Shown here: positions 1 through 56,146 of the stretch, piece by piece
Position numbering within the stretch: position 1 is the stretch's first letter
Layout: the number at the start of each line of letters is the position of its first letter
DNA from: Candidatus Omnitrophota bacterium
GTDB lineage: Bacteria > Ratteibacteria > UBA8468 > B48-G9 > DTJG01
Assembly (NCBI GenBank): GCA_023484085.1
Contig: JAMDAS010000025.1
Coordinates: 1-56,146, forward strand
DNA: 56,146 nt
Direction of reading: 5' to 3'
Position numbers and translations under genes: made by a program
The notes under the pieces: model-generated
Told to the model about the DNA's origin: nothing
Seen by the model: the letters and a program-made list of their open reading frames with translations, nothing else
Database searches by the model: none

Positions 1-2
1 CA

Positions 3-527
3 AGTGCTTTTGCAAAGCTTTTTGAAAGCAAGAAAGAAAATCCCGATTTAAAACTCCAAGAAGAGGAAGAAGGCAAGAAAAATCAGCAGGCAATTATGGA
101 TGCTTTAAAAACAATTGAAAATCACTTGTATAAAAACTGGGATGTATTTGAAGAAAAAGTAAAACAAGCATTAAAAAGATTTGATTTAAGCGAGAATTTT
201 ATTAAAAATATTATTCTTGCTTTATCTGAACATGATGACAATGCTGATTATGTTTTGGATGCCAAAGGAAAAAAAATTCCAGATCCAAATATAAGAGATT
301 CTGAAAAAATCTCATTAAAACAGGATATTGAAAAATATTTTGAAAAAGAAGTAAAGCCGTATTATCCAGATGCATGGATGGACAGAAAAAAGGATAAGAT
401 TGGCTATGAAATAAATTTTATGCAGTATTTTTACAAGTATATTCCTCCTCGTTCTCTGGATGATATTGAAAAAGATATAAATAAAGTTACAGCAGAGATA
501 CAAAAACTCTTAAAAGAGGAGTTATAA
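3..527 (+). CDS. hsdM: Type I restriction-modification DNA methyltransferase subunit (HsdM), C-terminal end only
   Basis: The frame is open from the left window edge, so this is the last ~174 codons of a longer gene; the first internal ATG (position 96) is not the start. The segment ending YKYIPPRSLDDIEKDINKV and the preceding IGYEINFMQYFYKY match the usual C-terminus of HsdM (N6-adenine methyltransferase of type I systems), which contacts the specificity subunit. The SAM-binding and NPPY motifs lie outside the window and cannot be checked. Seven bases separate its stop from hsdS, which fits an hsdM-hsdS operon. The family call rests on this tail plus context. Confidence 0.85.
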   Translation, partial: SAFAKLFESKKENPDLKLQEEEEGKKNQQAIMDALKTIENHLYKNWDVFEEKVKQALKRFDLSENFIKNIILALSEHDDNADYVLDAKGKKIPDPNIRDSEKISLKQDIEKYFEKEVKPYYPDAWMDRKKDKIGYEINFMQYFYKYIPPRSLDDIEKDINKVTAEIQKLLKEEL

Positions 528-534
528 TATAAAA

Positions 535-1851
535 ATGAAACTTAAACTTTATCCAAAATACAAAGACTCTGGAGTTCAATGGATTGGAAAAATACCTGAA
601 GGATGGGGTTTATCTCGGGGAAAACATCAATATAAAATATTTGGAGGTTATGCTTTTTCAAGCGAAGATTTTATTGATGAAGGATCCATACTTATTCGAA
701 TTGGGGATATGCAAGAGGGATCTATAGACTTTTGTAATTGTAAAAGACTACCTTTAGAGTATGCAATCTCAAAGAAAGAATTTAGAATATCTTCTAAAGA
801 TGTTCTAATAGCGATGACTGGAGCTACAATAGGAAAGGTTAGTCAGGTTCAAGAAACCAGAGAAAAATTATTATTGAATCAAAGAGTGGGAAAAGTAAAA
901 ACTTCAAATTGTTTAGATTATATTAAATACATATTGAATTCTGATCTTATTCAAGAACAAATTCATCTTATCGCTGAAGGTGGGGCTCAGGAAAATATTA
1001 GTAGCGAACAATTAGAAAGTTTTATAATACCTTTACTGGATAATAAAATTCAGAAAAGAATTGTCTCTTTTTTAGATAAAAAAATTTCCGATATAAATAT
1101 TTTAATTGAGAAAGATAAATCTCTTATAGAACTTCTCAAAGAAAAAAGGGTTGCACTTATCAATCATGCTGTAACAAAAGGGCTTAATCCTAAAGTAAAA
1201 ATGAAAGATTCAGGCATTGATTGGATTGGAAAAATACCGGAAGGATGGGATATATGGAAGATAGAACATTTGGCAAGATTATATTCTGGTGGTACTCCTG
1301 ATAGAAGTAACGAGTCTTATTGGGATAATGGAGAAATCCCATGGATCGCTTCTGGTGAAGTCAATCAAATAGACATAATTCAACCAACCTCCTTAATCTC
1401 AAAAGAGGGTTTTATTAATTCCAGTGCTAAATGGATACCTAAAAATTCTTTAGTTATTGCTCTTGCAGGCCAAGGAAAGACAAAGGGCATGGTAGCTTAT
1501 TTAAGAATTAAAACAACTGGAAACCAATCCCTTGGTGTTATTGTCCCAATAAAAGTTAATAGCCGATATTTATTTTATTGGCTTAAAAGAAATTATTTTA
1601 ACATTCGAGGGTTGGCTGGGGAAGGAATTAGAGATGGATTGAGTTTGGATATGATAAAAGAAATTAGAGTACCTATGCCCCCAAAATCAGAACAAATTCA
1701 AATCGCAGAATATCTTGATAAAGCAACATCAAAAATAGACAAAACTATCCAAAAAATTGAAGAAAAAATAACTCTTTTAGAAGAATTTAAAAAATCACTT
1801 ATCTATCATGTTGTTACAGGTAAGGTAGATATTCAGGAGGCAATTGCATAA
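535..1851 (+). CDS. hsdS: Type I restriction-modification specificity subunit (HsdS)
   Basis: The 438-residue protein has two target-recognition halves, each opening with the same phrase (KDSGVQWIGKIPEGW near residue 10 and KDSGIDWIGKIPEGW near 225) and each closing with a coiled-coil spacer (KKISDINILIEKDKSLIELLKEKR near 180; TSKIDKTIQKIEEKITLLEEFKK near the C-terminus). This duplicated TRD-helix layout defines HsdS, which sets the bipartite DNA target for methylation and cleavage. It starts 8 bases after hsdM, and its stop overlaps the next start by one base (TAATG), so the genes are translationally coupled. Length is normal and both halves look intact, so the subunit is probably functional. 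Confidence 0.95.
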   Translation: MKLKLYPKYKDSGVQWIGKIPEGWGLSRGKHQYKIFGGYAFSSEDFIDEGSILIRIGDMQEGSIDFCNCKRLPLEYAISKKEFRISSKDVLIAMTGATIGKVSQVQETREKLLLNQRVGKVKTSNCLDYIKYILNSDLIQEQIHLIAEGGAQENISSEQLESFIIPLLDNKIQKRIVSFLDKKISDINILIEKDKSLIELLKEKRVALINHAVTKGLNPKVKMKDSGIDWIGKIPEGWDIWKIEHLARLYSGGTPDRSNESYWDNGEIPWIASGEVNQIDIIQPTSLISKEGFINSSAKWIPKNSLVIALAGQGKTKGMVAYLRIKTTGNQSLGVIVPIKVNSRYLFYWLKRNYFNIRGLAGEGIRDGLSLDMIKEIRVPMPPKSEQIQIAEYLDKATSKIDKTIQKIEEKITLLEEFKKSLIYHVVTGKVDIQEAIA

Positions 1852-3650
1852 TGGAACTTGTTCAAAAATATTCGGTTAATAATTTCCCAGTAGCAATAAT
1901 CTTGAATTGGTATCTTTCAAAAGAAATAGCTATTCCAGAAATTCAAAGGCCTTTTGTTTGGGATTCTACTAAAGTTAGAAATTTATTAGATTCATTATAT
2001 CAAGGATATCCTATAGGGTATTTGATAGTTTGGAAAAATCCTAGTATTAAACTAAAAGATGGAAAAAGCTCTGAAGGAAAAAAGATATTAATAGATGGAC
2101 AACAAAGGGTAATGTCTCTAATTACTTCTATTCTTGGGCAGGAAGTTGTAAATAAGGAATATCAAAAACAAAAAATTATTGTCTCCTTTAATCCAATAAC
2201 AGAAAAATTTGAAGTTTTAAACTCTGCAATACAAAAAGATGTTGCTTGGATACATGATATAAGTTCTATAATAAAAGGAGAGTCTAGATTAAGCAAAGTA
2301 ATTACAGAATATTGTAAAAAAAACCAGTCTGTTAATAAAGATAAAATTGAAGATTCTCTTGAAAATCTTAAGAAAATAATGAGTAGACCTATAGGATTAA
2401 TAGAGTTAGAACATGATTTGGATATTGAAGTCGTAACTGAGATTTTTATAAGAATAAATTCTGAAGGCGTTCCCTTAAATCAAGCAGATTTCGCAATGTC
2501 TAAAGTAGCTTCAAATGAAACTTACAACGGAACAATCTTAAGGAAATGTGTTGACTTTTTTTGTCATCTTACTAGGGCTCCTGAATTTTTTGATTCTATT
2601 AAAGAAGGTGATAAAGAATTTGCTGATACCGATTTATTTCAAAAAATATCTTGGCTGAAAGATGAAAATGAAGATCTTTATGAACCAGGATATTCAGATT
2701 TATTGAGGGTCGCTTTTACGTCAGAATTTAATAGGGGTAAATTAGCCGATTTGGTTAGTTTACTTTCTGGAAGAAATTTTGAAACAAGATCGTATGAAGA
2801 AAAAATAGTTAAAGAATCTTTTGAAAAACTAAAAGAAGGGATTCTAAATTTTATTAATGAAACCAACTTTAAAAGATTTATCATGATCATAAAATCTGCC
2901 GGTTTTATTTCTTCAGATATGATTCGTTCTACTAACGCGCTAAATTTTGCTTACATATTATATTTAAAATTGCGGTCTCAGAATTATAACCCTGCAGAAA
3001 TTGAAAAATATGTTAGAAAATGGTTTGTTTTAAGTATTTTGACCGAAAGATATTCTAGTTCCCCAGAATCTCAATTTGATTTTGATATTAGAAATATATC
3101 CTCCAGAAAATTCGAAGAATTCTTAAAAGAAATTGAAAATGCTCAGCTTTCTGACGCTTTTTGGGATTCTGCCTTAATACAAAGTCTAAAAACTCCAGTA
3201 TCTAGTAGTCCTTATTTCAACGTCTTTCTTGCAGCACAGGTGAAATTCAATGAAAAAGGCTTTCTTTCAAAAGATATTACGGTAAAAGATTTAATATCTC
3301 AAAGAGGCGATATTCATCATATTTTCCCAAGAGATTATTTGAAATCTAAAGGATTTAAACGAAGTGATTATAATCAAATTGCAAATTATTCTTATACGCA
3401 ATCAGAGATAAATATCAAAATTGGTAAAAAGCCCCCAAAAGAATATCTTTTAGATGTGTTTAGACAATGTGAAGGCTCTGAATTAAAATATGGAGGAATA
3501 ACCGATAAACAGATATTATTAGAAAATTTCAGAGACAATTGTGTACCAGATGATACGAGAAATATGGAATTTGAACAATTTCAAGATTTTCTTGAAAAAA
3601 GGAGAAAATTAATGGCAAAAAAAATAAAAGATTATTATAATTCATTATAG
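1851..3650 (+). CDS. DUF262/DUF1524 (GmrSD-like) nuclease protein inside the type I operon
   Basis: The 599-residue protein has the DUF262 signature (FVWDSTKVRNLLDSLYQGYPIGYLIVW and IDGQQR near residue 82, typical of ParB-like NTPase/nickase-fold DUF262) and, near residue 489, RGDIHHIFPRDYL, the HHxFP core of the DUF1524 His-Me-finger nuclease. The two domains in this order define single-chain GmrSD/BrxU-type enzymes, several of which cut modified phage DNA. Its start overlaps the hsdS stop and hsdR follows 9 bases later, so it is transcribed with the type I system. Inference: it is a type IV-like partner that covers phages whose modified DNA escapes HsdR. Substrate specificity cannot be read from sequence. 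Confidence 0.88.
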   Translation: MELVQKYSVNNFPVAIILNWYLSKEIAIPEIQRPFVWDSTKVRNLLDSLYQGYPIGYLIVWKNPSIKLKDGKSSEGKKILIDGQQRVMSLITSILGQEVVNKEYQKQKIIVSFNPITEKFEVLNSAIQKDVAWIHDISSIIKGESRLSKVITEYCKKNQSVNKDKIEDSLENLKKIMSRPIGLIELEHDLDIEVVTEIFIRINSEGVPLNQADFAMSKVASNETYNGTILRKCVDFFCHLTRAPEFFDSIKEGDKEFADTDLFQKISWLKDENEDLYEPGYSDLLRVAFTSEFNRGKLADLVSLLSGRNFETRSYEEKIVKESFEKLKEGILNFINETNFKRFIMIIKSAGFISSDMIRSTNALNFAYILYLKLRSQNYNPAEIEKYVRKWFVLSILTERYSSSPESQFDFDIRNISSRKFEEFLKEIENAQLSDAFWDSALIQSLKTPVSSSPYFNVFLAAQVKFNEKGFLSKDITVKDLISQRGDIHHIFPRDYLKSKGFKRSDYNQIANYSYTQSEINIKIGKKPPKEYLLDVFRQCEGSELKYGGITDKQILLENFRDNCVPDDTRNMEFEQFQDFLEKRRKLMAKKIKDYYNSL

Positions 3651-3659
3651 GGGCAGAAA

Positions 3660-6620
3660 ATGGCAACTGATACCCGAGAAAAAGTATTTCAAAACGATAT
3701 TATTGCTCACTTGATTAGCACTGGCTACCATAAAAGAGGAACTCATAACTATGATAAAACAATCTGTTTGGACCCAGAATTAACATTAAAGTTTATCCAG
3801 GATACCCAAGAAAAAGAATGGAAAAAATTCCAAAGGGTTTATGGAGATAAATCAAAACAAAAGTTTTTTTATAGACTTGTAACTGAAATTGATAAGAAAG
3901 GCACAATTAATATCTTAAGAAATGGCTTTAAAGATGTTGGATGTCAATTTCATCTTTTCTATCCAAAACCAAACAACAAGAAAAATCCTGATCTTTTTGA
4001 AAAATTTGAGAAAAATATTTTTTCAGTCATAGATGAACTGGAATATGAAAAAAAAGAACTAAGCAAAAGACTGGATTTAGTCATTTTTATCAATGGATTA
4101 CCAATAATTACCATAGAACTCAAAGATACATTTTCACAAGGGGTGGAAAAAGCAATAAAGCAGTATAAAGAAGACAGAGACTCAAGAGAAAAAATCTTTC
4201 AAAATTGTTTTGTCCATTTTGCCATGAGCGATGAAAAAATATTCATGACTACTAAATTAGAAGGATGGAAAACAAAATTTTTGCCTTTTAACAAAGCTTT
4301 GGAAAATCCGGAAGTTCAGAATGATTACAAAACTTCCTACTTATACAATGATATTTTACAAATAAACAAACTATCAAGACTTATTGCCAATTTTATTTAT
4401 ATGGAGACAGAAGAAGAGTTAAAACCAATTTTTCCAAGATATCATCAATTAGATTGTACAAACAAATTACTTGCAGATGCTACCCCAAGTAAAAATTATC
4501 TCATAGAACATAGTGGAGGAAGCGGAAAAACCAAAACTATTGCATGGCTTGCACATGGTTTAATCAATAAATTCAACAATGAAGATGAAAGAGTATATGA
4601 CATGGTTATTGTTATTTCTGACAGAAAAGTAATAGACAAGCAATTACAAAGACAGGTTCAAGCAATTGAAAAAGTAAAAGGAATTGTGGATGTAATTGAT
4701 GAGAAAAAGACATCACAAGATCTAAAAGAAGCTCTGAAAACAGGAAGCAATATTATTGTAACGACATTACAGAAATTTCCTTATATTTTAGAAGAAGTTA
4801 AGGATTTACCAAAGAGAAAATATGGAGTAATTATTGATGAAGCTCACTCTTCTCAAGCAGGTATTTTGGCAAGAAAGATGAAGCAGATTCTAAGCACAAG
4901 CAGTTTAGAAGAAGCAGAAGCAATGGAAAGGGATGTTGATGAAGAAATTGAAAATGAAATTCTCGAGGAAATTGAATCTTATAGAAATTTGAAAAACATA
5001 AGTTTCTTTGCATTTACTGCAACGCCCAAAAACAAAACCCTTGAAATGTTCGGAGTAAAAGATGAAAAAGGGGAATTCCATCCGTTTCATACATATTCAA
5101 TGAAACAAGCCATAGAAGAAGGATTTATTTTAGATGTATTAAAGTATTACTTAACGTATGCAACTTATTTCAAACTTGTTAAAAAGACACAAGAGGATCC
5201 AGAATATGATGAAAAAAAAGCAAAAAAGATTCTCAGGAATTTTGTAGAGAAACATCCCCATGCGATCATGAAAAAAACTGAAGTCATGCTTGACCATTTT
5301 ATGAATTCTACTATATATAAGATTCAAGGAAAAGCAAGGGCAATGGTTGTTACAAGGTCTAGATTACATGCTGTTTTATATAAGAAAGCGTTTGATAAAG
5401 TAATAAAAGAAAATAATTTGCCAATTAAAACATTGGTAGCCTTCACAGGTGTTGTAAAGCATGATGAACAGGAATATACAGAAAATTCAATGAATGACTT
5501 GCCTCCGAAAAAAACAATAGAGAATGCATTTGGAGAGGAAACATATAGCGGAAATCCATATAAAATTTTAATCGTGGCAAATAAATATCAAACTGGTTTT
5601 GATCAACCTCTACTACATACAATATACATTGATAAAATGCTTAATGGTATTACAGCAGTTCAGACATTATGCAGGGCAAATAGAATTCATCCTTACAAAA
5701 ACGATACTCTTATTTTGGATTTTGCCAATAAAACAGAAGTAATTCAAAAAGCATTCCAGCCATATTATGAAGCCACTTATTTAAAAGAAGGAACCGACCC
5801 TCACAAATTGTATGAATTAGAAGAAAAATTACTTGATTACCAGATTTTTGATCAGTCTGATATTGATGCTTTTATTAAATCGTTGAAAAAGGGAGAGCCA
5901 CAGCCAAAATTGCATAATCTTTTAAACCCAGTAATTGATGAATTTAGGGGAAAAAGTAAAAAAGAACAAGTAGAGTTTAAAAAAACACTGAAACGGTATC
6001 AAAGCATATATTCCTTTTTGTCTCAATTAATTCCATTCTCAGATGTTAATCTAGAAAAAATGTATGTGTTTAATAAATTCCTAAGCAAAAAATTGCCAAC
6101 AATAAATAACCCCTTACCATTCAATGTTTTGGAAGATGTTGATATAGATTCTTATAAGGTTGTTCATAAAGGATTGAAAGAGATTAAACTTCAATCTGAA
6201 GGTGAACTGATACCAATGTCTGATGGAGTTGGAAATTATGCACCGGATATTAATACAAAATTGTCAAAGATTCTTAAAGACCTTAACGATGCTTTCGGTA
6301 CGGACTTTACAGATGATGATAAGGTGTTTTTAAATAGAGTTAAAGATAATCTGCTGCAAAATAAAGAATTAGTTAATAAGATGGAATATAATTCTAAGGA
6401 AAATGTAAAAACTATTTTTGATAAATATTTTAATCAGGAGATAACAAAACTTCTCAATAGCAATATGAAATTTTATAAAAGATTGGTAGATAATGAAAAA
6501 TTAAAAACTCAGCTTAAATCCGCTTTATTCAATTTGGTGTATTTTGAATTCAACAAAAAAATCAAGCAAAAACCCGCTAATGAACAAAAATTATATAAGG
6601 ATATTAACTCTTCTGATTGA
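3660..6620 (+). CDS. hsdR: Type I restriction enzyme R subunit (HsdR)
   Basis: This is the 986-residue motor and nuclease of the type I complex. Near residues 140-152 RLDLVIFINGLPIITIELKD supplies the D...ExK residues of the PD-(D/E)XK nuclease. SGGSGKTKT near 285 is the Walker A motif, IIDEAHSSQ near 393 the DEAH box, FTATP near 450 motif III, and the QTGFDQP to LCRANRIHP stretch (about 643-675) the SF2 motifs V/VI. The C-terminal helical part is present and the length is normal. The start has only a weak Shine-Dalgarno (ggggcag) because it closely follows the preceding gene. With the upstream genes this gives a complete restriction operon, assuming the unseen 5' part of hsdM is intact. Confidence 0.97.
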   Translation: MATDTREKVFQNDIIAHLISTGYHKRGTHNYDKTICLDPELTLKFIQDTQEKEWKKFQRVYGDKSKQKFFYRLVTEIDKKGTINILRNGFKDVGCQFHLFYPKPNNKKNPDLFEKFEKNIFSVIDELEYEKKELSKRLDLVIFINGLPIITIELKDTFSQGVEKAIKQYKEDRDSREKIFQNCFVHFAMSDEKIFMTTKLEGWKTKFLPFNKALENPEVQNDYKTSYLYNDILQINKLSRLIANFIYMETEEELKPIFPRYHQLDCTNKLLADATPSKNYLIEHSGGSGKTKTIAWLAHGLINKFNNEDERVYDMVIVISDRKVIDKQLQRQVQAIEKVKGIVDVIDEKKTSQDLKEALKTGSNIIVTTLQKFPYILEEVKDLPKRKYGVIIDEAHSSQAGILARKMKQILSTSSLEEAEAMERDVDEEIENEILEEIESYRNLKNISFFAFTATPKNKTLEMFGVKDEKGEFHPFHTYSMKQAIEEGFILDVLKYYLTYATYFKLVKKTQEDPEYDEKKAKKILRNFVEKHPHAIMKKTEVMLDHFMNSTIYKIQGKARAMVVTRSRLHAVLYKKAFDKVIKENNLPIKTLVAFTGVVKHDEQEYTENSMNDLPPKKTIENAFGEETYSGNPYKILIVANKYQTGFDQPLLHTIYIDKMLNGITAVQTLCRANRIHPYKNDTLILDFANKTEVIQKAFQPYYEATYLKEGTDPHKLYELEEKLLDYQIFDQSDIDAFIKSLKKGEPQPKLHNLLNPVIDEFRGKSKKEQVEFKKTLKRYQSIYSFLSQLIPFSDVNLEKMYVFNKFLSKKLPTINNPLPFNVLEDVDIDSYKVVHKGLKEIKLQSEGELIPMSDGVGNYAPDINTKLSKILKDLNDAFGTDFTDDDKVFLNRVKDNLLQNKELVNKMEYNSKENVKTIFDKYFNQEITKLLNSNMKFYKRLVDNEKLKTQLKSALFNLVYFEFNKKIKQKPANEQKLYKDINSSD

Positions 6621-6998
6621 TAAATTTAAGTTTAACTACATTGATTAAGATTGTAGTTCACCTTTCATCGGAAGTGTGAACTCTTTAGAATGTATTTAGA
6701 ATAATACACTATATTTCCGTTGTCAAATTTTTTTTCTTTTCTATAAGAAACATATCTTTTGAAAATCATCAAAATTCCTTGTTTATCATGTTTCTTTTGT
6801 TTTTTCAGCTCCTGATAAATTCCGTCGAAAACCTTAAATACCCTGAATCTCTTGATTTTTCTATATGGTTCATCTTTCCGATGAACTATGAACAAGCAAA
6901 ATGACATATTCATGGATATTGGACGAAGAAAAATACCTCAAGATAGAGGAGGTGAAAATATTGAGAGAAACCTGCAGAAAATTAAAACGGCTGATTAA
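6621..6998. other. Gene-poor stretch between hsdR and the IS element
   Basis: No convincing gene is visible. Just after hsdR, AACTACA (6634-6640) and TGTAGTT (6652-6658) form a hairpin, overlapped by AGTTCAC/GTGAACT (ending near 6674). Neither has a good T-run, so this is at most a weak transcription end. A minus-strand frame at 6665-6913 (82 codons, Lys/Phe-rich) has no ribosome site. At 6943-6960 a strong gaggaggtg precedes a TTG at 6961, but that frame closes after 15 codons, inside the IS end; it may be the start of a gene cut by the element. Confidence 0.5.
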
Positions 6999-7012
6999 CG
7001 ACAATTAGAATT
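6999..7012 (+). repeat. Left terminal inverted repeat of the IS21 element
   Basis: CGACAATTAGAATT is identical to the reverse complement of 9462-9475. The exact outer base is uncertain because the flanks do not repeat. Confidence 0.85.
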
Positions 7013-7093
7013 GTTCTTGACGACAATTAAAACTTGCCATTTGTCTTATTCTGTTTTTTTTCATTGTTTAAAAGTTGTTCTTGAAGACAATTA
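7011..7093 (+). repeat. Subterminal direct repeats in the IS21 left end
   Basis: TTGTTCTTGACGACAATTA at 7011-7029 recurs with one change (A for C) at 7075-7093. Spaced copies like these near one end of IS21 elements are transposase-binding sites in studied family members. That role is inferred here. Confidence 0.7.
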
Positions 7094-7137
7094 TCGTATT
7101 GACTCATCATAAATGTTACCATACGTTGCCTGTTGCC

Positions 7138-7938
7138 TCACAATAAAGTTACTTTTCCCTCCTTTCGGCGTTCTGGTTTACCGCCTTTTTTCTTTGCCTG
7201 TTCCAACCGGTAACTGGGTATGTCCACCAGTTCCAGGATAATACTATGATGAACCAGCCGGTCAATTGCCGCTGCCGTGGTCATAGGATCTTTAAATATT
7301 TGTTCCCATTTTGAAAAAGGCAGATTACTTGTGAGCATCACACTACCCCGTTCATACCGTTCCGCCAGAAAAGTGAACAATACTTCCATTTCTTCACGGT
7401 TTTGTTGAACATAGCCAATATCGTCTATCACTACTGCCTGATATTTGGCAAGCCGTTTCAACACCCGTGCTAATTTCAAGTTCCGTTTTCCAATGAGCAG
7501 ATCCTGCACCAACAAACTACAGGTTGTAAAATAGACCGGCCTGCCGTGTTGAATCAGTTCTTGACCGATAGCACAAAGAAGATGAGTTTTACCGCTACCT
7601 GGATTTCCAAACGCCAGAATGTTTTCTTTCCGGTCAACAAAAGAACCATCCAAAAGATTGTTCACAATACATTGGACTGGAACCGGTATTCGTTTCAGGT
7701 CAAACGACCGGAATGTTTTTTCCAGAGGCAACCTGGATTCCCGCAATAATCGTTGAATCTTTCTTTGTTGTCGTTGTTCCGACTCCCGCTCGGTTAATGC
7801 CAGAAGATATTTAGGATATGACAACGATTCTTTTTCTGCGGTTTTGGCCAATTCCTCATACGATTCCCGAAATGCCGGCAGGTGCAAATCTCTGAGCAAC
7901 GTTATTAACCGAGAATTTATTGGCAGTGTATGGGTCAT
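7138..7938 (-). CDS. istB: IS21-family transposition helper ATPase IstB
   Basis: The 266-residue AAA+ protein has Walker A ILAFGNPGSGKTHLL (about residues 107-121) and Walker B AVVIDDIGYVQQ (about 170), followed by the sensor region VMLTSNLPFSKWEQIF. IstB oligomerises on DNA and directs IstA to the target site. Its start overlaps the istA stop by 4 bases (ATGA type), giving translational coupling. It lacks the initiator-specific parts of DnaC/DnaA-like loaders, and its pairing with istA settles the assignment. Full length. Confidence 0.97.
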   Translation of the reverse strand: MTHTLPINSRLITLLRDLHLPAFRESYEELAKTAEKESLSYPKYLLALTERESEQRQQRKIQRLLRESRLPLEKTFRSFDLKRIPVPVQCIVNNLLDGSFVDRKENILAFGNPGSGKTHLLCAIGQELIQHGRPVYFTTCSLLVQDLLIGKRNLKLARVLKRLAKYQAVVIDDIGYVQQNREEMEVLFTFLAERYERGSVMLTSNLPFSKWEQIFKDPMTTAAAIDRLVHHSIILELVDIPSYRLEQAKKKGGKPERRKEGKVTLL

Positions 7939-9416
7939 ATCAATACCTCCTGTTCTTGCAGGATTTCATCATACTCTGCCAAATTAATTGATATCGGTCC
8001 GATATCCGGAACAGGAGCCTGTACCTGTTTTTCTGCCAACGCTTGCCGGATATTTTCAACAGAGAGTTCTTTTCCATTCTCCATAAATATCCGAAGAATC
8101 TGCCCGACGCCTGACTCGCTCTCATGCGCTGCTAAATGCAGAATCGCCAGATAACGTTTATGAGCATTGGCCGGATGATTCCGTCGTAAAGAATCATAAG
8201 CCATTCTAAAGATGGTTGTCGGAAACAAAGATTCCCTGTACCTGTATTGTTCAAATGCTCCGGGTTTTCTTATCAACCAATCAATAATATGCCGGTACTG
8301 AATAGCATATTTATATTCACCCCGTAATCGTGGAAATGTGTCTACCTGCTTTTGTCCGTACCAAATAAACAAATAATCTGCTGTTGCCCGTACTTCAACC
8401 ATTTCTCCGATTAATCGGCTATCCACAGAATATGTGTTGTGTAAAACGCGGATGGTGCTACCAGGACCTACTTTTACTCTGATTCTTAAGCTATCATCCA
8501 ATCTGCGAGCCGGTAATGCTTTTAACACAGCGTATTCATCTTCCAACCGTTTCTGTCGGCCTGCGTTTAATTGAGCAAACAGATGTTGAAGAAAATCCTG
8601 ATAATCCGTTCTATCAACAAAATCCCTGCTGCCCCGAAATAAAAGAGCCTGATTCACTGCGTTCTTTAACCGATAATGTCGTTGTTCAACGTCTCCCTTC
8701 TCATGGGCTTTTCCGGCTTGTGTCGGTTTGGCCTGTATTCCATAATGCCTTAATAATCCTTCGTATCTAACTGTGAATTCTTCTCTGCTGCATTCTTTGT
8801 TGATGGCAGCTGATAATCGGTCTGTCCGATGATATTCGGGCACTCCGCCCAGTTCCCATACAGCATTCTGGAATCCCTCGCTTAAACTTTCATAACTTTC
8901 TCCAAAACATATCATTCCTGTTTCCCAGTTAGAATACGGTAAAACAAAGTGGTAAATAAGATGCGGAAATAATTCCTTGCCAATGGTTATCTCCAATTCA
9001 TTCATATTGGTAAAATCTGATTCGCCAATCTTGCCAGGAATATGTTCTTGAGGAAAAAAAACTTCTTTTTGCGGGCCTTCAGTTGCACGCCATATCTTTA
9101 TTTTCCGTTGTAATGTCCGAAGCTGACCGTCTTGAAAACGTCCAGGATACTTCCGTTGCAGATGCACAAATAAACTTTTACTCTCAAATCCGGCATCGGT
9201 TTTCAAATATTCCTTTACTTCTTCCCAAATATCGTCAAACGGACCTTTCCTTGTTCGCCAGGTATGCGGCACAGCACATTGGCTGGGTAATTTTTTAAGA
9301 TACTGATACTTGTGTGCTGTATTCCAACTCATCCCTGATTTCGCTGCTGCTATCGTCAAATTCTTATGTTTCTTCATTTCCTTCATTAGAACCTCCACCT
9401 GTTGGTTTGTTACCAT
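7935..9416 (-). CDS. istA: IS21-family transposase IstA
   Basis: The 493-residue transposase has an N-terminal helix-turn-helix (TIAAAKSGMSWNTAHKYQYL, about residues 21-40), a second DNA-binding region, and an RNase-H-like core with the DDE residues in ESDF (D134), TDRLSAA (D199) and GDVEQ (E244). A C-terminal beta-barrel follows (VKVGPGSTIRVLHNTYSV). The start has an rGGAGGT ribosome site a few bases upstream. Length and motifs are normal, with no frameshift or stop, so it should be functional. Confidence 0.97.
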   Translation of the reverse strand: MVTNQQVEVLMKEMKKHKNLTIAAAKSGMSWNTAHKYQYLKKLPSQCAVPHTWRTRKGPFDDIWEEVKEYLKTDAGFESKSLFVHLQRKYPGRFQDGQLRTLQRKIKIWRATEGPQKEVFFPQEHIPGKIGESDFTNMNELEITIGKELFPHLIYHFVLPYSNWETGMICFGESYESLSEGFQNAVWELGGVPEYHRTDRLSAAINKECSREEFTVRYEGLLRHYGIQAKPTQAGKAHEKGDVEQRHYRLKNAVNQALLFRGSRDFVDRTDYQDFLQHLFAQLNAGRQKRLEDEYAVLKALPARRLDDSLRIRVKVGPGSTIRVLHNTYSVDSRLIGEMVEVRATADYLFIWYGQKQVDTFPRLRGEYKYAIQYRHIIDWLIRKPGAFEQYRYRESLFPTTIFRMAYDSLRRNHPANAHKRYLAILHLAAHESESGVGQILRIFMENGKELSVENIRQALAEKQVQAPVPDIGPISINLAEYDEILQEQEVLI

Positions 9417-9461
9417 CCAGACCTCCTTTTTTATTATCTGGATAGTATACTTCTACTGGCT

Positions 9462-9475
9462 AATTCTAATTGTCG
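9462..9475 (-). repeat. Right terminal inverted repeat of the IS21 element
   Basis: AATTCTAATTGTCG is the exact inverted partner of 6999-7012. It lies 46 bp upstream of istA and directly abuts the GH18 gene remnant. Confidence 0.85.
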
Positions 9476-9912
9476 CTCATCACTATGACCAAAACCATCC
9501 GGCATATTCATGCCCTGGACCTATTTCTGCTTATTCCTGGGCGAAAAAGGTTATGGAATACGCTATTTCAGTTATTCCCACAAAAAAACTTTATATGGGA
9601 CTGCCGACTTACGGTTATGATTGGGACCTTTCCGGCGAAGGTAAACATTTCGGTCGTAGTTTCCGGGAAATAGAAGAGATTTCCACAAAATATAAAATTA
9701 AGCCCATTTGGGATAAAGAACACTGCGAATTTCATTTTAACTATACTACCGATTGTGGTAAACCAAAAGAGATTTGGTTTTCTAATAAGGACAGTTTTTC
9801 TTGTTTATTAGACATTGTTTTGGAAAAAAACATATCTGGTATCTCAATATGGGTTTTGGCTGACGAAGACCCCGGTGTGTGGAATACAATCGTAGAAAAG
9901 TTAAAAACCTGA
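9475..9912 (+). pseudogene. GH18 glycosidase gene remnant (C-terminal third)
   Basis: From the IS21 right end the frame reads HHYDQNHPAYSCPGPISAYS, then KLYMGLPTYGYDWDLSG and ISGISIWVLADEDPGVW. These are the C-terminal landmarks of YaaH/chitinase-like GH18 enzymes (AYDxH...PGP, LGIPxYGYDW, GxSxWVLG). The N-terminal half with the catalytic DxxDxDxE motif is missing. The frame continues upstream into the IS (from 9310), but that part is antisense istA sequence, not GH18. The missing 5' half is not found on the other side of the element (6621-6998), so the insertion was accompanied by deletion or rearrangement. About 145 codons survive without internal stops, so the loss looks fairly recent. Confidence 0.8.
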
Positions 9913-10026
9913 ATGTCTGTACGGACCTTATTGATTTACAACTACCGGAATTATTGAAATGAAAATTTGTAGAATTAAAAAAATATATAAAGAAAAATAT
10001 ATTTTATGATAAAATAATTCACTACA

Positions 10027-10653
10027 ATGCAAAAGAAAAAATTTATGCGGGTGTACCAGTTTAGAGTTACATTGAATGAAATCAATCCTTTGATTTGGCG
10101 TCAAATTCATGTTCCTGAATCCTATTCTTTCTGGGATTTGCATATTGCAATTCAGGATGTAATGCCATGGAAAGATTATCATCTTCACGAATTTAAGATA
10201 GTTAACCCTAAAACCAGCAATGTAGTGCGGATAGGTATTCCTGATGAAGAAGACCTAATAGAAGAAACGGAATGTCCCTTATTACCAGGATGGAATCTTA
10301 ATATTTTAGATTACTTTTCTCTGAATAACACAAAAGCCGATTATCTATATGATTTTGGTGATAACTGGCAACATACCATAATTTTGGAGAAAATATTGCC
10401 TAAAAAAGATGGAGTGAAATACCCTGTATGCATTGCTGGTGAAAGAGCCTGCCCACCTGAAGATTGTGGGGGAATAGGCGGATATTTTGAATTTTTGGAA
10501 GCCATCAATAATTCTTATCACGAACAACATGAAGAAATGCTTACATGGACAGGTGGAAAATTTGACCCTGAATATTTTGAACCACGCAAAGTCAAATTCT
10601 GGAATCCTCATATACGATTTAAGATTGCATTTGGAGATAAGAAAAGAATATAA
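10027..10653 (+). CDS. Plasmid pRiA4b ORF-3-like protein
   Basis: The 208-residue protein matches the pRiA4b ORF-3 family (PF07929): VYQFRVTLNEINPLIWRQI at the start, DLHIAIQDVMPWKDYHLHEF, then YLYDFGDNWQHTIILEK (about residue 120) and the conserved CPPEDCGGIGGY cluster. The family is common on plasmids and in accessory regions; its function is not established. The Cys/His residues could bind metal. The start at 10027 has no ribosome site, and the second ATG (10045, MRVYQFRV) fits the usual family N-terminus better. It is isolated between the GH18 remnant and the ImmA/IrrE gene, and has no sign of damage. Confidence 0.85.
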   Translation: MQKKKFMRVYQFRVTLNEINPLIWRQIHVPESYSFWDLHIAIQDVMPWKDYHLHEFKIVNPKTSNVVRIGIPDEEDLIEETECPLLPGWNLNILDYFSLNNTKADYLYDFGDNWQHTIILEKILPKKDGVKYPVCIAGERACPPEDCGGIGGYFEFLEAINNSYHEQHEEMLTWTGGKFDPEYFEPRKVKFWNPHIRFKIAFGDKKRI

Positions 10654-10901
10654 CATATCCAAGTAATTCTTTTTCATGATATATAAAAACAGGAAGAGAA
10701 CGAAATTTTGTAATAAAATAATATGTTATTGGACACCAGAGGCAATTTCAAAAAAGGATAAAACATCATACAAAATATGAATTAGAAAATGTTGCAAAAG
10801 CAATACTGATTTCTTCCGAACAGATAATGTTAATTTTGCTTAAATGATGAGGAATAAAAAGAATGATTGATGTAATTACAATTAAAAGATAAAATATAAA
10901 G

Positions 10902-12047
10902 ATGAATCGGGTTGAAATTAATCCTAATCTTATACGCTGGGCTTATGAACGTGCTGGGTATGTTGTTACTGATTTAGAACGCAAATTTCCAAAATTATTG
11001 GCTTGGGGACGTGGCGAAACATATCCAACCCTAAAACAGATTGAATCTTTTGCCAAAGCCACACACACGCCTGTGGGTTATTTCTTTCTTCAAGAACCAC
11101 CTGTTGAGAAAATACCAATTCCTGATTTTCGCACAATTGAAAAAAAAGGTTTCAGCCATCCATCTCCTGATTTGTTGGATACTATATATATCTGTCAGCA
11201 ACGTCAAGAATGGTACAGAGATTATGCCCGTTTTGCCGGTGAAAAACCATTGAGTCTTGTTGGTTCTATCCGTTTGGACGATAACATTATTTTGACAGCG
11301 ACAAAAATTCGTAACATACTAAACTTTGATGTAGAGGAACGGCACCAGATGTTAACATGGACAGATGCACTTCGGCATTTTATTGAGCAGGCAAATAATG
11401 TTGGTATTTTGGTAATGTGCAATAGTGTAGTTAATAACAATAACCATAGACACCTGGACCCTGAAGAATTTCATGGATTTGCCATAGCGGATAATCTTGC
11501 TCCATTAATATTTATCAATGGAGGAGATACCAAATCCGCACAGATGTTTACATTGGCACACGAACTTGCTCATATTTGGTTAGGCCAATCCGCAGTTTCC
11601 AATGCTCAACTCGATATTGTTCCAAATCAACATACAGAACGCTGGTGCAATCAAGTGGCTGCTGAATTATTGGTGCCACTTGATTTAATGAAACAAGAAT
11701 ACAAAAAAACTGCCGACCTGCAAAATGAGGTCAACCGATTGGCAAAATATTTCAAGGTCAGTACCCTAGTAATTTTACGTCGCATCTATGATGCAGGAAA
11801 ACTTACAGACGAAAAATTTCAGGATGCTTATCAACGAGAAATTAAACGCTTAGTCACAATTCCCCGGGGAACAGGCGGTGATTTTTATTTAACGTTGGGT
11901 ACACGTATGAGTAAACGTTTTACCAAAGCCCTAATCTCTAGTACATTAGAGGGGCGAACATCGTTTACTGAATCGTTTAGATTGCTTGGCGTAAAAAAAA
12001 TGGAGACCTTTAATCATCTTAGTCAAGATTTGGGGGTACATAAATAA
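10902..12047 (+). CDS. ImmA/IrrE-family metallopeptidase with N-terminal helix-turn-helix-like domain
   Basis: Residues 1-65 resemble the degenerate XRE-type domain that starts COG2856 proteins (LIRWAYERAGY, then WGRGETYPTLKQIESFAKATHTPVGYFFL). At residues 217-227 FTLAHELAHIWLG carries the zinc-protease HExxH (H220, E221, H224), followed by NQVAAELLVP, which holds the third-ligand glutamate. Such proteins cleave repressors or antitoxins to derepress genes. The stop overlaps the next start (TAATG). The partner is a DUF4411 PIN-like gene, a pairing seen widely and usually read as a toxin-antitoxin-like module. The protease looks intact while the partner is truncated. Confidence 0.92.
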   Translation: MNRVEINPNLIRWAYERAGYVVTDLERKFPKLLAWGRGETYPTLKQIESFAKATHTPVGYFFLQEPPVEKIPIPDFRTIEKKGFSHPSPDLLDTIYICQQRQEWYRDYARFAGEKPLSLVGSIRLDDNIILTATKIRNILNFDVEERHQMLTWTDALRHFIEQANNVGILVMCNSVVNNNNHRHLDPEEFHGFAIADNLAPLIFINGGDTKSAQMFTLAHELAHIWLGQSAVSNAQLDIVPNQHTERWCNQVAAELLVPLDLMKQEYKKTADLQNEVNRLAKYFKVSTLVILRRIYDAGKLTDEKFQDAYQREIKRLVTIPRGTGGDFYLTLGTRMSKRFTKALISSTLEGRTSFTESFRLLGVKKMETFNHLSQDLGVHK

Positions 12048-12322
12048 TGGCATATATTCTCGATGCCGATGTTTTTATTAGCGCAAAAAATTTACACTAT
12101 GGGCTGGATTTTTGTCCGGCTTTTTGGAACTGGCTCATTAAAGAAAATGCAACTGGAAATTTATATAGTATTGAAAAAGTTGGTGATGAGGTTTTTGCAC
12201 TCGAAGATGATTTATCAAAATGGGCAAAAACTCTAAGTTCCAGTTTTTTTCTTAAACCTGATGCTAGCATAGTTGCAGCGTTAGCTGAAGTTAGTACTTG
12301 TATACTGTTCCCCATTAGTTGA
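12047..12322 (+). pseudogene. DUF4411 (PIN-like) protein, 3'-truncated
   Basis: MAYILDADVFISAKNLHYGLDFCPAFWNWL, then SIEKVGDEV, DLSKWA and FFLKPDASIVAALAEVS follow the N-terminal half of DUF4411 closely, including the first PIN acidic residues (D6, D8, and E in the EKVGDE stretch). Full-length members run to about 160-170 residues with a C-terminal VVTHE...IPD..C block. Here homology stops after AALAEVS, and seven unrelated codons lead to a stop at 12320. The following sequence (cattagttgagcaggtag) does not resume the gene in any frame, so a deletion or insertion junction lies near 12297. The product is probably inactive. Confidence 0.75.
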
Positions 12323-12425
12323 GCAGGTAGAATAAGTGTAGAATTGCGTTGTGCCATAATAAATCTATCCCAAGAAAAATCATTGTATCAAAATTAATAT
12401 TCATTTCCATCAAATCTCTTGAAAA

Positions 12426-12434
12426 TGCTATAAT
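12426..12434 (+). promoter_or_regulatory. Extended -10 promoter for the 12494 gene
   Basis: TGCTATAAT is an exact extended -10 (TGnTATAAT), 59 bp upstream of the ATG at 12494. No good -35 is present, as is usual for extended -10 promoters. It also marks the DUF4411 remnant and the 12494 gene as separate units. Confidence 0.5.
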
Positions 12435-12493
12435 TAGTAAAATTTATTAAGATAAATATATTAAAAAGGGAAAATCCCATTAAGGAATAAAAC

Positions 12494-12940
12494 ATGAAAA
12501 TAGAATTTACCAAAGAACAATTTGAGATTTTATTAAAGGTGACATATTTCGGGAATTGGATGGCAAATGCTCATCGTACAGAGGAACAAATTAAAAAATA
12601 TGAGGAAATGGAAGATTATATTTTTTCTTTTGCTAAACAGTTTGGATTTGATAAATATGTTGATGATGAAGAAAGCGAAAAGAGAAAATTTTATCCAACA
12701 AGAATATTTGAAGAGGAAACTGACATACAAGAATTAATTGAAGAATATGATAAAGAAACTTTTTGGGATGAACTAATTAACCGTCTTGGCGAACGAGATT
12801 TTTACAAAAAATATGGAATAGAAAAAATCAAAAAAATGAACAGGGATGAGCGGTTTAAAAAATTAAATGAATGTATTAATGACTGGATAGATGAAATTAA
12901 CCAATATGGTATAGATAGGCTAAAAATTGTTAAAGATTAA
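12494..12940 (+). CDS. Conserved hypothetical small acidic protein
   Basis: This 148-residue protein is not recognised with confidence. It is highly charged and probably all-helical. The opening MKIEFTKEQFEILLKVTYFGNWMANA resembles short hypothetical proteins seen in anaerobic bacteria. It has no signal peptide or membrane segment. An aaggaataaaac ribosome site precedes the ATG. It sits immediately upstream of the tRNA-Ser gene (7 bases from stop to tRNA). Coding is supported by the ribosome site, the upstream extended -10 and the length of the clean frame. Confidence 0.75.
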   Translation: MKIEFTKEQFEILLKVTYFGNWMANAHRTEEQIKKYEEMEDYIFSFAKQFGFDKYVDDEESEKRKFYPTRIFEEETDIQELIEEYDKETFWDELINRLGERDFYKKYGIEKIKKMNRDERFKKLNECINDWIDEINQYGIDRLKIVKD

Positions 12941-12947
12941 ACAGCCT

Positions 12948-13030
12948 GGAGGGTTAGGCTAACGGTAAGTCAGCGGACTTGAAATCCGCCGTCCTTTTCG
13001 GACATGGGGGTTCAAATCCCTCACCCTCCG
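12948..13030 (+). tRNA. tRNA-Ser (UGA anticodon)
   Basis: The acceptor stem is GGAGGGT pairing with ACCCTCC, with discriminator G at 13030. The anticodon stem-loop GCGGA-CTTGAAA-TCCGC gives anticodon TGA, which reads UCA serine codons. A long variable arm (GTCC-TTTT-CGGAC) is typical of serine tRNAs, and the T-arm is GGGGG-TTCAAAT-CCCTC. CCA is not encoded. The last 19 bases plus 7 downstream bases are repeated at 13171-13196, so this tRNA is, or was, a recombination site. Confidence 0.95.
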
Positions 13031-13037
13031 ATTAGTA
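13012..13037 (+). repeat. Direct repeat, copy 1 (tRNA-Ser 3' end, att-like)
   Basis: Twenty-six bases spanning the 3' end of the tRNA and running 7 bases past it recur exactly at 13171-13196. Integrases commonly recombine at tRNA 3' ends and leave such repeats at the element borders. No integrase gene is visible between or near the copies. Confidence 0.75.
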
Positions 13038-13050
13038 ATCTTCATTGAAA

Positions 13051-13180
13051 AGGGATTTGAACTTGAGCGAAGTAAGTGAATTGTGAGTAGGCGTAACAAT
13101 TCACAGCGCTTGTCCGACAAGTAGTGTGGCGGAAATGGCCGACCCCGAGCGTAGTGGGAGCGAGGGGCGCTCAAATCCCT
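13051..13180. repeat. Foldback element between the tRNA-Ser repeats
   Basis: AGGGATTTGA (13051-13060) is the inverted complement of TCAAATCCCT at 13171-13180, and also of the tRNA copy at 13012. GAGCG inside the left arm pairs with CGCTC inside the right. Within lie a perfect hairpin GTGAATTGT/ACAATTCAC (13076-13084 with 13096-13104) and CTTGTC/GACAAG. No open frame of interest is present. It looks like a small mobile or structured repeat derived from the tRNA end. Confidence 0.6.
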
Positions 13181-13196
13181 CACCCTCCGATTAGTA
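13171..13196 (+). repeat. Direct repeat, copy 2 (partial tRNA-Ser 3' end)
   Basis: This is an exact 26-bp copy of 13012-13037 without the rest of a tRNA, as expected for the distal attachment site of a tRNA-targeting element or its excision scar. The preceding base differs, which sets the repeat boundary. Confidence 0.75.
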
Positions 13197-13251
13197 GGTA
13201 TATTCCGAGCACATTCTTAACACTTTTTTAAGGAATATTTTTTCAATTTAC

Positions 13252-13280
13252 TTGATACGTATGTATTTATGTTGTATAAT
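13252..13280 (+). promoter_or_regulatory. Sigma70-type promoter of the XRE/ImmA-like pair
   Basis: TTGATA (13252-13257), a 17-bp spacer and TATAAT (13275-13280) lie 28 bp upstream of the ATG at 13308. The perfect palindrome ATACGTAT (13255-13262) overlaps the -35 edge and could be an operator for the XRE protein encoded immediately downstream (autoregulation, inferred). Confidence 0.8.
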
Positions 13281-13307
13281 TATCACAACAATACAAAAGG
13301 GGGAAAT

Positions 13308-13697
13308 ATGACTAAAATTCAGACAGATACGTTTGGACGATTTTTTGAATCCTTGCGGCAGCTAGAACATTTGACTTTGCGGGAATTTTGTCGAAAAGCT
13401 CATGCTGATCCGGCAAATATCAGCCGTATGGAACGAGGTGCAATATTTCCACCTAAAAATCACGAAATTCTTGAACGATATGCCATAGCTCTTGGTCTTC
13501 AGGAAGGCACAGATAATTGGTATAGATTTTTTGATCTCGCTGCAGTAGCACAAGGTATTGTGCCTAAAGATATACTTTCTGATCAAGAACTTAAAAAATC
13601 TTTGCCTGCATTTTTTCGTACATTGCGTGGCCAGAAACCTACACCTGAAGAAATGAAGCGCATTGCAGAAAAAATAAGAAAAGGCGGACATGATTAA
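13308..13697 (+). CDS. XRE-family helix-turn-helix regulator
   Basis: The 129-residue protein has an N-terminal XRE domain (FFESLRQLEHLTLREFCRKAHADPANISRMERGAIFP, about residues 10-46) and a C-terminal extension ending in a basic helix. A longer frame opens at 13269, but aaaagggggaaat directly before the ATG at 13308, together with the promoter at 13252-13280 (whose start point would fall after 13269), fixes the start here. The stop overlaps the next start (TAATGG). XRE proteins paired with an ImmA/IrrE gene typically repress their own operon and are relieved by the protease. Confidence 0.92.
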   Translation: MTKIQTDTFGRFFESLRQLEHLTLREFCRKAHADPANISRMERGAIFPPKNHEILERYAIALGLQEGTDNWYRFFDLAAVAQGIVPKDILSDQELKKSLPAFFRTLRGQKPTPEEMKRIAEKIRKGGHD

Positions 13698-14155
13698 TGG
13701 AGCTACAAAGTTTTAAGGCGCCATTTATTACTCCAGAGGAAGCATGGAATGAGGCTGATCGGGTTCGTTCTATTTCCTGGCCTTCGGGTAAAGTTCCAAT
13801 AGACATTGAAGAAATTCTTGGGCATTTTATCCTTCATAAAGATATTTATAAAAGTATTAATCATGCCTCTATTAAAGAATGGATTGAATTTGTTCAATTT
13901 ATGCCAGAAGACCAATATGCTTACATTGAGCAGCATGCCTATGAATTTGCCGGACGACTGCTTGTTCCAACTGACAGATTAAAGCAGGAATTGTATCAGG
14001 CATATAGAAAAGCTAAGGAAGCAGGTTTTATGGATTGGGAAAAATCCGGGGATGCGGCAAGGGAGTACATCGCAAGTTCCATATGTAGAGTTTTTGGAGT
14101 TTCGAGTGCCGTAATTGAGAAAAGAATAATTAGAGAACAACATAAATTAGAATAG
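13697..14155 (+). CDS. ImmA/IrrE-like protein with the HExxH centre deleted
   Basis: The start (FKAPFITPEEAWNEADRVRS, SGKVPIDIEEIL) and end (DEWIEFVQ-like IKEWIEFVQFMPEDQYAYIEQ, AYEFAGRLLVP) match compact ImmA/IrrE proteins that follow XRE genes. Full-length relatives have roughly 50-60 residues between DIEEIL and GHFILHKD, ending in the active-site AHELGH. Here DIEEIL runs straight into GHFILHKDIY (about residues 36-50), so the catalytic His and Glu are gone while the frame is kept. The third-ligand region (YEFAGRLLVP) remains. The product is predicted to be proteolytically dead. It is coupled to the XRE gene by a 1-base overlap. Confidence 0.82.
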   Translation: MELQSFKAPFITPEEAWNEADRVRSISWPSGKVPIDIEEILGHFILHKDIYKSINHASIKEWIEFVQFMPEDQYAYIEQHAYEFAGRLLVPTDRLKQELYQAYRKAKEAGFMDWEKSGDAAREYIASSICRVFGVSSAVIEKRIIREQHKLE

Positions 14156-14289
14156 GATATTTTATATTTGCTAATATTATATATTACCAATATAATCATA
14201 GCATAACTGAAAATAAACTCAAAGACCGCCTTTCATCTCCGCCCTGTCAGACCGGGGACTTCCCGGCGGTTGAGTTAAAGGAAATCAAT

Positions 14290-15390
14290 ATGAAATTCAA
14301 TGGTATTAATAACGGATTTGCCAATATAGCAAGGTTGTCAGATGCAGAAACAAGAATAATAACCGCAGAAAACGTTTATGGAGAAAAAGGCCTGGGTGGA
14401 ATGGCAGAAGTTTCAGATATACCCCAGGAGGAAGTTGTTAAAATAGGACAGAAGTGGGATGGACCTAATTCTTGTGCAAGAGACCTTGGAAAAAAATGGA
14501 AGGTCCGTCCCTGTATTACCCTTCCTTCAAAAAGCACCACGACAATTATGGATATTGACGGGCAGGGCTGTATCCAGCATATATGGATAACCGTTGACAG
14601 CAAGGTATACAGGGATTTGATAATCCGTATTTACTGGGATAATGAAAAAAATCCAAGTGTTGAAGTGCCCGTTGGGGATTTTTTTTGTAATGGCTTTAAT
14701 ACCAGGACTAACATACTTTCAATTCCAATCAACGTAAATCCTTCAGGAGGGTTTAATTGTTACTTCCCTATGCCATTTAAAAAACACGCCAAAATAACTG
14801 TTGAAAACAGGGCTCCTTTTGACCAGGGTGGATTCTTTTATGCAATAACGTATGCTTTAACCCAAATAGATAATGACGAAGCATATTTTCATGCTCAGTT
14901 TAGAAGAAAAAATCCTCTAATCTATATGGAGGATTACGTTATTCTTGACAACGTTAAGGGACAGGGCCACTATGTTGGAACAGGGATTGCCTGGCAGCAG
15001 AATAACAGCGGATGGTGGGGTGAAGGGGAAATAAAAATATTTTTGGATGGAGATAAGGAATTTCCCACAATCTGTGGAACAGGGACTGAAGACTATTTTG
15101 GAGGAGCATGGGGCTTTGGGCAGAATTTTAGTGCTCCATTTCTTGGATATCCCTCAGGCATCTGTGATGGAAAACCTGGTAACAGGCACATACTTTACAG
15201 GTTTCATATAATGGATCCTATCCGTTTCAAAAAAGACATCAAGGTAATCATCCAGGCAATTGGCTGGCGCAGTGGAGGCAGGTATCTTCCCTTGCAGGAT
15301 GACATATCCTCAGTAGCGTACTGGTACCAGACTGAACCGCATAATGAATTTCCGGCACTTGGCAGCCATGATGAGTTAGAGGTTATCTAA
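14290..15390 (+). CDS. GH172 (DUF2961) glycoside hydrolase
   Basis: The 366-residue protein has the DUF2961 hallmarks: PSKSTTTIMDIDGQGCIQHIW, VPVGDFFCNGF, MPFKKHAKITVEN, GWWGEGEIKIFLDGD and GTGTEDYFGGAWGF. The family is now GH172, with activities on fructofuranose-type and arabinofuranose-type linkages. The glutamates at about 245 (WGEGE) and 267 (TEDYF) correspond by position to the catalytic pair described for family members (alignment by eye). No signal peptide is visible, so it acts in the cytoplasm or by unknown export. A taaaggaaatcaat ribosome site precedes the ATG. It converges on cobT with a 4-base overlap of the gene ends. Substrate unknown. Confidence 0.92.
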   Translation: MKFNGINNGFANIARLSDAETRIITAENVYGEKGLGGMAEVSDIPQEEVVKIGQKWDGPNSCARDLGKKWKVRPCITLPSKSTTTIMDIDGQGCIQHIWITVDSKVYRDLIIRIYWDNEKNPSVEVPVGDFFCNGFNTRTNILSIPINVNPSGGFNCYFPMPFKKHAKITVENRAPFDQGGFFYAITYALTQIDNDEAYFHAQFRRKNPLIYMEDYVILDNVKGQGHYVGTGIAWQQNNSGWWGEGEIKIFLDGDKEFPTICGTGTEDYFGGAWGFGQNFSAPFLGYPSGICDGKPGNRHILYRFHIMDPIRFKKDIKVIIQAIGWRSGGRYLPLQDDISSVAYWYQTEPHNEFPALGSHDELEVI

Positions 15391-16445
15391 ATTTTTTTTG
15401 AGACGCTGGCACTTTCAAAGGTCGCCATTTCATTAAGTATTTTCAGACTCACGTCGACAAAACCTATACCAAGAGCAGCACCTGTTCCTTCACCGAGTCT
15501 CATGTCAAGATTGAAAAGAGGCTTTAACCCAAGATAATCAAGTATTATTTTATGACCGGGTTCTACTGAATAGTGGCTTGCAATGATGAAATCCCTGACT
15601 TTTGGCTCAATAAGTGCTGCAAGCAGCGCTGCCGCGCCGGAAATAAATCCATCTATGACGATAGGAATCCTGAAGTAGGCGCCGGCAAGAATAATTCCTG
15701 TCATGCCGCCAATCTCAAATCCCCCTATTTTTGAAAGTATGTCAATACCATCTTTGGAATTTGGTTTTCTTTTTTTTAGTCCTTCCTTGATAACCCGTAT
15801 CTTGTTGTTTAGCAATGTATCATCAATGCCCGTGCCTCTTCCAGTGACAATTTTCACAGATTTGCCTGTCACAAATGCTGTAATTGCTGAAGACGGGGTT
15901 GTATTTCCTATTCCCATTTCTCCTGTTCCAACAATATCAAGTCCGTTTTTAATCTCGTCTTCCACAAGTTCAATGCCTGTCTCTATGGATTTTATTGCCT
16001 CCTGTTTTGTCATTGCATCTTCTTTAAAGAAATTTTTTGTTCCGAAATTTATTTTTTTGTCTTTAAAATTTGGACTGTCGCTTTTAATCTTTTCCTTTAC
16101 ACCTATGTCAACAACTATAACCTTGCAGCCTGTATATTTTGAAATGACATTTATTCCTGCACCGCCGCCAAGGAAGTTATAGACCATCTGGGGGGTTACT
16201 TCCTGGGGATATGCGCTGACGTTTTCTTCTACAATTCCATGGTCTCCTGCCAAAGTAAAAACAGTCTTTTTTTCAATTTTGGGATATTCTTTTTCTGTTA
16301 TCCCTGCTACCTGTTTTGCAATTTCTTCAAGCCTTCCAAGGCTTCCCTGGGGTTTGGTGAGGTTATCAAGATGTTTTTGTGTTTTTTCCATAACGGTTTT
16401 ATTTAATTCTCCTACCCCCTTTTTTATTTTTTCCATTTTTTCCAT
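15387..16445 (-). CDS. cobT: Nicotinate-nucleotide--dimethylbenzimidazole phosphoribosyltransferase (CobT)
   Basis: CobT makes alpha-ribazole phosphate from the lower-ligand base and nicotinate mononucleotide, for the final assembly of cobalamin. The 352-residue protein carries LTKPQGSLGRLE near the N-terminus, TLAGDHGI, GTGEMGIGNTT, GGFEIGGMTG and the C-terminal MRLGEGTGAALG with the catalytic glutamate. Length is normal. It is the last gene of the minus-strand cobalamin cluster, 39 bases after cobU. No cobS or cobC is in the window, so nucleotide-loop assembly must be completed elsewhere. Confidence 0.97.
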   Translation of the reverse strand: MEKMEKIKKGVGELNKTVMEKTQKHLDNLTKPQGSLGRLEEIAKQVAGITEKEYPKIEKKTVFTLAGDHGIVEENVSAYPQEVTPQMVYNFLGGGAGINVISKYTGCKVIVVDIGVKEKIKSDSPNFKDKKINFGTKNFFKEDAMTKQEAIKSIETGIELVEDEIKNGLDIVGTGEMGIGNTTPSSAITAFVTGKSVKIVTGRGTGIDDTLLNNKIRVIKEGLKKRKPNSKDGIDILSKIGGFEIGGMTGIILAGAYFRIPIVIDGFISGAAALLAALIEPKVRDFIIASHYSVEPGHKIILDYLGLKPLFNLDMRLGEGTGAALGIGFVDVSLKILNEMATFESASVSKKI

Positions 16446-16484
16446 TTCTTTCTCCTTTTTAAAATAAGTTTGGACTGTCTTTAA

Positions 16485-17009
16485 TTATTTATTCTTAATT
16501 TTTACCGGTATGCCGGCAGTCATAAGATATACCTCATCACTTTTTTTTGCAATAGTCTGGTGAACCCTGCCCATTATATCCCTGAATTCTCTTGCAATTT
16601 TATTGGTTGGGACTATTCCGGAACCTACTTCTGTAGAAACGATTATCACGGAGGAATTTATTTTTTTGGCAGATTCCATTATTTTGTTCGCCTCTTCCAT
16701 TATGTTTTTTTCTTTGTACTTTTTCATCATCAGATTTGATACCCATAGAGTAAGACAATCAATAATGACAGATTTTGCAGAGGTGATTTTTTCCAAAGCC
16801 AATGAAAGATTATAATATTCCTCAATGGTTTTCCATTTTGCAGGCCTGATTTTTTTATGATTCAGGACTCTTTCTTTCATTTCCCTGTCCTGTGGATTAC
16901 ACGTTGCGATAAAGGAAACGTTTTTGGAAATTTTATTTGCCAGGGCAACCGCAAAACTGCTTTTTCCGCTTCGTGCCCCGCCTATAATAAAGATTATCTT
17001 TTTTTTCAT
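16485..17009 (-). CDS. cobU: Adenosylcobinamide kinase/adenosylcobinamide-phosphate guanylyltransferase (CobU)
   Basis: The 174-residue protein starts with the P-loop IIGGARSGKSSFA (residues 9-20) and continues with SFIATCNPQDREMKERVLNHKKIRP and IIDCLTLWVSNL, the CobU/CobP pattern. The enzyme phosphorylates and then guanylylates adenosylcobinamide, activating it for joining to the nucleotide loop. It sits between cobT (downstream) and a glycosidase gene whose stop is 27 bases upstream. aggagaaaaaaatg gives a clear ribosome site. The size is typical and all expected motifs are present. Confidence 0.97.
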   Translation of the reverse strand: MKKKIIFIIGGARSGKSSFAVALANKISKNVSFIATCNPQDREMKERVLNHKKIRPAKWKTIEEYYNLSLALEKITSAKSVIIDCLTLWVSNLMMKKYKEKNIMEEANKIMESAKKINSSVIIVSTEVGSGIVPTNKIAREFRDIMGRVHQTIAKKSDEVYLMTAGIPVKIKNK

Positions 17010-17036
17010 TTTTTTCTCCTTGCCTCTTCAGGGTTC

Positions 17037-19460
17037 TTATATTTTGATTGAAATAATTTCCCCTTTTCTAATCAATGCATCACACCAGGATACGTTATTT
17101 TTATCATACCACTCAATTTTAATTATTTTTCCATTCAGGGTTATTTCAGGTTTAACTGGCGAATGTATCTTCAGACTGGTATGAACGTCCTGTTTTACCG
17201 TAAAATAAATTTCTTTTTGTTTTGACGTAAAACTACAGATTTCCGCTCCAATCGCTTTAAGAAGTACCGGTGTTTTAAAATCTGCTGTTCCCCGTGTGAC
17301 CGCTAAAGAATGCGTTTTATCATCATTCAGATATTCAGACGGAATTTTCATTGTTCCATGAAACTGTTTACCATCAATGATAAATTTTGATACGTAACTG
17401 CCTTTTCCTTTTATATTGATGTTCCATTTACCTTTACGGAATTTAAAATTTGAAACGTTCATGCCTCCGGATATTGCACAAGGTACGTATTCAAATCCGC
17501 CAATGTCGCATTGAATACCAATCAGTGTTTCAAATATACCTGAATAAACCGCCCTTATTCCAAATGCCTGCCAGTTTGCTCGCTGGGTGATATCGCCTTC
17601 TGCATCCGTAAGATTAAGGCTTTCAATCTGTGCCTTGTTCTTGTTAAAATGGTAAAGATATACCTTCATCATCCTTTCTATTTCTTCTGAACAGCCGGCT
17701 GTTTGTTGTGTACGCATTTCATGTGCAGCGTGCTGAAGCATAATAACGTTTTTCCACATTTCATGTGCCTCATCCCAGTAAGGGATAGCGCTACGTCCCG
17801 CAGGATGATATAATTGTTCTGATTGAAACCTTGAGATTGTTTTTATGCACGGGTAAAGTAATCTTTCACCATAGGCAAAATCCATCCCGAGCGTGGCTGT
17901 ATTTTGAAAGGTTGAAATTTTTTGTCCTGTCCCTGCTTCTACTGATGAATACAAATATCCATGGTCAGGATTATAAAAGGTATTCAGATAATTCTTCTGA
18001 ATCAGTTGCCATTGTTTTTCTGCTTGTTGAGATATTTCTGTGTCCCCATTTCTTAATGCCAAGTTTTCCATGGCACGGCAGGCATCATACCACAGGGAAT
18101 TAAGGCAACATGGTAATACGTTACCATTAATTCCAATTTCAGCAGGGTCATCCACCCCGCAGGCTCCATCAGCACTAAGAAAACCATTTTGTCCGGAACG
18201 TGCCAAATATTCAATAAACAGACGTTTCAGGTGCCCATAAATTTCATTTTCAAAATTCCGGTCTGCAGAAATGGCAATGATATCCTCTGATATAAGAATT
18301 TCAAATAGAGCAAAATAGATAAATTCATATTTTTTTTCTTTCCCGCTTAAAAGTGATAATGGATATAGAATAAGCTTTTTGGCTGTTTCATAATCGCCCA
18401 TCAGCAAAAAAGCTTTTGCAGGCCACACCTGGTCCCAAAGATTAAAAAAACCGTACTTATGTGTAGCGGCCCTGATACATAATTCAGTCTGTGTTTCAGC
18501 AAGAAGCATTGATTTTAGAAATGATGGGGATGTTTTACTGAACGTATGAACGTCAGGGAAATCCAATGCTTTTAACGTAGTACTTTTTTCTGAATATGAA
18601 ATACTTTCCTGTATATGGGTTGAAAATATTTTATCAAAATCACTGAATACCTTTTTGCTACTAAATAATGCTTCTTGCCGTGTCCCGGCAATCGTCAGAC
18701 CCAGTCTGATTTTCTTTATATTATCCCAGGGAATAGTTAAAAAATATTTACATTTGTTCTCGGAAAAACTTATTGGAGCATTAGAAGTAAACAATATGGA
18801 TACAGGTTTTGTTCCATATAAAAACTTCATGCTGCCATCCATTACAAACCCATTACATTCATTGTCAAATCCGATAAAATTCCATTTTTGCTCATATTCA
18901 GGGTTTTCTTTAAAAGGAGGATTTTCCATGTTATCGCCACCCTCAGCCAATTGATGTTTCAATGTATAAGCTTTTCCCTGGAATATATGTGCCTTGTTAA
19001 TAGCAATAATAAGATTTTTCCGATTCGGGAATTGATTTGTAAATGCAAACAGGATGTCGGTTTTGATGACTGCCATGTCATAAGTGGTCCTGTGTCCAAA
19101 ACGAAATGATTGACTTGTGAATCCTGATGGATAAAGACGCAGACTATCCGGAACGTGGAAAATATTTCTTCCGGATTTTTCATCGTTTGATATAGTGGTG
19201 GATATAAACTGTACGGCAGGTCCATAAAGAACTCTTTTTTCATAAATTTTTTCTTCTTTCATAAAAATAATCGGAGTATATCCTCTATCCGGATACATTT
19301 TCCCATCCTTTTCCAAAATATCAAGGCAGCATAATGTATTGATACCACCGTTTTTTTCCACTACCATTGAAACCTGTCCATCAGTAAAGCAATAATAAAC
19401 GTCAGGAAATCCTTTTTTCAAATCAAAAAAACCCGCTTTGTTTATTTTTTCTCTTTTCAT
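17037..19460 (-). CDS. Six-hairpin (alpha/alpha)6-barrel glycosidase-like protein
   Basis: The 807-residue protein has an N-terminal beta-rich region, a helical-barrel centre and a C-terminal beta-sandwich. The barrel shows TQTELCIRAATHKYGFFNLWDQVWPAKAFLLMGDYETAKKL and NGNVLPCCLNSLWYDACRAMENLALRNGD, which resemble six-hairpin glycosidases (glycogen-debranching GDE_C, GH63, GH94 relatives). DQVWPAKA occupies the position of the RD.LW catalytic-acid motif, but the exact family and catalytic residues are not assignable by eye. It has no signal peptide, so it is probably cytoplasmic. It lies inside a cobalamin gene cluster, with its own 170-bp upstream region that holds two copies of an operator-like motif. 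Confidence 0.72.
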   Translation of the reverse strand: MKREKINKAGFFDLKKGFPDVYYCFTDGQVSMVVEKNGGINTLCCLDILEKDGKMYPDRGYTPIIFMKEEKIYEKRVLYGPAVQFISTTISNDEKSGRNIFHVPDSLRLYPSGFTSQSFRFGHRTTYDMAVIKTDILFAFTNQFPNRKNLIIAINKAHIFQGKAYTLKHQLAEGGDNMENPPFKENPEYEQKWNFIGFDNECNGFVMDGSMKFLYGTKPVSILFTSNAPISFSENKCKYFLTIPWDNIKKIRLGLTIAGTRQEALFSSKKVFSDFDKIFSTHIQESISYSEKSTTLKALDFPDVHTFSKTSPSFLKSMLLAETQTELCIRAATHKYGFFNLWDQVWPAKAFLLMGDYETAKKLILYPLSLLSGKEKKYEFIYFALFEILISEDIIAISADRNFENEIYGHLKRLFIEYLARSGQNGFLSADGACGVDDPAEIGINGNVLPCCLNSLWYDACRAMENLALRNGDTEISQQAEKQWQLIQKNYLNTFYNPDHGYLYSSVEAGTGQKISTFQNTATLGMDFAYGERLLYPCIKTISRFQSEQLYHPAGRSAIPYWDEAHEMWKNVIMLQHAAHEMRTQQTAGCSEEIERMMKVYLYHFNKNKAQIESLNLTDAEGDITQRANWQAFGIRAVYSGIFETLIGIQCDIGGFEYVPCAISGGMNVSNFKFRKGKWNINIKGKGSYVSKFIIDGKQFHGTMKIPSEYLNDDKTHSLAVTRGTADFKTPVLLKAIGAEICSFTSKQKEIYFTVKQDVHTSLKIHSPVKPEITLNGKIIKIEWYDKNNVSWCDALIRKGEIISIKI

Positions 19461-19477
19461 TTTTTCTCAACTTTTAT

Positions 19478-19494
19478 GTAAATATTCAGTGAAC
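19478..19494 (-). promoter_or_regulatory. Operator-like motif, promoter-proximal copy, upstream of the six-hairpin glycosidase
   Basis: Read on the minus strand this is GTTCACTGAATATTTAC, 18 bp before the start codon at 19460. The same word, with one change, occurs at 19591-19607, and its core recurs at 28663-28691. Paired copies around a promoter resemble looping operators of LacI-type regulators (inference). Confidence 0.5.
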
Positions 19495-19590
19495 CCCGTC
19501 TGTGCACTGTGCCCAAACATAAGGAAATTCACTTTTAATTTAGAAATAAATTTAGCATAAAACTTTATAAATTGGAAATATTCAAAAATG

Positions 19591-19607
19591 GTAAATATTC
19601 AGTAAAC
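19591..19607 (-). promoter_or_regulatory. Operator-like motif, distal copy, upstream of the six-hairpin glycosidase
   Basis: On the minus strand this reads GTTTACTGAATATTTAC, 113 bp upstream of its partner. Between the two, TTGAAT and TTTTAT separated by 17 bp could serve as -35 and -10. Confidence 0.5.
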
Positions 19608-19631
19608 ACCCTTGTACTAAATTAAAACTAT

Positions 19632-20495
19632 TTATAGCCCCCTCAAGAATTTGTCGAATTTATTTTTTCCTTTTGAATTTCTCCTTGCCTCTTCAGGAAC
19701 AATCAAAACAAAAGGTTTATTGGAAATAGGATTTTTTTCCACTACCACGATGGTTTTATAAACGTCCTCTATAGCCTGGTACTGCAGGACTTCTTCAGGC
19801 GTGCCTGTTTTATATACCTGCCCATTGTTGAACATTGCGAGCCTCTGACTATACTCCCCGGCAAGATTTAAATCATGCAGGACCATTATCACGGTTAAGT
19901 GAAAGTCCCTGTTCAGTCTTTTTACCATGTCCAGGACTTTTATCTGGTGCGTTATGTCCAGGTGGCTTGTTGGCTCGTCCAATAGGAGCAGTTTTGGCTC
20001 CTGTGCCAGGGCTTTTGCGATAAACACAAGCTGCCTCTCACCACCACTCATTTCTTCCATGGAGCGGTCTCTAAATGTTATTGTATCAGTTAGTTCCATA
20101 CACCTGTATGCTATGGCAATATCTTCTTTTGCCTCAATAAACTGGAATCTTTTATAATAGGGAAGTCTTCCAAGCAGGACAAAGTCCTCTACGCTCATAC
20201 TGACGGATTCAATCTGCTGGGAAACAACGGATACTTTCCGGGATAATTGTTTATAGTCCATTTCCCATATGTTCCGTCTTTCCAATAGTATTTCACCCTT
20301 GACAGGTTTGATTAATTTTGTAAGAGCGCGGATAAGGGTTGTTTTGCCTGAGCCATTCGGGCCGATAATTCCTATGATTTCACCCTCATTAACAGTTAAA
20401 TTTATGCCATTTAACACAATTTTGTTTCCATATCCGCAGGTCAGGGCATTTATCTCAAGTAAAATTTTTTCCATATTTTTCTGAAATTCTGACAT
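19632..20495 (-). CDS. btuD: Cobalamin/cobinamide ABC transporter ATP-binding protein (BtuD/FecE-like)
   Basis: The 287-residue ATPase has Walker A IIGPNGSGKTT (residues 43-53), Q-loop VSQQ (91-94), signature MSGGERQL (149-156), Walker B LLLLDEP (169-175) and the switch histidine in VLHDLNLAGEY. These place it in the FecE/BtuD group that energises uptake of corrinoids, haem or siderophores. Its position between btuC-like/cobQ and cobU/cobT favours corrinoids. No btuF-type binding-protein gene is in the window. MEKILLEINAL (M8) is an alternative start; neither start has a strong ribosome site. Confidence 0.9.
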   Translation of the reverse strand: MSEFQKNMEKILLEINALTCGYGNKIVLNGINLTVNEGEIIGIIGPNGSGKTTLIRALTKLIKPVKGEILLERRNIWEMDYKQLSRKVSVVSQQIESVSMSVEDFVLLGRLPYYKRFQFIEAKEDIAIAYRCMELTDTITFRDRSMEEMSGGERQLVFIAKALAQEPKLLLLDEPTSHLDITHQIKVLDMVKRLNRDFHLTVIMVLHDLNLAGEYSQRLAMFNNGQVYKTGTPEEVLQYQAIEDVYKTIVVVEKNPISNKPFVLIVPEEARRNSKGKNKFDKFLRGL

Positions 20496-20554
20496 AAGAA
20501 GAATCTTTTAAATTTAACTCTATCGCCGAGAAGAGCAATCCAGAACTTATTTTA

Positions 20555-21574
20555 TTATATTGATGGTTTTTTTGAAAGAAAATAAACAAACAGGCTTCCC
20601 CCTAAGATTCCCGTAATGACGCCAACTGGAAGCTCCATTGGCGCTATAATCGTTCTTGCAATCGTATCACATATTATCAAGAACCCGGCGCCGCAAAGAA
20701 AAGAGGATGCAAGTAATATTCTATGGTCAGAGCCTACAAATCTGCGGACAAAATGCGGAACAGCCAATCCTACAAAACCAATAATACCTGAAACTGAGAC
20801 CGCGACTCCTGTCAGTAAGGAAGAAAGTATGAAAAGAAATTTTTTTGTTCTTTCAGTATCTACGCCGAGGTGATGGGCTTCTTCCTCTCCGAGAGAAAAA
20901 GCATTAAGATTAACGGAAAAAAGATACGAGACGAATAATCCGATGAGAGATATAAAAACCATTGTTTTTATAAGCAGCCAGTGGGGCTGTTCCAGGGAAC
21001 CCATTGTCCAGAAAATAATTCCCTGAAGATTGGTTACGTTTGAAACAGCCATAACAAGCATGATTAAAGAAGAGGAAATAAAACTAATCATAACGCCTGT
21101 AAGTAAAAGCCCCTGGATTTTTAATATGCCCTTTTTTATACTCAGAAAGTACACAAGAAGAATGACAAGTATGGCGCCTGAAAATCCACATAGCGGCAAG
21201 GAAATATATCCTATTTTTTGTATTAATCCAAGGACAATTCCCAGACAAACACCAAGGGCTCCGCCTCCTGAAATGCCCAGAGTATACGGTTCAACAAGAG
21301 GGTTTTTAAACATTCCCTGTAAAATTACTCCGGCAAGAGATAACGCCCCGCCAACAGCAAAACCAAGAATTATCCGGGGGAGTCTGATGTCAAAAATAAT
21401 ATCATAATTAATAGAGCTTTTTCCGCTTTTAAGAGCCGCAATAATATCCTTTATTGGTATAAACGTGGGCCCTATTGAGAGACAAATCAAGCCAATAGCC
21501 ATGACTATTAAAAATAAACCCGCAATGTATATAATCCACCTTATCAGTTTTTTGTTTGTCATAATGTCTGCCAT
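20555..21574 (-). CDS. btuC: Cobalamin/cobinamide ABC transporter permease (BtuC/FecCD family)
   Basis: The 339-residue membrane protein has about nine to ten hydrophobic segments and the FecCD landmarks RLPRIILGFAVGGALSLAGVILQGMFKNPLVEPYTLGISGGGALG, LGVDTERTK, VSGIIGFVGLAVPHFVRRFVGSDHR and a C-terminal ELPVGVITGILGGSLFVYFL. It is the channel half for the ATPase encoded 59 bases downstream. Its start lies inside the end of cobQ (16-base overlap), linking transport to cobyric acid synthesis in one transcript. The corrinoid substrate is inferred from neighbours; siderophore permeases share the fold. Confidence 0.92.
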   Translation of the reverse strand: MADIMTNKKLIRWIIYIAGLFLIVMAIGLICLSIGPTFIPIKDIIAALKSGKSSINYDIIFDIRLPRIILGFAVGGALSLAGVILQGMFKNPLVEPYTLGISGGGALGVCLGIVLGLIQKIGYISLPLCGFSGAILVILLVYFLSIKKGILKIQGLLLTGVMISFISSSLIMLVMAVSNVTNLQGIIFWTMGSLEQPHWLLIKTMVFISLIGLFVSYLFSVNLNAFSLGEEEAHHLGVDTERTKKFLFILSSLLTGVAVSVSGIIGFVGLAVPHFVRRFVGSDHRILLASSFLCGAGFLIICDTIARTIIAPMELPVGVITGILGGSLFVYFLSKKPSI

Positions 21575-23076
21575 GAATTAATGACCCGATAAATATAATC
21601 AACGTCCAAATTCTCTCTTAAAATTTCTGCAAGCCTGTCATACTCTTTATCAAGGTCAAACGTGTTTTTCTGTTTCAGCGGAGAAATCCCTTTCTTTCTT
21701 CTTATGAGATTTAAAAATTCTTTTCTGAATTCATCTGCATCAAAAACACCATGTACGTACGTCCCGTAAACGTTTTTGGATATTGCTCCATCCGCGTAAT
21801 CAACCTTTTTCCCGTTTTTTTCAAAAACAGATGAAAAACTCCTGGATTTTTTATGATAAATGGTTCTTCCATGGTGTATTTCATAGCCGGTAATATTACT
21901 TCCCATGAAACTTCTGGCTTTTGTTCTGGACAGATTTTTTTCTTTTTCCATGGTTGTTTCCAGAGGCAGGAGTCCCAGCCCGTTAATTTCGCCTTCAGGT
22001 GATTCAATGAAATGCTTATCGTATATTTTTTCCCCGAGCATCTGGAACCCTCCGCAAATTCCCAAAATAACAGTATCTCCTGCTCCATAAAAAGACATTA
22101 TTTTATCGGCAATCCCTGATTCTCTGAGAAATTTAAGGTCTGAAATCGTGCTTTTTGTCCCGGGAATGATTATGACATCAGGGTGAACAACGTCTTCCGC
22201 GGTTTTTACGTATCTTACCTGAACGTCTTTTTCAGAAGAAAGGGCATCAAAATCAGTAAAGTTTGATATACGGGGTAACAAAACCACGTCAATTTGAATT
22301 TTTTTATCAGACGTTTCATCAGGATTTTTATGGTTTTCAAAATATACGGAATCTTCCTCGGGTATTTTTACGTCCTTAAAATACGGGACAACCCCCAAAA
22401 CTTTTATTCCTGTTTTTTTTTCAAGAAAATCAATTCCGCTGTCAAGAAGTTTTTTATCCCCTCTGAACTTGTTTATGATAATCCCTTTTACTCTTTGTCT
22501 CTCTTTTTTTGTCAGGAGTTGCAACGTTCCGATGAGCCATGCAAAAACCCCGCCTTTATCAATGTCACCCACAAGTATTACAGGTGCGCCTGCATATTCA
22601 GCCATTTTCATGTTTACGATGTCGTGGGATTTAAGATTTATTTCTGCGGGACTTCCTGCACCTTCAATGACGATTATTTCATAATTTTCCTTTAGCCTGT
22701 CAAAAGCCTTTCGGACTTCCTTTTTGAGTCTTTTTTTTAAATTTATGTACTCTACTGCATCGGTATTTCCTATGGGTTTTCCAAGAAGTATGACCTGGGA
22801 GCCTGTATCGCTGTTTGGTTTAAGGAGTATGGGATTCATGTCCACGTCCGGTTCTACGTCGCAGGCAAAAGCCTGGTTTGCCTGGGACCTTCCGATTTCC
22901 CCGCCTTCTTTTGTGACAAAAGAATTAAGGGCCATGTTCTGTGCCTTGAACGGGCTTACTTTATGCCCATCTTTGAAGAAAATTCTGCATAGTCCTGCAA
23001 CAATTACACTTTTTCCCACACCCGAGCCTGTTCCACAAACCTGTATTGTTTTTCCCATTTTTTTTAACAAAGGCAT
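21559..23076 (-). CDS. cobQ: Cobyric acid synthase (CobQ)
   Basis: CobQ amidates adenosylcobyrinate diamide to cobyric acid using glutamine and ATP. The 505-residue protein has an N-terminal dethiobiotin-synthetase-like domain (QVCGTGSGVGKSVIVAGL, residues 12-29; PFKAQNMALNSFVT; NPILLKPNSDTGSQVI) and a C-terminal class I amidotransferase domain with the nucleophile elbow VILGICGGFQMLGE and the catalytic His in GTYVHGVFD. All landmarks are present. The start could also be M7 (MGKTIQVCGTG); neither start has a clear ribosome site. No cobalamin riboswitch is visible in the 27-base gap upstream. Confidence 0.96.
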   Translation of the reverse strand: MPLLKKMGKTIQVCGTGSGVGKSVIVAGLCRIFFKDGHKVSPFKAQNMALNSFVTKEGGEIGRSQANQAFACDVEPDVDMNPILLKPNSDTGSQVILLGKPIGNTDAVEYINLKKRLKKEVRKAFDRLKENYEIIVIEGAGSPAEINLKSHDIVNMKMAEYAGAPVILVGDIDKGGVFAWLIGTLQLLTKKERQRVKGIIINKFRGDKKLLDSGIDFLEKKTGIKVLGVVPYFKDVKIPEEDSVYFENHKNPDETSDKKIQIDVVLLPRISNFTDFDALSSEKDVQVRYVKTAEDVVHPDVIIIPGTKSTISDLKFLRESGIADKIMSFYGAGDTVILGICGGFQMLGEKIYDKHFIESPEGEINGLGLLPLETTMEKEKNLSRTKARSFMGSNITGYEIHHGRTIYHKKSRSFSSVFEKNGKKVDYADGAISKNVYGTYVHGVFDADEFRKEFLNLIRRKKGISPLKQKNTFDLDKEYDRLAEILRENLDVDYIYRVINSWQTL

Positions 23077-23103
23077 TTTTATTGTTTTTTTTCAGAATAG
23101 TTC

Positions 23104-23691
23104 TTAAAGGCTGTTTATATTTACAATTTTTCTTAATTTTTTATCAATTCTCAGATATACTGTTAAATCAAAAACTTCTTGTTTCTCTTTTTTGCTCATT
23201 AATTGAAACAAATCATTAATGTCGAGGATATCCTTTAAACCACCTGCTTTTAATTTCATGGCAATAAGATATTTTTTAGGTAAGACAGGGATTGGAATGT
23301 TTTTTACTTTAATGGATTCCTTTATGCTTTCTATTTCCCATTTATAATTTGCAAAAATAATATCAATAATCGGGTAAATGTTTTTTTTATGCTGTAATCT
23401 TATAAAATCATGTTTCAAAGAATCTTCTATATCGGTTCCCCTATGAAATTTTATGTTAAAATCTGGTAATTCCTTTAAAAGAAAATCTGTAAATTTTTTA
23501 CCATCAATGTAATTATTTTTATTATCCATTATAACCATACATATATCTATGTCCAAAGATGTTCTTGGAATTCCATAAGAAATAATCGCTTGACCGCCAA
23601 TAAGAGAAGATTTTATATCATATTGAGTATCTGTAGAAAATCTATGGATTTCCTTTGCGATTAATTTTAAGGTAGCATTGATAGATTTCAT
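23104..23691 (-). CDS. Nucleotidyltransferase-fold protein (AbiEii/MNT-like)
   Basis: The 195-residue protein has LIGGQAIISYGIPRTSLDIDICM (about residues 30-52), the GG.A..yG..R.T.DiDi pattern of the nucleotidyltransferase fold, and YPIIDIIFA near 110, which could supply the third acidic residue. Such proteins include AbiEii-type toxins and MNT-type antitoxins that transfer nucleotides to RNA or protein. Its 5' end overlaps the preceding small gene by 50 bp, a toxin-antitoxin-like layout. A second unrelated-looking pair of the same type is at 39558-40335. Role inferred only. Confidence 0.72.
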   Translation of the reverse strand: MKSINATLKLIAKEIHRFSTDTQYDIKSSLIGGQAIISYGIPRTSLDIDICMVIMDNKNNYIDGKKFTDFLLKELPDFNIKFHRGTDIEDSLKHDFIRLQHKKNIYPIIDIIFANYKWEIESIKESIKVKNIPIPVLPKKYLIAMKLKAGGLKDILDINDLFQLMSKKEKQEVFDLTVYLRIDKKLRKIVNINSL

Positions 23692-23830
23692 ATTCTGTTT
23701 TACCTGTATTGACAGACATTATTTTAATATGTTCCCGCAGAAGTTTGTTCATTGTGTTAATTCGTTCTGAAGGGTTTAATTTTAAAAACTGCTTTACACT
23801 CATTATTTTTTTCTGGATTCTATATTCCAT
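23642..23830 (-). CDS. Small protein preceding the nucleotidyltransferase gene (possible partner)
   Basis: The 62-residue basic, helical protein reads MSVKQFLKLNPSERINTMNKLL after an alternative second ATG (at 23803). It overlaps the next gene by 50 bp. A TATAAT on the minus strand sits only a few bases before the ATG at 23830, so the start at 23803 is more likely the real one. A 54-bp piece of this gene survives in the relic at 39351-39404 with one mismatch. It is not recognised as a known family; its position suggests an antitoxin or adaptor for the nucleotidyltransferase. Confidence 0.55.
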   Translation of the reverse strand: MEYRIQKKIMSVKQFLKLNPSERINTMNKLLREHIKIMSVNTGKTEYEIYQCYLKINRKGNP

Positions 23831-23929
23831 AATTTATTATATCATGAATTATCTTTCACACGTACATAGCGTTTTTTCAGATTTTTGATACAAAAGGTTG
23901 CAAAATATAAGACAATCTATAAATCTATG

Positions 23930-24751
23930 TTATAGGAGGGGGGTTAAGAATTTTTTTGCTTTAAGAATATCTGTTTTTTGCTGTGGTCCTGAAATTTCAC
24001 GTTCAATTGTTAACGCCCCCTTGTAATTAAAATTCTTAAGCTTCTTTATCAGTTCAGAAAAATTCACCCTGCCTTCCCCAACGGGTTTTTCCCTGCCGAT
24101 GTTAACCCCATCTGTAGGATATTCTCCATCCTTTATGTGTACGCCTCTTACGTATTTACCGAGTAAATCAAGAGCATCCACAGGATTTGCCTTGCCATAA
24201 AGCACAAGATTTGCCGGGTCAAGATTAATCCCAACGTTGTTGAGCCCCATCTCCTGAATATCATGGATGGTTCTAAAAAGCGTTGTTGGTGTTTCCTGTC
24301 CGGTTTCAAAATTGAAAAATTGGTTGTTATTTTTTAAATAGCCCACTATGTCGCATAAAACAGGAATTAAACTTCTGTAAAGAAAATTATCCGGGTTTTC
24401 CGGTATAAAACCAACATGTGTTATAACGTCCTGAACGTTTAGGGTTTTTGCAAACCCGGAAGCTTTTTTCAATGTTTCTGCCCTGACGTAACGATATTCC
24501 AGGGGAACGAGTCCAAGAGTCAATGGTCCTTCAAAAAAATTCCATACCGCAGGTCCCGGCCAGCCAGCCCATATTGCCGTTATCTGGACGCCTGATTTTT
24601 CCGCTTTTTCCCTGAGGACAGAGGCATTTTCTTCAGTATATATTTCCGGGTTCCAGCATGAAATCTGGCACGTTTCAAATCCGAGCTCTTTCATCCCGTC
24701 AAAATTTTCCACGTGTTCAAAACTGATTATAACTCCAAGTTTTAATTTCAT
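23930..24751 (-). CDS. Sugar phosphate isomerase/epimerase (xylose-isomerase-like TIM barrel)
   Basis: The 273-residue protein of the AP endonuclease 2/xylose isomerase superfamily begins KLGVIISFEHVENFDGMKELGFETCQIS and has candidate metal ligands in FNFETGQE, INLDPANL, VRGVHIKDG and LTIEREI, in the order expected for E-D-H-E type sites. Members isomerise or epimerise sugars, inososes or keto-sugars. It ends a two-gene unit with the Gfo/Idh dehydrogenase 5 bases upstream, a pairing usual for oxidation and isomerisation of unusual sugars. The exact substrate cannot be read. Confidence 0.88.
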   Translation of the reverse strand: MKLKLGVIISFEHVENFDGMKELGFETCQISCWNPEIYTEENASVLREKAEKSGVQITAIWAGWPGPAVWNFFEGPLTLGLVPLEYRYVRAETLKKASGFAKTLNVQDVITHVGFIPENPDNFLYRSLIPVLCDIVGYLKNNNQFFNFETGQETPTTLFRTIHDIQEMGLNNVGINLDPANLVLYGKANPVDALDLLGKYVRGVHIKDGEYPTDGVNIGREKPVGEGRVNFSELIKKLKNFNYKGALTIEREISGPQQKTDILKAKKFLTPLL

Positions 24752-24756
24752 TTATA

Positions 24757-25782
24757 CTATACTATTTTAATCACTTTCCTTTTTTTTATTGAAGTTTTTT
24801 CATAATGGACCAATTTTACTGCTTCAAGAGAGGTTTCCGGCCGGACCTCTTCCACGTTTTTATTTTCTTCTACGCAACCTAAAAAATACTCTATTTCCTT
24901 TTGATAGGCATTTTCAACAGGCATTGAAGGATATAAAGGCTGTTTGTCTTTTTCATATAAACAAAGCGTGGGTTTATTCCGGGAATCGTATAAAATAACA
25001 CCGTTTTCAAACGTTGCTAAAAATCCCATCGTAAATGGAAAATCCCCTTCAGCTATCCATCCTCCCTCTATTGTGCAGACAGGTCCATTTTCATAGAGAT
25101 AATTTGCGACAACGTAATTTATTCCATTGCCTATGGATTTTTTTATTTTACCCCGGGCAAATACAGAGGCAGGTTTTCCCAATAGCCATAGAGCGGTATC
25201 CACGTCATGGATATGGAGGTCAAGAATTGCCTCTCCGCCAAGTTTTGGGTCTGATATCCAACTGTTCCATGCCCATTTGGGAGCAGATGAAAGTCTTGTA
25301 AATACTATGGAAAGAAGATTTCCATATTTTCCTGATTGAATGGCATTTTTCAAAAAAAGATATTCCCCCCAGAACCTCAATACGTGCCCTATCATAAGTT
25401 TCGTACCGTTAGATTTACAGGCATCTATCATTTGTTGAGCCTCTTTCAGATTCCGTGCCATTGGCTTTTCACAGAGAACGTGTTTACCTGATTCTGCCGC
25501 TTTTATCGTATGTTTGCAGTGTAAAAACGTGGGGACACATAAATCCACCATTTGTATTTCAGACTCTTTGAAAATTTCATCTGAAATTGCGGTCGTTTTT
25601 ACGCTGGAAAAATCCATAATGTTCTGTCCAACGTTTATGTTTCCCTGAATATCCTTTCCATTTTTTAATCTTTCAACGTCTCCGTCACATATTGAAAAAA
25701 CTCTAACGTTTGAAAGGTTGTTATAGCACGAATAATGTGTTCTCCCCATAAATCCAAAACCTATTAATCCGACGTTAATCAT
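24757..25782 (-). CDS. Gfo/Idh/MocA-family sugar dehydrogenase
   Basis: The 341-residue NAD(P)-dependent dehydrogenase opens MINVGLIGFGFMGRTHYSC (Rossmann GxGxxG), has the family lysine in HVLCEKPMARNLKEAQ (about residue 95) and the GGEAILDLHIHDVDTALWLLG helix of the substrate domain. The frame extends upstream to 26001, but that extension is hydrophobic non-family sequence crossing the promoter. GGTAGGGGGGAAAATG fixes the start at 25782. It is the first gene of an operon with the isomerase, divergent from the regulator at 25939, which probably controls it. Confidence 0.92.
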   Translation of the reverse strand: MINVGLIGFGFMGRTHYSCYNNLSNVRVFSICDGDVERLKNGKDIQGNINVGQNIMDFSSVKTTAISDEIFKESEIQMVDLCVPTFLHCKHTIKAAESGKHVLCEKPMARNLKEAQQMIDACKSNGTKLMIGHVLRFWGEYLFLKNAIQSGKYGNLLSIVFTRLSSAPKWAWNSWISDPKLGGEAILDLHIHDVDTALWLLGKPASVFARGKIKKSIGNGINYVVANYLYENGPVCTIEGGWIAEGDFPFTMGFLATFENGVILYDSRNKPTLCLYEKDKQPLYPSMPVENAYQKEIEYFLGCVEENKNVEEVRPETSLEAVKLVHYEKTSIKKRKVIKIV

Positions 25783-25807
25783 TTTCCCCCCTACCAGATA
25801 TTTGATT

Positions 25808-25829
25808 ATTATACCACACAAAATTTTGT
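25808..25829 (-). promoter_or_regulatory. Extended -10 promoter and palindromic operator of the dehydrogenase operon
   Basis: On the minus strand TGGTATAAT (25816-25808) is a perfect extended -10, 25 bp upstream of the ATG at 25782. Just upstream lies the perfect 12-bp palindrome ACAAAATTTTGT (25818-25829), placed where a bound repressor would block polymerase. A degenerate copy of both sits in the relic at 39460-39475. Confidence 0.7.
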
Positions 25830-25877
25830 CATAAAACAAGAAATTCAGTATGGAAAATACGACAATATATTTGTAAA

Positions 25878-25930
25878 GTATTTGTAAATACAAAAAAATA
25901 CTTGACAAATAAAAAATGGTATGATATTTT
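25878..25930 (+). promoter_or_regulatory. Promoter and operator of the GntR/LacI hybrid regulator gene
   Basis: TTGACA (25902-25907), 17 bp and TATTTT (25925-25930) form one candidate promoter; an extended -10 TGGTATGAT at 25917-25925 is another. Upstream is the inverted repeat GTATTTGTAAATAC (25878-25891). Its half TTTGTAAATA is shared with the long inverted repeat at 28663-28691, suggesting autoregulation. The leader before the ATG at 25939 would be only a few bases. Confidence 0.6.
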
Positions 25931-25938
25931 ATTATTAT

Positions 25939-27117
25939 ATGAAACATAAAAAGCAGGAAAATTTCATAGCGCCCTATCTTGAAGTAAAAGAGGACTTGCA
26001 AAAGAAAATAAAAAAGGGAAAAGGTGTATATGCAACTGGTGAAAGGATTCCCTCTGAGATGGAGTTATCACGGCACTATCATGTAAGCAGACCAACACTG
26101 AAGAAGGCTCTTTCCCTTCTTGTATCCGAGGGATACATATTCCAGATTCCGGGCCGCGGAACTTTCATTAATTCCCCGGACAATGAAATCTTTCAGCGGC
26201 AGATTGAATCACGCCGCCAGTTCAAACGGATGAACAAGGGGATTGGGGTTTTGGTTCCATGTATTACTGAATCGCTTTATCCCGGAATTCTGCGCGGTAT
26301 AGAGGATTTCTGCAAGAAAAAAGGTTATCACGTAATCCTCGGGAATTCAGATGCAACATCTGAAAAAGAACAGGAGTATATGATAATGTTCACGGAACGC
26401 GGAGTATCAGGTTTAATCATAGCTGTTTCCTATCAGTCCCATTTAAATCCCTATTATGCCACGTTGAAGAAGTGCAGGATTCCCTTTGTTCTTGTAGACG
26501 TTTCAATTGCCGGGATAGAAGCAGACCTTGTTGCGACCGATAATACAATGGGTGCTTATCTTGGAACAAGACGTCTTATAGAAAAGGGCTGTAAAAACAT
26601 TGCATTCATCTGCGGATGGAAGGAAGTATCAAGTTCTGTGGAAAGATTGGAGGGGTACCAGAAAGCCCTTGCAGAAGCCGGTCTTCCATTTCAAAGACAG
26701 ATTGTAAGACATGGTGAGTTTTCCCGGGAATTTGGCTATAATGCAGCCATGGACGTACTCGCTAAAAATTCCATAGACAGTATATTTTCTGCAAACGAGC
26801 CAATTACGCTTGGTGTATTCAGAGCTGTAGGTGAACTTAGTTCTCAAATTTCTCAAAAAATAAACATAGTGTCTTTTGACGAACCAGACGTTCCTCCATG
26901 GTTAAACAATCCTGTTGTTTTAGTTAGTCAGCCGCGATATGAAATAGGGCAAACTGCTGCGCAACTGCTTTTAGAGAGAATTTCAAAAAAGAATGTTTCA
27001 ATCACAAATTCTTACAAAAGAATTCTTCTTAGTCCGCTGCTACATAACGTAAATACAAAGGAACATAAAGTGGTTTTCTCCTCGCCATTCTTGCGGCAAT
27101 GTTACTACCGGCATTAG
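25939..27117 (+). CDS. GntR-type DNA-binding/LacI-type ligand-binding hybrid transcription regulator
   Basis: The N-terminal 75 residues are a GntR winged helix (LKEDLQKKIKKG-like opening, GERIPSEMELSRHYHVSRPTLKKALSLLVSEGYIFQIPGRGTFI). Residues ~95-380 are a LacI/periplasmic-binding-protein-like sensor (IGVLVPCITESLYPGILRGIEDF, DNTMGAYLGTRRLIEKGCKNIAFI, NIVSFDEP). This is the AraR-type architecture for sugar-responsive repressors. The frame is open from 25921, but 25939 fits the promoters better. The last ~15 codons run out of frame through the pseudopilin remnant, so the original C-terminus was probably replaced by the same deletion that damaged that gene. Confidence 0.9.
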   Translation: MKHKKQENFIAPYLEVKEDLQKKIKKGKGVYATGERIPSEMELSRHYHVSRPTLKKALSLLVSEGYIFQIPGRGTFINSPDNEIFQRQIESRRQFKRMNKGIGVLVPCITESLYPGILRGIEDFCKKKGYHVILGNSDATSEKEQEYMIMFTERGVSGLIIAVSYQSHLNPYYATLKKCRIPFVLVDVSIAGIEADLVATDNTMGAYLGTRRLIEKGCKNIAFICGWKEVSSSVERLEGYQKALAEAGLPFQRQIVRHGEFSREFGYNAAMDVLAKNSIDSIFSANEPITLGVFRAVGELSSQISQKINIVSFDEPDVPPWLNNPVVLVSQPRYEIGQTAAQLLLERISKKNVSITNSYKRILLSPLLHNVNTKEHKVVFSSPFLRQCYYRH

Positions 27118-27740
27118 CAGCTGCAAGGGAAAAGGCAAGACAGAGTGTTTGTCTGAATAATCTGCATCAAATTGGACTTGCTTGCTTAATGTATGCCCAG
27201 GATTACCACACTTTTTATGGAGCAGGGGCTTTCCCCTACTATGGGGCTTATGGTACATGGTCTCCTGTTGCAAATCTTAATCTTTTATATGGTCCATATA
27301 TAAAATCATCTGCTACATTTGTATGTCCGGATGCCGTAATAAAAGGTCTTGACCATGTTGCAACAGGAACATCTCTTACTTCTCTTGGGCCCGGGGAGAC
27401 ATGGCAGGAGATTGGTGGTTGGCCTGACTACGGGGAATATCATGTTTCTTATGCATATTATGGTATACAGTATGGTTCTGCTCTCACAGATGCTGCTAAT
27501 CCTGATTCAGTTTTAGCCGCTGATCAGTCAGCAAAGTATATCTATGGGAAAAATAGTCCGTGGTTTTTTTATTTTGTTGATAACAATGGATATTTTAATA
27601 CTTCCGCTGTTCCAAATCATTCTGGAGGAGCTAATGCCTTATATGTTAGTGGTAACGTAAAATGGGTTCCGAATGGTGACCTGAGAAAAGATATTCAGGA
27701 AACGGATGTAAGTGGATATCATACATTATCCAATCCTTAA
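27072..27740 (+). pseudogene. Pseudopilin (DUF1559-like) gene with damaged N-terminus
   Basis: From 27072 the frame reads [24 protein letters not shown], then CLNNLHQIGLACLMYAQDYH and NHSGGANALYVSGNVKWVP. Intact paralogues have [20 protein letters not shown], so TLIE and VVIAII appear to be missing, and a TAA at 27066-27068 closes the frame two codons upstream. No start codon or ribosome site precedes the helix; only the ATG at 27099, inside the former helix, is available. The prepilin-peptidase site is therefore lost. The rest (~213 codons) is intact, and the H-X9-DG tail is present as H-X9-SG. Confidence 0.75.
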
Positions 27741-27758
27741 AAAGGGGGGGTGAAAAAA

Positions 27759-28637
27759 ATGCGAAATGTAATGCAATGGAATGAAGTCCGCCAGTCCGCC
27801 AATCTTTTTGGAGGACGCCAATCCTTATGGCGGAAAGAAGTGAATAGCAACGGAAGAGCCGCCTTTTCCTTAATAGAGCTCCTGGTTGTCATAGCAATCA
27901 TAGCCATTCTTGCGGCTATGTTGCTGCCGGCACTGGAGGCTGCAAGGCAGAAAGCCAGAGCGGATGTCTGCTTGAATAATCTGAAAGAAATAGGTCTTGC
28001 TTTTTCAATGTATCTGAATGACTGGAATGAACAATATCCGCCTCTTGTGGAAGAAAATGCAGGCTTAGGGCCAAGTTATAAAGAAATAGGTTGGATAGAA
28101 CTCCTTCAGCCCTATCTTCATTTTCAGATTCAATATCTTGCACCAGGTGCCAATGGATTTGGGAGTCCAGGGCAACTTGCTGTTTGCCCGCAACTATTCA
28201 TATGTCCTGCAGTAATGGCAAATTATACTACTGATTGGACAGCCTATTTTGATATCGGTTCTATTTATGGATATTCCGATGCAATAAGTTCGGGTATTGG
28301 CTGGCCTTCTTGGCTCCCTATTAAAGAATCAGTTATAAAAAGTCCTTCAAACCAGGTGGTTGTGGCTGAAGATATATATGGCTGGAGATTTTATTACTGG
28401 AACCAATTTATTGCTGGACATGGACTTGGAATAACTGATGCATATAGTTCCCCACAACAACAACAAACCAGTACAGAAGAAGGTAGTGTATTAATGGCTG
28501 ATGGGCATGTAGAATCCCATCCATATAGCTGGGCCATAGCCACAAAGGGGAATTGGAATGGATATAATTTAAATGCAAATCCAGGTGCTGCATATATGGG
28601 TCCCTGGGATACTTTCTATCATATCCCCGGCACTTGA
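27759..28637 (+). CDS. Pseudopilin, DUF1559-like (prepilin-type N-terminal helix)
   Basis: The 292-residue protein has [23 protein letters not shown] with the prepilin-peptidase glutamate. The head domain has [26 protein letters not shown], several cysteines and a tail [18 protein letters not shown] (S-X9-DG in place of H-X9-DG). A ggggggtgaaaaaa ribosome site precedes the ATG at 27759. GTG at 27750 and GTG at 27840 (short leader VNSNGRA) are alternatives. The extended leader (residues 1-27) shares MRNVM...RQSLWRKE with the pseudopilin at 41588. It probably acts in a type II secretion or type IV-pilus-like envelope assembly linked to the secreted enzymes downstream. Confidence 0.88.
27783..27815 (-). 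repeat. Short dispersed repeat, copy in the pseudopilin leader
   Basis: The minus strand of this segment (TCCTCCAAAAAGATTGGCGG, then ACTGGCGGACTT) matches 46393-46427 on the plus strand with few changes, in opposite orientation. Here it lies inside codons of the pseudopilin leader; the other copy is intergenic. Confidence 0.5.
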
Positions 28638-28662
28638 TAAAAAAGAGGGTTCATTAAGATGA

Positions 28663-28691
28663 TTTGTAAATACTCAGTGAATATTTACAAA
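28663..28691. promoter_or_regulatory. Long inverted repeat, probable operator upstream of the 28708 gene
   Basis: TTTGTAAATA (28663-28672) and TATTTACAAA (28682-28691) are perfect 10-bp arms around CTCAGTGAA. The left arm matches the operator at 25881-25890, and the centre plus right arm (CAGTGAATATTTAC) matches the paired motifs upstream of the 17037-19460 glycosidase. It ends 16 bp before the ATG at 28708, overlapping the leader, so it could equally be an mRNA hairpin. Confidence 0.65.
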
Positions 28692-28707
28692 ATAGGAGGA
28701 TAGAAGA

Positions 28708-30081
28708 ATGATGAAAAAAAATTTGAATATTGGTATAATTGTGAGCTTTTTGATTTTTATTACTTCAGGGAACGTCTTCGCCCAATTAAACGGACAGTCA
28801 TCTTTAAATGAAAATACAAATTTTGGGAAAGCATATAATCAGTTTATTTCCGCACCTGTAAAAAGTTATGATTTTTCCCCTTGTATATCTTCATTTAACA
28901 CAATTGCCGCTGAAACCAGCAGCAAAAAAACAAAAACGTCTGCGCGGTTTTTTCTTCTACTCTCCTATTTTTGTTCCACAAATTTTGATAAGGCTTATAA
29001 TGAAATAAAAACCATATATACAAGAAAACTTTATCCGGAAAATAAAACAACCACTGTTTTGCTTCCAAAGGTAATGAACGAATATGAAGTAGGTCATTCG
29101 TCATTTCAGAGATTATTAATAAACAATTCATTGATAAAGGTTATTATGCCCGGAGAAAATGTCAGTGATCTTGTCGGGATTGAAAAAACCATAAAAATTT
29201 TTGATACCCAAAAAGAATTATCCCTTATGCAACCCACTACGGTATATAAAAACGCCCGGGAAAAAATAAATAAATTAGAAAAAGAAACAACAACTGATAA
29301 ACAGAAAAAGATAATGGACATGATGAAAAAAAACGTTGATATGATGAAGATGCCCTCTACAAGAAACTTTTACAAGATGACTGATGTGCTCTCCATTCTT
29401 ATAGAAGATAGCAGTTTTAATGGTATGAGAAACTCTATAACAAAGACAATAGGACTTTCCATATGCGCTCAAAATCTGCGACAAATAGGCATAGCATTTC
29501 ATCTATATCTGCTTGACCATAATGACTATTTTCCACCTCTTACCGTGAAGGACCGGGTACCTAATGGTACGCCAGACCAGGCTGGTAAAGGATGGATCCA
29601 ATTATTAGAGCCATATCTTGGTCTGAAAAACGTCATAGTAAAAGCAGGTGGCTGGGATAATGGATATATCCCCTTAGTTCCATCCTTATTTGACTGTCCG
29701 ACAAGACAACATTCCTGGACAATGTATGCAACCGGTGAGTATGGATATAATGATTATGTAAGCAGAGGCGGTCCTACGCCTGGATGGCCATTTTACAAGT
29801 GGTGTAAATTTTCATATGTTCCAAAACCTGATATTCAGGTGGTTGTTGCGGAGTCGTTATATGGCTCTCGTTTGTATGGTAATCATCAATTTGTAGCTCC
29901 GCATGGTCATATTCAAGTTGATGGGAATAGTTCTGTGGATTTGCAAAAAACCAGTACTTCTTTAGGAAACGTTTTATATGCAGATGGACATGTGGAAGCA
30001 CATCCGTTTAGTTGGGCAATAAGTTGGCCATATGGATATTTAAAAGGTGGAAACGACCCCTGGGATACGATGACTAAATAA
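28708..30081 (+). CDS. Sec-exported protein with a pseudopilin-type head domain but no prepilin helix
   Basis: Residues 1-25 form a Sec signal peptide (ending NVFA|Q). Residues ~30-250 are an unrecognised, mostly helical, Lys-rich region. Residues ~255-457 are clearly homologous to the head of the pseudopilin at 27759: CAQNLRQIGIAFHLYLLDHNDYFPPL, VVVAESLYG, GNVLYADGHVEAHPFSWAI and a closing PWDTM. The prepilin motif and hydrophobic helix are absent, replaced by the signal peptide and new domain. This is either a gene fusion or a head domain recycled as a periplasmic or extracellular module. A strong aggagga ribosome site precedes the start. Confidence 0.85.
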   Translation: MMKKNLNIGIIVSFLIFITSGNVFAQLNGQSSLNENTNFGKAYNQFISAPVKSYDFSPCISSFNTIAAETSSKKTKTSARFFLLLSYFCSTNFDKAYNEIKTIYTRKLYPENKTTTVLLPKVMNEYEVGHSSFQRLLINNSLIKVIMPGENVSDLVGIEKTIKIFDTQKELSLMQPTTVYKNAREKINKLEKETTTDKQKKIMDMMKKNVDMMKMPSTRNFYKMTDVLSILIEDSSFNGMRNSITKTIGLSICAQNLRQIGIAFHLYLLDHNDYFPPLTVKDRVPNGTPDQAGKGWIQLLEPYLGLKNVIVKAGGWDNGYIPLVPSLFDCPTRQHSWTMYATGEYGYNDYVSRGGPTPGWPFYKWCKFSYVPKPDIQVVVAESLYGSRLYGNHQFVAPHGHIQVDGNSSVDLQKTSTSLGNVLYADGHVEAHPFSWAISWPYGYLKGGNDPWDTMTK

Positions 30082-30148
30082 TTTTTTTTAAAGAATGTTA
30101 TAACCATTAACAAAATGAATAAACAGAAAATAATAGGGGGAAATATTT

Positions 30149-33100
30149 ATGAAAAAAGAAATTAGAAAAATTTTGGGCTCTATTATGTTTACCGCATCAT
30201 TTACACTGATTTTTTGTTTTTCAGCAAAAGCAGAACATACGCTTCCACAATTATATTATAAATTATCTACAAGTATTGTAACACCTCATATTTCATGGGC
30301 AAATCCTTATTATAAGGGACCATTGCATATACTTGTTATAGCCCCGAGATGGCGGCAGAGAGATACAGTAGAGCTGATGGAACGCCTGGATGCGAAGGTT
30401 ACACCGGTTTTTTGTTTTAATGACAGCAGTCTTTATTTAAATGGATGGGATTGGGGTTTTGAGAAAGCAAAGGGAATCCAGAAACAGGCAGTTGAAAAAT
30501 CCCTGGATGATGCTTTAATAAGAAATTATGACGTAATTATCCTTGCCTATGCACCTATACAAACCTTTCCCAAATCTGCAGTTGAAAGCATTTTAAGAAA
30601 AGTTGAAGCAGGTACAGGACTTGTATACATTTATCCAGGGAACACAATTCCCAATAACCCTTTTGTTAAAGAACTGACACTAACGTCATTATCAGGAGTA
30701 GAGCAATCTGCAGTATCAGGAATTCCTGTTGAATGTTTACAGCTCAGGAATTATACAGGTCCTCCTAAAAGTGAAAAAGAATTGAAAAATTTTCTTTCTT
30801 TTTATAGATATGGAAATGGAAAAGTGGCTATGGTTAATTTAAACAGTACAGGTTTTCTTGCTTATCCTGCAGGTAATGATTTGGACTTTGAAACGTATAC
30901 TGCATACATGATAAACGTAATACTTGGGGTAAGCAAAAAACAAAGTCAGATACAATATACTACTTATCAACCATTTTTAAGTTCAGATGCAGGCAAGCCG
31001 TTCAATTATAAATTATCCCTGGATAATACGGGAAATTCCTTGAGAGCAAATATTACAATATCTGTCCATCCATTTAAGCAATTGTTTGTTCCCAAAGAAC
31101 CGGAAGTAAACCAGGGAATAAATAATGCGTCAGGATATATTGCTTCATACTGGAAAGAAAAGAAAAATATATCTTTACCTGCAGGACAATCTAACGTTTC
31201 TTTTGCAATTCCAGGACTTGCTGCCGGAAATTATTATATTTTTGTACAGGTTTTATCTGGAGGAAAAAAGGTATCATTTTGTATTCAAAAACTTACAGTT
31301 AAATCCGGGATTAAAATAGAAAAAGTTCAGATAACACCTTCAGCCATGGATTTAAATAATTCAAACAGGAATATTAAGGTTGAATTAGATTTAAGTGCTC
31401 CTGCACCATCAAATTCATCTTTATCCGCTGTTTTACTTGATAATTATGACAGGATTCTTGATGCCAAAACTTTTGAAATAAAACAAAATAGTAATAACGA
31501 ACAATTCAATCTTTCAGTTAACCATATTTTTTCAACCCTTGGAAAAGTTAGGGTAATACTTTCTATAAACAAAAAAATAATGTCTGTAAAAACCGGCTAT
31601 TTTACGGTTTATCACAGAAAATGGCCCAATTTTACGTTTTTTGCCTGGGGAGGAGAAACAGGTTCTTATGATTATGATATGATGAGAAAAATTGAAGTTT
31701 CAATGGGAGTAGATGCTTTTAGAGGTGGGGACTCCATAGAAACGCTTAGGATTGCAGATGATAGATGTATTCCTGATATGTATAGACTTCTTGCAGGCGT
31801 AAAAAATGGGAAAGTAGAACCTTCTTATGTTAACCCTGATAATCGCATTGAAAGGGCAAAACAAATTTTTTCTGCTGTTAAAGATACCATGCCATTTGAC
31901 CCGTATGCCTATCTTCAGGGTGATGAGTTTGGTTTTATTAATGGTGGTTTACCTGGTGCATCCAAAGGGAAAAACTCTATAGAAGATTTCAGGAGATACT
32001 TAAAAGCTAAATATAAAACTATTGATAATCTTAATAAACAGTGGGGATTTAATTATGATTCTTTTTATCAGATAGAGCCGGTTACAACAGGAAGTAAGGT
32101 TGATGCCGCCAGGAAAGCCCTTGATTTTTCATATCTTATTGACCAGTGGACGTATAACTGGTATGTCTTTGGAGATTCCGTCAGGTTTTATCATGATGCA
32201 TTAAAGGATATAGACCCTACGGCAAAACTTGGATTATCCACACCTCTATGGAATTATTATTACCGTGCCTATGACTGGCCTGTTCTTATGAAATATATTG
32301 AATTTTTTACACCATATAATGATTTTGGCGGTGATGCCCATTATGACATTGCCCGGTGTTTTGCAAAACCAGGTACAGTATTAAGTCAGCACTATGGTTC
32401 TTACTCTAATGTTTTAAACAATCTTCCTTACTACAAGGTAATGCCCTATGCATTGCTACTTGATGGCTGCCAAAATCTTTTCTGGTATAACTTGGGTTTT
32501 GGTGATGAATCAGGAATTTCACCTTCAATGACCCCATACCCGGGTTTTGAAACGACTTCCCTTGAAGTAAAAAAAATTAAAAGCGGGATTGGAAATCTAT
32601 TTGTTCATTCCAGCAGGATAAAAGGCAGGATTGGCATAGAATACAATGAACCTTCTTTCCTTTTTTCTTTTCTTGTTTCTTCTCCAAACGTTCCATGGAC
32701 GTATAATGAATTGAGGACTTGTCTTTCAAACCTTGGTTATGACTATCAATTTATCTCAGACAGTCAGATTTTAAAAGGAGGGCTTTCATCTTATAAGATT
32801 CTTTTTTTACCTGTTTCTCAATGTATCAGTTCAAGACTGTCAAAAAAATTAAAAGAATTTGTTGAAGGTGGAGGTCTTCTTATTGCAGTCGTAAAACCTG
32901 GTCTTTTTGACGGACATGGAAAATATTATGGAAAATCAAGTCCGAGCAGCAGAATTTTTGGGCTTGAGTGGAAAAATCCTTTACAACAACTTGGGCTTGG
33001 ATGGAAAAAGCCTTTACAACAATCCTCACCTGGAAAAATTCATCAGATAACGGGCAAATATAAAAATGAAAAATTTCAATGGACGTTTAAGTCGGATGAA

Positions 33101-33862
33101 CAGATTTCTGTTGATACATCTGTAATTCTTGATGGTGCAACTCCAATATCAATGTTTAAAGGAGCACCGCTGGTTACGTACAACAATGTTGGAAAGGGGG
33201 TTGCAATTTGTTTAAATTTTATTTCATACGGTCAGAATATTAACGCTAATATTATTTCTGCAATCCTTTCTGCACAGGGTATATATCCGCCTGTTGACAT
33301 TGCACCTGATCCGGCTAAAGGCAGTCCTGGCAAATGGATAAAGAATTTTAGATTTACAAGGTTTTCAGATGGCAGTGCTCTATACTGCGGATTTTCCCGC
33401 CTGGAAGGCAAAAAACCTGTTTCAATTACAATAAAATTTAAAAATAAAGGCTATGTATATGACGTTCTTACAGGTAAATATCTTGGAGAACATAAAACAT
33501 TGAGGACAATAGTTAACCCTTATGATGCAGGAATATATGCAATTTTGCAATATAAAATTACAGGATTATCAGGCAGTCTTGAAACACAAAGTCTGCCCCG
33601 GGGTGAAGAAGTAAAAGGGGACGTCCAGATTAATGTTTCAGGGAAAATTCCAGGTTATCAGGTAATCCATTTAGATGTTATCAGACCCGATGGAAAAGAG
33701 CCGGTGTATTTACGACAAAACCTTGTATCAATAAATGGCGTGCCGGCAAAATTTTCTGTTCCAATGGCTCTTAATGAATTGACAGGGATATGGAAACTGA
33801 AATTTACTGAACCTGTATCTCAAAAATCAACAACTTTAAGTTTCACACTTACTAAAAAATAG
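30149..33862 (+). CDS. Secreted GH42-like giant protein with a substituted nucleophile position
   Basis: This is a 1,237-residue protein with signal peptide 1-28 (SAKA|E). Order: an amidotransferase/ThuA-like alpha/beta domain (~50-230), beta-sandwich domains (~270-480), a GH42-like TIM barrel (~490-800), a GH42 trimerisation-like Rossmann domain (~830-930, ILKGGLSSYKILFLPV...FVEGGGLLIAV), and a C-terminal MG/Ig-like domain (VIRPDGKEPVYL). QGDEF (E593) is the expected acid/base. Where the downstream paralogue has GLEYGG, this protein has SQHYGS (H748), so the nucleophile glutamate appears to be missing. ggggga precedes the start. It may bind rather than cleave glycans. Confidence 0.82.
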   Translation: MKKEIRKILGSIMFTASFTLIFCFSAKAEHTLPQLYYKLSTSIVTPHISWANPYYKGPLHILVIAPRWRQRDTVELMERLDAKVTPVFCFNDSSLYLNGWDWGFEKAKGIQKQAVEKSLDDALIRNYDVIILAYAPIQTFPKSAVESILRKVEAGTGLVYIYPGNTIPNNPFVKELTLTSLSGVEQSAVSGIPVECLQLRNYTGPPKSEKELKNFLSFYRYGNGKVAMVNLNSTGFLAYPAGNDLDFETYTAYMINVILGVSKKQSQIQYTTYQPFLSSDAGKPFNYKLSLDNTGNSLRANITISVHPFKQLFVPKEPEVNQGINNASGYIASYWKEKKNISLPAGQSNVSFAIPGLAAGNYYIFVQVLSGGKKVSFCIQKLTVKSGIKIEKVQITPSAMDLNNSNRNIKVELDLSAPAPSNSSLSAVLLDNYDRILDAKTFEIKQNSNNEQFNLSVNHIFSTLGKVRVILSINKKIMSVKTGYFTVYHRKWPNFTFFAWGGETGSYDYDMMRKIEVSMGVDAFRGGDSIETLRIADDRCIPDMYRLLAGVKNGKVEPSYVNPDNRIERAKQIFSAVKDTMPFDPYAYLQGDEFGFINGGLPGASKGKNSIEDFRRYLKAKYKTIDNLNKQWGFNYDSFYQIEPVTTGSKVDAARKALDFSYLIDQWTYNWYVFGDSVRFYHDALKDIDPTAKLGLSTPLWNYYYRAYDWPVLMKYIEFFTPYNDFGGDAHYDIARCFAKPGTVLSQHYGSYSNVLNNLPYYKVMPYALLLDGCQNLFWYNLGFGDESGISPSMTPYPGFETTSLEVKKIKSGIGNLFVHSSRIKGRIGIEYNEPSFLFSFLVSSPNVPWTYNELRTCLSNLGYDYQFISDSQILKGGLSSYKILFLPVSQCISSRLSKKLKEFVEGGGLLIAVVKPGLFDGHGKYYGKSSPSSRIFGLEWKNPLQQLGLGWKKPLQQSSPGKIHQITGKYKNEKFQWTFKSDEQISVDTSVILDGATPISMFKGAPLVTYNNVGKGVAICLNFISYGQNINANIISAILSAQGIYPPVDIAPDPAKGSPGKWIKNFRFTRFSDGSALYCGFSRLEGKKPVSITIKFKNKGYVYDVLTGKYLGEHKTLRTIVNPYDAGIYAILQYKITGLSGSLETQSLPRGEEVKGDVQINVSGKIPGYQVIHLDVIRPDGKEPVYLRQNLVSINGVPAKFSVPMALNELTGIWKLKFTEPVSQKSTTLSFTLTKK

Positions 33863-33907
33863 AACTGAAAAAAAGAAATCTTAACAAAATAAACATAGGG
33901 GGGAATT

Positions 33908-36900
33908 ATGCCAAAATTGAAGACGTATTTGTTCCTGTCTTTTTTTATACTTTTGTTCCTGTCTTTTTCCGGTTACAGCCAGCAGACTCACCCATCAAAA
34001 ATAAGTCATGGTACTCCATACTGGTGGAATAGCGGTGCAAAATGGAAAGAACCTCAAATTTTAAGAAAGGCATACTGGATATGGAACCGTAAAGACATGC
34101 TGGCTGATATGGATAAAGGCAACACTTTTGTATTTTCAAAAAAAATAGAAGTTCCATCAGATATTTCTAAAGCCTTTATTCTTATTTCTGCACAGGGTTA
34201 TTATAAATTTTATGTAAATGGTAAAGAGGTGGGGAGTGATACTGACGTAGTAACGCTTGACAGGTATGACGTAAAAAATTTTCTGAAGCATGGGGAAAAC
34301 AGCCTTATGATTGAATCAAAAAGTGATACCTGGTATGCAGGATTGTTCGTTGCAGGAACTGTTTCCCTGAAAAACGGGAAAAAACTGAAAATTCTAAGTA
34401 ACAATTCATGGAATATAGCCCAAAAGGGACAGTTACAAACAAAACCGGCCGCTGAACTCGTTCGCGGGGTTAATGGCGGATTTTGGAATAATGTTGGCAG
34501 AAAAATGGTCATGCCCTCTTTATGGTATAAGTTAAATACAAAACTTAATGTTCCTGGTATCGGGTGGGCAAACCCCTATTATGCAGGAGGAAAAATAAAA
34601 GTATTGGTGATTCAGCCGAGGGCACAACAAAGGGATACAGTGGAATTGGTTGACGATACGAATTTTAACGTATCCACAGTGTTTTCTGATGCAAACCAAT
34701 TTAATGAGCAACATTCAGGTGCGCCATTTTTTGAAGTTATGAAGGGGATGTCTGTCCAAACAATAGAAGCAAACATAAAAAAAGCACTGAGAACAGAACC
34801 GGACGTAATTATTCTCGGTGGATTTGGATATGACACTGACAGGATTTTCAAAACCACACTGGAGGATTTTCTAAAAACATATCTAATTAATGGAGGTGGT
34901 CTGATTTATCTGGAAGGTGCAATTCCTGATAAAACGTTTGAAAAAGAAATCACTGCAAACATTGTTAAACAGATACCGGATTTTTTAAATACAGGTTTTC
35001 CTTATAAAGACCTTCCTGGCTTTAAAAGTTTTCAAAATACGGCAAGCTTGTTTACTTTCGGGAAAGGCCGTATAGTATGCCTGAACAACAACGTTTTTGG
35101 AGGTTATGGTCTATTTGCCAACGTTCCTTCAGATACAAGTGACCTTGATTATCAGTATTACATGTTATCTGCCATAAAAGAAATCTTATGGACGTCTCAC
35201 GATGAACCGGCTACGACTTTTAAAAATTTCCCTGAAGACATAGATTCAAATGGAAAGAACAAACAAATAACGTTCACACTTTTACACGTTGCCAGACCTA
35301 TGACCGTTACCATGGAGGTTATGTCAAAAAAAATACTTTTTAATCTGCCTGAACAGCCAATAACAAACCAGGGGGAGAAAAGAGGGGGATTTTCACTGTT
35401 TCCTGTGTATAAATCTTCCCAAAGAATAAAACAGGGGAAAGAGGTTTTTTGTTCCTTTAACGTTCCTTTTCTTCCTTCCGGGAAATATTATGCAAACATA
35501 ATCTTGTCTGAAAATGGTAAATACGTGAATTGGGCGACGGCGTTTTTATCTGTCAATCATGAGTTTGCCATATCTCAAATTAAACTTTCAAAAAAATATA
35601 TAGACGTTGCAGATGGGAGAAAAGACAGTATAGGGGCTACCGTAACATTTACAAAACCTGCACCAGAAAATACAGTAGTTGAATTTTCACTGATAGATAA
35701 TTATTACAGGATTTTAGCCACAAAAAGAATAATCATTAAACCCGGCTCAACGCATGTGAACGTTTTATTTCCTGTTTCAGGGTTTATCACCACCCTTGGT
35801 AAAATTCATGCGGCTCTTCATGTAAACAATAATCTTGTGTCAGTAAAAACGGCTGATTTTACTGCCATACGCAGAGACTGGAACAGGTTTACGTTTTTTG
35901 CCTGGACAGCAGGAGATTCCGGGCACCAGGGCAATGTTTATCTGAGAGAGCTTGCGAATCTCGGGCTGGATGCTTCCCGTGGTGCAAAAATTAATATCAA
36001 ATGGCTTGAGGCGGCAGATATGGTAGCACTTCCGGCTTATCCCATATTAAGTACCACAGAACCTATGGAAAAGATAAAAAAAGAATATAGCTCGTATGCT
36101 GCTGAAATAATAAACAGTCAATTAAGATTTGACCCTATTGTATTCAATGCAGGAGATGAATTTTATTATCCCGGAGGAGATGAATCCCCTGCAATGGTCA
36201 TGGAATTCAGGAAATACCTTGAAAACAAGTATAAAACTATTCAGACTCTCAATAACGACTGGGGAACTAATTATTCAACCTTTGAGGATATATATCCATT
36301 GACAATGAAGGATACTAAAACTCTTACTCCTGCAGGTGCTTTTGAAAGTGTGGATAACTTCTTAAAAAAAGCCAATTCGGATAAAAACTATAGCCGATAC
36401 CTTGACCAGTGGCTAAATGATTATAACGTATACTTTAATATTTTTAAGTCTGCACGCCAGGCATTAAAAAAAGTATACCCATATGCAAGAGTGGGAGTGG
36501 ACTGTCCTATGTGGCCGGATGCATATTCAGGACATGACTGGTTTAGATTTATGCAGGACTTTGACTATTTTGCGCCATATGGAAGGAATGGTGAAATCAT
36601 TCCTGAAAAAGAAGCGCGTTCCTATAAAAAACAGGGCCAGTTTATCGGACTGGAATATGGCGGGTATAATTATATGGCTTTCAACAGAAAAGAAGAACTC
36701 ACGGATACTGCCTGGCAGCATTGGAGAATCTGGAATGGTTTGTTGAATGGGTTTACGAGTATCTGGTGGTATCAATTAACTCCTCCCGGCAATGAATGTA
36801 ATTTAAGTCCCGGTTTTCTTCCTTATTCTACATTGAAAACGGCAGCAGACGATATATCTAAAATCAGGGATGGCTACTATACCCTTTTTAACGGTAGAAA

Positions 36901-38167
36901 TATAAAAAGAATTTATGGCCCTGTCGCCATATATGATTCCATCAGAAGCCGTCTTGTGGATACATGGCTGCCGTCGGAATTTGGCTCAGGGACTTTAGGT
37001 AATAATATGGACGTTCATGTGTTAATGCATATTCTTCAGCATTTTTGCGGGATGCCGTACACTTTCATATCTTCCCGGCAAATACTTAATGGAGAGTTGG
37101 GTAAATATAAAGTTCTTATGATGCCTGAATCTGTTTCAATAAAAAATAATGTAGCAAAAGAGTTAATCCGTTTTGTAAAAAATGGAGGTATTCTTATTGC
37201 GGATGTAAGACCTGGTATTTTTAACGGTAAAGGTGAATGGAACGATACGATTCCCTCTCTTTTTGGAATATCATACAAAAAAGAATTGAAACGTGAAAAA
37301 GTACAGGGAAACATTAATGGAATATTATTGGAAAAAAAGATAGATATTTCTTCTTTGGAACCTTTTCCTGCAGATGCATCTCTTCAGCTAAATGGAGCAA
37401 AACCCGTTAGTGAAATAAACAATATTCCACTGCTTATAGTAAACCAAATTGGTAAAGGCAAGTCCATATGTTTAAATATCCCGTTTAATTATTATAGAGG
37501 CACTATCATGCCTGATTCTCTATATGCATACTGGGGGGATAAAAAACAGAATATATTAATTGCCTCTATTCTAAATATGTTATTCAGAACGCTCAATATT
37601 CATAAGCCTGTCAGAATAGAAACAGAAAATGGGAAATGGCCCATCAGAATGGCAGTAACATACCTCAAAGATGGACAGGCGCAATATATCGGCATAACCA
37701 GGCAAAGAAACAGCGATTCAGAAAAATCCGTTAAAATAACCATATATCCTCCGGTAGCCGGTTATGTCTATAACGTGCTTACCGGAAAATACATTGGAAA
37801 AAAGTCCTCGTTTACAACCTTAGTTCATCCTGTTGACGTCGGGATTTTTTCAGTGCTTCCCTACAAATTAAAAGGAATAGCGATAAGTTCTTCTGAAAAA
37901 GTAAGAAGAGGCGAAACTCTCAAAGGTGAGATTTTTCTGCAGACTGATGAAAAAACTCCGGCGAACTGCAGACATGTTATTCATCTTTCCGTGATAAGAC
38001 CTGATGGGAAAAACGTTTCTTACCTTTCCACCAATTTACAAACGGATAATGGTAAGGCTGATTTTTCTATTCCTTTTGTTCTTAATGAACCAAAAGGAAA
38101 ATGGAAATTACAGTTTACGGATGTAGCTACCGGGATATTAAAATCATTCATAATGGATGTTTATTAA
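33908..38167 (+). CDS. Secreted GH42-like beta-galactosidase family giant protein
   Basis: This is a 1,419-residue paralogue of the upstream gene. Signal peptide 1-24 is followed by a lectin-like jelly-roll (~45-185: WIWNRKDM, FSKKIEVP, YYKFYVNGKEVGSD), like the N-terminal sugar-binding domains of rhamnosidases, then the amidotransferase-like domain, beta-sandwich domains and a GH42-like barrel with FNAGDEF (E751, acid/base) and FIGLEYGG (E916, nucleophile), 165 residues apart as in GH42. The trimerisation-like domain and C-terminal MG/Ig-like domain follow. GH42 enzymes remove beta-galactosyl or related sugars, but substrate is not fixed by sequence. It is 45 bases after its paralogue with a ggggggaatt ribosome site. 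Confidence 0.85.
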   Translation: MPKLKTYLFLSFFILLFLSFSGYSQQTHPSKISHGTPYWWNSGAKWKEPQILRKAYWIWNRKDMLADMDKGNTFVFSKKIEVPSDISKAFILISAQGYYKFYVNGKEVGSDTDVVTLDRYDVKNFLKHGENSLMIESKSDTWYAGLFVAGTVSLKNGKKLKILSNNSWNIAQKGQLQTKPAAELVRGVNGGFWNNVGRKMVMPSLWYKLNTKLNVPGIGWANPYYAGGKIKVLVIQPRAQQRDTVELVDDTNFNVSTVFSDANQFNEQHSGAPFFEVMKGMSVQTIEANIKKALRTEPDVIILGGFGYDTDRIFKTTLEDFLKTYLINGGGLIYLEGAIPDKTFEKEITANIVKQIPDFLNTGFPYKDLPGFKSFQNTASLFTFGKGRIVCLNNNVFGGYGLFANVPSDTSDLDYQYYMLSAIKEILWTSHDEPATTFKNFPEDIDSNGKNKQITFTLLHVARPMTVTMEVMSKKILFNLPEQPITNQGEKRGGFSLFPVYKSSQRIKQGKEVFCSFNVPFLPSGKYYANIILSENGKYVNWATAFLSVNHEFAISQIKLSKKYIDVADGRKDSIGATVTFTKPAPENTVVEFSLIDNYYRILATKRIIIKPGSTHVNVLFPVSGFITTLGKIHAALHVNNNLVSVKTADFTAIRRDWNRFTFFAWTAGDSGHQGNVYLRELANLGLDASRGAKINIKWLEAADMVALPAYPILSTTEPMEKIKKEYSSYAAEIINSQLRFDPIVFNAGDEFYYPGGDESPAMVMEFRKYLENKYKTIQTLNNDWGTNYSTFEDIYPLTMKDTKTLTPAGAFESVDNFLKKANSDKNYSRYLDQWLNDYNVYFNIFKSARQALKKVYPYARVGVDCPMWPDAYSGHDWFRFMQDFDYFAPYGRNGEIIPEKEARSYKKQGQFIGLEYGGYNYMAFNRKEELTDTAWQHWRIWNGLLNGFTSIWWYQLTPPGNECNLSPGFLPYSTLKTAADDISKIRDGYYTLFNGRNIKRIYGPVAIYDSIRSRLVDTWLPSEFGSGTLGNNMDVHVLMHILQHFCGMPYTFISSRQILNGELGKYKVLMMPESVSIKNNVAKELIRFVKNGGILIADVRPGIFNGKGEWNDTIPSLFGISYKKELKREKVQGNINGILLEKKIDISSLEPFPADASLQLNGAKPVSEINNIPLLIVNQIGKGKSICLNIPFNYYRGTIMPDSLYAYWGDKKQNILIASILNMLFRTLNIHKPVRIETENGKWPIRMAVTYLKDGQAQYIGITRQRNSDSEKSVKITIYPPVAGYVYNVLTGKYIGKKSSFTTLVHPVDVGIFSVLPYKLKGIAISSSEKVRRGETLKGEIFLQTDEKTPANCRHVIHLSVIRPDGKNVSYLSTNLQTDNGKADFSIPFVLNEPKGKWKLQFTDVATGILKSFIMDVY

Positions 38168-38281
38168 TCTAAGAAAGCATGAGACAATATGTCAAGGTAG
38201 GTGCAAGTGTTCCTGTAGGGGTGGAGGGGGTAAGATTACTTATAAAATTGAAACAATGTATTACATACGAGGAGGAATTAA

Positions 38282-39292
38282 ATGGGTGAAAAAATTAGAA
38301 TTGCTGTTATTGGATGTGGAACAGTTGTTGGGTACGGGCATTTGCCAGATATTGAAGCGTTACAGGAAGAAGATGTGGAACTAACAGGTTTTGTCGATAC
38401 AGACCCCGTGCGGCTTGAAGAACTTTCCCGCAGATTTCCGAAGGTACGGCAATATTCGAATTATCAGGAAATGCTTGCCAGTGATACAACAGACATTGTT
38501 GTCATTGCCACCCTCTCATCAACTCATTATCAGATTGCGCTTGATGCCATGAACGCGGGCAAGCACGTTTTGGTGGAAAAACCACCGTCTCTTTCTCCAG
38601 ATGAATGTTTTTTGATGGAAGAGAAAGCGAAGGAAACAAATCTAATATGTGCCGTAGATTTTATTTTACGGTATCAGAAGTCATTTTTGGTGATGCGGGA
38701 AATGCTGGAGGAAGGGGTAATCGGGAAATTGTTTGCCGTGCGGACAGTTAATGATTGGGCCGGAGCCGACCATCGTGGCATGTTTACAGGTCGTCAAAAA
38801 AGAATTATAGAGGGCGGTTCTTCTATGTTTCACGAAGGCATTCACTTTGTGGACATGATACGATGGATAAGTCATTGTGAGTTCAAGGATATTTATGGCG
38901 CCGGCGTTAGTATTCAAGGCAAAGTCAAGGGATACGATAACAATGACCATTGCGTGATGCTCTCGCGTCTTGATAATGGCGTGTTAGTCAACATGGAAGA
39001 AAGCCACAGTTTTGGTTTTTCCTCAAAAGACGAAGTCTCGGATCGCCAGTTTGTATTAATGGGAACAGATGGCGTTATTATCTGGACTGAAGGTAAAGGA
39101 TGCGTGAAAATGTTCGGCAGGAATGAGACGCGTGTTGTAGAAGTGTCGGACAATAAAGATTTTATTTCGTTATATCGTGATTTCCTTTCCAGCGTAAAAA
39201 CAGGAAGGTTCGTCGGAAACATTCCGACTATTCATGACGGGTATGAAGCATTGAAGGTCGTGTGGAAGTTTGACTCTGAAAGAACGTATTGA
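38282..39292 (+). CDS. Gfo/Idh/MocA-family sugar dehydrogenase (second copy)
   Basis: The 336-residue protein opens KIRIAVIGCGTVVGYGHLPDI (Rossmann motif), carries the family lysine in HVLVEKPPSLSPDE (about residue 97) and the GGSSMFHEGIHFVDMIRWIS segment. It is only distantly related to the dehydrogenase at 24757-25782. Codon choice (gcg, cgc, ctcgcg, gccggc) is clearly richer in G+C than in flanking genes, suggesting separate origin. acgaggaggaatta is a strong ribosome site, and the short palindrome ATGTATTACAT (38256-38266) lies just upstream. It probably oxidises a sugar released by the adjacent secreted enzymes. Confidence 0.93.
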   Translation: MGEKIRIAVIGCGTVVGYGHLPDIEALQEEDVELTGFVDTDPVRLEELSRRFPKVRQYSNYQEMLASDTTDIVVIATLSSTHYQIALDAMNAGKHVLVEKPPSLSPDECFLMEEKAKETNLICAVDFILRYQKSFLVMREMLEEGVIGKLFAVRTVNDWAGADHRGMFTGRQKRIIEGGSSMFHEGIHFVDMIRWISHCEFKDIYGAGVSIQGKVKGYDNNDHCVMLSRLDNGVLVNMEESHSFGFSSKDEVSDRQFVLMGTDGVIIWTEGKGCVKMFGRNETRVVEVSDNKDFISLYRDFLSSVKTGRFVGNIPTIHDGYEALKVVWKFDSERTY

Positions 39293-39316
39293 AGGAGGTT
39301 CTCTTGCATTTTACTA

Positions 39317-39480
39317 TTTTTTATCAATTCTCAGATATACTGTTAAATCAATGTTCCCGCAGAAGTTTGTGCATTGTGTTAATTCGTTCTGAAGGGTTTA
39401 ATTTCATTTAAGACGTTTTAATCACTTTCCCCCCTACCTGATATTTGGTTATTATACCACACGAATTTTTATCAGGGTAA
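39317..39480 (+). repeat. Mosaic relic of the 23.1-25.8 kb block
   Basis: Pieces of the dehydrogenase-isomerase-nucleotidyltransferase block recur here in the same order and orientation. 39317-39350 equals 23137-23170 (34/34). 39351-39404 equals 23729-23782 with one mismatch. The stretch around 39400-39430 matches 24740-24779 in part. About 39427-39475 matches 25785-25832 (promoter and operator of the dehydrogenase). The intervening coding DNA is gone. This reads as a second copy of the block that decayed by nested deletions. Confidence 0.75.
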
Positions 39481-39505
39481 ATGGAATTTGAACTTTATAA
39501 ATTTA

Positions 39506-39514
39506 TGGTATAAT
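39506..39514 (+). promoter_or_regulatory. Extended -10 promoter of the 39558 gene
   Basis: TGGTATAAT, 44 bp before the ATG at 39558, with TTGAAC 15 bp upstream of the hexamer as a poor -35. Confidence 0.55.
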
Positions 39515-39557
39515 AATTGTAATCTATTAGCCCAACTTCCACATTTTTGAGAAGGAA

Positions 39558-40130
39558 ATGGAGAGAACAGTGATAAAAAATTTACCCGAAGAGTTCAACG
39601 TTCTTAAAAAAATAGAAAATCCTTTTAAAAAACGACTTTATTTTGTTGGGATACTGACAAAATATCTTTCCTATAAAAATATTAAACCCGTAATTGTTGG
39701 TGGACATGCTGTTGAATTCTATACGCTTGGTTCTTATACAACTGGTGACATAGATTTGATTTGTGAAGGATATGACTTTATAAAAGAATTACTTAAAGAA
39801 TGGAAATTCAAGAAACAAGGAAGATTATGGATTTTGCCTGAAGAAGACATAGAAATTGATATTGTAAGTAGCTATTTGAAAGATGATGACCCATCAAAAA
39901 TTTCTGAGGTAACCGTTGAAAACTTAAAAGTTTATATTATAGGTATAGAAGATTTGATTGTGGATAGATTAAATGCTTTTGTGTGGTGGAAATCGGAAGA
40001 AGATAAAAAATGGATAAGAATGATTGTAAAACTGCATTTTAAAGAAATAGACAAAGATTACATGGAAAAAAGAACAAAACAAGAAAAAACCTTTGGAGCA
40101 TGGGAAAAAATAAAAAATGAGAAAATATAA
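39558..40130 (+). CDS. Nucleotidyltransferase-fold protein (AbiEii-like/DUF6036-type)
   Basis: The 190-residue protein has PVIVGGHAVEFYTLGSYTTGDIDLICEG (about residues 46-73), the GG.A.E....Y.T.DiDl nucleotidyltransferase signature, and DIEIDIVSSYL near 105 with the third acidic position. gagaagga precedes the start. The 3' end overlaps the next small gene by 14 bp. The fold group includes antiphage and toxin-antitoxin components (AbiEii, MenT/MNT types), but this protein's activity is inferred. It lies beside the relic of another block that also held a nucleotidyltransferase pair. Confidence 0.75.
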   Translation: MERTVIKNLPEEFNVLKKIENPFKKRLYFVGILTKYLSYKNIKPVIVGGHAVEFYTLGSYTTGDIDLICEGYDFIKELLKEWKFKKQGRLWILPEEDIEIDIVSSYLKDDDPSKISEVTVENLKVYIIGIEDLIVDRLNAFVWWKSEEDKKWIRMIVKLHFKEIDKDYMEKRTKQEKTFGAWEKIKNEKI

Positions 40131-40335
40131 TTTTGATGAATACTATAAACAAAATTCAGCTAAGTTTGCATTAAAGAGAGCCCAATTTTCATCAGTAAAA
40201 ACTTATAGAAAAAAACCAAGACCTGAAGAAGAATGGGAAGTTTTTTATGTTCTTACAAAAGAAAGAATGAAAAAGTGGATTAAGAAAGGGATGTTTAAAT
40301 CCACCGGAATAAGAAAATATTCCATTTATTTATAA
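40117..40335 (+). CDS. Small basic protein coupled to the nucleotidyltransferase gene
   Basis: This 72-residue, strongly basic protein (KYNFDEYYKQNSAKFALKRA, then ERMKKWIKKGMFKSTGIRKY) overlaps the upstream gene by 14 bp in another frame, implying translational coupling. No known domain is recognised. Size, charge and placement fit a nucleic-acid-binding partner of a two-gene toxin-antitoxin-like module, but no homology supports that. Confidence 0.55.
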   Translation: MRKYNFDEYYKQNSAKFALKRAQFSSVKTYRKKPRPEEEWEVFYVLTKERMKKWIKKGMFKSTGIRKYSIYL

Positions 40336-40412
40336 AATTCACATTTTATTGTCCAAAATTCAAAAACACAATCTGAGCTGTAAATTTCATTATTTAACAA
40401 ACCAAAATAAAT

Positions 40413-40441
40413 TTGACATATCAATATATCATATTTATAAT
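40413..40441 (+). promoter_or_regulatory. Consensus sigma70 promoter of the second hybrid regulator
   Basis: TTGACA (40413-40418), a 17-bp spacer and TATAAT (40436-40441) match the consensus perfectly, 48 bp upstream of the ATG at 40490. The spacer is AT-rich with repeated ATAT/ATCA words, but no clear palindrome stands out. Confidence 0.9.
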
Positions 40442-40489
40442 AAAAACAGGATATAAAAATAAAAAGAATTTTTATCATGAGGAAATAAA

Positions 40490-41569
40490 ATGACGGTTAA
40501 AACGAAAAGATTATCAAAGGAAAATCAGCCGCTTCCATTATGGTGGCAGTTAAAGGAAAAAATAAAAGAGGAAATTGTAAATAATAAATTTCTGCCAGGG
40601 TATGAATTATCCACTGAAATGGAGTTAATGTCAGAATATGAAGTAAGCAGAATAACGGCAGTAAAAGCACTTTCCGAACTTACGTCTGAAGGACTAATAT
40701 ACCGTATCCAGGGTAAGGGGACATTTGTAAAGGACAACAAGCCTATATTTAATAATGAAGAAATTGTTGGTCTGGTTATGCCTACTACAGGACATCTATT
40801 TGACCATCTCTCAAAAAAAATTATACATGGACTTTCTGAACATCACTACTTTTGTATTGTTATTAATTATGCCTGTGAAAACAGGAAAAGTATAAAGAAA
40901 ATAAAGGATTTGATAGATAGACATCCGGCAATTCTCGTTATTCAGGGTATTTCTAAATTCCCATTCTATCTTCTTGACAATTATCCGGGTAAAGTTATTT
41001 TTTTTAATTGTTTTGAAGCAGAAAAAAAATTGGTTAGGGCAAGGTATATCCTGTCTGACTATTTTGAAGGAGGCAGGTTTGTGGCAGAACATTTTCTTTC
41101 TCTTGGTCATAAAAAAATCATTATCTATACCTATCCAATATTCCCTGACCAGAAAAGTCAGATAAATTTAATTGAAGGGGTAAAAAAGACGTTCAGAGAA
41201 AAAAACCTGTCGGAGAAAAATCTTATGATTATTACGGATGAGGACCGGATTTTAAAGGCATTGGAAACAGAAGAAAAACCTATGGCTGTATTTTGTGATG
41301 GAGATTTCAGGGCAAAATTGATTTATGAAACAGCAGAAAAACTAAATTTAAGAATCCCGGGTGACATTTCTGTTGTTGGATATAATAATACGCCGTGGTG
41401 TGAAATATTTCAGCCAAATCTTACGTCAGTATCTATCAGGGAAGAAGAACTTGCAGATTACGTGATAGAAGAGATAACAGACAAAAACAAGAATAAAGAA
41501 ATACTTATTCCACCAAAACTTATTATCAGAGAATCAACAATTGCTGTAGATAAACTACAGATTTATTAA
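40490..41569 (+). CDS. GntR-type DNA-binding/LacI-type ligand-binding hybrid transcription regulator (second copy)
   Basis: The 359-residue protein has an N-terminal GntR winged helix (LPLWWQLKEKIKEEIVNNKFLPGYELSTEMELMSEYEVSRITAVKAL..., residues 14-80, ending IQGKGTFV) and a LacI-like sensor (EEIVGLVMPTTGHLFDHLSKKIIHGL, YFEGGRFVAEHFLSLGHKKIIIY, GDISVVGYNNTPWCEIFQPNLTSV). It is a diverged paralogue of the regulator at 25939 and, like it, stands at the head of a pseudopilin/secreted-enzyme locus. gagga precedes the start. It probably senses a sugar released by the locus B enzymes. Confidence 0.92.
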   Translation: MTVKTKRLSKENQPLPLWWQLKEKIKEEIVNNKFLPGYELSTEMELMSEYEVSRITAVKALSELTSEGLIYRIQGKGTFVKDNKPIFNNEEIVGLVMPTTGHLFDHLSKKIIHGLSEHHYFCIVINYACENRKSIKKIKDLIDRHPAILVIQGISKFPFYLLDNYPGKVIFFNCFEAEKKLVRARYILSDYFEGGRFVAEHFLSLGHKKIIIYTYPIFPDQKSQINLIEGVKKTFREKNLSEKNLMIITDEDRILKALETEEKPMAVFCDGDFRAKLIYETAEKLNLRIPGDISVVGYNNTPWCEIFQPNLTSVSIREEELADYVIEEITDKNKNKEILIPPKLIIRESTIAVDKLQIY

Positions 41570-41587
41570 GAGAGGAGGTGAAAACAG

Positions 41588-42514
41588 ATGCGAAATGTAA
41601 TGTACGGAGTGAAACGAAGCATCCGCCAATCCTTATGGCGGAAAGAAATAATAATCAGCAAAAACACCGAAAAGGAGGAAAATAAAATGTTTACAAAACA
41701 GACAGAAGCAAGGAAAGGAAACACAAAAACCGGCTTCACGTTAATAGAATTATTGGTTGTCATTGCCATCATTGCCATCCTTGCGGCAATGTTGCTGCCA
41801 GCGTTGGCAAAGGCACGGGAAAAAGCAAGACAGGCAGTATCTATCAGTAATATGAAGCAACTCGCACTTGCGATGGCAATGTATCTGAATGATTATAACC
41901 AGACCTATCCTCCTATGTATGTCAATTGGGACCCGTGGGGATTAGGGGCTCAGGAGGGAGTAGGGACATTTTGGGCATATCAATTATATCCATATGTGAA
42001 AAACTGGAAGGTTTACTATGACCCGGATGAGTCAGAGTATTATCAGGGATATAATCCTTCTTTAGGGTTGGGAAAACCAGGACTTGCAAATCAAAATGCC
42101 GAAGGACAGCCTGTGATGTGGAACTATATGGGCTATGGTTATAATGTAGGGTTTAGCAATGAATATGATATGGGACTTTGTGAAATATTCACTATGCCAA
42201 ATATGGCTATTACAAGCAACATGGTAACAACACCATCACAAACATTATTATTTGGTGAAAGTGCAGTCCCGACAAGTTCAACTCCATGGTGGGGTTATGG
42301 TCCTGATATGTTAAGCTGGCAGGGATGGCAGCTTGATACTTTCCAATATCGTCACAGTGGAGGAGCGGACATTGCTTTCTGTGATGGACATGTTCAGTGG
42401 TATCCAAAGTCTGACCTTGAAAACAGGGAGTATTATAACAATCAGACTCCCAATCCCAACTTTGTACCTGGCTGGCCCTGGACAAGGGATGGGAAAGGAG
42501 TACCAGGACCATAA
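41588..42514 (+). CDS. Pseudopilin, DUF1559-like (prepilin-type helix, H-X9-DG tail)
   Basis: The protein carries [25 protein letters not shown] followed by [37 protein letters not shown] and ends with [19 protein letters not shown], an intact H-X9-DG tail. Two starts are plausible. ATG 41588 (after gaggaggtgaaaacag) gives 308 residues with a long leader sharing MRNVM...RQSLWRKE with the pseudopilin at 27759. ATG 41687 (after aaggaggaaaataaa) gives 275 residues and an ordinary 16-residue leader. The long form is listed because the upstream peptide is conserved in frame in two genes. It probably acts in an inner-membrane-anchored fibre or secretion pseudopilus. Confidence 0.9.
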
Positions 42515-42582
42515 AGAAATTTTTAATTAATAGTTGATTTGTATAATATATATTTTATTTATCCATTATTTGGAGGAGAATT

Positions 42583-42795
42583 ATGCCTGAAAAAAAAAGT
42601 AATCCGGTGGCAATAGTGATTTTAATTATTATTATAGTGGCGGCTATTTTCTTTATTATTAAACAAACAACAAAAAAGCCGGCAGGAGCAATGCCAGCTC
42701 CGACAAAATTATTACCACAACCGCCTTTACCCAAATTGAAATCATCATCGTATTATATGAAAAAGTATCAACAAGAAAAAACAGTGAAGAAGTGA
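42583..42795 (+). CDS. Small single-span membrane protein downstream of the pseudopilin
   Basis: This 70-residue protein has a short charged start (MPEKKSNP), one membrane helix (VAIVILIIIIVAAIFFII, residues 8-25), then a Lys/Pro-rich tail (KKPAGAMPAPTKLLPQPPLP). Tggaggagaatt gives a strong ribosome site, which supports it as a real gene. Topology is probably N-in, with the proline-rich tail in the periplasm. The function is not known. The position between the pseudopilin and the giant secreted proteins suggests an accessory envelope role. Confidence 0.8.
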   Translation: MPEKKSNPVAIVILIIIIVAAIFFIIKQTTKKPAGAMPAPTKLLPQPPLPKLKSSSYYMKKYQQEKTVKK

Positions 42796-42927
42796 AGAGA
42801 TAAAGGTAACTTATTTATATCTATTATGGAAATATTTTAATGTGTGTATGTAGATATGAATCTTGCGTGGATATATTATAGAAAGTATTTATAAGTATAT
42901 TTTTGAACGAAAAAATGGGAGGATAAG

Positions 42928-45900
42928 ATGAAGAGAATTTTAGCAATAAGTATATTGTTGGGTTTATTTTCTATAGGATATGTATTTGGCAGTAGTATAA
43001 GCATTCAGAAAAAGCCGGCTGTTTTATTTGTCGGATATGGTGCTAATAATTATATTATTGCAAGAGATTTATATAAGGATGGATTTACACTCAATAATTT
43101 TACCCAATCTTTGTTGACATGGGATGAAGTAAGAAATTATAATGTAATAGTTCTTACAGGTACAGGTCTTGGTCCTTCAAACTCAGATTTCACATTAACA
43201 CAGATAAACAAACAGAATATATCAGTACTAAAAAAATTTTTATCAGCAGGTGGGGGTATTTTATATATTCCTTACTGGGGGGAAATGAATTCTGCGATTC
43301 CTCCTCAGGATGCATTTGGGAAAGATATTGGAATAAAACCTTTGTTTAGAGATGTCATATTTGATTCCGAGACACAGAAAATTGCAACTGCATGGGCACT
43401 TCCATTTGCATGGACAAATAACATTACTTCTTCTCCAATAACTGAAGATATCAAAAGTCTATGGTATCCATGTGCGACCCGTTCTGGTGGGATATTGCAT
43501 ACAATCACATTCATTCCGGATAGCCATTGGCATGTTGTAGTAAAAGGATTACCCTCATCTCATACAGAAAAATTTTCACTTTTACTTTATAGTTTTACAA
43601 GTGGAGGTAAAAAAGGCTTTTACTCAACAGAAGTTCCACTTGTAGCATGCCGGCAATTTAAGAAAGGAAGAATTGTGTGTTTATCAATTTCCTCAGATTA
43701 TTTATTTGGAACTTATGCCAATACCACGCTTGAAGGGATTGTTCTGAATAAAGGATTAGATGGAAAACCCTCAAATGGATATCAACTTATTCAGAATTCC
43801 CTTCAATGGTTGTCAGAACCATCGATGAAAAAAAACATTCTTGGTGGAGCAGGTATGGACGTGTCTTTACTTAAAAATCCATATAAGGTGCAATTTGCCA
43901 CTCCATATAATTGGAGTAGTCCACAAAGTATTCCGGCATCTCCGCACTGGTATAAAGGGGTCATAGGAGCGCAGGCGAGATATAATAATTGGACAGGAAA
44001 ATGGAATATAAAAGACTGGGTGGAAACAGCAAAAAAAGATGGATTATCATACATTGTTTTTCTTGAGCCGTTTTCCAGTCTTACAAAAGAACAGTTGGAG
44101 CAGCTAAAAGAAGAATGCAAAAAATATACAACCAATGATTTTACAGCAATACCAGGATTCACAATTAAAGATGAGCTCGGCAATCATTATTTTTATTTTG
44201 GTGAAAATACTCCATACCCGGCAAAAAAATATCTTTCTTCAAATGGGAAAGTATTTGTTTCTTATGACCCTCAGGTAGGAGGGAACCCATATCAGAAAGG
44301 ACAACTTGCAATGACAACACTTGATTATGCCTATACAGATGGTGGATTTAATCTTACAGCAGGCAACTACTTATTTTCAAAGAATCCCATACCATTTTAT
44401 AATTTTTATTCAGACTGGGATGCAATGGGAGTAATAACAAGCAAAAATAATAAGATAATAGATAATAGTATTCCCGGATATTTACAGCTTGTTGATTTTG
44501 GACAGGACCCATTACCAATGGCAATAGATTTAATGAACAATCCCAACTTACTGAAAAAAGCACAATGGTTTACAATGGTAAGTGCACCGAATATATCAAA
44601 TTATTTTAGTTCATGGCATTTTTGGCCTGTAGGTGGTAATAGTATGTATATTACAAATGGACCAAAGATAGAATTTTATAATTATTTAGGCCCTCGTGAT
44701 TATGACCAGTACAGCAATGGTAATTTTATATGGCAGAATTACAGATGGTTATACCATGGGGAAGTAACATCAAAAGCAGGGCTGAAAGAAATAACAATAT
44801 ATGATGGGACAAAGCTTTTCAGACGATTTTTGGCTCATGGGAAGAAACAATTTCAATTTACATTAGACCTGACACATGATAAACAGCACTATCTTGTTTT
44901 AGTTGCTACTGATATTTATGGCAGACAGGCAATATCCAGAGACATTATTGACAGAAACCAAAAATTTGAATTATTCCAGTGCTCTGACAGAAATAATCAG
45001 CTGACTTATAGCCGTTTAATAAGAAAGGATGGTACATGGGTAAGTGGGAATGGAGGGGATACTCCGAATAAACGGCTTGGCGCAAAGCAAATAAACCCTG
45101 CAGGAAATTTTTATAATGACCCACGGCTTGGAGCACCTGCATTTGATGGTTCAGCAGGTGGAGACCCTGTCTTTTTCTCCCCTGTTATCTGTAATTCTAT
45201 GAAAGGACAGATTCAATCTCCAAATGTGGTAGATGCATTAAGTTTACTTGCAGAAGGAAATGTGCAGATAGGACAAGGAATATGGAAATGGAATTTTGCT
45301 GATAACATCAATGTATATAATGTATGGCATACACTATGGAGAACACAACCAGCAAAAGAATTTACCATGACAAAAACAAACTATTCCTTTAATTTAGACC
45401 CGAATAGTCCCATTGCAGTATATTTGTGGGATATTCACATCAGACTTTTAAAAGACATACCAAACAATGGATTCATTATTGGATTTATAAGTCCATCTGA
45501 ATCAACAACCTGGGCAATAAAAAGCGGAAATAATCTTTATTCAGGGATATATAATAAAGGACAACAAAAAAATATCACTGAACCATTTAACAAAGGGGAT
45601 TATGTTGCGGATTTGAATTCTCCATTGGGAGGTATGGCAATATATCCTTTAACAAATGGGCTACAGGTATCAACAACAGTGCCGCAGAGAAATTATATAT
45701 ACATCAATCTGCCAAAACAAAACTCACCGCAGAAAAAAGGACAGACAAAGGATATAAAACTATTGTTTATCGGAATTCCAAGAAACACACCCCTTACAAG
45801 AACCTTTTATCCATCTCCGTTAAATAAAGTGGTAAAGAAATTTCAGGAACAGTTCGGGCTTGGTTCTGATGGAAAAACAGGATATAACCTGAATATAAAA

Positions 45901-46350
45901 ACAGGGAAGATTATAAATAAAAGATATGTGCTTGATATTGAGGCTGGAAAATACAAATGCTTCTCAGGTAGTATCACCGGCAATTTAATCTCAACGCTGC
46001 CAATAGTAGTATCAAACCTTGGCAACAGGGATTCAGTGTATTTATATGACAGTGGGCTGAAAAAAGCAAGACCACTTGGGATTTTTGATAAGAAAGCATA
46101 TTCAGTCATAACATTACATGGTAGCAGGAATATCTTTATAGGGGAGCCCATTATCTGCGGCAATCCCAAAATATTTGCTCATGTAACCCAGACAGGGGAA
46201 AACACATGGAATATTGAATTTAATAATCCGACAAATAAAACAATAACAACCTCTGTCCAAATAAATCCATACTTTGACCCGCTGAAAGGGAAAACCATAA
46301 AAGAGGAAATTACAATAGCGCCCGGCGCTTCTATATCCAAAACAATATAA
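42928..46350 (+). CDS. Secreted giant protein with amidotransferase-like and PHP-like segments (paralogue 1)
   Basis: The 1,140-residue protein has a signal peptide (MKRILAISILLGLFSIGYVFG, about 1-22) nearly identical to that of the next gene. An amidotransferase/ThuA-like domain follows (~30-290: PAVLFVGYGANNYIIARDLYKDGF, ISVLKKFLSAGGGILYIPYWG). Around 345-430, HWYKGVIGAQARYNNWTG to AIPGFTIKDELGNHYFYFG resembles the PHP metallophosphoesterase fold as seen in bacterial surface proteins, but the usual FTDH is replaced by FLEPF. The C-terminal half is beta-rich and unrecognised. gggaggataag is the ribosome site. Substrate and activity are unknown. Confidence 0.75.
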   Translation: MKRILAISILLGLFSIGYVFGSSISIQKKPAVLFVGYGANNYIIARDLYKDGFTLNNFTQSLLTWDEVRNYNVIVLTGTGLGPSNSDFTLTQINKQNISVLKKFLSAGGGILYIPYWGEMNSAIPPQDAFGKDIGIKPLFRDVIFDSETQKIATAWALPFAWTNNITSSPITEDIKSLWYPCATRSGGILHTITFIPDSHWHVVVKGLPSSHTEKFSLLLYSFTSGGKKGFYSTEVPLVACRQFKKGRIVCLSISSDYLFGTYANTTLEGIVLNKGLDGKPSNGYQLIQNSLQWLSEPSMKKNILGGAGMDVSLLKNPYKVQFATPYNWSSPQSIPASPHWYKGVIGAQARYNNWTGKWNIKDWVETAKKDGLSYIVFLEPFSSLTKEQLEQLKEECKKYTTNDFTAIPGFTIKDELGNHYFYFGENTPYPAKKYLSSNGKVFVSYDPQVGGNPYQKGQLAMTTLDYAYTDGGFNLTAGNYLFSKNPIPFYNFYSDWDAMGVITSKNNKIIDNSIPGYLQLVDFGQDPLPMAIDLMNNPNLLKKAQWFTMVSAPNISNYFSSWHFWPVGGNSMYITNGPKIEFYNYLGPRDYDQYSNGNFIWQNYRWLYHGEVTSKAGLKEITIYDGTKLFRRFLAHGKKQFQFTLDLTHDKQHYLVLVATDIYGRQAISRDIIDRNQKFELFQCSDRNNQLTYSRLIRKDGTWVSGNGGDTPNKRLGAKQINPAGNFYNDPRLGAPAFDGSAGGDPVFFSPVICNSMKGQIQSPNVVDALSLLAEGNVQIGQGIWKWNFADNINVYNVWHTLWRTQPAKEFTMTKTNYSFNLDPNSPIAVYLWDIHIRLLKDIPNNGFIIGFISPSESTTWAIKSGNNLYSGIYNKGQQKNITEPFNKGDYVADLNSPLGGMAIYPLTNGLQVSTTVPQRNYIYINLPKQNSPQKKGQTKDIKLLFIGIPRNTPLTRTFYPSPLNKVVKKFQEQFGLGSDGKTGYNLNIKTGKIINKRYVLDIEAGKYKCFSGSITGNLISTLPIVVSNLGNRDSVYLYDSGLKKARPLGIFDKKAYSVITLHGSRNIFIGEPIICGNPKIFAHVTQTGENTWNIEFNNPTNKTITTSVQINPYFDPLKGKTIKEEITIAPGASISKTI

Positions 46351-46369
46351 CAAACAATATGTTTTACTC

Positions 46370-46386
46370 TTAAATACTCAGCTAAC
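46370..46386 (-). promoter_or_regulatory. Weak copy of the operator-like motif upstream of the 46449 gene
   Basis: On the minus strand this reads GTTAGCTGAGTATTTAA, differing at four positions from GTTCACTGAATATTTAC found upstream of the 17037-19460 glycosidase. It lies 63-79 bp before the next gene. Confidence 0.35.
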
Positions 46387-46392
46387 GGTGTT

Positions 46393-46444
46393 TCCTCCAA
46401 AAATATTGGCGGACTACCGGACTGAAGGTACAAAATTTGGAGGA
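46393..46444 (+). promoter_or_regulatory. Hairpin that pairs with the ribosome site of the 46449 gene; contains a dispersed repeat
   Basis: TCCTCCAAA (46393-46401) is the exact complement of TTTGGAGGA (46436-46444), the Shine-Dalgarno of the next gene, so the mRNA could hide its own ribosome site. The left arm and loop (46393-46427) match the minus strand of 27783-27815. Confidence 0.5.
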
Positions 46445-46448
46445 TAAA

Positions 46449-49400
46449 ATGAAGAGAATTTTAGCAATAGGGATTTTGTTGTGTTTATTTTCTATAGGTT
46501 ATGTATTTGGCAGTAATATAAGCAGTCAGAAAAAGCCATCAATATTATTTTGTGCTCCACAGGCAGGGTATGGCTGGGTGGATTTAGGATACTTAAGACA
46601 ACTTACACAGAAAGGATTTGAGGTGGATTATACCACGGACCTGTCTCAGGTTACATGGAACAGAATCAAACACTACAACGTTCTGGTAATTTATGTAACG
46701 CCTGATGCATTTGCAATATCTGACCAGGGGCAAAGGTCATTCCCGGAAGAAAAGGAAAAATCTTTTGTCAATCTAATAAAGAAATATCTTTCTCATGGTG
46801 GTGGTGTATTTCTTTTTCCAAGTGAAACAAATATTACATGGGGACAACATACAAAACAACAGGTATCAGACCTGACAAATTTTTTGGGAGCAAAAGTACC
46901 GGTAGACCTGATTGTAGAAAAAAACCCTGCTGATGTTTCTGCGATAAGTCACATGTCATACGGTGTTTCTGTGGCTTGGACAGATAACGTTTTTCCAACA
47001 TCTGTCAGCCAGGGGGTAAAAGGTATCTGGTACCCGACTCAACCGGCGTATTTTGCGCAGATGACATCTCCATTATGGGTCAACAAAGACTGGCAGGTAG
47101 TTATAAGGGCGTCAAAGACAGCCTATCTTCAGCCGGTAAATTTTAATAATGCCACTGATGTCATTAAGCATCCGTTTATTCTGCCGGCAGAGACGCCGGA
47201 ACCCGTATTATTTGCAATCCGCTCATATAAAACCGGCAGGATTGCATTTATGGACCAGTGGAGACAATTTTCTATCGGCGCAGGGACAAAATGGCTATAC
47301 AACAATGAGGTTTTAAGCAAAGGATTTAAAGGCAGACCCAGTGATTTTGGCAGGCTATTGGATAATACGTTCAAATGGTTGGCAGAGCCATCTCTAAAAA
47401 ATCATACTCTTGGTGGATATACGACTTTAATGGATAAACTGATACCCCCCAATTATCTTTCCGGCGTAAAAAAGCAATATAATGGATTTAACAGCCATTT
47501 TGTCAAAAACTGGGTATCCCGGCCAAATTTTTTAAATTATGGAAGAAGTTCAGTTCCTCCTCATCTATATCGTGGTTTGATTGGAGTAAAAACCACTTTC
47601 AGTACAGGAAAAAACACTGTCCGGCAGTATGCACAGGAAGCGCAAAAATTAGGATTGAATTTTCTTGTATTCATGGATAATTTTTCTCAACTGACACCGG
47701 TAAAGTTTAAGCAACTAAAAGAGGAATGTAAAAAATATTCAAACGATAAACTTAAGTTATTTGCAGGATTTAGTATAAAAAACAACATAGGAAACCACAT
47801 GCTGTTTTTTGGACCTCATCCTGCATGGCCCCCGGATAATGTTTTAACCGGACACCATAAAGACATTATTTATATTCAGCAGGAGAATAAAAAAGGGCAG
47901 TATACTTACCCGGGAGTTACTCCTTTCATTGACTGGGTATTGAATAATTATTCCCAGTATAATCAGGTGGCATATTATGATTTTTCCGGGAGTAAAGAAG
48001 GTATGAAGATGCATGACCTGAGGCTATATGGAATGGCAGGATTGATGTATTATAAAAATGGCAGACTTGTAGAAAACGATACAAAAGATTATCTTACCAC
48101 TGTACAGGGTGCCATGCCGTCTGTCCCTGCCAGTATAGATGAGGTTGATTCAGTCAGACAGTTATCCAATGCCGTAAAAGAAAACCATTACCTTACCTAT
48201 GTTAATGCTGATTCTCTGGATAACATGTTCATGAGTGGGTTACGCTGGAACAATCAATATGATGGATTTGATGATTTCATATCAAACGGTCCCAAAATTC
48301 TTGCATGGCCGGCATGTTGGAGAGTAATTACTTATGGCGGGGAACAATTTATTACTGCACCCAATGTTATGCCTTCCCATATCCTTGTTACCTCAAAAAT
48401 CGGGTTAAAGGAGATTGACATATACAATGGTCAGCATCTTTTCCGCAGGATTTTTCTTCATGGGGAAAAAGAGTTTAACAAGGATTTGATTTTAAATGCA
48501 ACAATCCAGAAAAATTTAGTGCTTATTGCAAAGGACATTGCAGGACACAAAGCAATAAGTTTTCCCAGAATATCCCGGTTTGAAGGAGACTTGGCACCGG
48601 TCTTTTGTTCTGACCATGAAAATTCTTATGCAGGTGCATTACTGTTTTCCCATGGACCGGCATGGTTTCCATTAGTCCGTATACCACCTCTTCCAAACGC
48701 AGGAGATACCTGGGATGGAGGACCGCTTGCTGTATCTCCATTAACAGGGAATCAGAGTACAGTTCCTGTTCTTGACAGCAGTATGGGAAAAGAGGATGGT
48801 GGAAGATTTAACCAGATTCCTTTGCTGAATTTTTCAGATGAAGGAGCTGTTGGTATGGAAGGAGTTCATAAAGATGTGTTTGATAATAGACTTCTTGCTG
48901 TAGCGAATACATGGAATACATGTGGGCCTATTGCAGGGCCATCAAAACTTTTTAAATACAGCCAGTATTACAGGGAATGGTTCAGACCTACGGTTGATGT
49001 CCCACATACTGGTTGGGCAGGTCCACAGGTAGGAGCAGGAACAACTGTGTCATTATTCAGAGAGGTTATCACATTCAGAAAAAATTTAAAAGTCAAATCT
49101 TTATTGCTCGGTTACAACACGGGAAACCAAACCAATCATGGTTTTCTTGTTATTGGAACGAACAAAGGAATGGAACAGGTTGATTTATCCAAACCGGGAA
49201 ATTATAAAACTTTTCATCTGAAAAAAGGTGATTGGTTTGGGTATTACAACAAACAAAAACAGCCTGCCAATAGTGCTTTATTTATTAACCGTGGTGGACC
49301 AATATATTTACAAAATAATGCACCATACGTTTTTATCTATGCAGATATAAATAATAAACAGGTGAAGAAAGGGGATATTTTTATTTATGAACTCAGCACC

Positions 49401-49988
49401 CTGGGATTTCCAGTGAACGTTGAAATACATAAAGTATCCCAACTTCTACGGTATATAAATGAGTTAAAGACACCTGGTGGATTATTGGTGGCACGGGGGA
49501 CAAAAGTCCAAAGTTCGGGTATTGAGGAATTTATTCCTGAAAACCATGCAGTGGAACTGTACATCCAGAAGCCGTTTACATCCCTGCCTTTGACGCTCCC
49601 TGTAAGAATTCAGGGTCTTAATCCACGGTGGTCAGCAGGATTGTTCCTGATAAAAGGGTATGGAGATTTTGGCACAGGAGAGAATCTATATCGTCCATTG
49701 GCAGTGAGCCGAACCGGGCATGCGTATATTCCAATGTATGTGGACTGGTCTACGGCAACATGGCTTGTTGCCGGCCAGCCGATAGTTGCGGGTAAACATG
49801 GAAAAAAACTTTTTATCCAGGTTACACGTCTCCAGGCTCACCCGGGAAAATGGTATGTTGCCGTTAATAACCCTACAAATAAAACAATTACCACTATTTT
49901 ACACCCGACAATGGATTTACCCGGCCTTGTATTTCATACTCAATTTATTACCTTGAAACCCGGGGAATATAGAGTGCTTCAACATTAA
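46449..49988 (+). CDS. Secreted giant protein with amidotransferase-like and PHP-like segments (paralogue 2)
   Basis: The 1,179-residue paralogue of the gene at 42928 has almost the same signal peptide (MKRILAIGILLCLFSIGYVFG), a ThuA-like domain (~30-310), a PHP-like segment (~375-460: LYRGLIGVKTTFSTG, FLVFMDNFSQLTPVKFKQLK, LFAGFSIKNNIGNHMLFFG) and a long beta-rich C-terminal half ending NNPTNKTI, as in its paralogue. The frame opens at a TTG (46437), but ATG 46449 after ttggaggataaa is the start by comparison with the paralogue. The metal-binding FTDH of true PHP enzymes is FMDNF here. Strong similarity at the signal peptide and divergence elsewhere suggest an old tandem duplication. Confidence 0.75.
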   Translation: MKRILAIGILLCLFSIGYVFGSNISSQKKPSILFCAPQAGYGWVDLGYLRQLTQKGFEVDYTTDLSQVTWNRIKHYNVLVIYVTPDAFAISDQGQRSFPEEKEKSFVNLIKKYLSHGGGVFLFPSETNITWGQHTKQQVSDLTNFLGAKVPVDLIVEKNPADVSAISHMSYGVSVAWTDNVFPTSVSQGVKGIWYPTQPAYFAQMTSPLWVNKDWQVVIRASKTAYLQPVNFNNATDVIKHPFILPAETPEPVLFAIRSYKTGRIAFMDQWRQFSIGAGTKWLYNNEVLSKGFKGRPSDFGRLLDNTFKWLAEPSLKNHTLGGYTTLMDKLIPPNYLSGVKKQYNGFNSHFVKNWVSRPNFLNYGRSSVPPHLYRGLIGVKTTFSTGKNTVRQYAQEAQKLGLNFLVFMDNFSQLTPVKFKQLKEECKKYSNDKLKLFAGFSIKNNIGNHMLFFGPHPAWPPDNVLTGHHKDIIYIQQENKKGQYTYPGVTPFIDWVLNNYSQYNQVAYYDFSGSKEGMKMHDLRLYGMAGLMYYKNGRLVENDTKDYLTTVQGAMPSVPASIDEVDSVRQLSNAVKENHYLTYVNADSLDNMFMSGLRWNNQYDGFDDFISNGPKILAWPACWRVITYGGEQFITAPNVMPSHILVTSKIGLKEIDIYNGQHLFRRIFLHGEKEFNKDLILNATIQKNLVLIAKDIAGHKAISFPRISRFEGDLAPVFCSDHENSYAGALLFSHGPAWFPLVRIPPLPNAGDTWDGGPLAVSPLTGNQSTVPVLDSSMGKEDGGRFNQIPLLNFSDEGAVGMEGVHKDVFDNRLLAVANTWNTCGPIAGPSKLFKYSQYYREWFRPTVDVPHTGWAGPQVGAGTTVSLFREVITFRKNLKVKSLLLGYNTGNQTNHGFLVIGTNKGMEQVDLSKPGNYKTFHLKKGDWFGYYNKQKQPANSALFINRGGPIYLQNNAPYVFIYADINNKQVKKGDIFIYELSTLGFPVNVEIHKVSQLLRYINELKTPGGLLVARGTKVQSSGIEEFIPENHAVELYIQKPFTSLPLTLPVRIQGLNPRWSAGLFLIKGYGDFGTGENLYRPLAVSRTGHAYIPMYVDWSTATWLVAGQPIVAGKHGKKLFIQVTRLQAHPGKWYVAVNNPTNKTITTILHPTMDLPGLVFHTQFITLKPGEYRVLQH

Positions 49989-50001
49989 TAAAAGGAGGAA
50001 T

Positions 50002-51576
50002 ATGGATTTCAATAAAAAAATTATTTTTTTATTGTTGATATTTTTATCCTGTAGTTTTTCATTATTTGCAGCATCAGTAAAAATAATCACTGGCAGAAAT
50101 GGTGAAAAACTGATAATCATGCAAAATAATCTTCTCAGATTGCAGATTGACCCAAATCATGGTGCGCGTGTGGAAGGTTTTCAATATAAACCATGGGGAA
50201 AAATTAATATTATCCAGGATAAAAACGGACAGGGTCTTCTTGCAGACCATTTCTGGCAGGAAAGCTGGCCAGGTCAGTTCTGGAATGCAAAATATAATTA
50301 TAAAATTCTCTCCAGAGGGCCTGCAGAAGTATCAGTTGGATTTAGTTGCCTTTCTCAAAATAACGGTATTCCCCAGGTTGCAGGTATTTTATTGGAGAAA
50401 ACAATAACCCTAAAAGAAAATGACAGGGTAATCATGGTGACAATCAGTTTAACCAATAAGACGTCTACCGGGAAATATGTAGGTTATTGGCTGCAGAACG
50501 TATGCTGGCTTGGTGGTGAAAAACCCGATAACTATTATTTCAGACCGGGTAAAACCGGGATTAACATAACATCTTCCAATGAAGCAAATCCTCCTGACGG
50601 CGGATTTTTACGGCATCCACAGGCCGGGTGGCTCGCAGGGATTGATAAAAAAACTAAAACAGGGCTGATTTTTTTTATGAATTATAATGAACTGTGGTTT
50701 CTGTATAATTGTACGGCCGCCTCTACAATAGAATGGCAGTATCAGGCAGTCGTAATCTCACCAGGCAGAACATGGCGGACGCATATAACCATTGTTCCTG
50801 TATCTGAAGTAAAATCATTAAGCGGAAATTCCATAAAAAAAGTTGTTCAATCCTTATCCGTTTATTCCATCAAAAGCCAGAAAAAGTTCACATTAGTTCT
50901 CAGGCCTGAAAAAATTATACGTATCATAAAACCCCAGCCGCACGTTCTTTTTCTTAAGGGGCTTTTTTCTCCCCAGTATCATATTGGAGAGGTATTAAAA
51001 CAGGTCTCCTCTTCTGTTAAAATAAAGGAAGGATACGTTTATGATTCAGTTTTTGGTTCCCATCTGGATTATTTCCCGTATAATTATGATGAGCTGATGA
51101 GTTATAATCTTGTAATAATAGGAGACGTAAGTGCAGAGTCTCTTGGAAATGCCGGTATGGAAATGTTAAAAGACTATTGTAAGTATGGAGGCAACATCCT
51201 GGTTCTTGGAGGACCTTGTGCGTATGGTGATGGCGGATACCAGAACACTATTCTGAACAGGATATTGCCTGTAATCAGTCAACGCCCTTTTGATTTACGG
51301 CGCAGCAAAAAGCATGAAAAAATTATCCTGTCTCCCAAAATCAGGGACATGTTTTCCAATAAAATCCCTGAACCGCAATATATCCATGATGTAACAGTCA
51401 AACCTGGTGCTGAAGTGCTGATGAGATATGGTTCATTACCCGTAATTGTATCAGGGCATTATGGAGAAGGTAGGATATTCTGCATTACTGCACCACCAAT
51501 GGGAAGACACAATATCTATAAAAATGCACAATGGCATAAAATATTAGTATATTTACTTAAACAGGCAGGTATATAA
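50002..51576 (+). CDS. Secreted protein: mutarotase-like beta-sandwich plus amidotransferase-like domain
   Basis: Signal peptide 1-23 (SLFA|AS) is followed by a ~260-residue beta-sandwich resembling galactose-mutarotase-like sugar-binding folds (MQNNLLRLQIDPNHGARVEGFQYK, GILLEKTITLKENDRVIMV, TGLIFFMNYNELWFLYN). The C-terminal ~210 residues are a class I amidotransferase-like alpha/beta domain (YNLVIIGDVSAESLGNAGMEMLKDYCKYGGNILVLGGPCAYG) closely resembling the stand-alone protein at 55182. No catalytic triad is evident. aaaaggagga precedes the start, 13 bases after the previous gene, so it is in the same operon. A role in binding or modifying carbohydrate outside the cytoplasm is inferred. Confidence 0.75.
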   Translation: MDFNKKIIFLLLIFLSCSFSLFAASVKIITGRNGEKLIIMQNNLLRLQIDPNHGARVEGFQYKPWGKINIIQDKNGQGLLADHFWQESWPGQFWNAKYNYKILSRGPAEVSVGFSCLSQNNGIPQVAGILLEKTITLKENDRVIMVTISLTNKTSTGKYVGYWLQNVCWLGGEKPDNYYFRPGKTGINITSSNEANPPDGGFLRHPQAGWLAGIDKKTKTGLIFFMNYNELWFLYNCTAASTIEWQYQAVVISPGRTWRTHITIVPVSEVKSLSGNSIKKVVQSLSVYSIKSQKKFTLVLRPEKIIRIIKPQPHVLFLKGLFSPQYHIGEVLKQVSSSVKIKEGYVYDSVFGSHLDYFPYNYDELMSYNLVIIGDVSAESLGNAGMEMLKDYCKYGGNILVLGGPCAYGDGGYQNTILNRILPVISQRPFDLRRSKKHEKIILSPKIRDMFSNKIPEPQYIHDVTVKPGAEVLMRYGSLPVIVSGHYGEGRIFCITAPPMGRHNIYKNAQWHKILVYLLKQAGI

Positions 51577-51608
51577 TAACAAATTTTTCTAAAGAACAGG
51601 AGGAGATT

Positions 51609-53819
51609 ATGAATATACATAAATTTAAAAGGCTATATTTAGGACTGATTTTGTTTGCATCATTTGTAACATTATGTTCAGCACAACAAAAAGAAATATC
51701 TTCACAACCAGGGCAGACGTCCATTTCAAAGGCAAACCTGGCTGCTGGCGCGTACAACATAATCTTCAGATTGAAGATAAACAAAGAACAACAGAGTGTT
51801 ACTCCCTTGGCAACCCTGACTGTCAGTTCACCTGAATATCCAAACATTCTCTATAAATCAATAACTCCTATCAGATTTGTATCTGTCAACACAACGACAA
51901 AATTTCAATTCTTGTTTGATAATTTCAAAACCCAGGATATTACGGCGTCTGTAAATTTTATGAACAACAAAGTTCCTGTCCCTGAATTAAGTGTGGAAAA
52001 AATCACCATTGCACCTGTGGATAATCTTTGTGTAGCAACGGTCTGGCCCGGAAAGATTCTTTATTATAGACATGAAAATGCCAGTGGATTTGTGATTGTG
52101 TATAATGGCACCCGCCAGTATAAAACAATTATTCTGAAGTGTTTTCTTGAAAGCGGTATTGATAATGTAAAACCTTTGAAAACACAAAAACTCACCTTAG
52201 AGCCCAGAGAACGTATGCAGGTTCCTGTGAAATGGAACACAGGAAACAAGGAATATGGATTTGCTCTTGTGGGCAGTATTTATAATTTGAAAGGGAAAAA
52301 ACTCAGTGAAAACAAACAATATTTCAGTGTGGCAGATAATCTATGGAAGGTGGGTATGTATCTGCGCGGGCGGGGGACAGAAGTGCCATTTGGAGTTGGA
52401 GCCAATCAATCCATGCCTGTCAAATGGGTAAAAGAGCAGGAAAAAGCCCTTTCCAGTGAGCTGGCAAAACCGTTTGCGCCTGTGTATTGGAACTATGGCA
52501 ACTATGTTGAATTCTATGCATGGTCCCCGGACGATTTCTTCAACCTGTCTCCTGATACCGATTACTGGTACAGCGGAACAGGGAATTACACCATCGGGAA
52601 AAAATGGCTTCAGCTCAGCATAAAATGGCTGCACCGCAGGGGAATGCGGGCAATTTCGTACCTTAATCCATTTTCCTGTGGTTATGGCGGGAACAAGGTT
52701 TTACAAAAACATCCTGATTGGTTTGTCTATGATAAAAATGGACAGGTGACAACAGGCGGTAGTTATTATGAAAAAAAACTTGAAGTTGGGGAAGAAAACG
52801 GACCAAAGCAGCCATGGTATTTACAGCTTTCCCCTTATGCTTTGACGCTTTCTCCGGACATATCAACCATGGCGCCGATAAAGGCGCAGGTGGAACAGAT
52901 TATAAAATCACAGAAAATGTTTGGCTGGGATGGGGTTAGATTTGATAATGAGGTTTACGGTTCTTCCGGATACGATTTTTATGGCCACAAAATAGCAGAA
53001 AACCCGAAACAGGCAAGTCAGATGGAAATAAAAGCATGGGAATACATGAAAAACTCTTTATGGAAAAAGCTTGGCCATAAGTTTGTTATCGGTGATAATT
53101 TTGACTATTATGCCCGGCATCAACAACCACCCGGTGTATGGGAGGAAACCTGTAAAGATGGGCAATTACTTATGTGTGAAATGCCCCGTGGGTCTTATGA
53201 CCCACAAAGTCCCTGGAATAAATGGTCTGATTTTCTGAGTTATTTCAATAATGTGGGCAATATAGTGGATAGATTAGGCGGGTATCCTTTAATAATCGGG
53301 TTTGACAACCAGTACCCTGTAGACCATCTTTATCTGAATATTTTTACTTACGCAGCAAGATTACATCCTTATTGCTACCAGTATCATCCTGATGACCTGC
53401 CTTTTGGAAACTATGCCCAATTTGTGACCCGCTATAGTGCCTTAATCTGGGATATACATAGAATTAAACCTTTATCTACGGATAAAATTATTGAAGTAAA
53501 AAGTAATAAGCCAATCTGGTGGAAGGGCCTTGCATACGTGAGATTATCAAGTAATGGTAAGTCCCGGTATATCATCAATCTTATCAATCCGCCTGTCCGG
53601 AAAAAAATTTATACGGACCCTACGAATAGTGTTCCTTTTCCAATAGATAATATTCAGGTTATCTTAAAAGAAAAACCAGGGGAAAAGATTTCCAATGCTT
53701 ATCTGTTATCAGCAGAACCTGTTACACACATGAAAAAATTACCTGTTACTTCTGGAAATGGTTATGTTTCAGTAACAATACCAAAGATTTATTTCTGGAG
53801 TATGGTAGTATTTGAATAG
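51609..53819 (+). CDS. Secreted TIM-barrel glycoside hydrolase-like protein
   Basis: The 736-residue protein has signal peptide 1-25 (CSA|QQ), beta-sandwich domains to ~250, a TIM-barrel region (~300-640) and a C-terminal beta domain. RRGMRAISYLNPFSCGYGG, DWFVYDKNGQV, GWDGVRFDNEVYG and HKFVIGDNFDYY look like successive barrel strands of alpha-glycosidase-like enzymes; the Asp in GVRFDNE is the best candidate nucleophile. The family cannot be assigned by eye (GH13/GH36/GH66-like patterns considered). acaggagga precedes the start. It is co-oriented and closely spaced in locus B. Confidence 0.72.
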   Translation: MNIHKFKRLYLGLILFASFVTLCSAQQKEISSQPGQTSISKANLAAGAYNIIFRLKINKEQQSVTPLATLTVSSPEYPNILYKSITPIRFVSVNTTTKFQFLFDNFKTQDITASVNFMNNKVPVPELSVEKITIAPVDNLCVATVWPGKILYYRHENASGFVIVYNGTRQYKTIILKCFLESGIDNVKPLKTQKLTLEPRERMQVPVKWNTGNKEYGFALVGSIYNLKGKKLSENKQYFSVADNLWKVGMYLRGRGTEVPFGVGANQSMPVKWVKEQEKALSSELAKPFAPVYWNYGNYVEFYAWSPDDFFNLSPDTDYWYSGTGNYTIGKKWLQLSIKWLHRRGMRAISYLNPFSCGYGGNKVLQKHPDWFVYDKNGQVTTGGSYYEKKLEVGEENGPKQPWYLQLSPYALTLSPDISTMAPIKAQVEQIIKSQKMFGWDGVRFDNEVYGSSGYDFYGHKIAENPKQASQMEIKAWEYMKNSLWKKLGHKFVIGDNFDYYARHQQPPGVWEETCKDGQLLMCEMPRGSYDPQSPWNKWSDFLSYFNNVGNIVDRLGGYPLIIGFDNQYPVDHLYLNIFTYAARLHPYCYQYHPDDLPFGNYAQFVTRYSALIWDIHRIKPLSTDKIIEVKSNKPIWWKGLAYVRLSSNGKSRYIINLINPPVRKKIYTDPTNSVPFPIDNIQVILKEKPGEKISNAYLLSAEPVTHMKKLPVTSGNGYVSVTIPKIYFWSMVVFE

Positions 53820-53833
53820 GAGGAAATAATATT

Positions 53834-54922
53834 ATGAGAAAGTTTAAATTATTAGTTTTTATAGCAGGAGTATTATTTATATCTTTTTCTTTTGTTCATG
53901 CAGATGTTCTCACACAAAATCTGCTGCAAAATGGTGATTTTGGAAAAGCAGGTATTCCATTACCAGGGTGGAGTATAAATCTTTCACCTGGAGAAAGTTA
54001 TAAACTGACATCTGATGTTGTGATAGGAAAAAAAGCCCTTGAAATAGATTTACCTGTTGCCGGAAATGCAGATGTGATTTCTGCACCATCTCCTGTATCT
54101 GGTGGTGCTTCTTATCTTCTAATATTCTGGTATCATGCAAATGGCATGAGCACTAAAGGATGGACTTACCAGGGATGTAATTCATATTGTTCTATTATAT
54201 GGCAGGATGCAGGTGGAAAAGAAATAAAGAATACAAATGCCGTGGTCGGGTTACCATACGGGTCTGTAAAATATTATCAGCCTGCTACATTTACAACTAC
54301 TGCTCCAGAAAGGGCTGTGAAAGTTATTGTATCATTTAATATTGGGGTTGGGAAAGAGTATAAAGGACCCCCAACGTCCATCTTTATAGACGATATTCGT
54401 TTGATGAAATTAACAAAAGTCTCCATACCTGTAAAACCTGAAAAATGGGTATATTTACATCGCAATCTTAGTGCAGGATTAAAAATGGTAGAGGATAAGA
54501 ATGCAGAACATGGTCAGGCAATTATGGCTGCTCCTGGTGTAACTCCAAAATATACAGGATTGACATGGGGACAATACACAAAGGACCAGCCTGTGGGTGA
54601 ATATTTGGCCGTTTTCCGTCTGAAAGTAAAAAACAATACAAAGAAAGAACCTGTTGCCCAACTGGACGTTAATGATTTTGGAAATCTTAATGGTGAGATT
54701 GCAGAAAAAACGCTGTTTGCCACAGATTTTAAACATCCAGGGGTTTACCAGGATTTTACTCTCAGATTTGTGCGACCGGAAGCAGGAGTGCTGGAATTCA
54801 GGGTAATGTATCTTGGTACAACATCTCTTTCATTTGATAAAACCACAGTTATACAGCTGAAATCTTTAAAAACGGATAAGGAACAATTTGCTATCTGGTT
54901 CGGAAAAGGTTCTGTCAAATAA
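53834..54922 (+). CDS. Secreted carbohydrate-binding-like protein (CBM/jelly-roll)
   Basis: The 362-residue protein has signal peptide 1-23 (FVHA|D) and then LLQNGDFGKAGIPLPGWS, the usual opening of CBM4/CBM22-type jelly-rolls (NGDFE....GW). A strand-rich body (SGGASYLLIFWYHANG, FIDDIRLMKL) follows. A second domain (~215-360: KPEKWVYLHRNLSAGLKM, GEYLAVFRLKVKNNTKKEPVAQLDV) resembles the N-terminal domain of the glycosidase immediately upstream. No catalytic residues are seen. It starts 14 bases after the glycosidase with aggaggaaat. It probably binds the polysaccharide substrate of the locus. Confidence 0.78.
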   Translation: MRKFKLLVFIAGVLFISFSFVHADVLTQNLLQNGDFGKAGIPLPGWSINLSPGESYKLTSDVVIGKKALEIDLPVAGNADVISAPSPVSGGASYLLIFWYHANGMSTKGWTYQGCNSYCSIIWQDAGGKEIKNTNAVVGLPYGSVKYYQPATFTTTAPERAVKVIVSFNIGVGKEYKGPPTSIFIDDIRLMKLTKVSIPVKPEKWVYLHRNLSAGLKMVEDKNAEHGQAIMAAPGVTPKYTGLTWGQYTKDQPVGEYLAVFRLKVKNNTKKEPVAQLDVNDFGNLNGEIAEKTLFATDFKHPGVYQDFTLRFVRPEAGVLEFRVMYLGTTSLSFDKTTVIQLKSLKTDKEQFAIWFGKGSVK

Positions 54923-54923
54923 G

Positions 54924-55147
54924 AAATGAAATAAATATACCTGATAGCGAATTGCACAGTCACAGGAACAAAACAAGAAGAAAAGCGTCAGCGTTCGTGC
55001 AATCAGACTTTAGTCTCTTTGCAAAAACATGTTTGAACTCGCTGGCCGCAGTAGTATGCGGACAGGAGTGAGTTGTTTTTGGCACGATTTCTTTGTAGTT
55101 TTATCTGTGACAGAGCACCTGAGCGGACAGGTATATTTATTTCATTT
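54924..55147. repeat. 224-bp imperfect palindrome between the CBM-like and amidotransferase-like genes
   Basis: The outer arms are a perfect 20 bp (AAATGAAATAAATATACCTG at 54924-54943 with its complement at 55128-55147). Moving inward, GTCACAG/CTGTGAC (54959-54965 with 55105-55111), CGTGC/GCACG, GCAAAAAC/GTTTTTGGC and AACTCGCT/AGTGAGTT also pair, down to the CCGCA/TGCGG tip. No gene lies inside. It may be a non-autonomous mobile element (MITE) or a structured RNA. Confidence 0.75.
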
Positions 55148-55181
55148 TTGACAGAACCTCGGAAAAATTTAGGAGGGTAAA

Positions 55182-55937
55182 ATGAAAAATAAAACGTTGA
55201 TCCACTTTATATTGGTCAAAGCACTGATTTTTGGGTTTCTATTTACCACCTGTGTTTCAAGTTATGCTCATGCCCGGGATACAATTCTTGTCCTTGCAGG
55301 ATTGGGTAATAAAACCTATCTGCCCGTCAAACTTCTACATGAGACATTTACTTTTAAATATTCGTATTTGGCAAGTCTTCAGACAGGATTTGTTCTTGAT
55401 AAGCCTTTTCCCCAGAACTTTAAAAAGTTGAAAGGCATTAAAATCATTATTATGGCAGACGTTCCTGCCAGCGCCTTGAATGGTTTGTTGGGAAGAATGG
55501 CATTATGGGAGTTTGTAAAACATGGTGGTGGACTCTTATATTTTGGAGGTCCCTTTGCTTTTGGTAAAGGAGATATCAGGGATTCTTTATTAGAATCTGT
55601 CCTTCCTGTAACAACGACTGGCCCATGGGATATGATAAAATCTCCGGGACATGTTAAAACAACGGGCTATTCCTCAATAACTGCAGAATTGGATTGGAGT
55701 AAAAACCCATATATATTTTATGAACAGAAAGTTAAACCGAAATCCGGTTCAAATACACTTTTACGATGCAATGGAACACCGGTTTTGATAACGGGCAGAT
55801 ATGGAAAAGGAAAGGTGGCAGTATTTACCGGCACGTATTTTGGAAATCTTCAAAAAAATAAAAATCATGTGTTTTTCTATAAATGGCAGGACTATCCCGA
55901 ATTACTTACCAGGATACTCAACTGGCTGCGGAACTGA
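55182..55937 (+). CDS. Secreted amidotransferase-like (ThuA/GATase-type) domain protein
   Basis: The 251-residue protein has a signal peptide of ~31 residues (SSYAHA|RD) followed by a single class I amidotransferase-like domain: TILVLAGLGNKTYLPVKLLHETF, IKIIIMADVPASALNGLLGRMALWEFVKHGGGLLYFGGPFAFG, PVLITGRYGKGKVAVFTGTYFG. The same domain forms the C-terminal half of the protein at 50002, and relatives of it start the giant proteins of both loci. No nucleophile cysteine is seen at the elbow, so it is probably a binding or structural module. aggagggtaaa is the ribosome site. It is separated from the rest of locus B by the 224-bp palindrome. Confidence 0.75.
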   Translation: MKNKTLIHFILVKALIFGFLFTTCVSSYAHARDTILVLAGLGNKTYLPVKLLHETFTFKYSYLASLQTGFVLDKPFPQNFKKLKGIKIIIMADVPASALNGLLGRMALWEFVKHGGGLLYFGGPFAFGKGDIRDSLLESVLPVTTTGPWDMIKSPGHVKTTGYSSITAELDWSKNPYIFYEQKVKPKSGSNTLLRCNGTPVLITGRYGKGKVAVFTGTYFGNLQKNKNHVFFYKWQDYPELLTRILNWLRN

Positions 55938-56063
55938 ATCTATTTTCTCTAAGCCTTCACATTTCTTGTGTTAAAAAAAGTATCCATTAAGCCTGCCCCA
56001 TTGTCTTAATTTCTATCCCGCAAAATACTTATATCAGAATTTCAGGTGACACAACGCGTTGAC

Positions 56064-56092
56064 TTGACAGGGAAAAAATTATCATTTATAAT
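56064..56092 (+). promoter_or_regulatory. Consensus sigma70 promoter near the right edge
   Basis: TTGACA (56064-56069), 17 bp and TATAAT (56087-56092) match the consensus perfectly. The same perfect arrangement precedes the regulator at 40490. Confidence 0.9.
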
Positions 56093-56100
56093 TTTATAAT

Positions 56101-56117
56101 ATGTAAATTTTTTACAT
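56101..56117. promoter_or_regulatory. Operator-like inverted repeat downstream of the right-edge promoter
   Basis: ATGTAAATTTTTTACAT has 7-bp perfect arms around TTT and sits at the expected transcription start, where a repressor would block initiation. Its TGTAAA/TTTACA core resembles the inverted repeat at 28663-28691. Confidence 0.6.
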
Positions 56118-56129
56118 TGGGATGTATTT

Positions 56130-56146
56130 ATGAAAATTGACTGTTT
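56130..56146 (+). CDS. Start of a gene cut by the window edge
   Basis: ATGAAAATTGACTG opens a frame after ttgggatgtattt, 38 bp downstream of a perfect promoter. Only five codons are visible (MKIDC), so no family can be named. By analogy with 40490 it could be a third locus regulator. Confidence 0.4.

Follow-up and report, generated by a model that had tools for sequence, protein, structure and literature searches.

The window analysed here is a 56,146-nucleotide contig (JAMDAS010000025.1) of a Candidatus Omnitrophota bacterium. It carries two loci, at 25939-39292 (locus 1) and 40490-55937 (locus 2), both of which run from a regulator through a DUF1559 pseudopilin to giant Sec-exported proteins; their genes and promoters lie on the forward strand. 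The repeated plan proposed in an earlier note is thus borne out in both loci by Pfam matches and signal peptides, with genes and signal peptides called by simple home-made rules and checked by eye only. The two opening genes are GntR/LacI hybrids, as that note had claimed: the locus 1 regulator (25939-27117) combines a GntR helix-turn-helix (HTH) domain (E 9.6e-16) with the LacI-type sugar-sensor domain Peripla_BP_1 (E 1.2e-22), and the locus 2 regulator (40490-41569) combines GntR (E 1.1e-15) with Peripla_BP_3 (E 2e-24). A TTGACA-17-TATTTT sequence is found just 5′ of the locus 1 regulator, at 25902-25930. Locus 2 is preceded by a perfect sigma-70-like promoter, TTGACA-17-TATAAT (40413-40441), partly conserved in the orthologous locus (C44) of a genome from the same genus (G001). 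A second perfect copy, where the note had placed a third promoter-operator start, lies at 56064-56092 and could be the start of a further locus; the contig stops 54 bases past it.

Two of the candidate pseudopilin genes are intact. The products of 27750-28637 (locus 1) and 41588-42514 (locus 2) score 34.4 and 51.4 bits against PF07596 (DUF1559; curated cut-off 23.3), and both carry a prepilin N-terminus above the cut-offs of PF07963 (N_methyl) and TIGR02532. The locus 2 protein also matches TIGR04294 (H-X9-DG), and its true start is likely at 41687, behind a second Shine-Dalgarno sequence. Against the GspG model TIGR01710 they reach 31.2 and 38.5 bits, below the cut-off of 88.85, and this similarity is confined to their first 60 residues. 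The other two genes that had been read as pseudopilins did not hold up, neither passing PF07963 or TIGR02532. The frame at 27099-27740 encodes a DUF1559 body devoid of the FTLIELLV cleavage/methylation site because it begins within the pilin helix, where it is fused out of frame to the 3′ end of the locus 1 regulator, by either a deletion or an assembly join. The product of 28708-30081 was rejected as a pilin, since it combines a Sec signal with an N-terminal domain of unknown type and lacks the pilin helix; its C-terminal half is a soluble copy of the 27750 head (43% identity over 199 aa). Such recurrence of the head as a Sec-exported soluble domain suggests that it may have a role beyond polymerising.

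DUF1559 heads are about 200 aa long and highly variable, on a nearly invariant N-terminus. The N-terminal helix, also seen in a structure model, has solved counterparts in type IV pilins and GspG. In a fold search with the modelled pilin this helix alone matched pilins (best E 0.37); the head, weakly modelled, had no match in the PDB, lectin-like or of any other known fold. The Pfam short name of PF07596, SBP_bac_10, and the older planctomycete literature, in which DUF1559-type proteins are called solute-binding (PMC2754498, PMC4807772), would make these proteins solute-binding proteins. The prepilin cleavage/methylation motif, the pilin-like N-terminus and helix, and the lack of any transporter gene among the Pfam matches in the two window loci make this highly improbable.

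The leaders of these pilins carry a palindrome, TCCGCCAATCYTTWWGGHGGA, which is present in about 25 places in the genome of the window. Within coding sequence it is virtually confined to prepilin leader peptides, which prepilin peptidase is predicted to remove. Two copies lie in the 27750 leader (27796 and 27815) and one in the 41588 leader (41623); a 31-nt stretch of the latter leader, spanning most of the palindrome, is missing from the C44 orthologue. The non-coding copies are intergenic, many of them within an element of 91-181 bp whose ends, GTAAATACTCA/TGAATATTTAC, are inverted, and 8-bp target duplications flank two copies of this element. A mobile palindrome has entered prepilin leader peptides, which accounts for the odd N-termini of these pilins. 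It presumably resembles the in-frame Rickettsia palindromic elements, in behaviour only.

The signal-peptide proteins encoded behind the window pseudopilins range from 251 to 1419 aa. In locus 1, the two giants at 30149-33862 (1237 aa) and 33908-38167 (1419 aa, with an N-terminal GH2/rhamnosidase-type sandwich) are GH42-like paralogues. The pilin of locus 2 is followed by a 70-aa membrane protein with one transmembrane segment and a proline-rich tail (42583-42795), overlooked in the first reading and 76% identical to the product of a frame behind a pilin of G001 (C38). Then come two giants that are paralogues of each other and have no Pfam match (42928-46350, 1140 aa; 46437-49988, 1183 aa), a protein with a GATase1_like domain (50002-51576), a protein with a GH66-like C-terminal part (51609-53819), a protein without Pfam match that resembles CBM4/9 by eye (53834-54922) and a second GATase1_like protein (55182-55937). 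The glycosidase and amidotransferase-like domains described in the earlier note were therefore recovered (GH42-like, GH66-like and GATase1_like), but the carbohydrate-binding ones were not, no such family passing Pfam in the window. Two further genes encode cytoplasmic proteins: the Gfo/Idh/MocA oxidoreductase that ends locus 1 (38282-39292) and the nucleotidyltransferase at 39558. Profile searches of the PDB with the 42928/46437 family gave nothing beyond a weak match of the N-terminal part to 2gk3 (E 0.011), and a PDB search with 51609 returned none. A structure model of the 1140-aa giant built from a two-sequence alignment was unusable (mean pLDDT 30.8), a scan of GTDB contigs gave no relatives of the giant 33908, and a ten-sequence alignment of giants was too divergent to serve as a scan query.

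We then asked how regular this arrangement is in related genomes. DUF1559 genes were present in all 31 genomes searched from the class, with 8 to 47 copies per genome in G001-G009 and G014. Neighbourhoods were analysed in four genomes: that of the window (G000; 906 kb, 63% complete, 12 DUF1559 matches), G001, one of the same family (G002) and one of the same order (G014). For 116 pilin genes the downstream side could be read; in 55% of these, the first gene behind them that is not itself a pilin codes for a signal-peptide protein of 500 aa or more, versus 9% after other genes of the same regions. The 64 pairs of pilin and large signal-peptide protein so observed compare with 15.6±3.2 under random placement within regions. 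Upstream of pilins, such proteins are found in only 14% of cases against a background of 8%, which indicates that the pilin opens the unit. The 75 genes upstream of pilins include, by Pfam, 28 matches to Peripla_BP_3, 21 to GntR and 7 to LacI; among 74 background genes one GntR was seen, with no sensor family among the matches listed. Since these tests used pilin-centred regions, the regulator test was repeated genome-wide, profile searches supplying the positions: 29 of the 46 LacI-type (Peripla_BP_3) regulators of the four genomes are followed on the same strand by a DUF1559 pilin at a distance of up to 1 kb, where 0.47 would be expected from density. Finally, the earlier note had proposed to count, against shuffled genes, how often a regulator, a DUF1559 pilin and a signal-peptide protein of 1000 aa or more occur together within 10 kb. 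There were 15 such cases, against a mean of 1.7 and a maximum of 6 over 500 shuffles. The regulator-pilin-giant arrangement is thus firmly established across the order. Short intergenic gaps were discarded as a mark of operons, being common everywhere in these genomes, and an apparent pilin-giant fusion in G014 (C3, L156) was dismissed, its long frame being a run of N.

In the four genomes, the cargo domains found by Pfam behind pilins are CBM9, DUF4838, LamG, GH123, GH42M and beta-helix. Just 2 of the 72 cargos with a signal peptide have a lipobox; most are therefore probably soluble exoproteins. A sugar-sensor regulator is thus linked to exported glycan-acting proteins, as expected of a glycan-responsive utilisation locus. 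SusD (PF07980) was absent from the four genomes and found in a Bacteroides control, in agreement with the SusD part of the claim that no SusC/SusD pair is present. Together, the triple association, the regulators ahead of pilins, the cargo domains and the absence of SusD give good support to the view, already put forward for the window, that these loci are polysaccharide- or glycan-utilisation units, and not polysaccharide utilisation loci (PULs) of the Sus type.

Assembly ATPases of the GspE/PilB type (PF00437) and secretins (PF00263), the latter in one to three copies, are encoded in each of the four genomes, away from the pilin-cargo loci. GspF, GspG-, GspH- and GspK-like genes lie together in a single cluster in G002, and in G014 a GspG-like gene next to GspF has DUF1559 pilins on both sides. 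A prepilin peptidase gene was found in G001 and G014; none was found in the 63% complete assembly of the window or in G002. Shorter, PilT-like ATPases occur alongside GspE/PilB. These last are what one would expect if the co-induced pilin formed part of a type IV filament outside the cell, for surface display or adhesion. Its variable head would bind the target glycan and so attach the cell to the polymer, while the enzymes leave by another route; the long and highly variable heads on an almost constant N-terminus and the soluble head copy of 28708 fit as well. We nevertheless consider this unlikely, given that the fold search gave no lectin-like or other known fold for the head and that DUF1559 pilins also adjoin the GspF and GspG-like genes of G014.

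The note had suggested that each locus has a dedicated pseudopilin. When pilins of different genomes are compared, those whose cargos resemble each other (by a score of 100 bits or more) show a similarity of 0.265, versus 0.160 (sd 0.017) for the null, and none of 300 shuffles reached the observed value. This correlation may reflect plain vertical inheritance of operons. Individual comparisons are mixed. Locus 2 and G001 C44 share a regulator (77% identity), a pilin (51%) and the giant 46437 (76%, N-terminal part), and between G002 C7 and G014 C11 pilin (67%) and cargo (72%) correspond, but the regulators, at 28% identity, belong to different HTH classes. Cargos are 78% and pilins 35% identical between G000 C15 and G001 C10. 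A tandem pair of pilins is kept in order between G000 C17 and G001 C76 (59% and 72%), with cargos 25% alike. For the giant 42928, the counterpart in G001 is the cargo of another locus, C10 (62% identity), where the regulator is largely unrelated; the two locus 2 giants thus share one pilin in the window, and their G001 equivalents sit in separate pilin-led loci. Taken together, pilin and cargo are co-inherited significantly, though incompletely, and it is the slot that is conserved, with pilin, cargo and regulator partly exchangeable between loci. The notion of a dedicated pseudopilin therefore has partial support: pilin tracks cargo above the null, but all three components are also exchanged.

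Such exchanges, the single pilin serving several cargos in the window and the different rates at which pilin and cargo diverge would all be accommodated by co-regulation alone. The pilins would then be subunits, major or minor, that can replace one another and are produced in larger amounts when more export is needed; the slot would be conserved, with none of them specific for a cargo. The similarity of pilins tracking that of cargos beyond shuffling, and the conserved order of the tandem pair between G000 and G001, make this quite unlikely.

The best explanation, to which we give slightly less than an even chance, is that the pseudopilin works for a machine that exports or presents the cargo. 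It builds on the observed gene order, enrichment, protein types and separate assembly machine. The regulator, of GntR/LacI or LacI type, would sense a breakdown sugar and control the operon. The first structural gene of the operon, the DUF1559 pseudopilin, would be co-transcribed with those of the large Sec-exported glycan-acting proteins behind it. Once processed by a shared prepilin peptidase, the pseudopilin would enter a shared machine of the type II secretion system (T2SS)/type IV pilus (T4P) type, and there it could help the enzymes made with it to cross the outer membrane, or hold them at the cell surface. The arrangement suggests that for every glycan programme a separate pseudopilin is made, which would help to export or present the enzymes of that programme. 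A more specific version, possible but doubtful, is that the one to three T2SS/T4P machines are shared by dozens of locus-specific, sugar-induced pseudopilins that plug into them, and that each pseudopilin adapts the machine to the giants of its own operon. If true, the specificity of a T2SS could depend on which pseudopilin is swapped in.

The search was extended to named genomes, for which 80 contigs were returned. In high-GC contigs a same-strand gene rule was applied, false opposite-strand frames having swamped the first gene calls. A large signal-peptide protein follows 9 of 26 pilins in contigs labelled Lentisphaerota (one of the nine, L164, being probably a spurious frame) and 4 of 41 in those labelled Verrucomicrobia, both small samples. 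A regulator-like gene (judged by eye), a pilin and an exported protein occur in this order in L178, L189, L200 and L219, and L214 has a regulator and a pilin at a contig end. L219 belongs to Victivallis vadensis DSM 14823, a cultured organism, which makes the plan testable outside an uncultured lineage. No description of a link between DUF1559 pilins and glycan loci was found in the literature searched, the scope of which excluded subscription papers and preprints. The loci offer a genomic handle on the purpose of the large DUF1559 pseudopilin expansions in PVC-type bacteria, and on how very large glycan-acting enzymes are exported or organised in bacteria without SusC/SusD. In these lineages, the gene directly behind a DUF1559 pilin can be taken as a candidate for an exported glycan-acting protein, giants that match no known domain included.

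The window proteins belong to the same family as the DUF1559/H-X9-DG pseudopilins of Planctomycetota, Verrucomicrobiota and Lentisphaerota, which combine N_methyl and PF07596 (with TIGR04294 in 41588) and have been treated elsewhere as an expanded family, either of unknown function or solute-binding. The regulator-pilin-giant order is common here and found in some Lentisphaerota, and uncommon in the sampled Verrucomicrobia loci. As in the Sus-type PULs of Bacteroidota, a sugar-responsive regulator adjoins a run of exported glycan-acting proteins; in contrast to them, SusD is lacking from the four genomes, a pseudopilin is the constant element in the place of SusC/D, the regulator is of GntR/LacI or LacI type and the cargos are mostly without lipobox. 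The DUF1559 proteins share with the T2SS pseudopilins (GspG, GspH-K) a prepilin-type N-terminus, sub-threshold similarity to GspG and the presence of T2SS/T4P genes in the same genomes. However, their head is larger than that of GspG, and they are present in many copies per genome, most of which lie in front of cargo genes and away from the machine cluster.

Prepilin leader peptides were found to host a dispersed palindrome. In the window, this sequence lies within the leaders of the DUF1559 pseudopilin genes (27796, 27815 and 41623), as well as between two of the giant Sec-exported proteins (46393, -). Further copies were found in sequence regions L042, L044, L050, L051, L053, L054 and L056-L061; the palindrome is present in duplicate in the L044 leader and falls outside the main frame in that of L053. 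Outside of leaders, it is carried by elements of 91-181 bp bearing terminal inverted repeats, two copies of which show 8-bp target duplications. Leaders, being cleaved, may be a tolerated landing site.

Many pilin genes contain a pair of start codons in the same frame, and a separate Shine-Dalgarno sequence precedes each of them (NNTEKEEKNM read-through), so automated annotation will overestimate leader length. Double starts occur at 41588-41690 in the window and in regions L082, L086-L088, L092, L098, L100 and L107 of a genus mate (G001). At 27060-27130, the 3' end of the locus 1 regulator runs out of frame into a pilin whose mature helix is missing its beginning, reflecting either a deletion or an assembly join at a repeated pilin N-terminus.

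Several pilin loci of the window's genome adjoin nucleotidyltransferase genes (AbiEii/DUF6036-like, some judged by eye only), located at 23104-23691 and 39558-40130 in the window, 13318-13695 in L046 and 10723-12037 in L053. In the 535-9416 region of the window, type I restriction subunits surround a GmrSD-like gene, and a pair of IS21-type transposase genes (7138-9416) comes after them.

In an alignment of ten GH42-like giants, including 30149-33862 and 33908-38167, a GDE motif holds the sole invariant glutamate. Since no second invariant catalytic glutamate was seen, it is not certain that these proteins have hydrolase activity. Finally, 28708-30081 encodes a Sec-exported domain followed, in the same protein, by a pilin head domain devoid of the pilin helix, an architecture suggesting that the head has a function separate from filament assembly.

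Follow-up and report, generated by a model that had tools for sequence, protein, structure and literature searches.

A pseudopilin-type head on a predicted exported protein lacking the pilin helix in a glycosidase cassette of a Candidatus Omnitrophota bacterium

The head domain of a DUF1559-type pseudopilin is found here at the C-terminus of a 457-aa protein that starts with a predicted Sec-type signal peptide and continues with about 220 residues of other, probably helical sequence. Its gene (28708-30081, plus strand) is located on contig JAMDAS010000025.1 of a Candidatus Omnitrophota draft genome (GCA_023484085.1), from which a stretch of 56,146 nucleotides, called the window in the following, was analyzed. 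Type IV pilins and type II pseudopilins are recognized by a GFxxxE-type leader and a hydrophobic N-terminal helix leading into the head, and the 457-aa protein has neither of them. We tentatively favor the reading that it is an exported soluble protein acting off the fibre, an accessory glycan-binding or adaptor protein of a cassette of regulator, pseudopilin and glycosidase genes, in which export, ligand and adaptor role are all inferred. The gene and its surroundings contain the following features:

25921..27117, plus strand: GntR/LacI-type regulator heading the cassette (sequence reading; relatives precede pilins in other genomes)
27099..27740, plus strand: first pseudopilin, with a damaged leader, overlapping the regulator (sequence reading)
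27750..28637, plus strand: second, true pseudopilin with the closest head (N_methyl PF07963 and TIGR02532 over cut-off; sister in the head tree)
28708..28785, plus strand: predicted Sec-type signal peptide of the 457-aa protein, MMKKNLNIGIIVSFLIFITSGNVFA, cut after VFA (n, h and c regions by eye; hydropathy peak 1.94)
28786..29454, plus strand: N-terminal domain of about 220 aa (residues ~27-249), probably alpha-helical, no Pfam family
29455..30078, plus strand: pseudopilin (DUF1559-type) head, residues ~250-457, with Cys253 and Cys330 kept and Ser416 in place of the H-X9-DG His
30149..33862, plus strand: large exported protein of GH42-like type, the next gene downstream (above cut-off for PF08532 and PF02449)
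33908..38167, plus strand: another large exported protein of this GH42-like type (likewise above cut-off for PF08532 and PF02449)

The 457-aa protein is translated from a single open frame with a Shine-Dalgarno sequence (AGGAGG) upstream of its ATG. Residues 1 to ~26 followed by Q, with VFA at positions -3 to -1, fit by eye a Sec signal cleaved by signal peptidase I, and the earlier description of the N-terminus as such a signal plus about 220 residues without Pfam family or prepilin helix was confirmed. The motif [GASC][FY]xxxE is absent from the entire protein, neither PF07963 nor TIGR02532 matches it, and the most hydrophobic 19-residue window beyond the signal peptide (starting at residue 248, inside the head) reaches only 0.97, compared to 3.12 in the pilin helix of the neighbor. 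The initial annotation had named two findings that could have undone its reading, a hidden prepilin helix near residue 250 and a frameshift or joining error between two genes; neither was seen, as the region around residue 250 holds no GFxxxE motif and the frame is continuous with equal GC3 in both halves (N-domain 0.302, head 0.303). A pilin subunit requires the leader and the helix for processing and assembly. Because both are missing here, processing by prepilin peptidase and packing into a pseudopilus are not to be expected. Soluble pilins for crystallization were made by removing the N-terminal helix, and the 457-aa protein resembles a natural version of these helix-deleted forms, but with an added helical domain.

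The assignment of the C-terminal ~200 residues to the head type of the neighboring pseudopilin, also proposed at the outset, was well supported. The two heads share 45% identity over residues 250-441 in a genome search (E 5e-39) and 43% over 199 aa in a pairwise alignment (E 4e-42), and all sequence strings quoted for the match are present. DUF1559 (PF07596, SBP_bac_10) is a large paralogous family of Planctomycetes and their PVC relatives, whose model matches the 457-aa protein only at residues 253-308 and barely above the Pfam gathering cut-off (23.5 vs 23.3 bits, E 6.8e-5); judged by sequence, membership is thus marginal by Pfam alone and firm through the neighboring pseudopilin. The NCBIfam model H-X9-DG-CTERM (TIGR04294) stays below its cut-off with 13.1 of the required 19 bits. 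The His of this motif is conserved in at least 90% of 32 heads, whereas both the 457-aa protein (at Ser416) and its neighbor have TST at the site, and this common loss fits common descent. Both conserved cysteines, Cys253 and Cys330, are retained. Among 60 heads, the pair (C.NL and.CP) was complete in 51 and entirely missing in 5, while 2 had the first and 2 the second cysteine only (Fisher p 8e-5); it must be mentioned that one of the latter rows is a slip of the motif finder and that the p value serves as a guide only, the heads being related rather than independent. The retained pair fits an exported and possibly disulfide-bonded head.

Less can be said about the N-terminal domain. It gave no Pfam family above cut-off and no Pfam TPR match, and a hit to Spore_GerAC_N was dismissed (E 0.007-0.03, below cut-off). 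In the 35 genomes of the phylum, we obtained one weak match, 25% identity over ~90 aa (E 1.3e-4), to an exported TPR-like protein (G028:C74), and an orthologue of the domain or of the whole fusion was not found there. A search against viral contigs gave no match, and the whole protein returned one ordinary Lentisphaerae pilin locus from the wider genome contigs. The exact fusion of N-domain and head was found in one genome only. Sequence and profile searches of the PDB with the head yielded no credible relative. AlphaFold2 models were of low confidence for the 457-aa protein (alignment of 7 sequences, mean pLDDT 41.0; helical N-domain, a helix at 235-270 and few strands) and for the pseudopilin 27750-28637 (mean pLDDT 40.6), hence the pilin-type fold of the head and the border between the domains are predicted from sequence.

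The cassette is co-directional with gaps of 9-70 bases and runs from the sugar-type regulator over the pilin with the damaged leader, the second pilin and the 457-aa gene to the two GH42-like genes, the glycosidases carrying no head. The same order of regulator, pilin or pilins and large exported protein is seen again elsewhere in the window, at 40490-46350, as well as in the loci L077, L079, L086 and L092. In L092, from the same genus, three consecutive pilins stand where the locus studied here has pilin, pilin and 457-aa protein; the 457-aa gene fills a pseudopilin's slot in a recurrent cassette. The pseudopilin next to it shares head, cysteine pair, loss of the His and cassette, but carries a prepilin leader with its hydrophobic helix where the 457-aa protein has the Sec signal and the domain of 220 aa. 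Regarding the machinery, T2SSF was found in 34 of the phylum's 35 genomes and a secretin in every one, while the window's own draft genome (62.6% complete) has the secretin and T2SSF was not found in it.

Several observations were made on the pilin genes around this locus. At 27070-27140, the leader of the first pilin is ~10 codons short, has no in-frame start upstream and overlaps with the regulator in another frame, a damage that reflects either gene decay or an error of the assembly. Directly before the leader, several pilin genes of the source genome have a near-identical 5' stretch in common, ATGCGAAATGTAATG...CGAAGCATCCGCCAATCCTTATGGCGG, with the inverted repeat CGCCA/TGGCG (27797-27833 and 41624-41641 in the window; also on G000:C9, C15 and C17). 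With up to 2 mismatches allowed, it matches the genome 10 times, 7 of them ahead of a pilin leader, and the control not once; its conservation is at the DNA level, and it could encode a leader peptide or form an RNA hairpin covering the start. Another family of repeats, GTTTTTACAAAGA.GAGAAGAGCAATCCAGAACTTATTTTCTACTT...TATACCTGTCCGCCAATCTTTTTGGCGG, occurs at L110, L111 and L112 (G000:C4, C8 and C15), not upstream of pilins. Furthermore, in the region 42928-49988, two large exported proteins of 1140 and 1183 aa with similar N-termini adjoin the pilin of the second cassette (40490-46350); both are without a Pfam match.

The initial annotation had regarded the released head as a one-off new use of the domain. 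This view could not be maintained, since other non-pilin carriers were found in the same class, in the same order and in other phyla. The search for further proteins with Sec signal and H-X9-DG head, recommended at the same time, was successful regarding the architecture, while the H-X9-DG label strictly fails with Ser416 in place of the His. In genome G032, from the same class as the source, one protein (L025, G032:C160) combines a Sec-type signal, an NTF2-like region (by eye) and a head, and its orthologues occur in another phylum (L057, G049:C42; L058, G062:C483). Like the 457-aa protein, these three have a non-pilin domain and no GFxxxE motif, but their N-domain is unrelated and their heads belong to another clade (100/100). 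A second G032 protein (L047, G032:C192) likewise has signal, domain and head, but the domain is DUF2059 (E 1e-12) and a TPR-like tail follows. L038, from the same order, carries DUF4190 (37.3 bits against a cut-off of 35) together with the head, and L098 (DUF4190 below cut-off) and L100 (by eye) resemble it; these heads also lack the prepilin leader but are membrane-anchored. An L025-type orthologue at G061:C23 (L095/L097) is broken by a stop and a frameshift, with no head found beyond, the G049 and G062 copies being intact. When 68 genomes of another phylum were queried with L025, only short forms appeared, and those inspected consisted of membrane segments and a head. Generally, off-fibre head proteins are rare, as ~510 head matches (E 1e-5) in the 35 genomes of the phylum included only a handful among those inspected. 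The DUF1559 members retrieved for comparison nearly all bear pilin leaders, and some DUF1559 proteins have been annotated as secreted (PMC2754498). The mostly open-access literature covered for DUF1559 together with pilin or polysaccharide contained no paper on off-fibre heads.

As to descent, 63 heads were placed in a maximum-likelihood tree, in which the head of the 457-aa protein is sister to that of its neighbor 27750-28637 (support 99/93). The remaining four soluble non-pilin heads group far from it, in a separate clade (100/100). Forcing all five into one clade lowered the log-likelihood by 37 (AU p 0.07). Separate loss of the helix on at least two occasions is therefore favored by the sequences, although this p value is no proof.

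In the reading that we tentatively favor, the protein would be exported by Sec in soluble form, with a helical and perhaps TPR-like domain replacing the fibre helix in front of the C-terminal head, and would act either extracellularly or in the periplasm. The head would most likely share its polysaccharide, or its binding partner, with the neighboring pseudopilin, and the N-terminal domain may hold a second partner. This reading is supported by the head homology, the missing leader and membrane helix, the sister position to the neighbor's head with the His lost in both, the retained cysteine pair, the position in the cassette, the presence of secretin and T2SSF in the phylum and the other off-fibre heads; it is weakened by an N-domain without firm homologue, by the failure to find an orthologous fusion in the 35 genomes of the phylum, and by structure models as poor as those above with no solved head relative by sequence. 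A connection of pseudopilins to alginate use was published for Verruconatronum alginivorum, in which a PulG-like pseudopilin with 67 homologues in the genome is part of the alginate clusters and over-expression of a pseudopilin was recorded on alginate (PMC13274419).

The free head could instead dock laterally or at the tip on the pseudopilus of its neighbor and work only together with the fibre, for example by presenting substrate. The initial annotation had named a soluble docking partner as one example of a new use, and a head that might compete for the ligand of the pseudopilin as another. The adjacent genes, the head subtype in common and the machinery in the phylum speak for such a docking partner. 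However, type IV pilin subunits associate chiefly via the N-terminal helix, and it is this main joint that has been lost here, which makes docking unlikely in our view. Heads attached to unrelated exported domains, in a phylum with universal secretins (35/35), might also be address tags read by a type II secretion machinery that exports the N-domain; as the DUF4190-head proteins are membrane-bound and the neighboring glycosidases headless, we regard this as very unlikely.

Two further explanations deny the protein a selected function or even its existence. The fusion might be a relic, made by deletion in a degenerating cassette, which would suit its occurrence in a single genome and the damaged leader of the first pilin. 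We consider this quite unlikely, because the frame of 457 codons and its Shine-Dalgarno sequence are intact, 222 N-domain codons at 32% GC are free of stops, and the head retains its cysteines and motifs on a branch of length 1.04, near the 0.79 of the leader-bearing neighbor. The gene of a Sec-exported protein could also have been joined to a leader-less pilin gene by the assembly. The draft genome is incomplete (62.6%, in 27 contigs), and pilin leaders are near-identical repeats prone to short-read misassembly, with a damaged leader nearby. Nevertheless, no trace of the pilin-leader repeat was found at the domain junction, which speaks against a misassembly driven by repeats, and with a single frame and equal GC3 across it a chimera is highly improbable.

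Beyond this locus, the head seems to be a reusable module outside the cell and not a pilus part alone. It is conceivable, though we put this forward with caution, that the DUF1559 head represents a general extracytoplasmic recognition module that was moved off the pseudopilus repeatedly in several phyla, either onto soluble recipients (TPR-like, NTF2-like or DUF2059) or onto DUF4190-type membrane proteins, and that free and fibre-bound heads for one ligand act in parallel in polysaccharide cassettes. Among the gene families of Planctomycetes and their relatives, DUF1559 ranks with the largest: Planctopirus limnophila has 68 paralogues (PMC10632474) and Rhodopirellula baltica 74 genes (PMC2754498). 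A head that naturally lacks the insoluble helix offers a soluble protein for direct measurements of ligand binding. If free and fibre-bound heads do cooperate, a pilus-type domain would serve as a binding protein in polysaccharide uptake.

Follow-up and report, generated by a model that had tools for sequence, protein, structure and literature searches.

The window, the whole 56,146-nt stretch of DNA analysed here, carries a long imperfect palindrome between two co-directional genes on its plus strand. The upstream gene (53,834–54,922) encodes 362 aa and has no Pfam family at E 0.01, and the downstream gene (55,182–55,937) encodes a 251-aa GATase1_like protein (PF07090). A Pfam search also assigns gene 50002 to GATase1_like and gene 51609 to GH66 over residues 601–734. 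The palindrome, originally predicted at 54,924–55,147, has its perfect 20-bp arms where they were claimed, at 54,924–54,943 and 55,128–55,147 (plus strand). Those 224 nt fold as RNA at −82.1 kcal/mol against −51.1 (sd 4.7) for shuffled sequences (z −6.6; 0 of 200 as stable), in keeping with the claim that almost the whole segment can pair. The palindrome stands, but its predicted boundaries were too narrow: the inverted repeat runs outward to 54,908 and 55,158, giving an element of 251 bp (54,908–55,158, plus strand) whose full length folds as DNA with a z of −11.2. As predicted, the element splits the two genes and lacks one of its own; a coding gene was ruled out, as no ORF that fits entirely within it reaches 60 aa.

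The element opens with the inverted end GGTTCTGTCAAA (54,908–54,919, plus strand) and closes with the matching end on the minus strand (55,147–55,158; TTTGACAGAACC on the plus strand), 23 nt from the next ATG. Direct reading places the 8-bp repeat TCGGAAAA, a target-site duplication, at 54,900–54,907, and its second copy lies at 55,159–55,166. Between the arms, a conserved structured core of 44 pairs (54,947–55,125, plus strand; covariance model R1) contains the conserved helix strand CAG-NN-ACAAAACAAG with a 2-nt bulge (54,963–54,977, plus strand). Its conserved partner strand (55,095–55,107, plus strand) reads GTAGTTTTATCTG here; in alignments A2 and A5, most relatives have GTAGTTTTGTCTG at this place. 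The AGGAGG read from the sequence at 55,171–55,176 (plus strand), a Shine-Dalgarno-like motif of the downstream gene, is intact.

The element also supplies the end of the upstream gene, whose final four codons (GSVK) and stop, GGT TCT GTC AAA TAA, occupy 54,908–54,922 on the plus strand. In the empty site reconstructed by eye from the window, the upstream gene would end in ATT TAG just before GAGG, an ending that the insertion replaced. A genome of the same genus (G001, 76% identity) has no element at the window locus. There, at locus L228 on contig C12, a single open frame of 596 codons spans both genes that flank the window element.

The draft genome that contains the window (62.6% complete, 27 contigs) carries four copies of the element. 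The further copies of the ends that the original prediction proposed to look for thus exist, since the other three copies are 98–99% identical to the window copy. Target repeats match at 8 of 8 positions in the copies on contigs C3 and C2 and at 7 of 8 on C14, while on C20 the contig end cuts the repeat after three matching bases. The left end of the C2 copy is GGTGTTCTG, two bases longer. Three features of a MITE are present: terminal inverted repeats (GGTTCTGTCAAA at both ends), target-site duplication in three of the copies, and near-identical copies that contain no gene. Because of the four near-identical copies, the inverted ends, the 8-bp direct repeats and the absence from the same-genus genome, the window palindrome is a MITE-like insertion, one of the two identities first proposed for it.

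The putative mobilising transposase is probably of the DDE type, to which the 8-bp target repeats point. No match to the IS1595 or ISL3 families was found in the incomplete drafts of the window genome or G015. Six IS1595 loci occur in G007, G011 and G031, and the four of these that were examined lack the element ends; ISL3 is represented by one 33-aa fragment in G033, under the cut-off. Across eight genomes, three instances of the exact 13-base end do not belong to an element copy, one apiece in G006, G007 and G015, and the ORFs beside these three stray ends include no transposase to the eye.

Sequence comparison indicates that the inner core of about 170 nt is older than the window insertion and part of a family in this class. 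Parts of the core match diverged DNA in G006, G007, G011 and G015 among 99 genomes searched. A consensus of five cores (the window, L012, L014, L016 and L015) has 44 pairs, 20 of them with two-sided changes. Model R1, built from these five and run with the stricter filters applied to searches of more than 40 genomes, finds matches in 9 of 61 genomes, namely 9 of the 35 from the same class and 0 of the 26 from outside it. Genome G011 alone holds at least 128 R1 matches (150 of 378 candidates scored), some of them cut by contig ends, with contig-end copies possibly counted twice. Many stand in tandem about 300 bp apart. The G011 arrays at L013 (1–1060), L081 and L089 lie between co-directional genes and comprise up to four copies that recur roughly every 300 bp, and many G011 contigs terminate at or within an element copy.

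A second model, R2, was trained on 20 cores of another type (from G029 and G033, with two from G015 and one from G031) and on no sequence from the window genome, G006–G008 or G011. R2 nevertheless recovers copies in all of these, and R1 and R2 each recover the other's copies. R2 matches 10 of 39 genomes, including G019 weakly at 29.8 bits. The exact pattern GTAGTTTTGTCTGNNNCGNAGC occurs in 10 stretches among 84,980 species genomes, a search from which records of the window's own genome were possibly excluded. These stretches come from five MAGs, of which three bear the label Candidatus Omnitrophota and the others 'bacterium' and TA06; we take this group to be the Ratteibacteria of GTDB. R1 finds its full core in nine of the ten stretches, and the tenth, L116, scores 14.7 bits. 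At 430–510 of L116 (MAG JAKPDB010000005.1) lies a half copy with one core strand and arm but no partner strand. Longer core variants of 200 nt carry a tip insert of about 66 bp, as at 14,812–14,877 of L244 (contig C90 of G029), and G033 has this insert at several places too.

The core pattern has no exact counterpart in viral contigs, and within the element region of the window no Rfam family reaches its gathering score. Known RNAs were rejected there, the best matches being MIR8562 (23.3 bits, cutoff 211) and DdR1 (19.1, cutoff 70). Nine other element loci likewise gave no Rfam match to the element, and the sole match over threshold is a tRNA. Titles and opening lines of abstracts on Ratteibacteria, Omnitrophota and palindromic elements contain nothing about such repeats.

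The core retains one long helix whose bulges stay in place, while the sequences of its two sides change together. In alignment A5 (20 of 25 f5-type matches, without L199, L203, L207, L212 and L216), 95.6% of cells pair, against 28.6–46.3% when partners are slid by 1–3 columns. In A2 (five of the seven A1 sequences, the two G011 rows being omitted as misaligned in the tip), 92.3% pair, against 36.1–47.4%. The compensatory changes anticipated for homologues appear as strong covariation among diverged relatives: two-sided changes number 104 in A5 against 29.3 in shuffles, with 0 of 500 reaching that count, and 33 in A2 against 11.2, a control that is lenient for both alignments as the sequences are related and the structures derive from the same alignments.

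The outer arms behave alike. The 30 nt on each side of the core, which belong to no model, pair better with their own partner (mean 12.2) than with the partners of other copies (5.8), and 0 of 10,000 within-group permutations do as well. The own partner is best or tied overall in 25 of 38 copies, and best or tied within the group in 11 of 21 copies from G029 and G033. The 38 copies exclude L094, L096, L198, L103, L104, L223, L224, the second copy of L110, three of the four copies in the window genome and all but one from G011; copies found by R2 alone are left out of both the covariation and the arm counts. An earlier idea, in which every copy would have made an inverted duplicate of its own flank, was dropped because arms are alike between copies, which makes paired change the simpler account.

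Closely related genomes show both persistence and turnover, as G029 and G033 share some element sites while others are empty in G033. Loci L200 (G033) and L213 (G029) have both flanks in common and arms that differ on both sides. At two sites on contig C78 of G033, G029 also carries the element at the same place. By eye, the G029 arms at the first site match except at one position, and G033 has a mosaic copy with mismatches there; at the second site the arms match in G033 and the G029 copy has some mismatches. In L242 on C78 (1800–2300), the arm type of one half differs from that of the other, as though two copies had recombined. Two sites on contig C90 of G029 lack the element in G033. REPIN-like repeats (e.g. 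GTAGGGGCTCGATTCATCGAGCCC...CCTAC) occupy the site at L267 and L272 of G033 where G029 has the element, and similar repeats lie in the flanks of other G029 and G033 copies. Within G011, 70 compensated changes stand against 116 G-U, 78 A-C and 183 other changes that are one-sided or unpaired. This excess of uncompensated changes implies that recent copies are not kept perfectly paired and does not support constant palindrome repair.

The original alternatives of a MITE or a structured RNA turn out to be one thing, a mobile element carrying a conserved hairpin core. That part of the prediction holds. The proposed control of downstream expression does not yet follow from it, nor does the choice of RNA over DNA, as the counts of G-U and A-C in paired columns are ambiguous: 30:23 in A3, 3:5 in A2, 29:12 in A5 and 116:78 inside G011. 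Neither strand stands out. G-U in A5 leans to the model strand, but 11 of the 29 fall in one pair. Among 13 tRNAs, G-U makes up 4.3% of pairs, a weak yardstick given that ARAGORN draws mostly standard pairs. That the internal loops stay fixed speaks for a folded strand being recognised, whether RNA or DNA.

Placement was counted against mechanical ORFs. Of the 61 G011 arrays analysed in this way, 42 have both neighbours called. In 35 of these 42, both genes run opposite to the model strand, so that the arrays lie between two same-strand genes in a single orientation; two have both genes on the model strand and five have one of each. Of the 40 arrays whose upstream-side gene has this orientation, 31 leave no more than 25 bp between the match and the end of that ORF. 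Inspection by eye reveals no target repeat at the G011 junctions, and at two array sites G013, of the same genus, has only about 15–16 bp from stop to start. The copies in G006, G007 and G008, taken with two other core types of G015, are opposite on both sides in 8 of 11 cases, opposite on one side and same on the other in one, and uncalled on a side in two. In the window genome, three of four copies have both genes on the model strand and the fourth has one side uncalled; both MITE-type copies of G015 in the count have one side on the model strand and the other uncalled. Relative to genes, the core of G011 and G006–G008 is oriented opposite to the copies in the window genome. Orientation is no rule of the family, as it is mixed in G029 (five opposite on both sides, two same on both, n = 11), G033 (three and three, n = 11) and G031 (one and none, n = 6).

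Among the 11 copies from the window genome and G015 that carry the end TTTTGACAGAACC, nine have it 20–27 nt ahead of an ATG, defined as the point where the longest frame within 45 nt starts. These nine are all the readable ones; of the other two, one lacks a start in that stretch and the other is truncated by the end of its contig. At L203, L206, L208 and L210 (G029 and G033), the right end of the element lies within about 15 nt of start codons of genes that we take, from how they read, to be rplF, uppS, ruvC and dnaX, and it may supply the ribosome-binding site. At L207 (G033) and L109 (G031), the element follows a tRNA-Cys-like gene, apparently the same locus in two genera.

One rival is a plain MITE without function, in which the hairpin is the transposon's own structure and placement reflects the purging of harmful insertions. 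Target repeats, near-identical copies, presence and absence between related genomes and the mixed orientation in G029, G033 and G031 all accord with this view, and gaps may be the only space left in packed operons. A parasite would need only its ends, yet here the ends vary by lineage while some 40 internal pairs and fixed loops are kept, and the orientation skew of 35 to 2 in G011 also counts against it, leaving the reading doubtful. Somewhat less likely again is a structured single-stranded DNA, in which the hairpin would be the site of a hairpin-dependent enzyme and the arms would be matched by hairpin repair or template switching instead of selection on RNA. Pairs that are almost wholly Watson-Crick, with G-U not clearly commoner than A-C, and arms that differ on both sides at orthologous G029 and G033 sites speak for it. 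The 8-bp target repeats suggestive of a DDE-type step, the common uncompensated changes among G011 copies and the G-U lean of A5, concentrated as it is, speak against.

A transcription terminator or insulator between operons is improbable. The G011 consensus (13 of 89 copies, at contig ends, dropped) has its hairpin followed by CCTTTTTTGACA in the sense direction, and the window region contains one weak terminator-like site, but that site is a 5-bp stem where 0.3 (sd 0.7) are expected, and by eye no T-run follows the hairpin in G007 or in G029 and G033 copies. Promoter-like sites in the window region number one, with 1.3 expected. We give very little credence to a site-specific recombination site resembling an integron attC, a motif defined as RYYYAAC/GTTRRRY. 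The imperfect palindromes, conserved bulges and tandem G011 copies about 300 bp apart recall such sites, but the element ends in GGTTCTGTC and not in that motif, the tandem period is too short for cassette genes, and the conserved sequence lies inside the hairpin.

On balance, the element is probably a non-autonomous mobile hairpin that would fold in the operon mRNA and affect its processing or stability. A transposase recognising the GGTTCTGTCAAA ends and leaving an 8-bp target repeat would have moved it between the co-directional genes, as an insert bearing the core, some 170 nt long, of an older family in this class. Its intercistronic position and the intact downstream Shine-Dalgarno motif suggest that it is most likely transcribed with the operon. 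The transcript would then form a long hairpin in the gap separating the two coding sequences, and this hairpin, if it acts as ERIC and Correia elements do, would affect mRNA cutting and the stability of the two halves; processing or stability of the operon mRNA thus seems the likeliest effect. A broader reading, offered tentatively and itself rather unlikely, is a class-wide mobile structured RNA: a portable intercistronic module whose conserved three-dimensional core would be read by a dedicated protein, with transposon ends in the window genome and G015 and lineage-specific arms elsewhere, and which the host would keep at operon junctions because it uncouples what happens to adjacent coding regions.

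The ends are what usually identifies a bacterial MITE, while the present family is recognised by a pair-conserved core. As core pairs are kept across several families and one genome holds so many matches, one can test directly for selection acting on structure in a small mobile repeat. In this uncultured group the family also sits at dozens of operon junctions, which would make these informative places to test intercistronic control by repeated hairpins.

Among known systems, REP and REPIN sequences resemble the element as extragenic palindromes in many copies, and REPs are described as 20–40 bp long and tagged by GTAG or CGTC (PMC3733652). They were ruled out for an element of 251 bp that ends in GGTTCTG. 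The Chunjie MITE of Geobacter is, in the portion of its source at hand, a 235-bp element in an operon with more intergenic copies, conserved ends and direct repeats; that portion makes no mention of a covarying core common to families, unlike the present element (PMC10969869). Correia or NEMIS elements of Neisseria are described as MITEs that have inverted ends and form, beside genes, an RNA hairpin cleaved by RNase III (PMC2229807, PMC10969869). Organism, ends and core all differ from those of the present element. ERIC (IRU, RU-1) of enterobacteria is described as a 127-bp intergenic repeat that forms a stem-loop, is co-transcribed with its neighbours and has an orientation-dependent link to mRNA stability (PMC2229807). 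The likeness to ERIC is one of description; the present element differs in its core, which covaries across families, and in its GGTTCTGTCAAA ends and 8-bp repeat.
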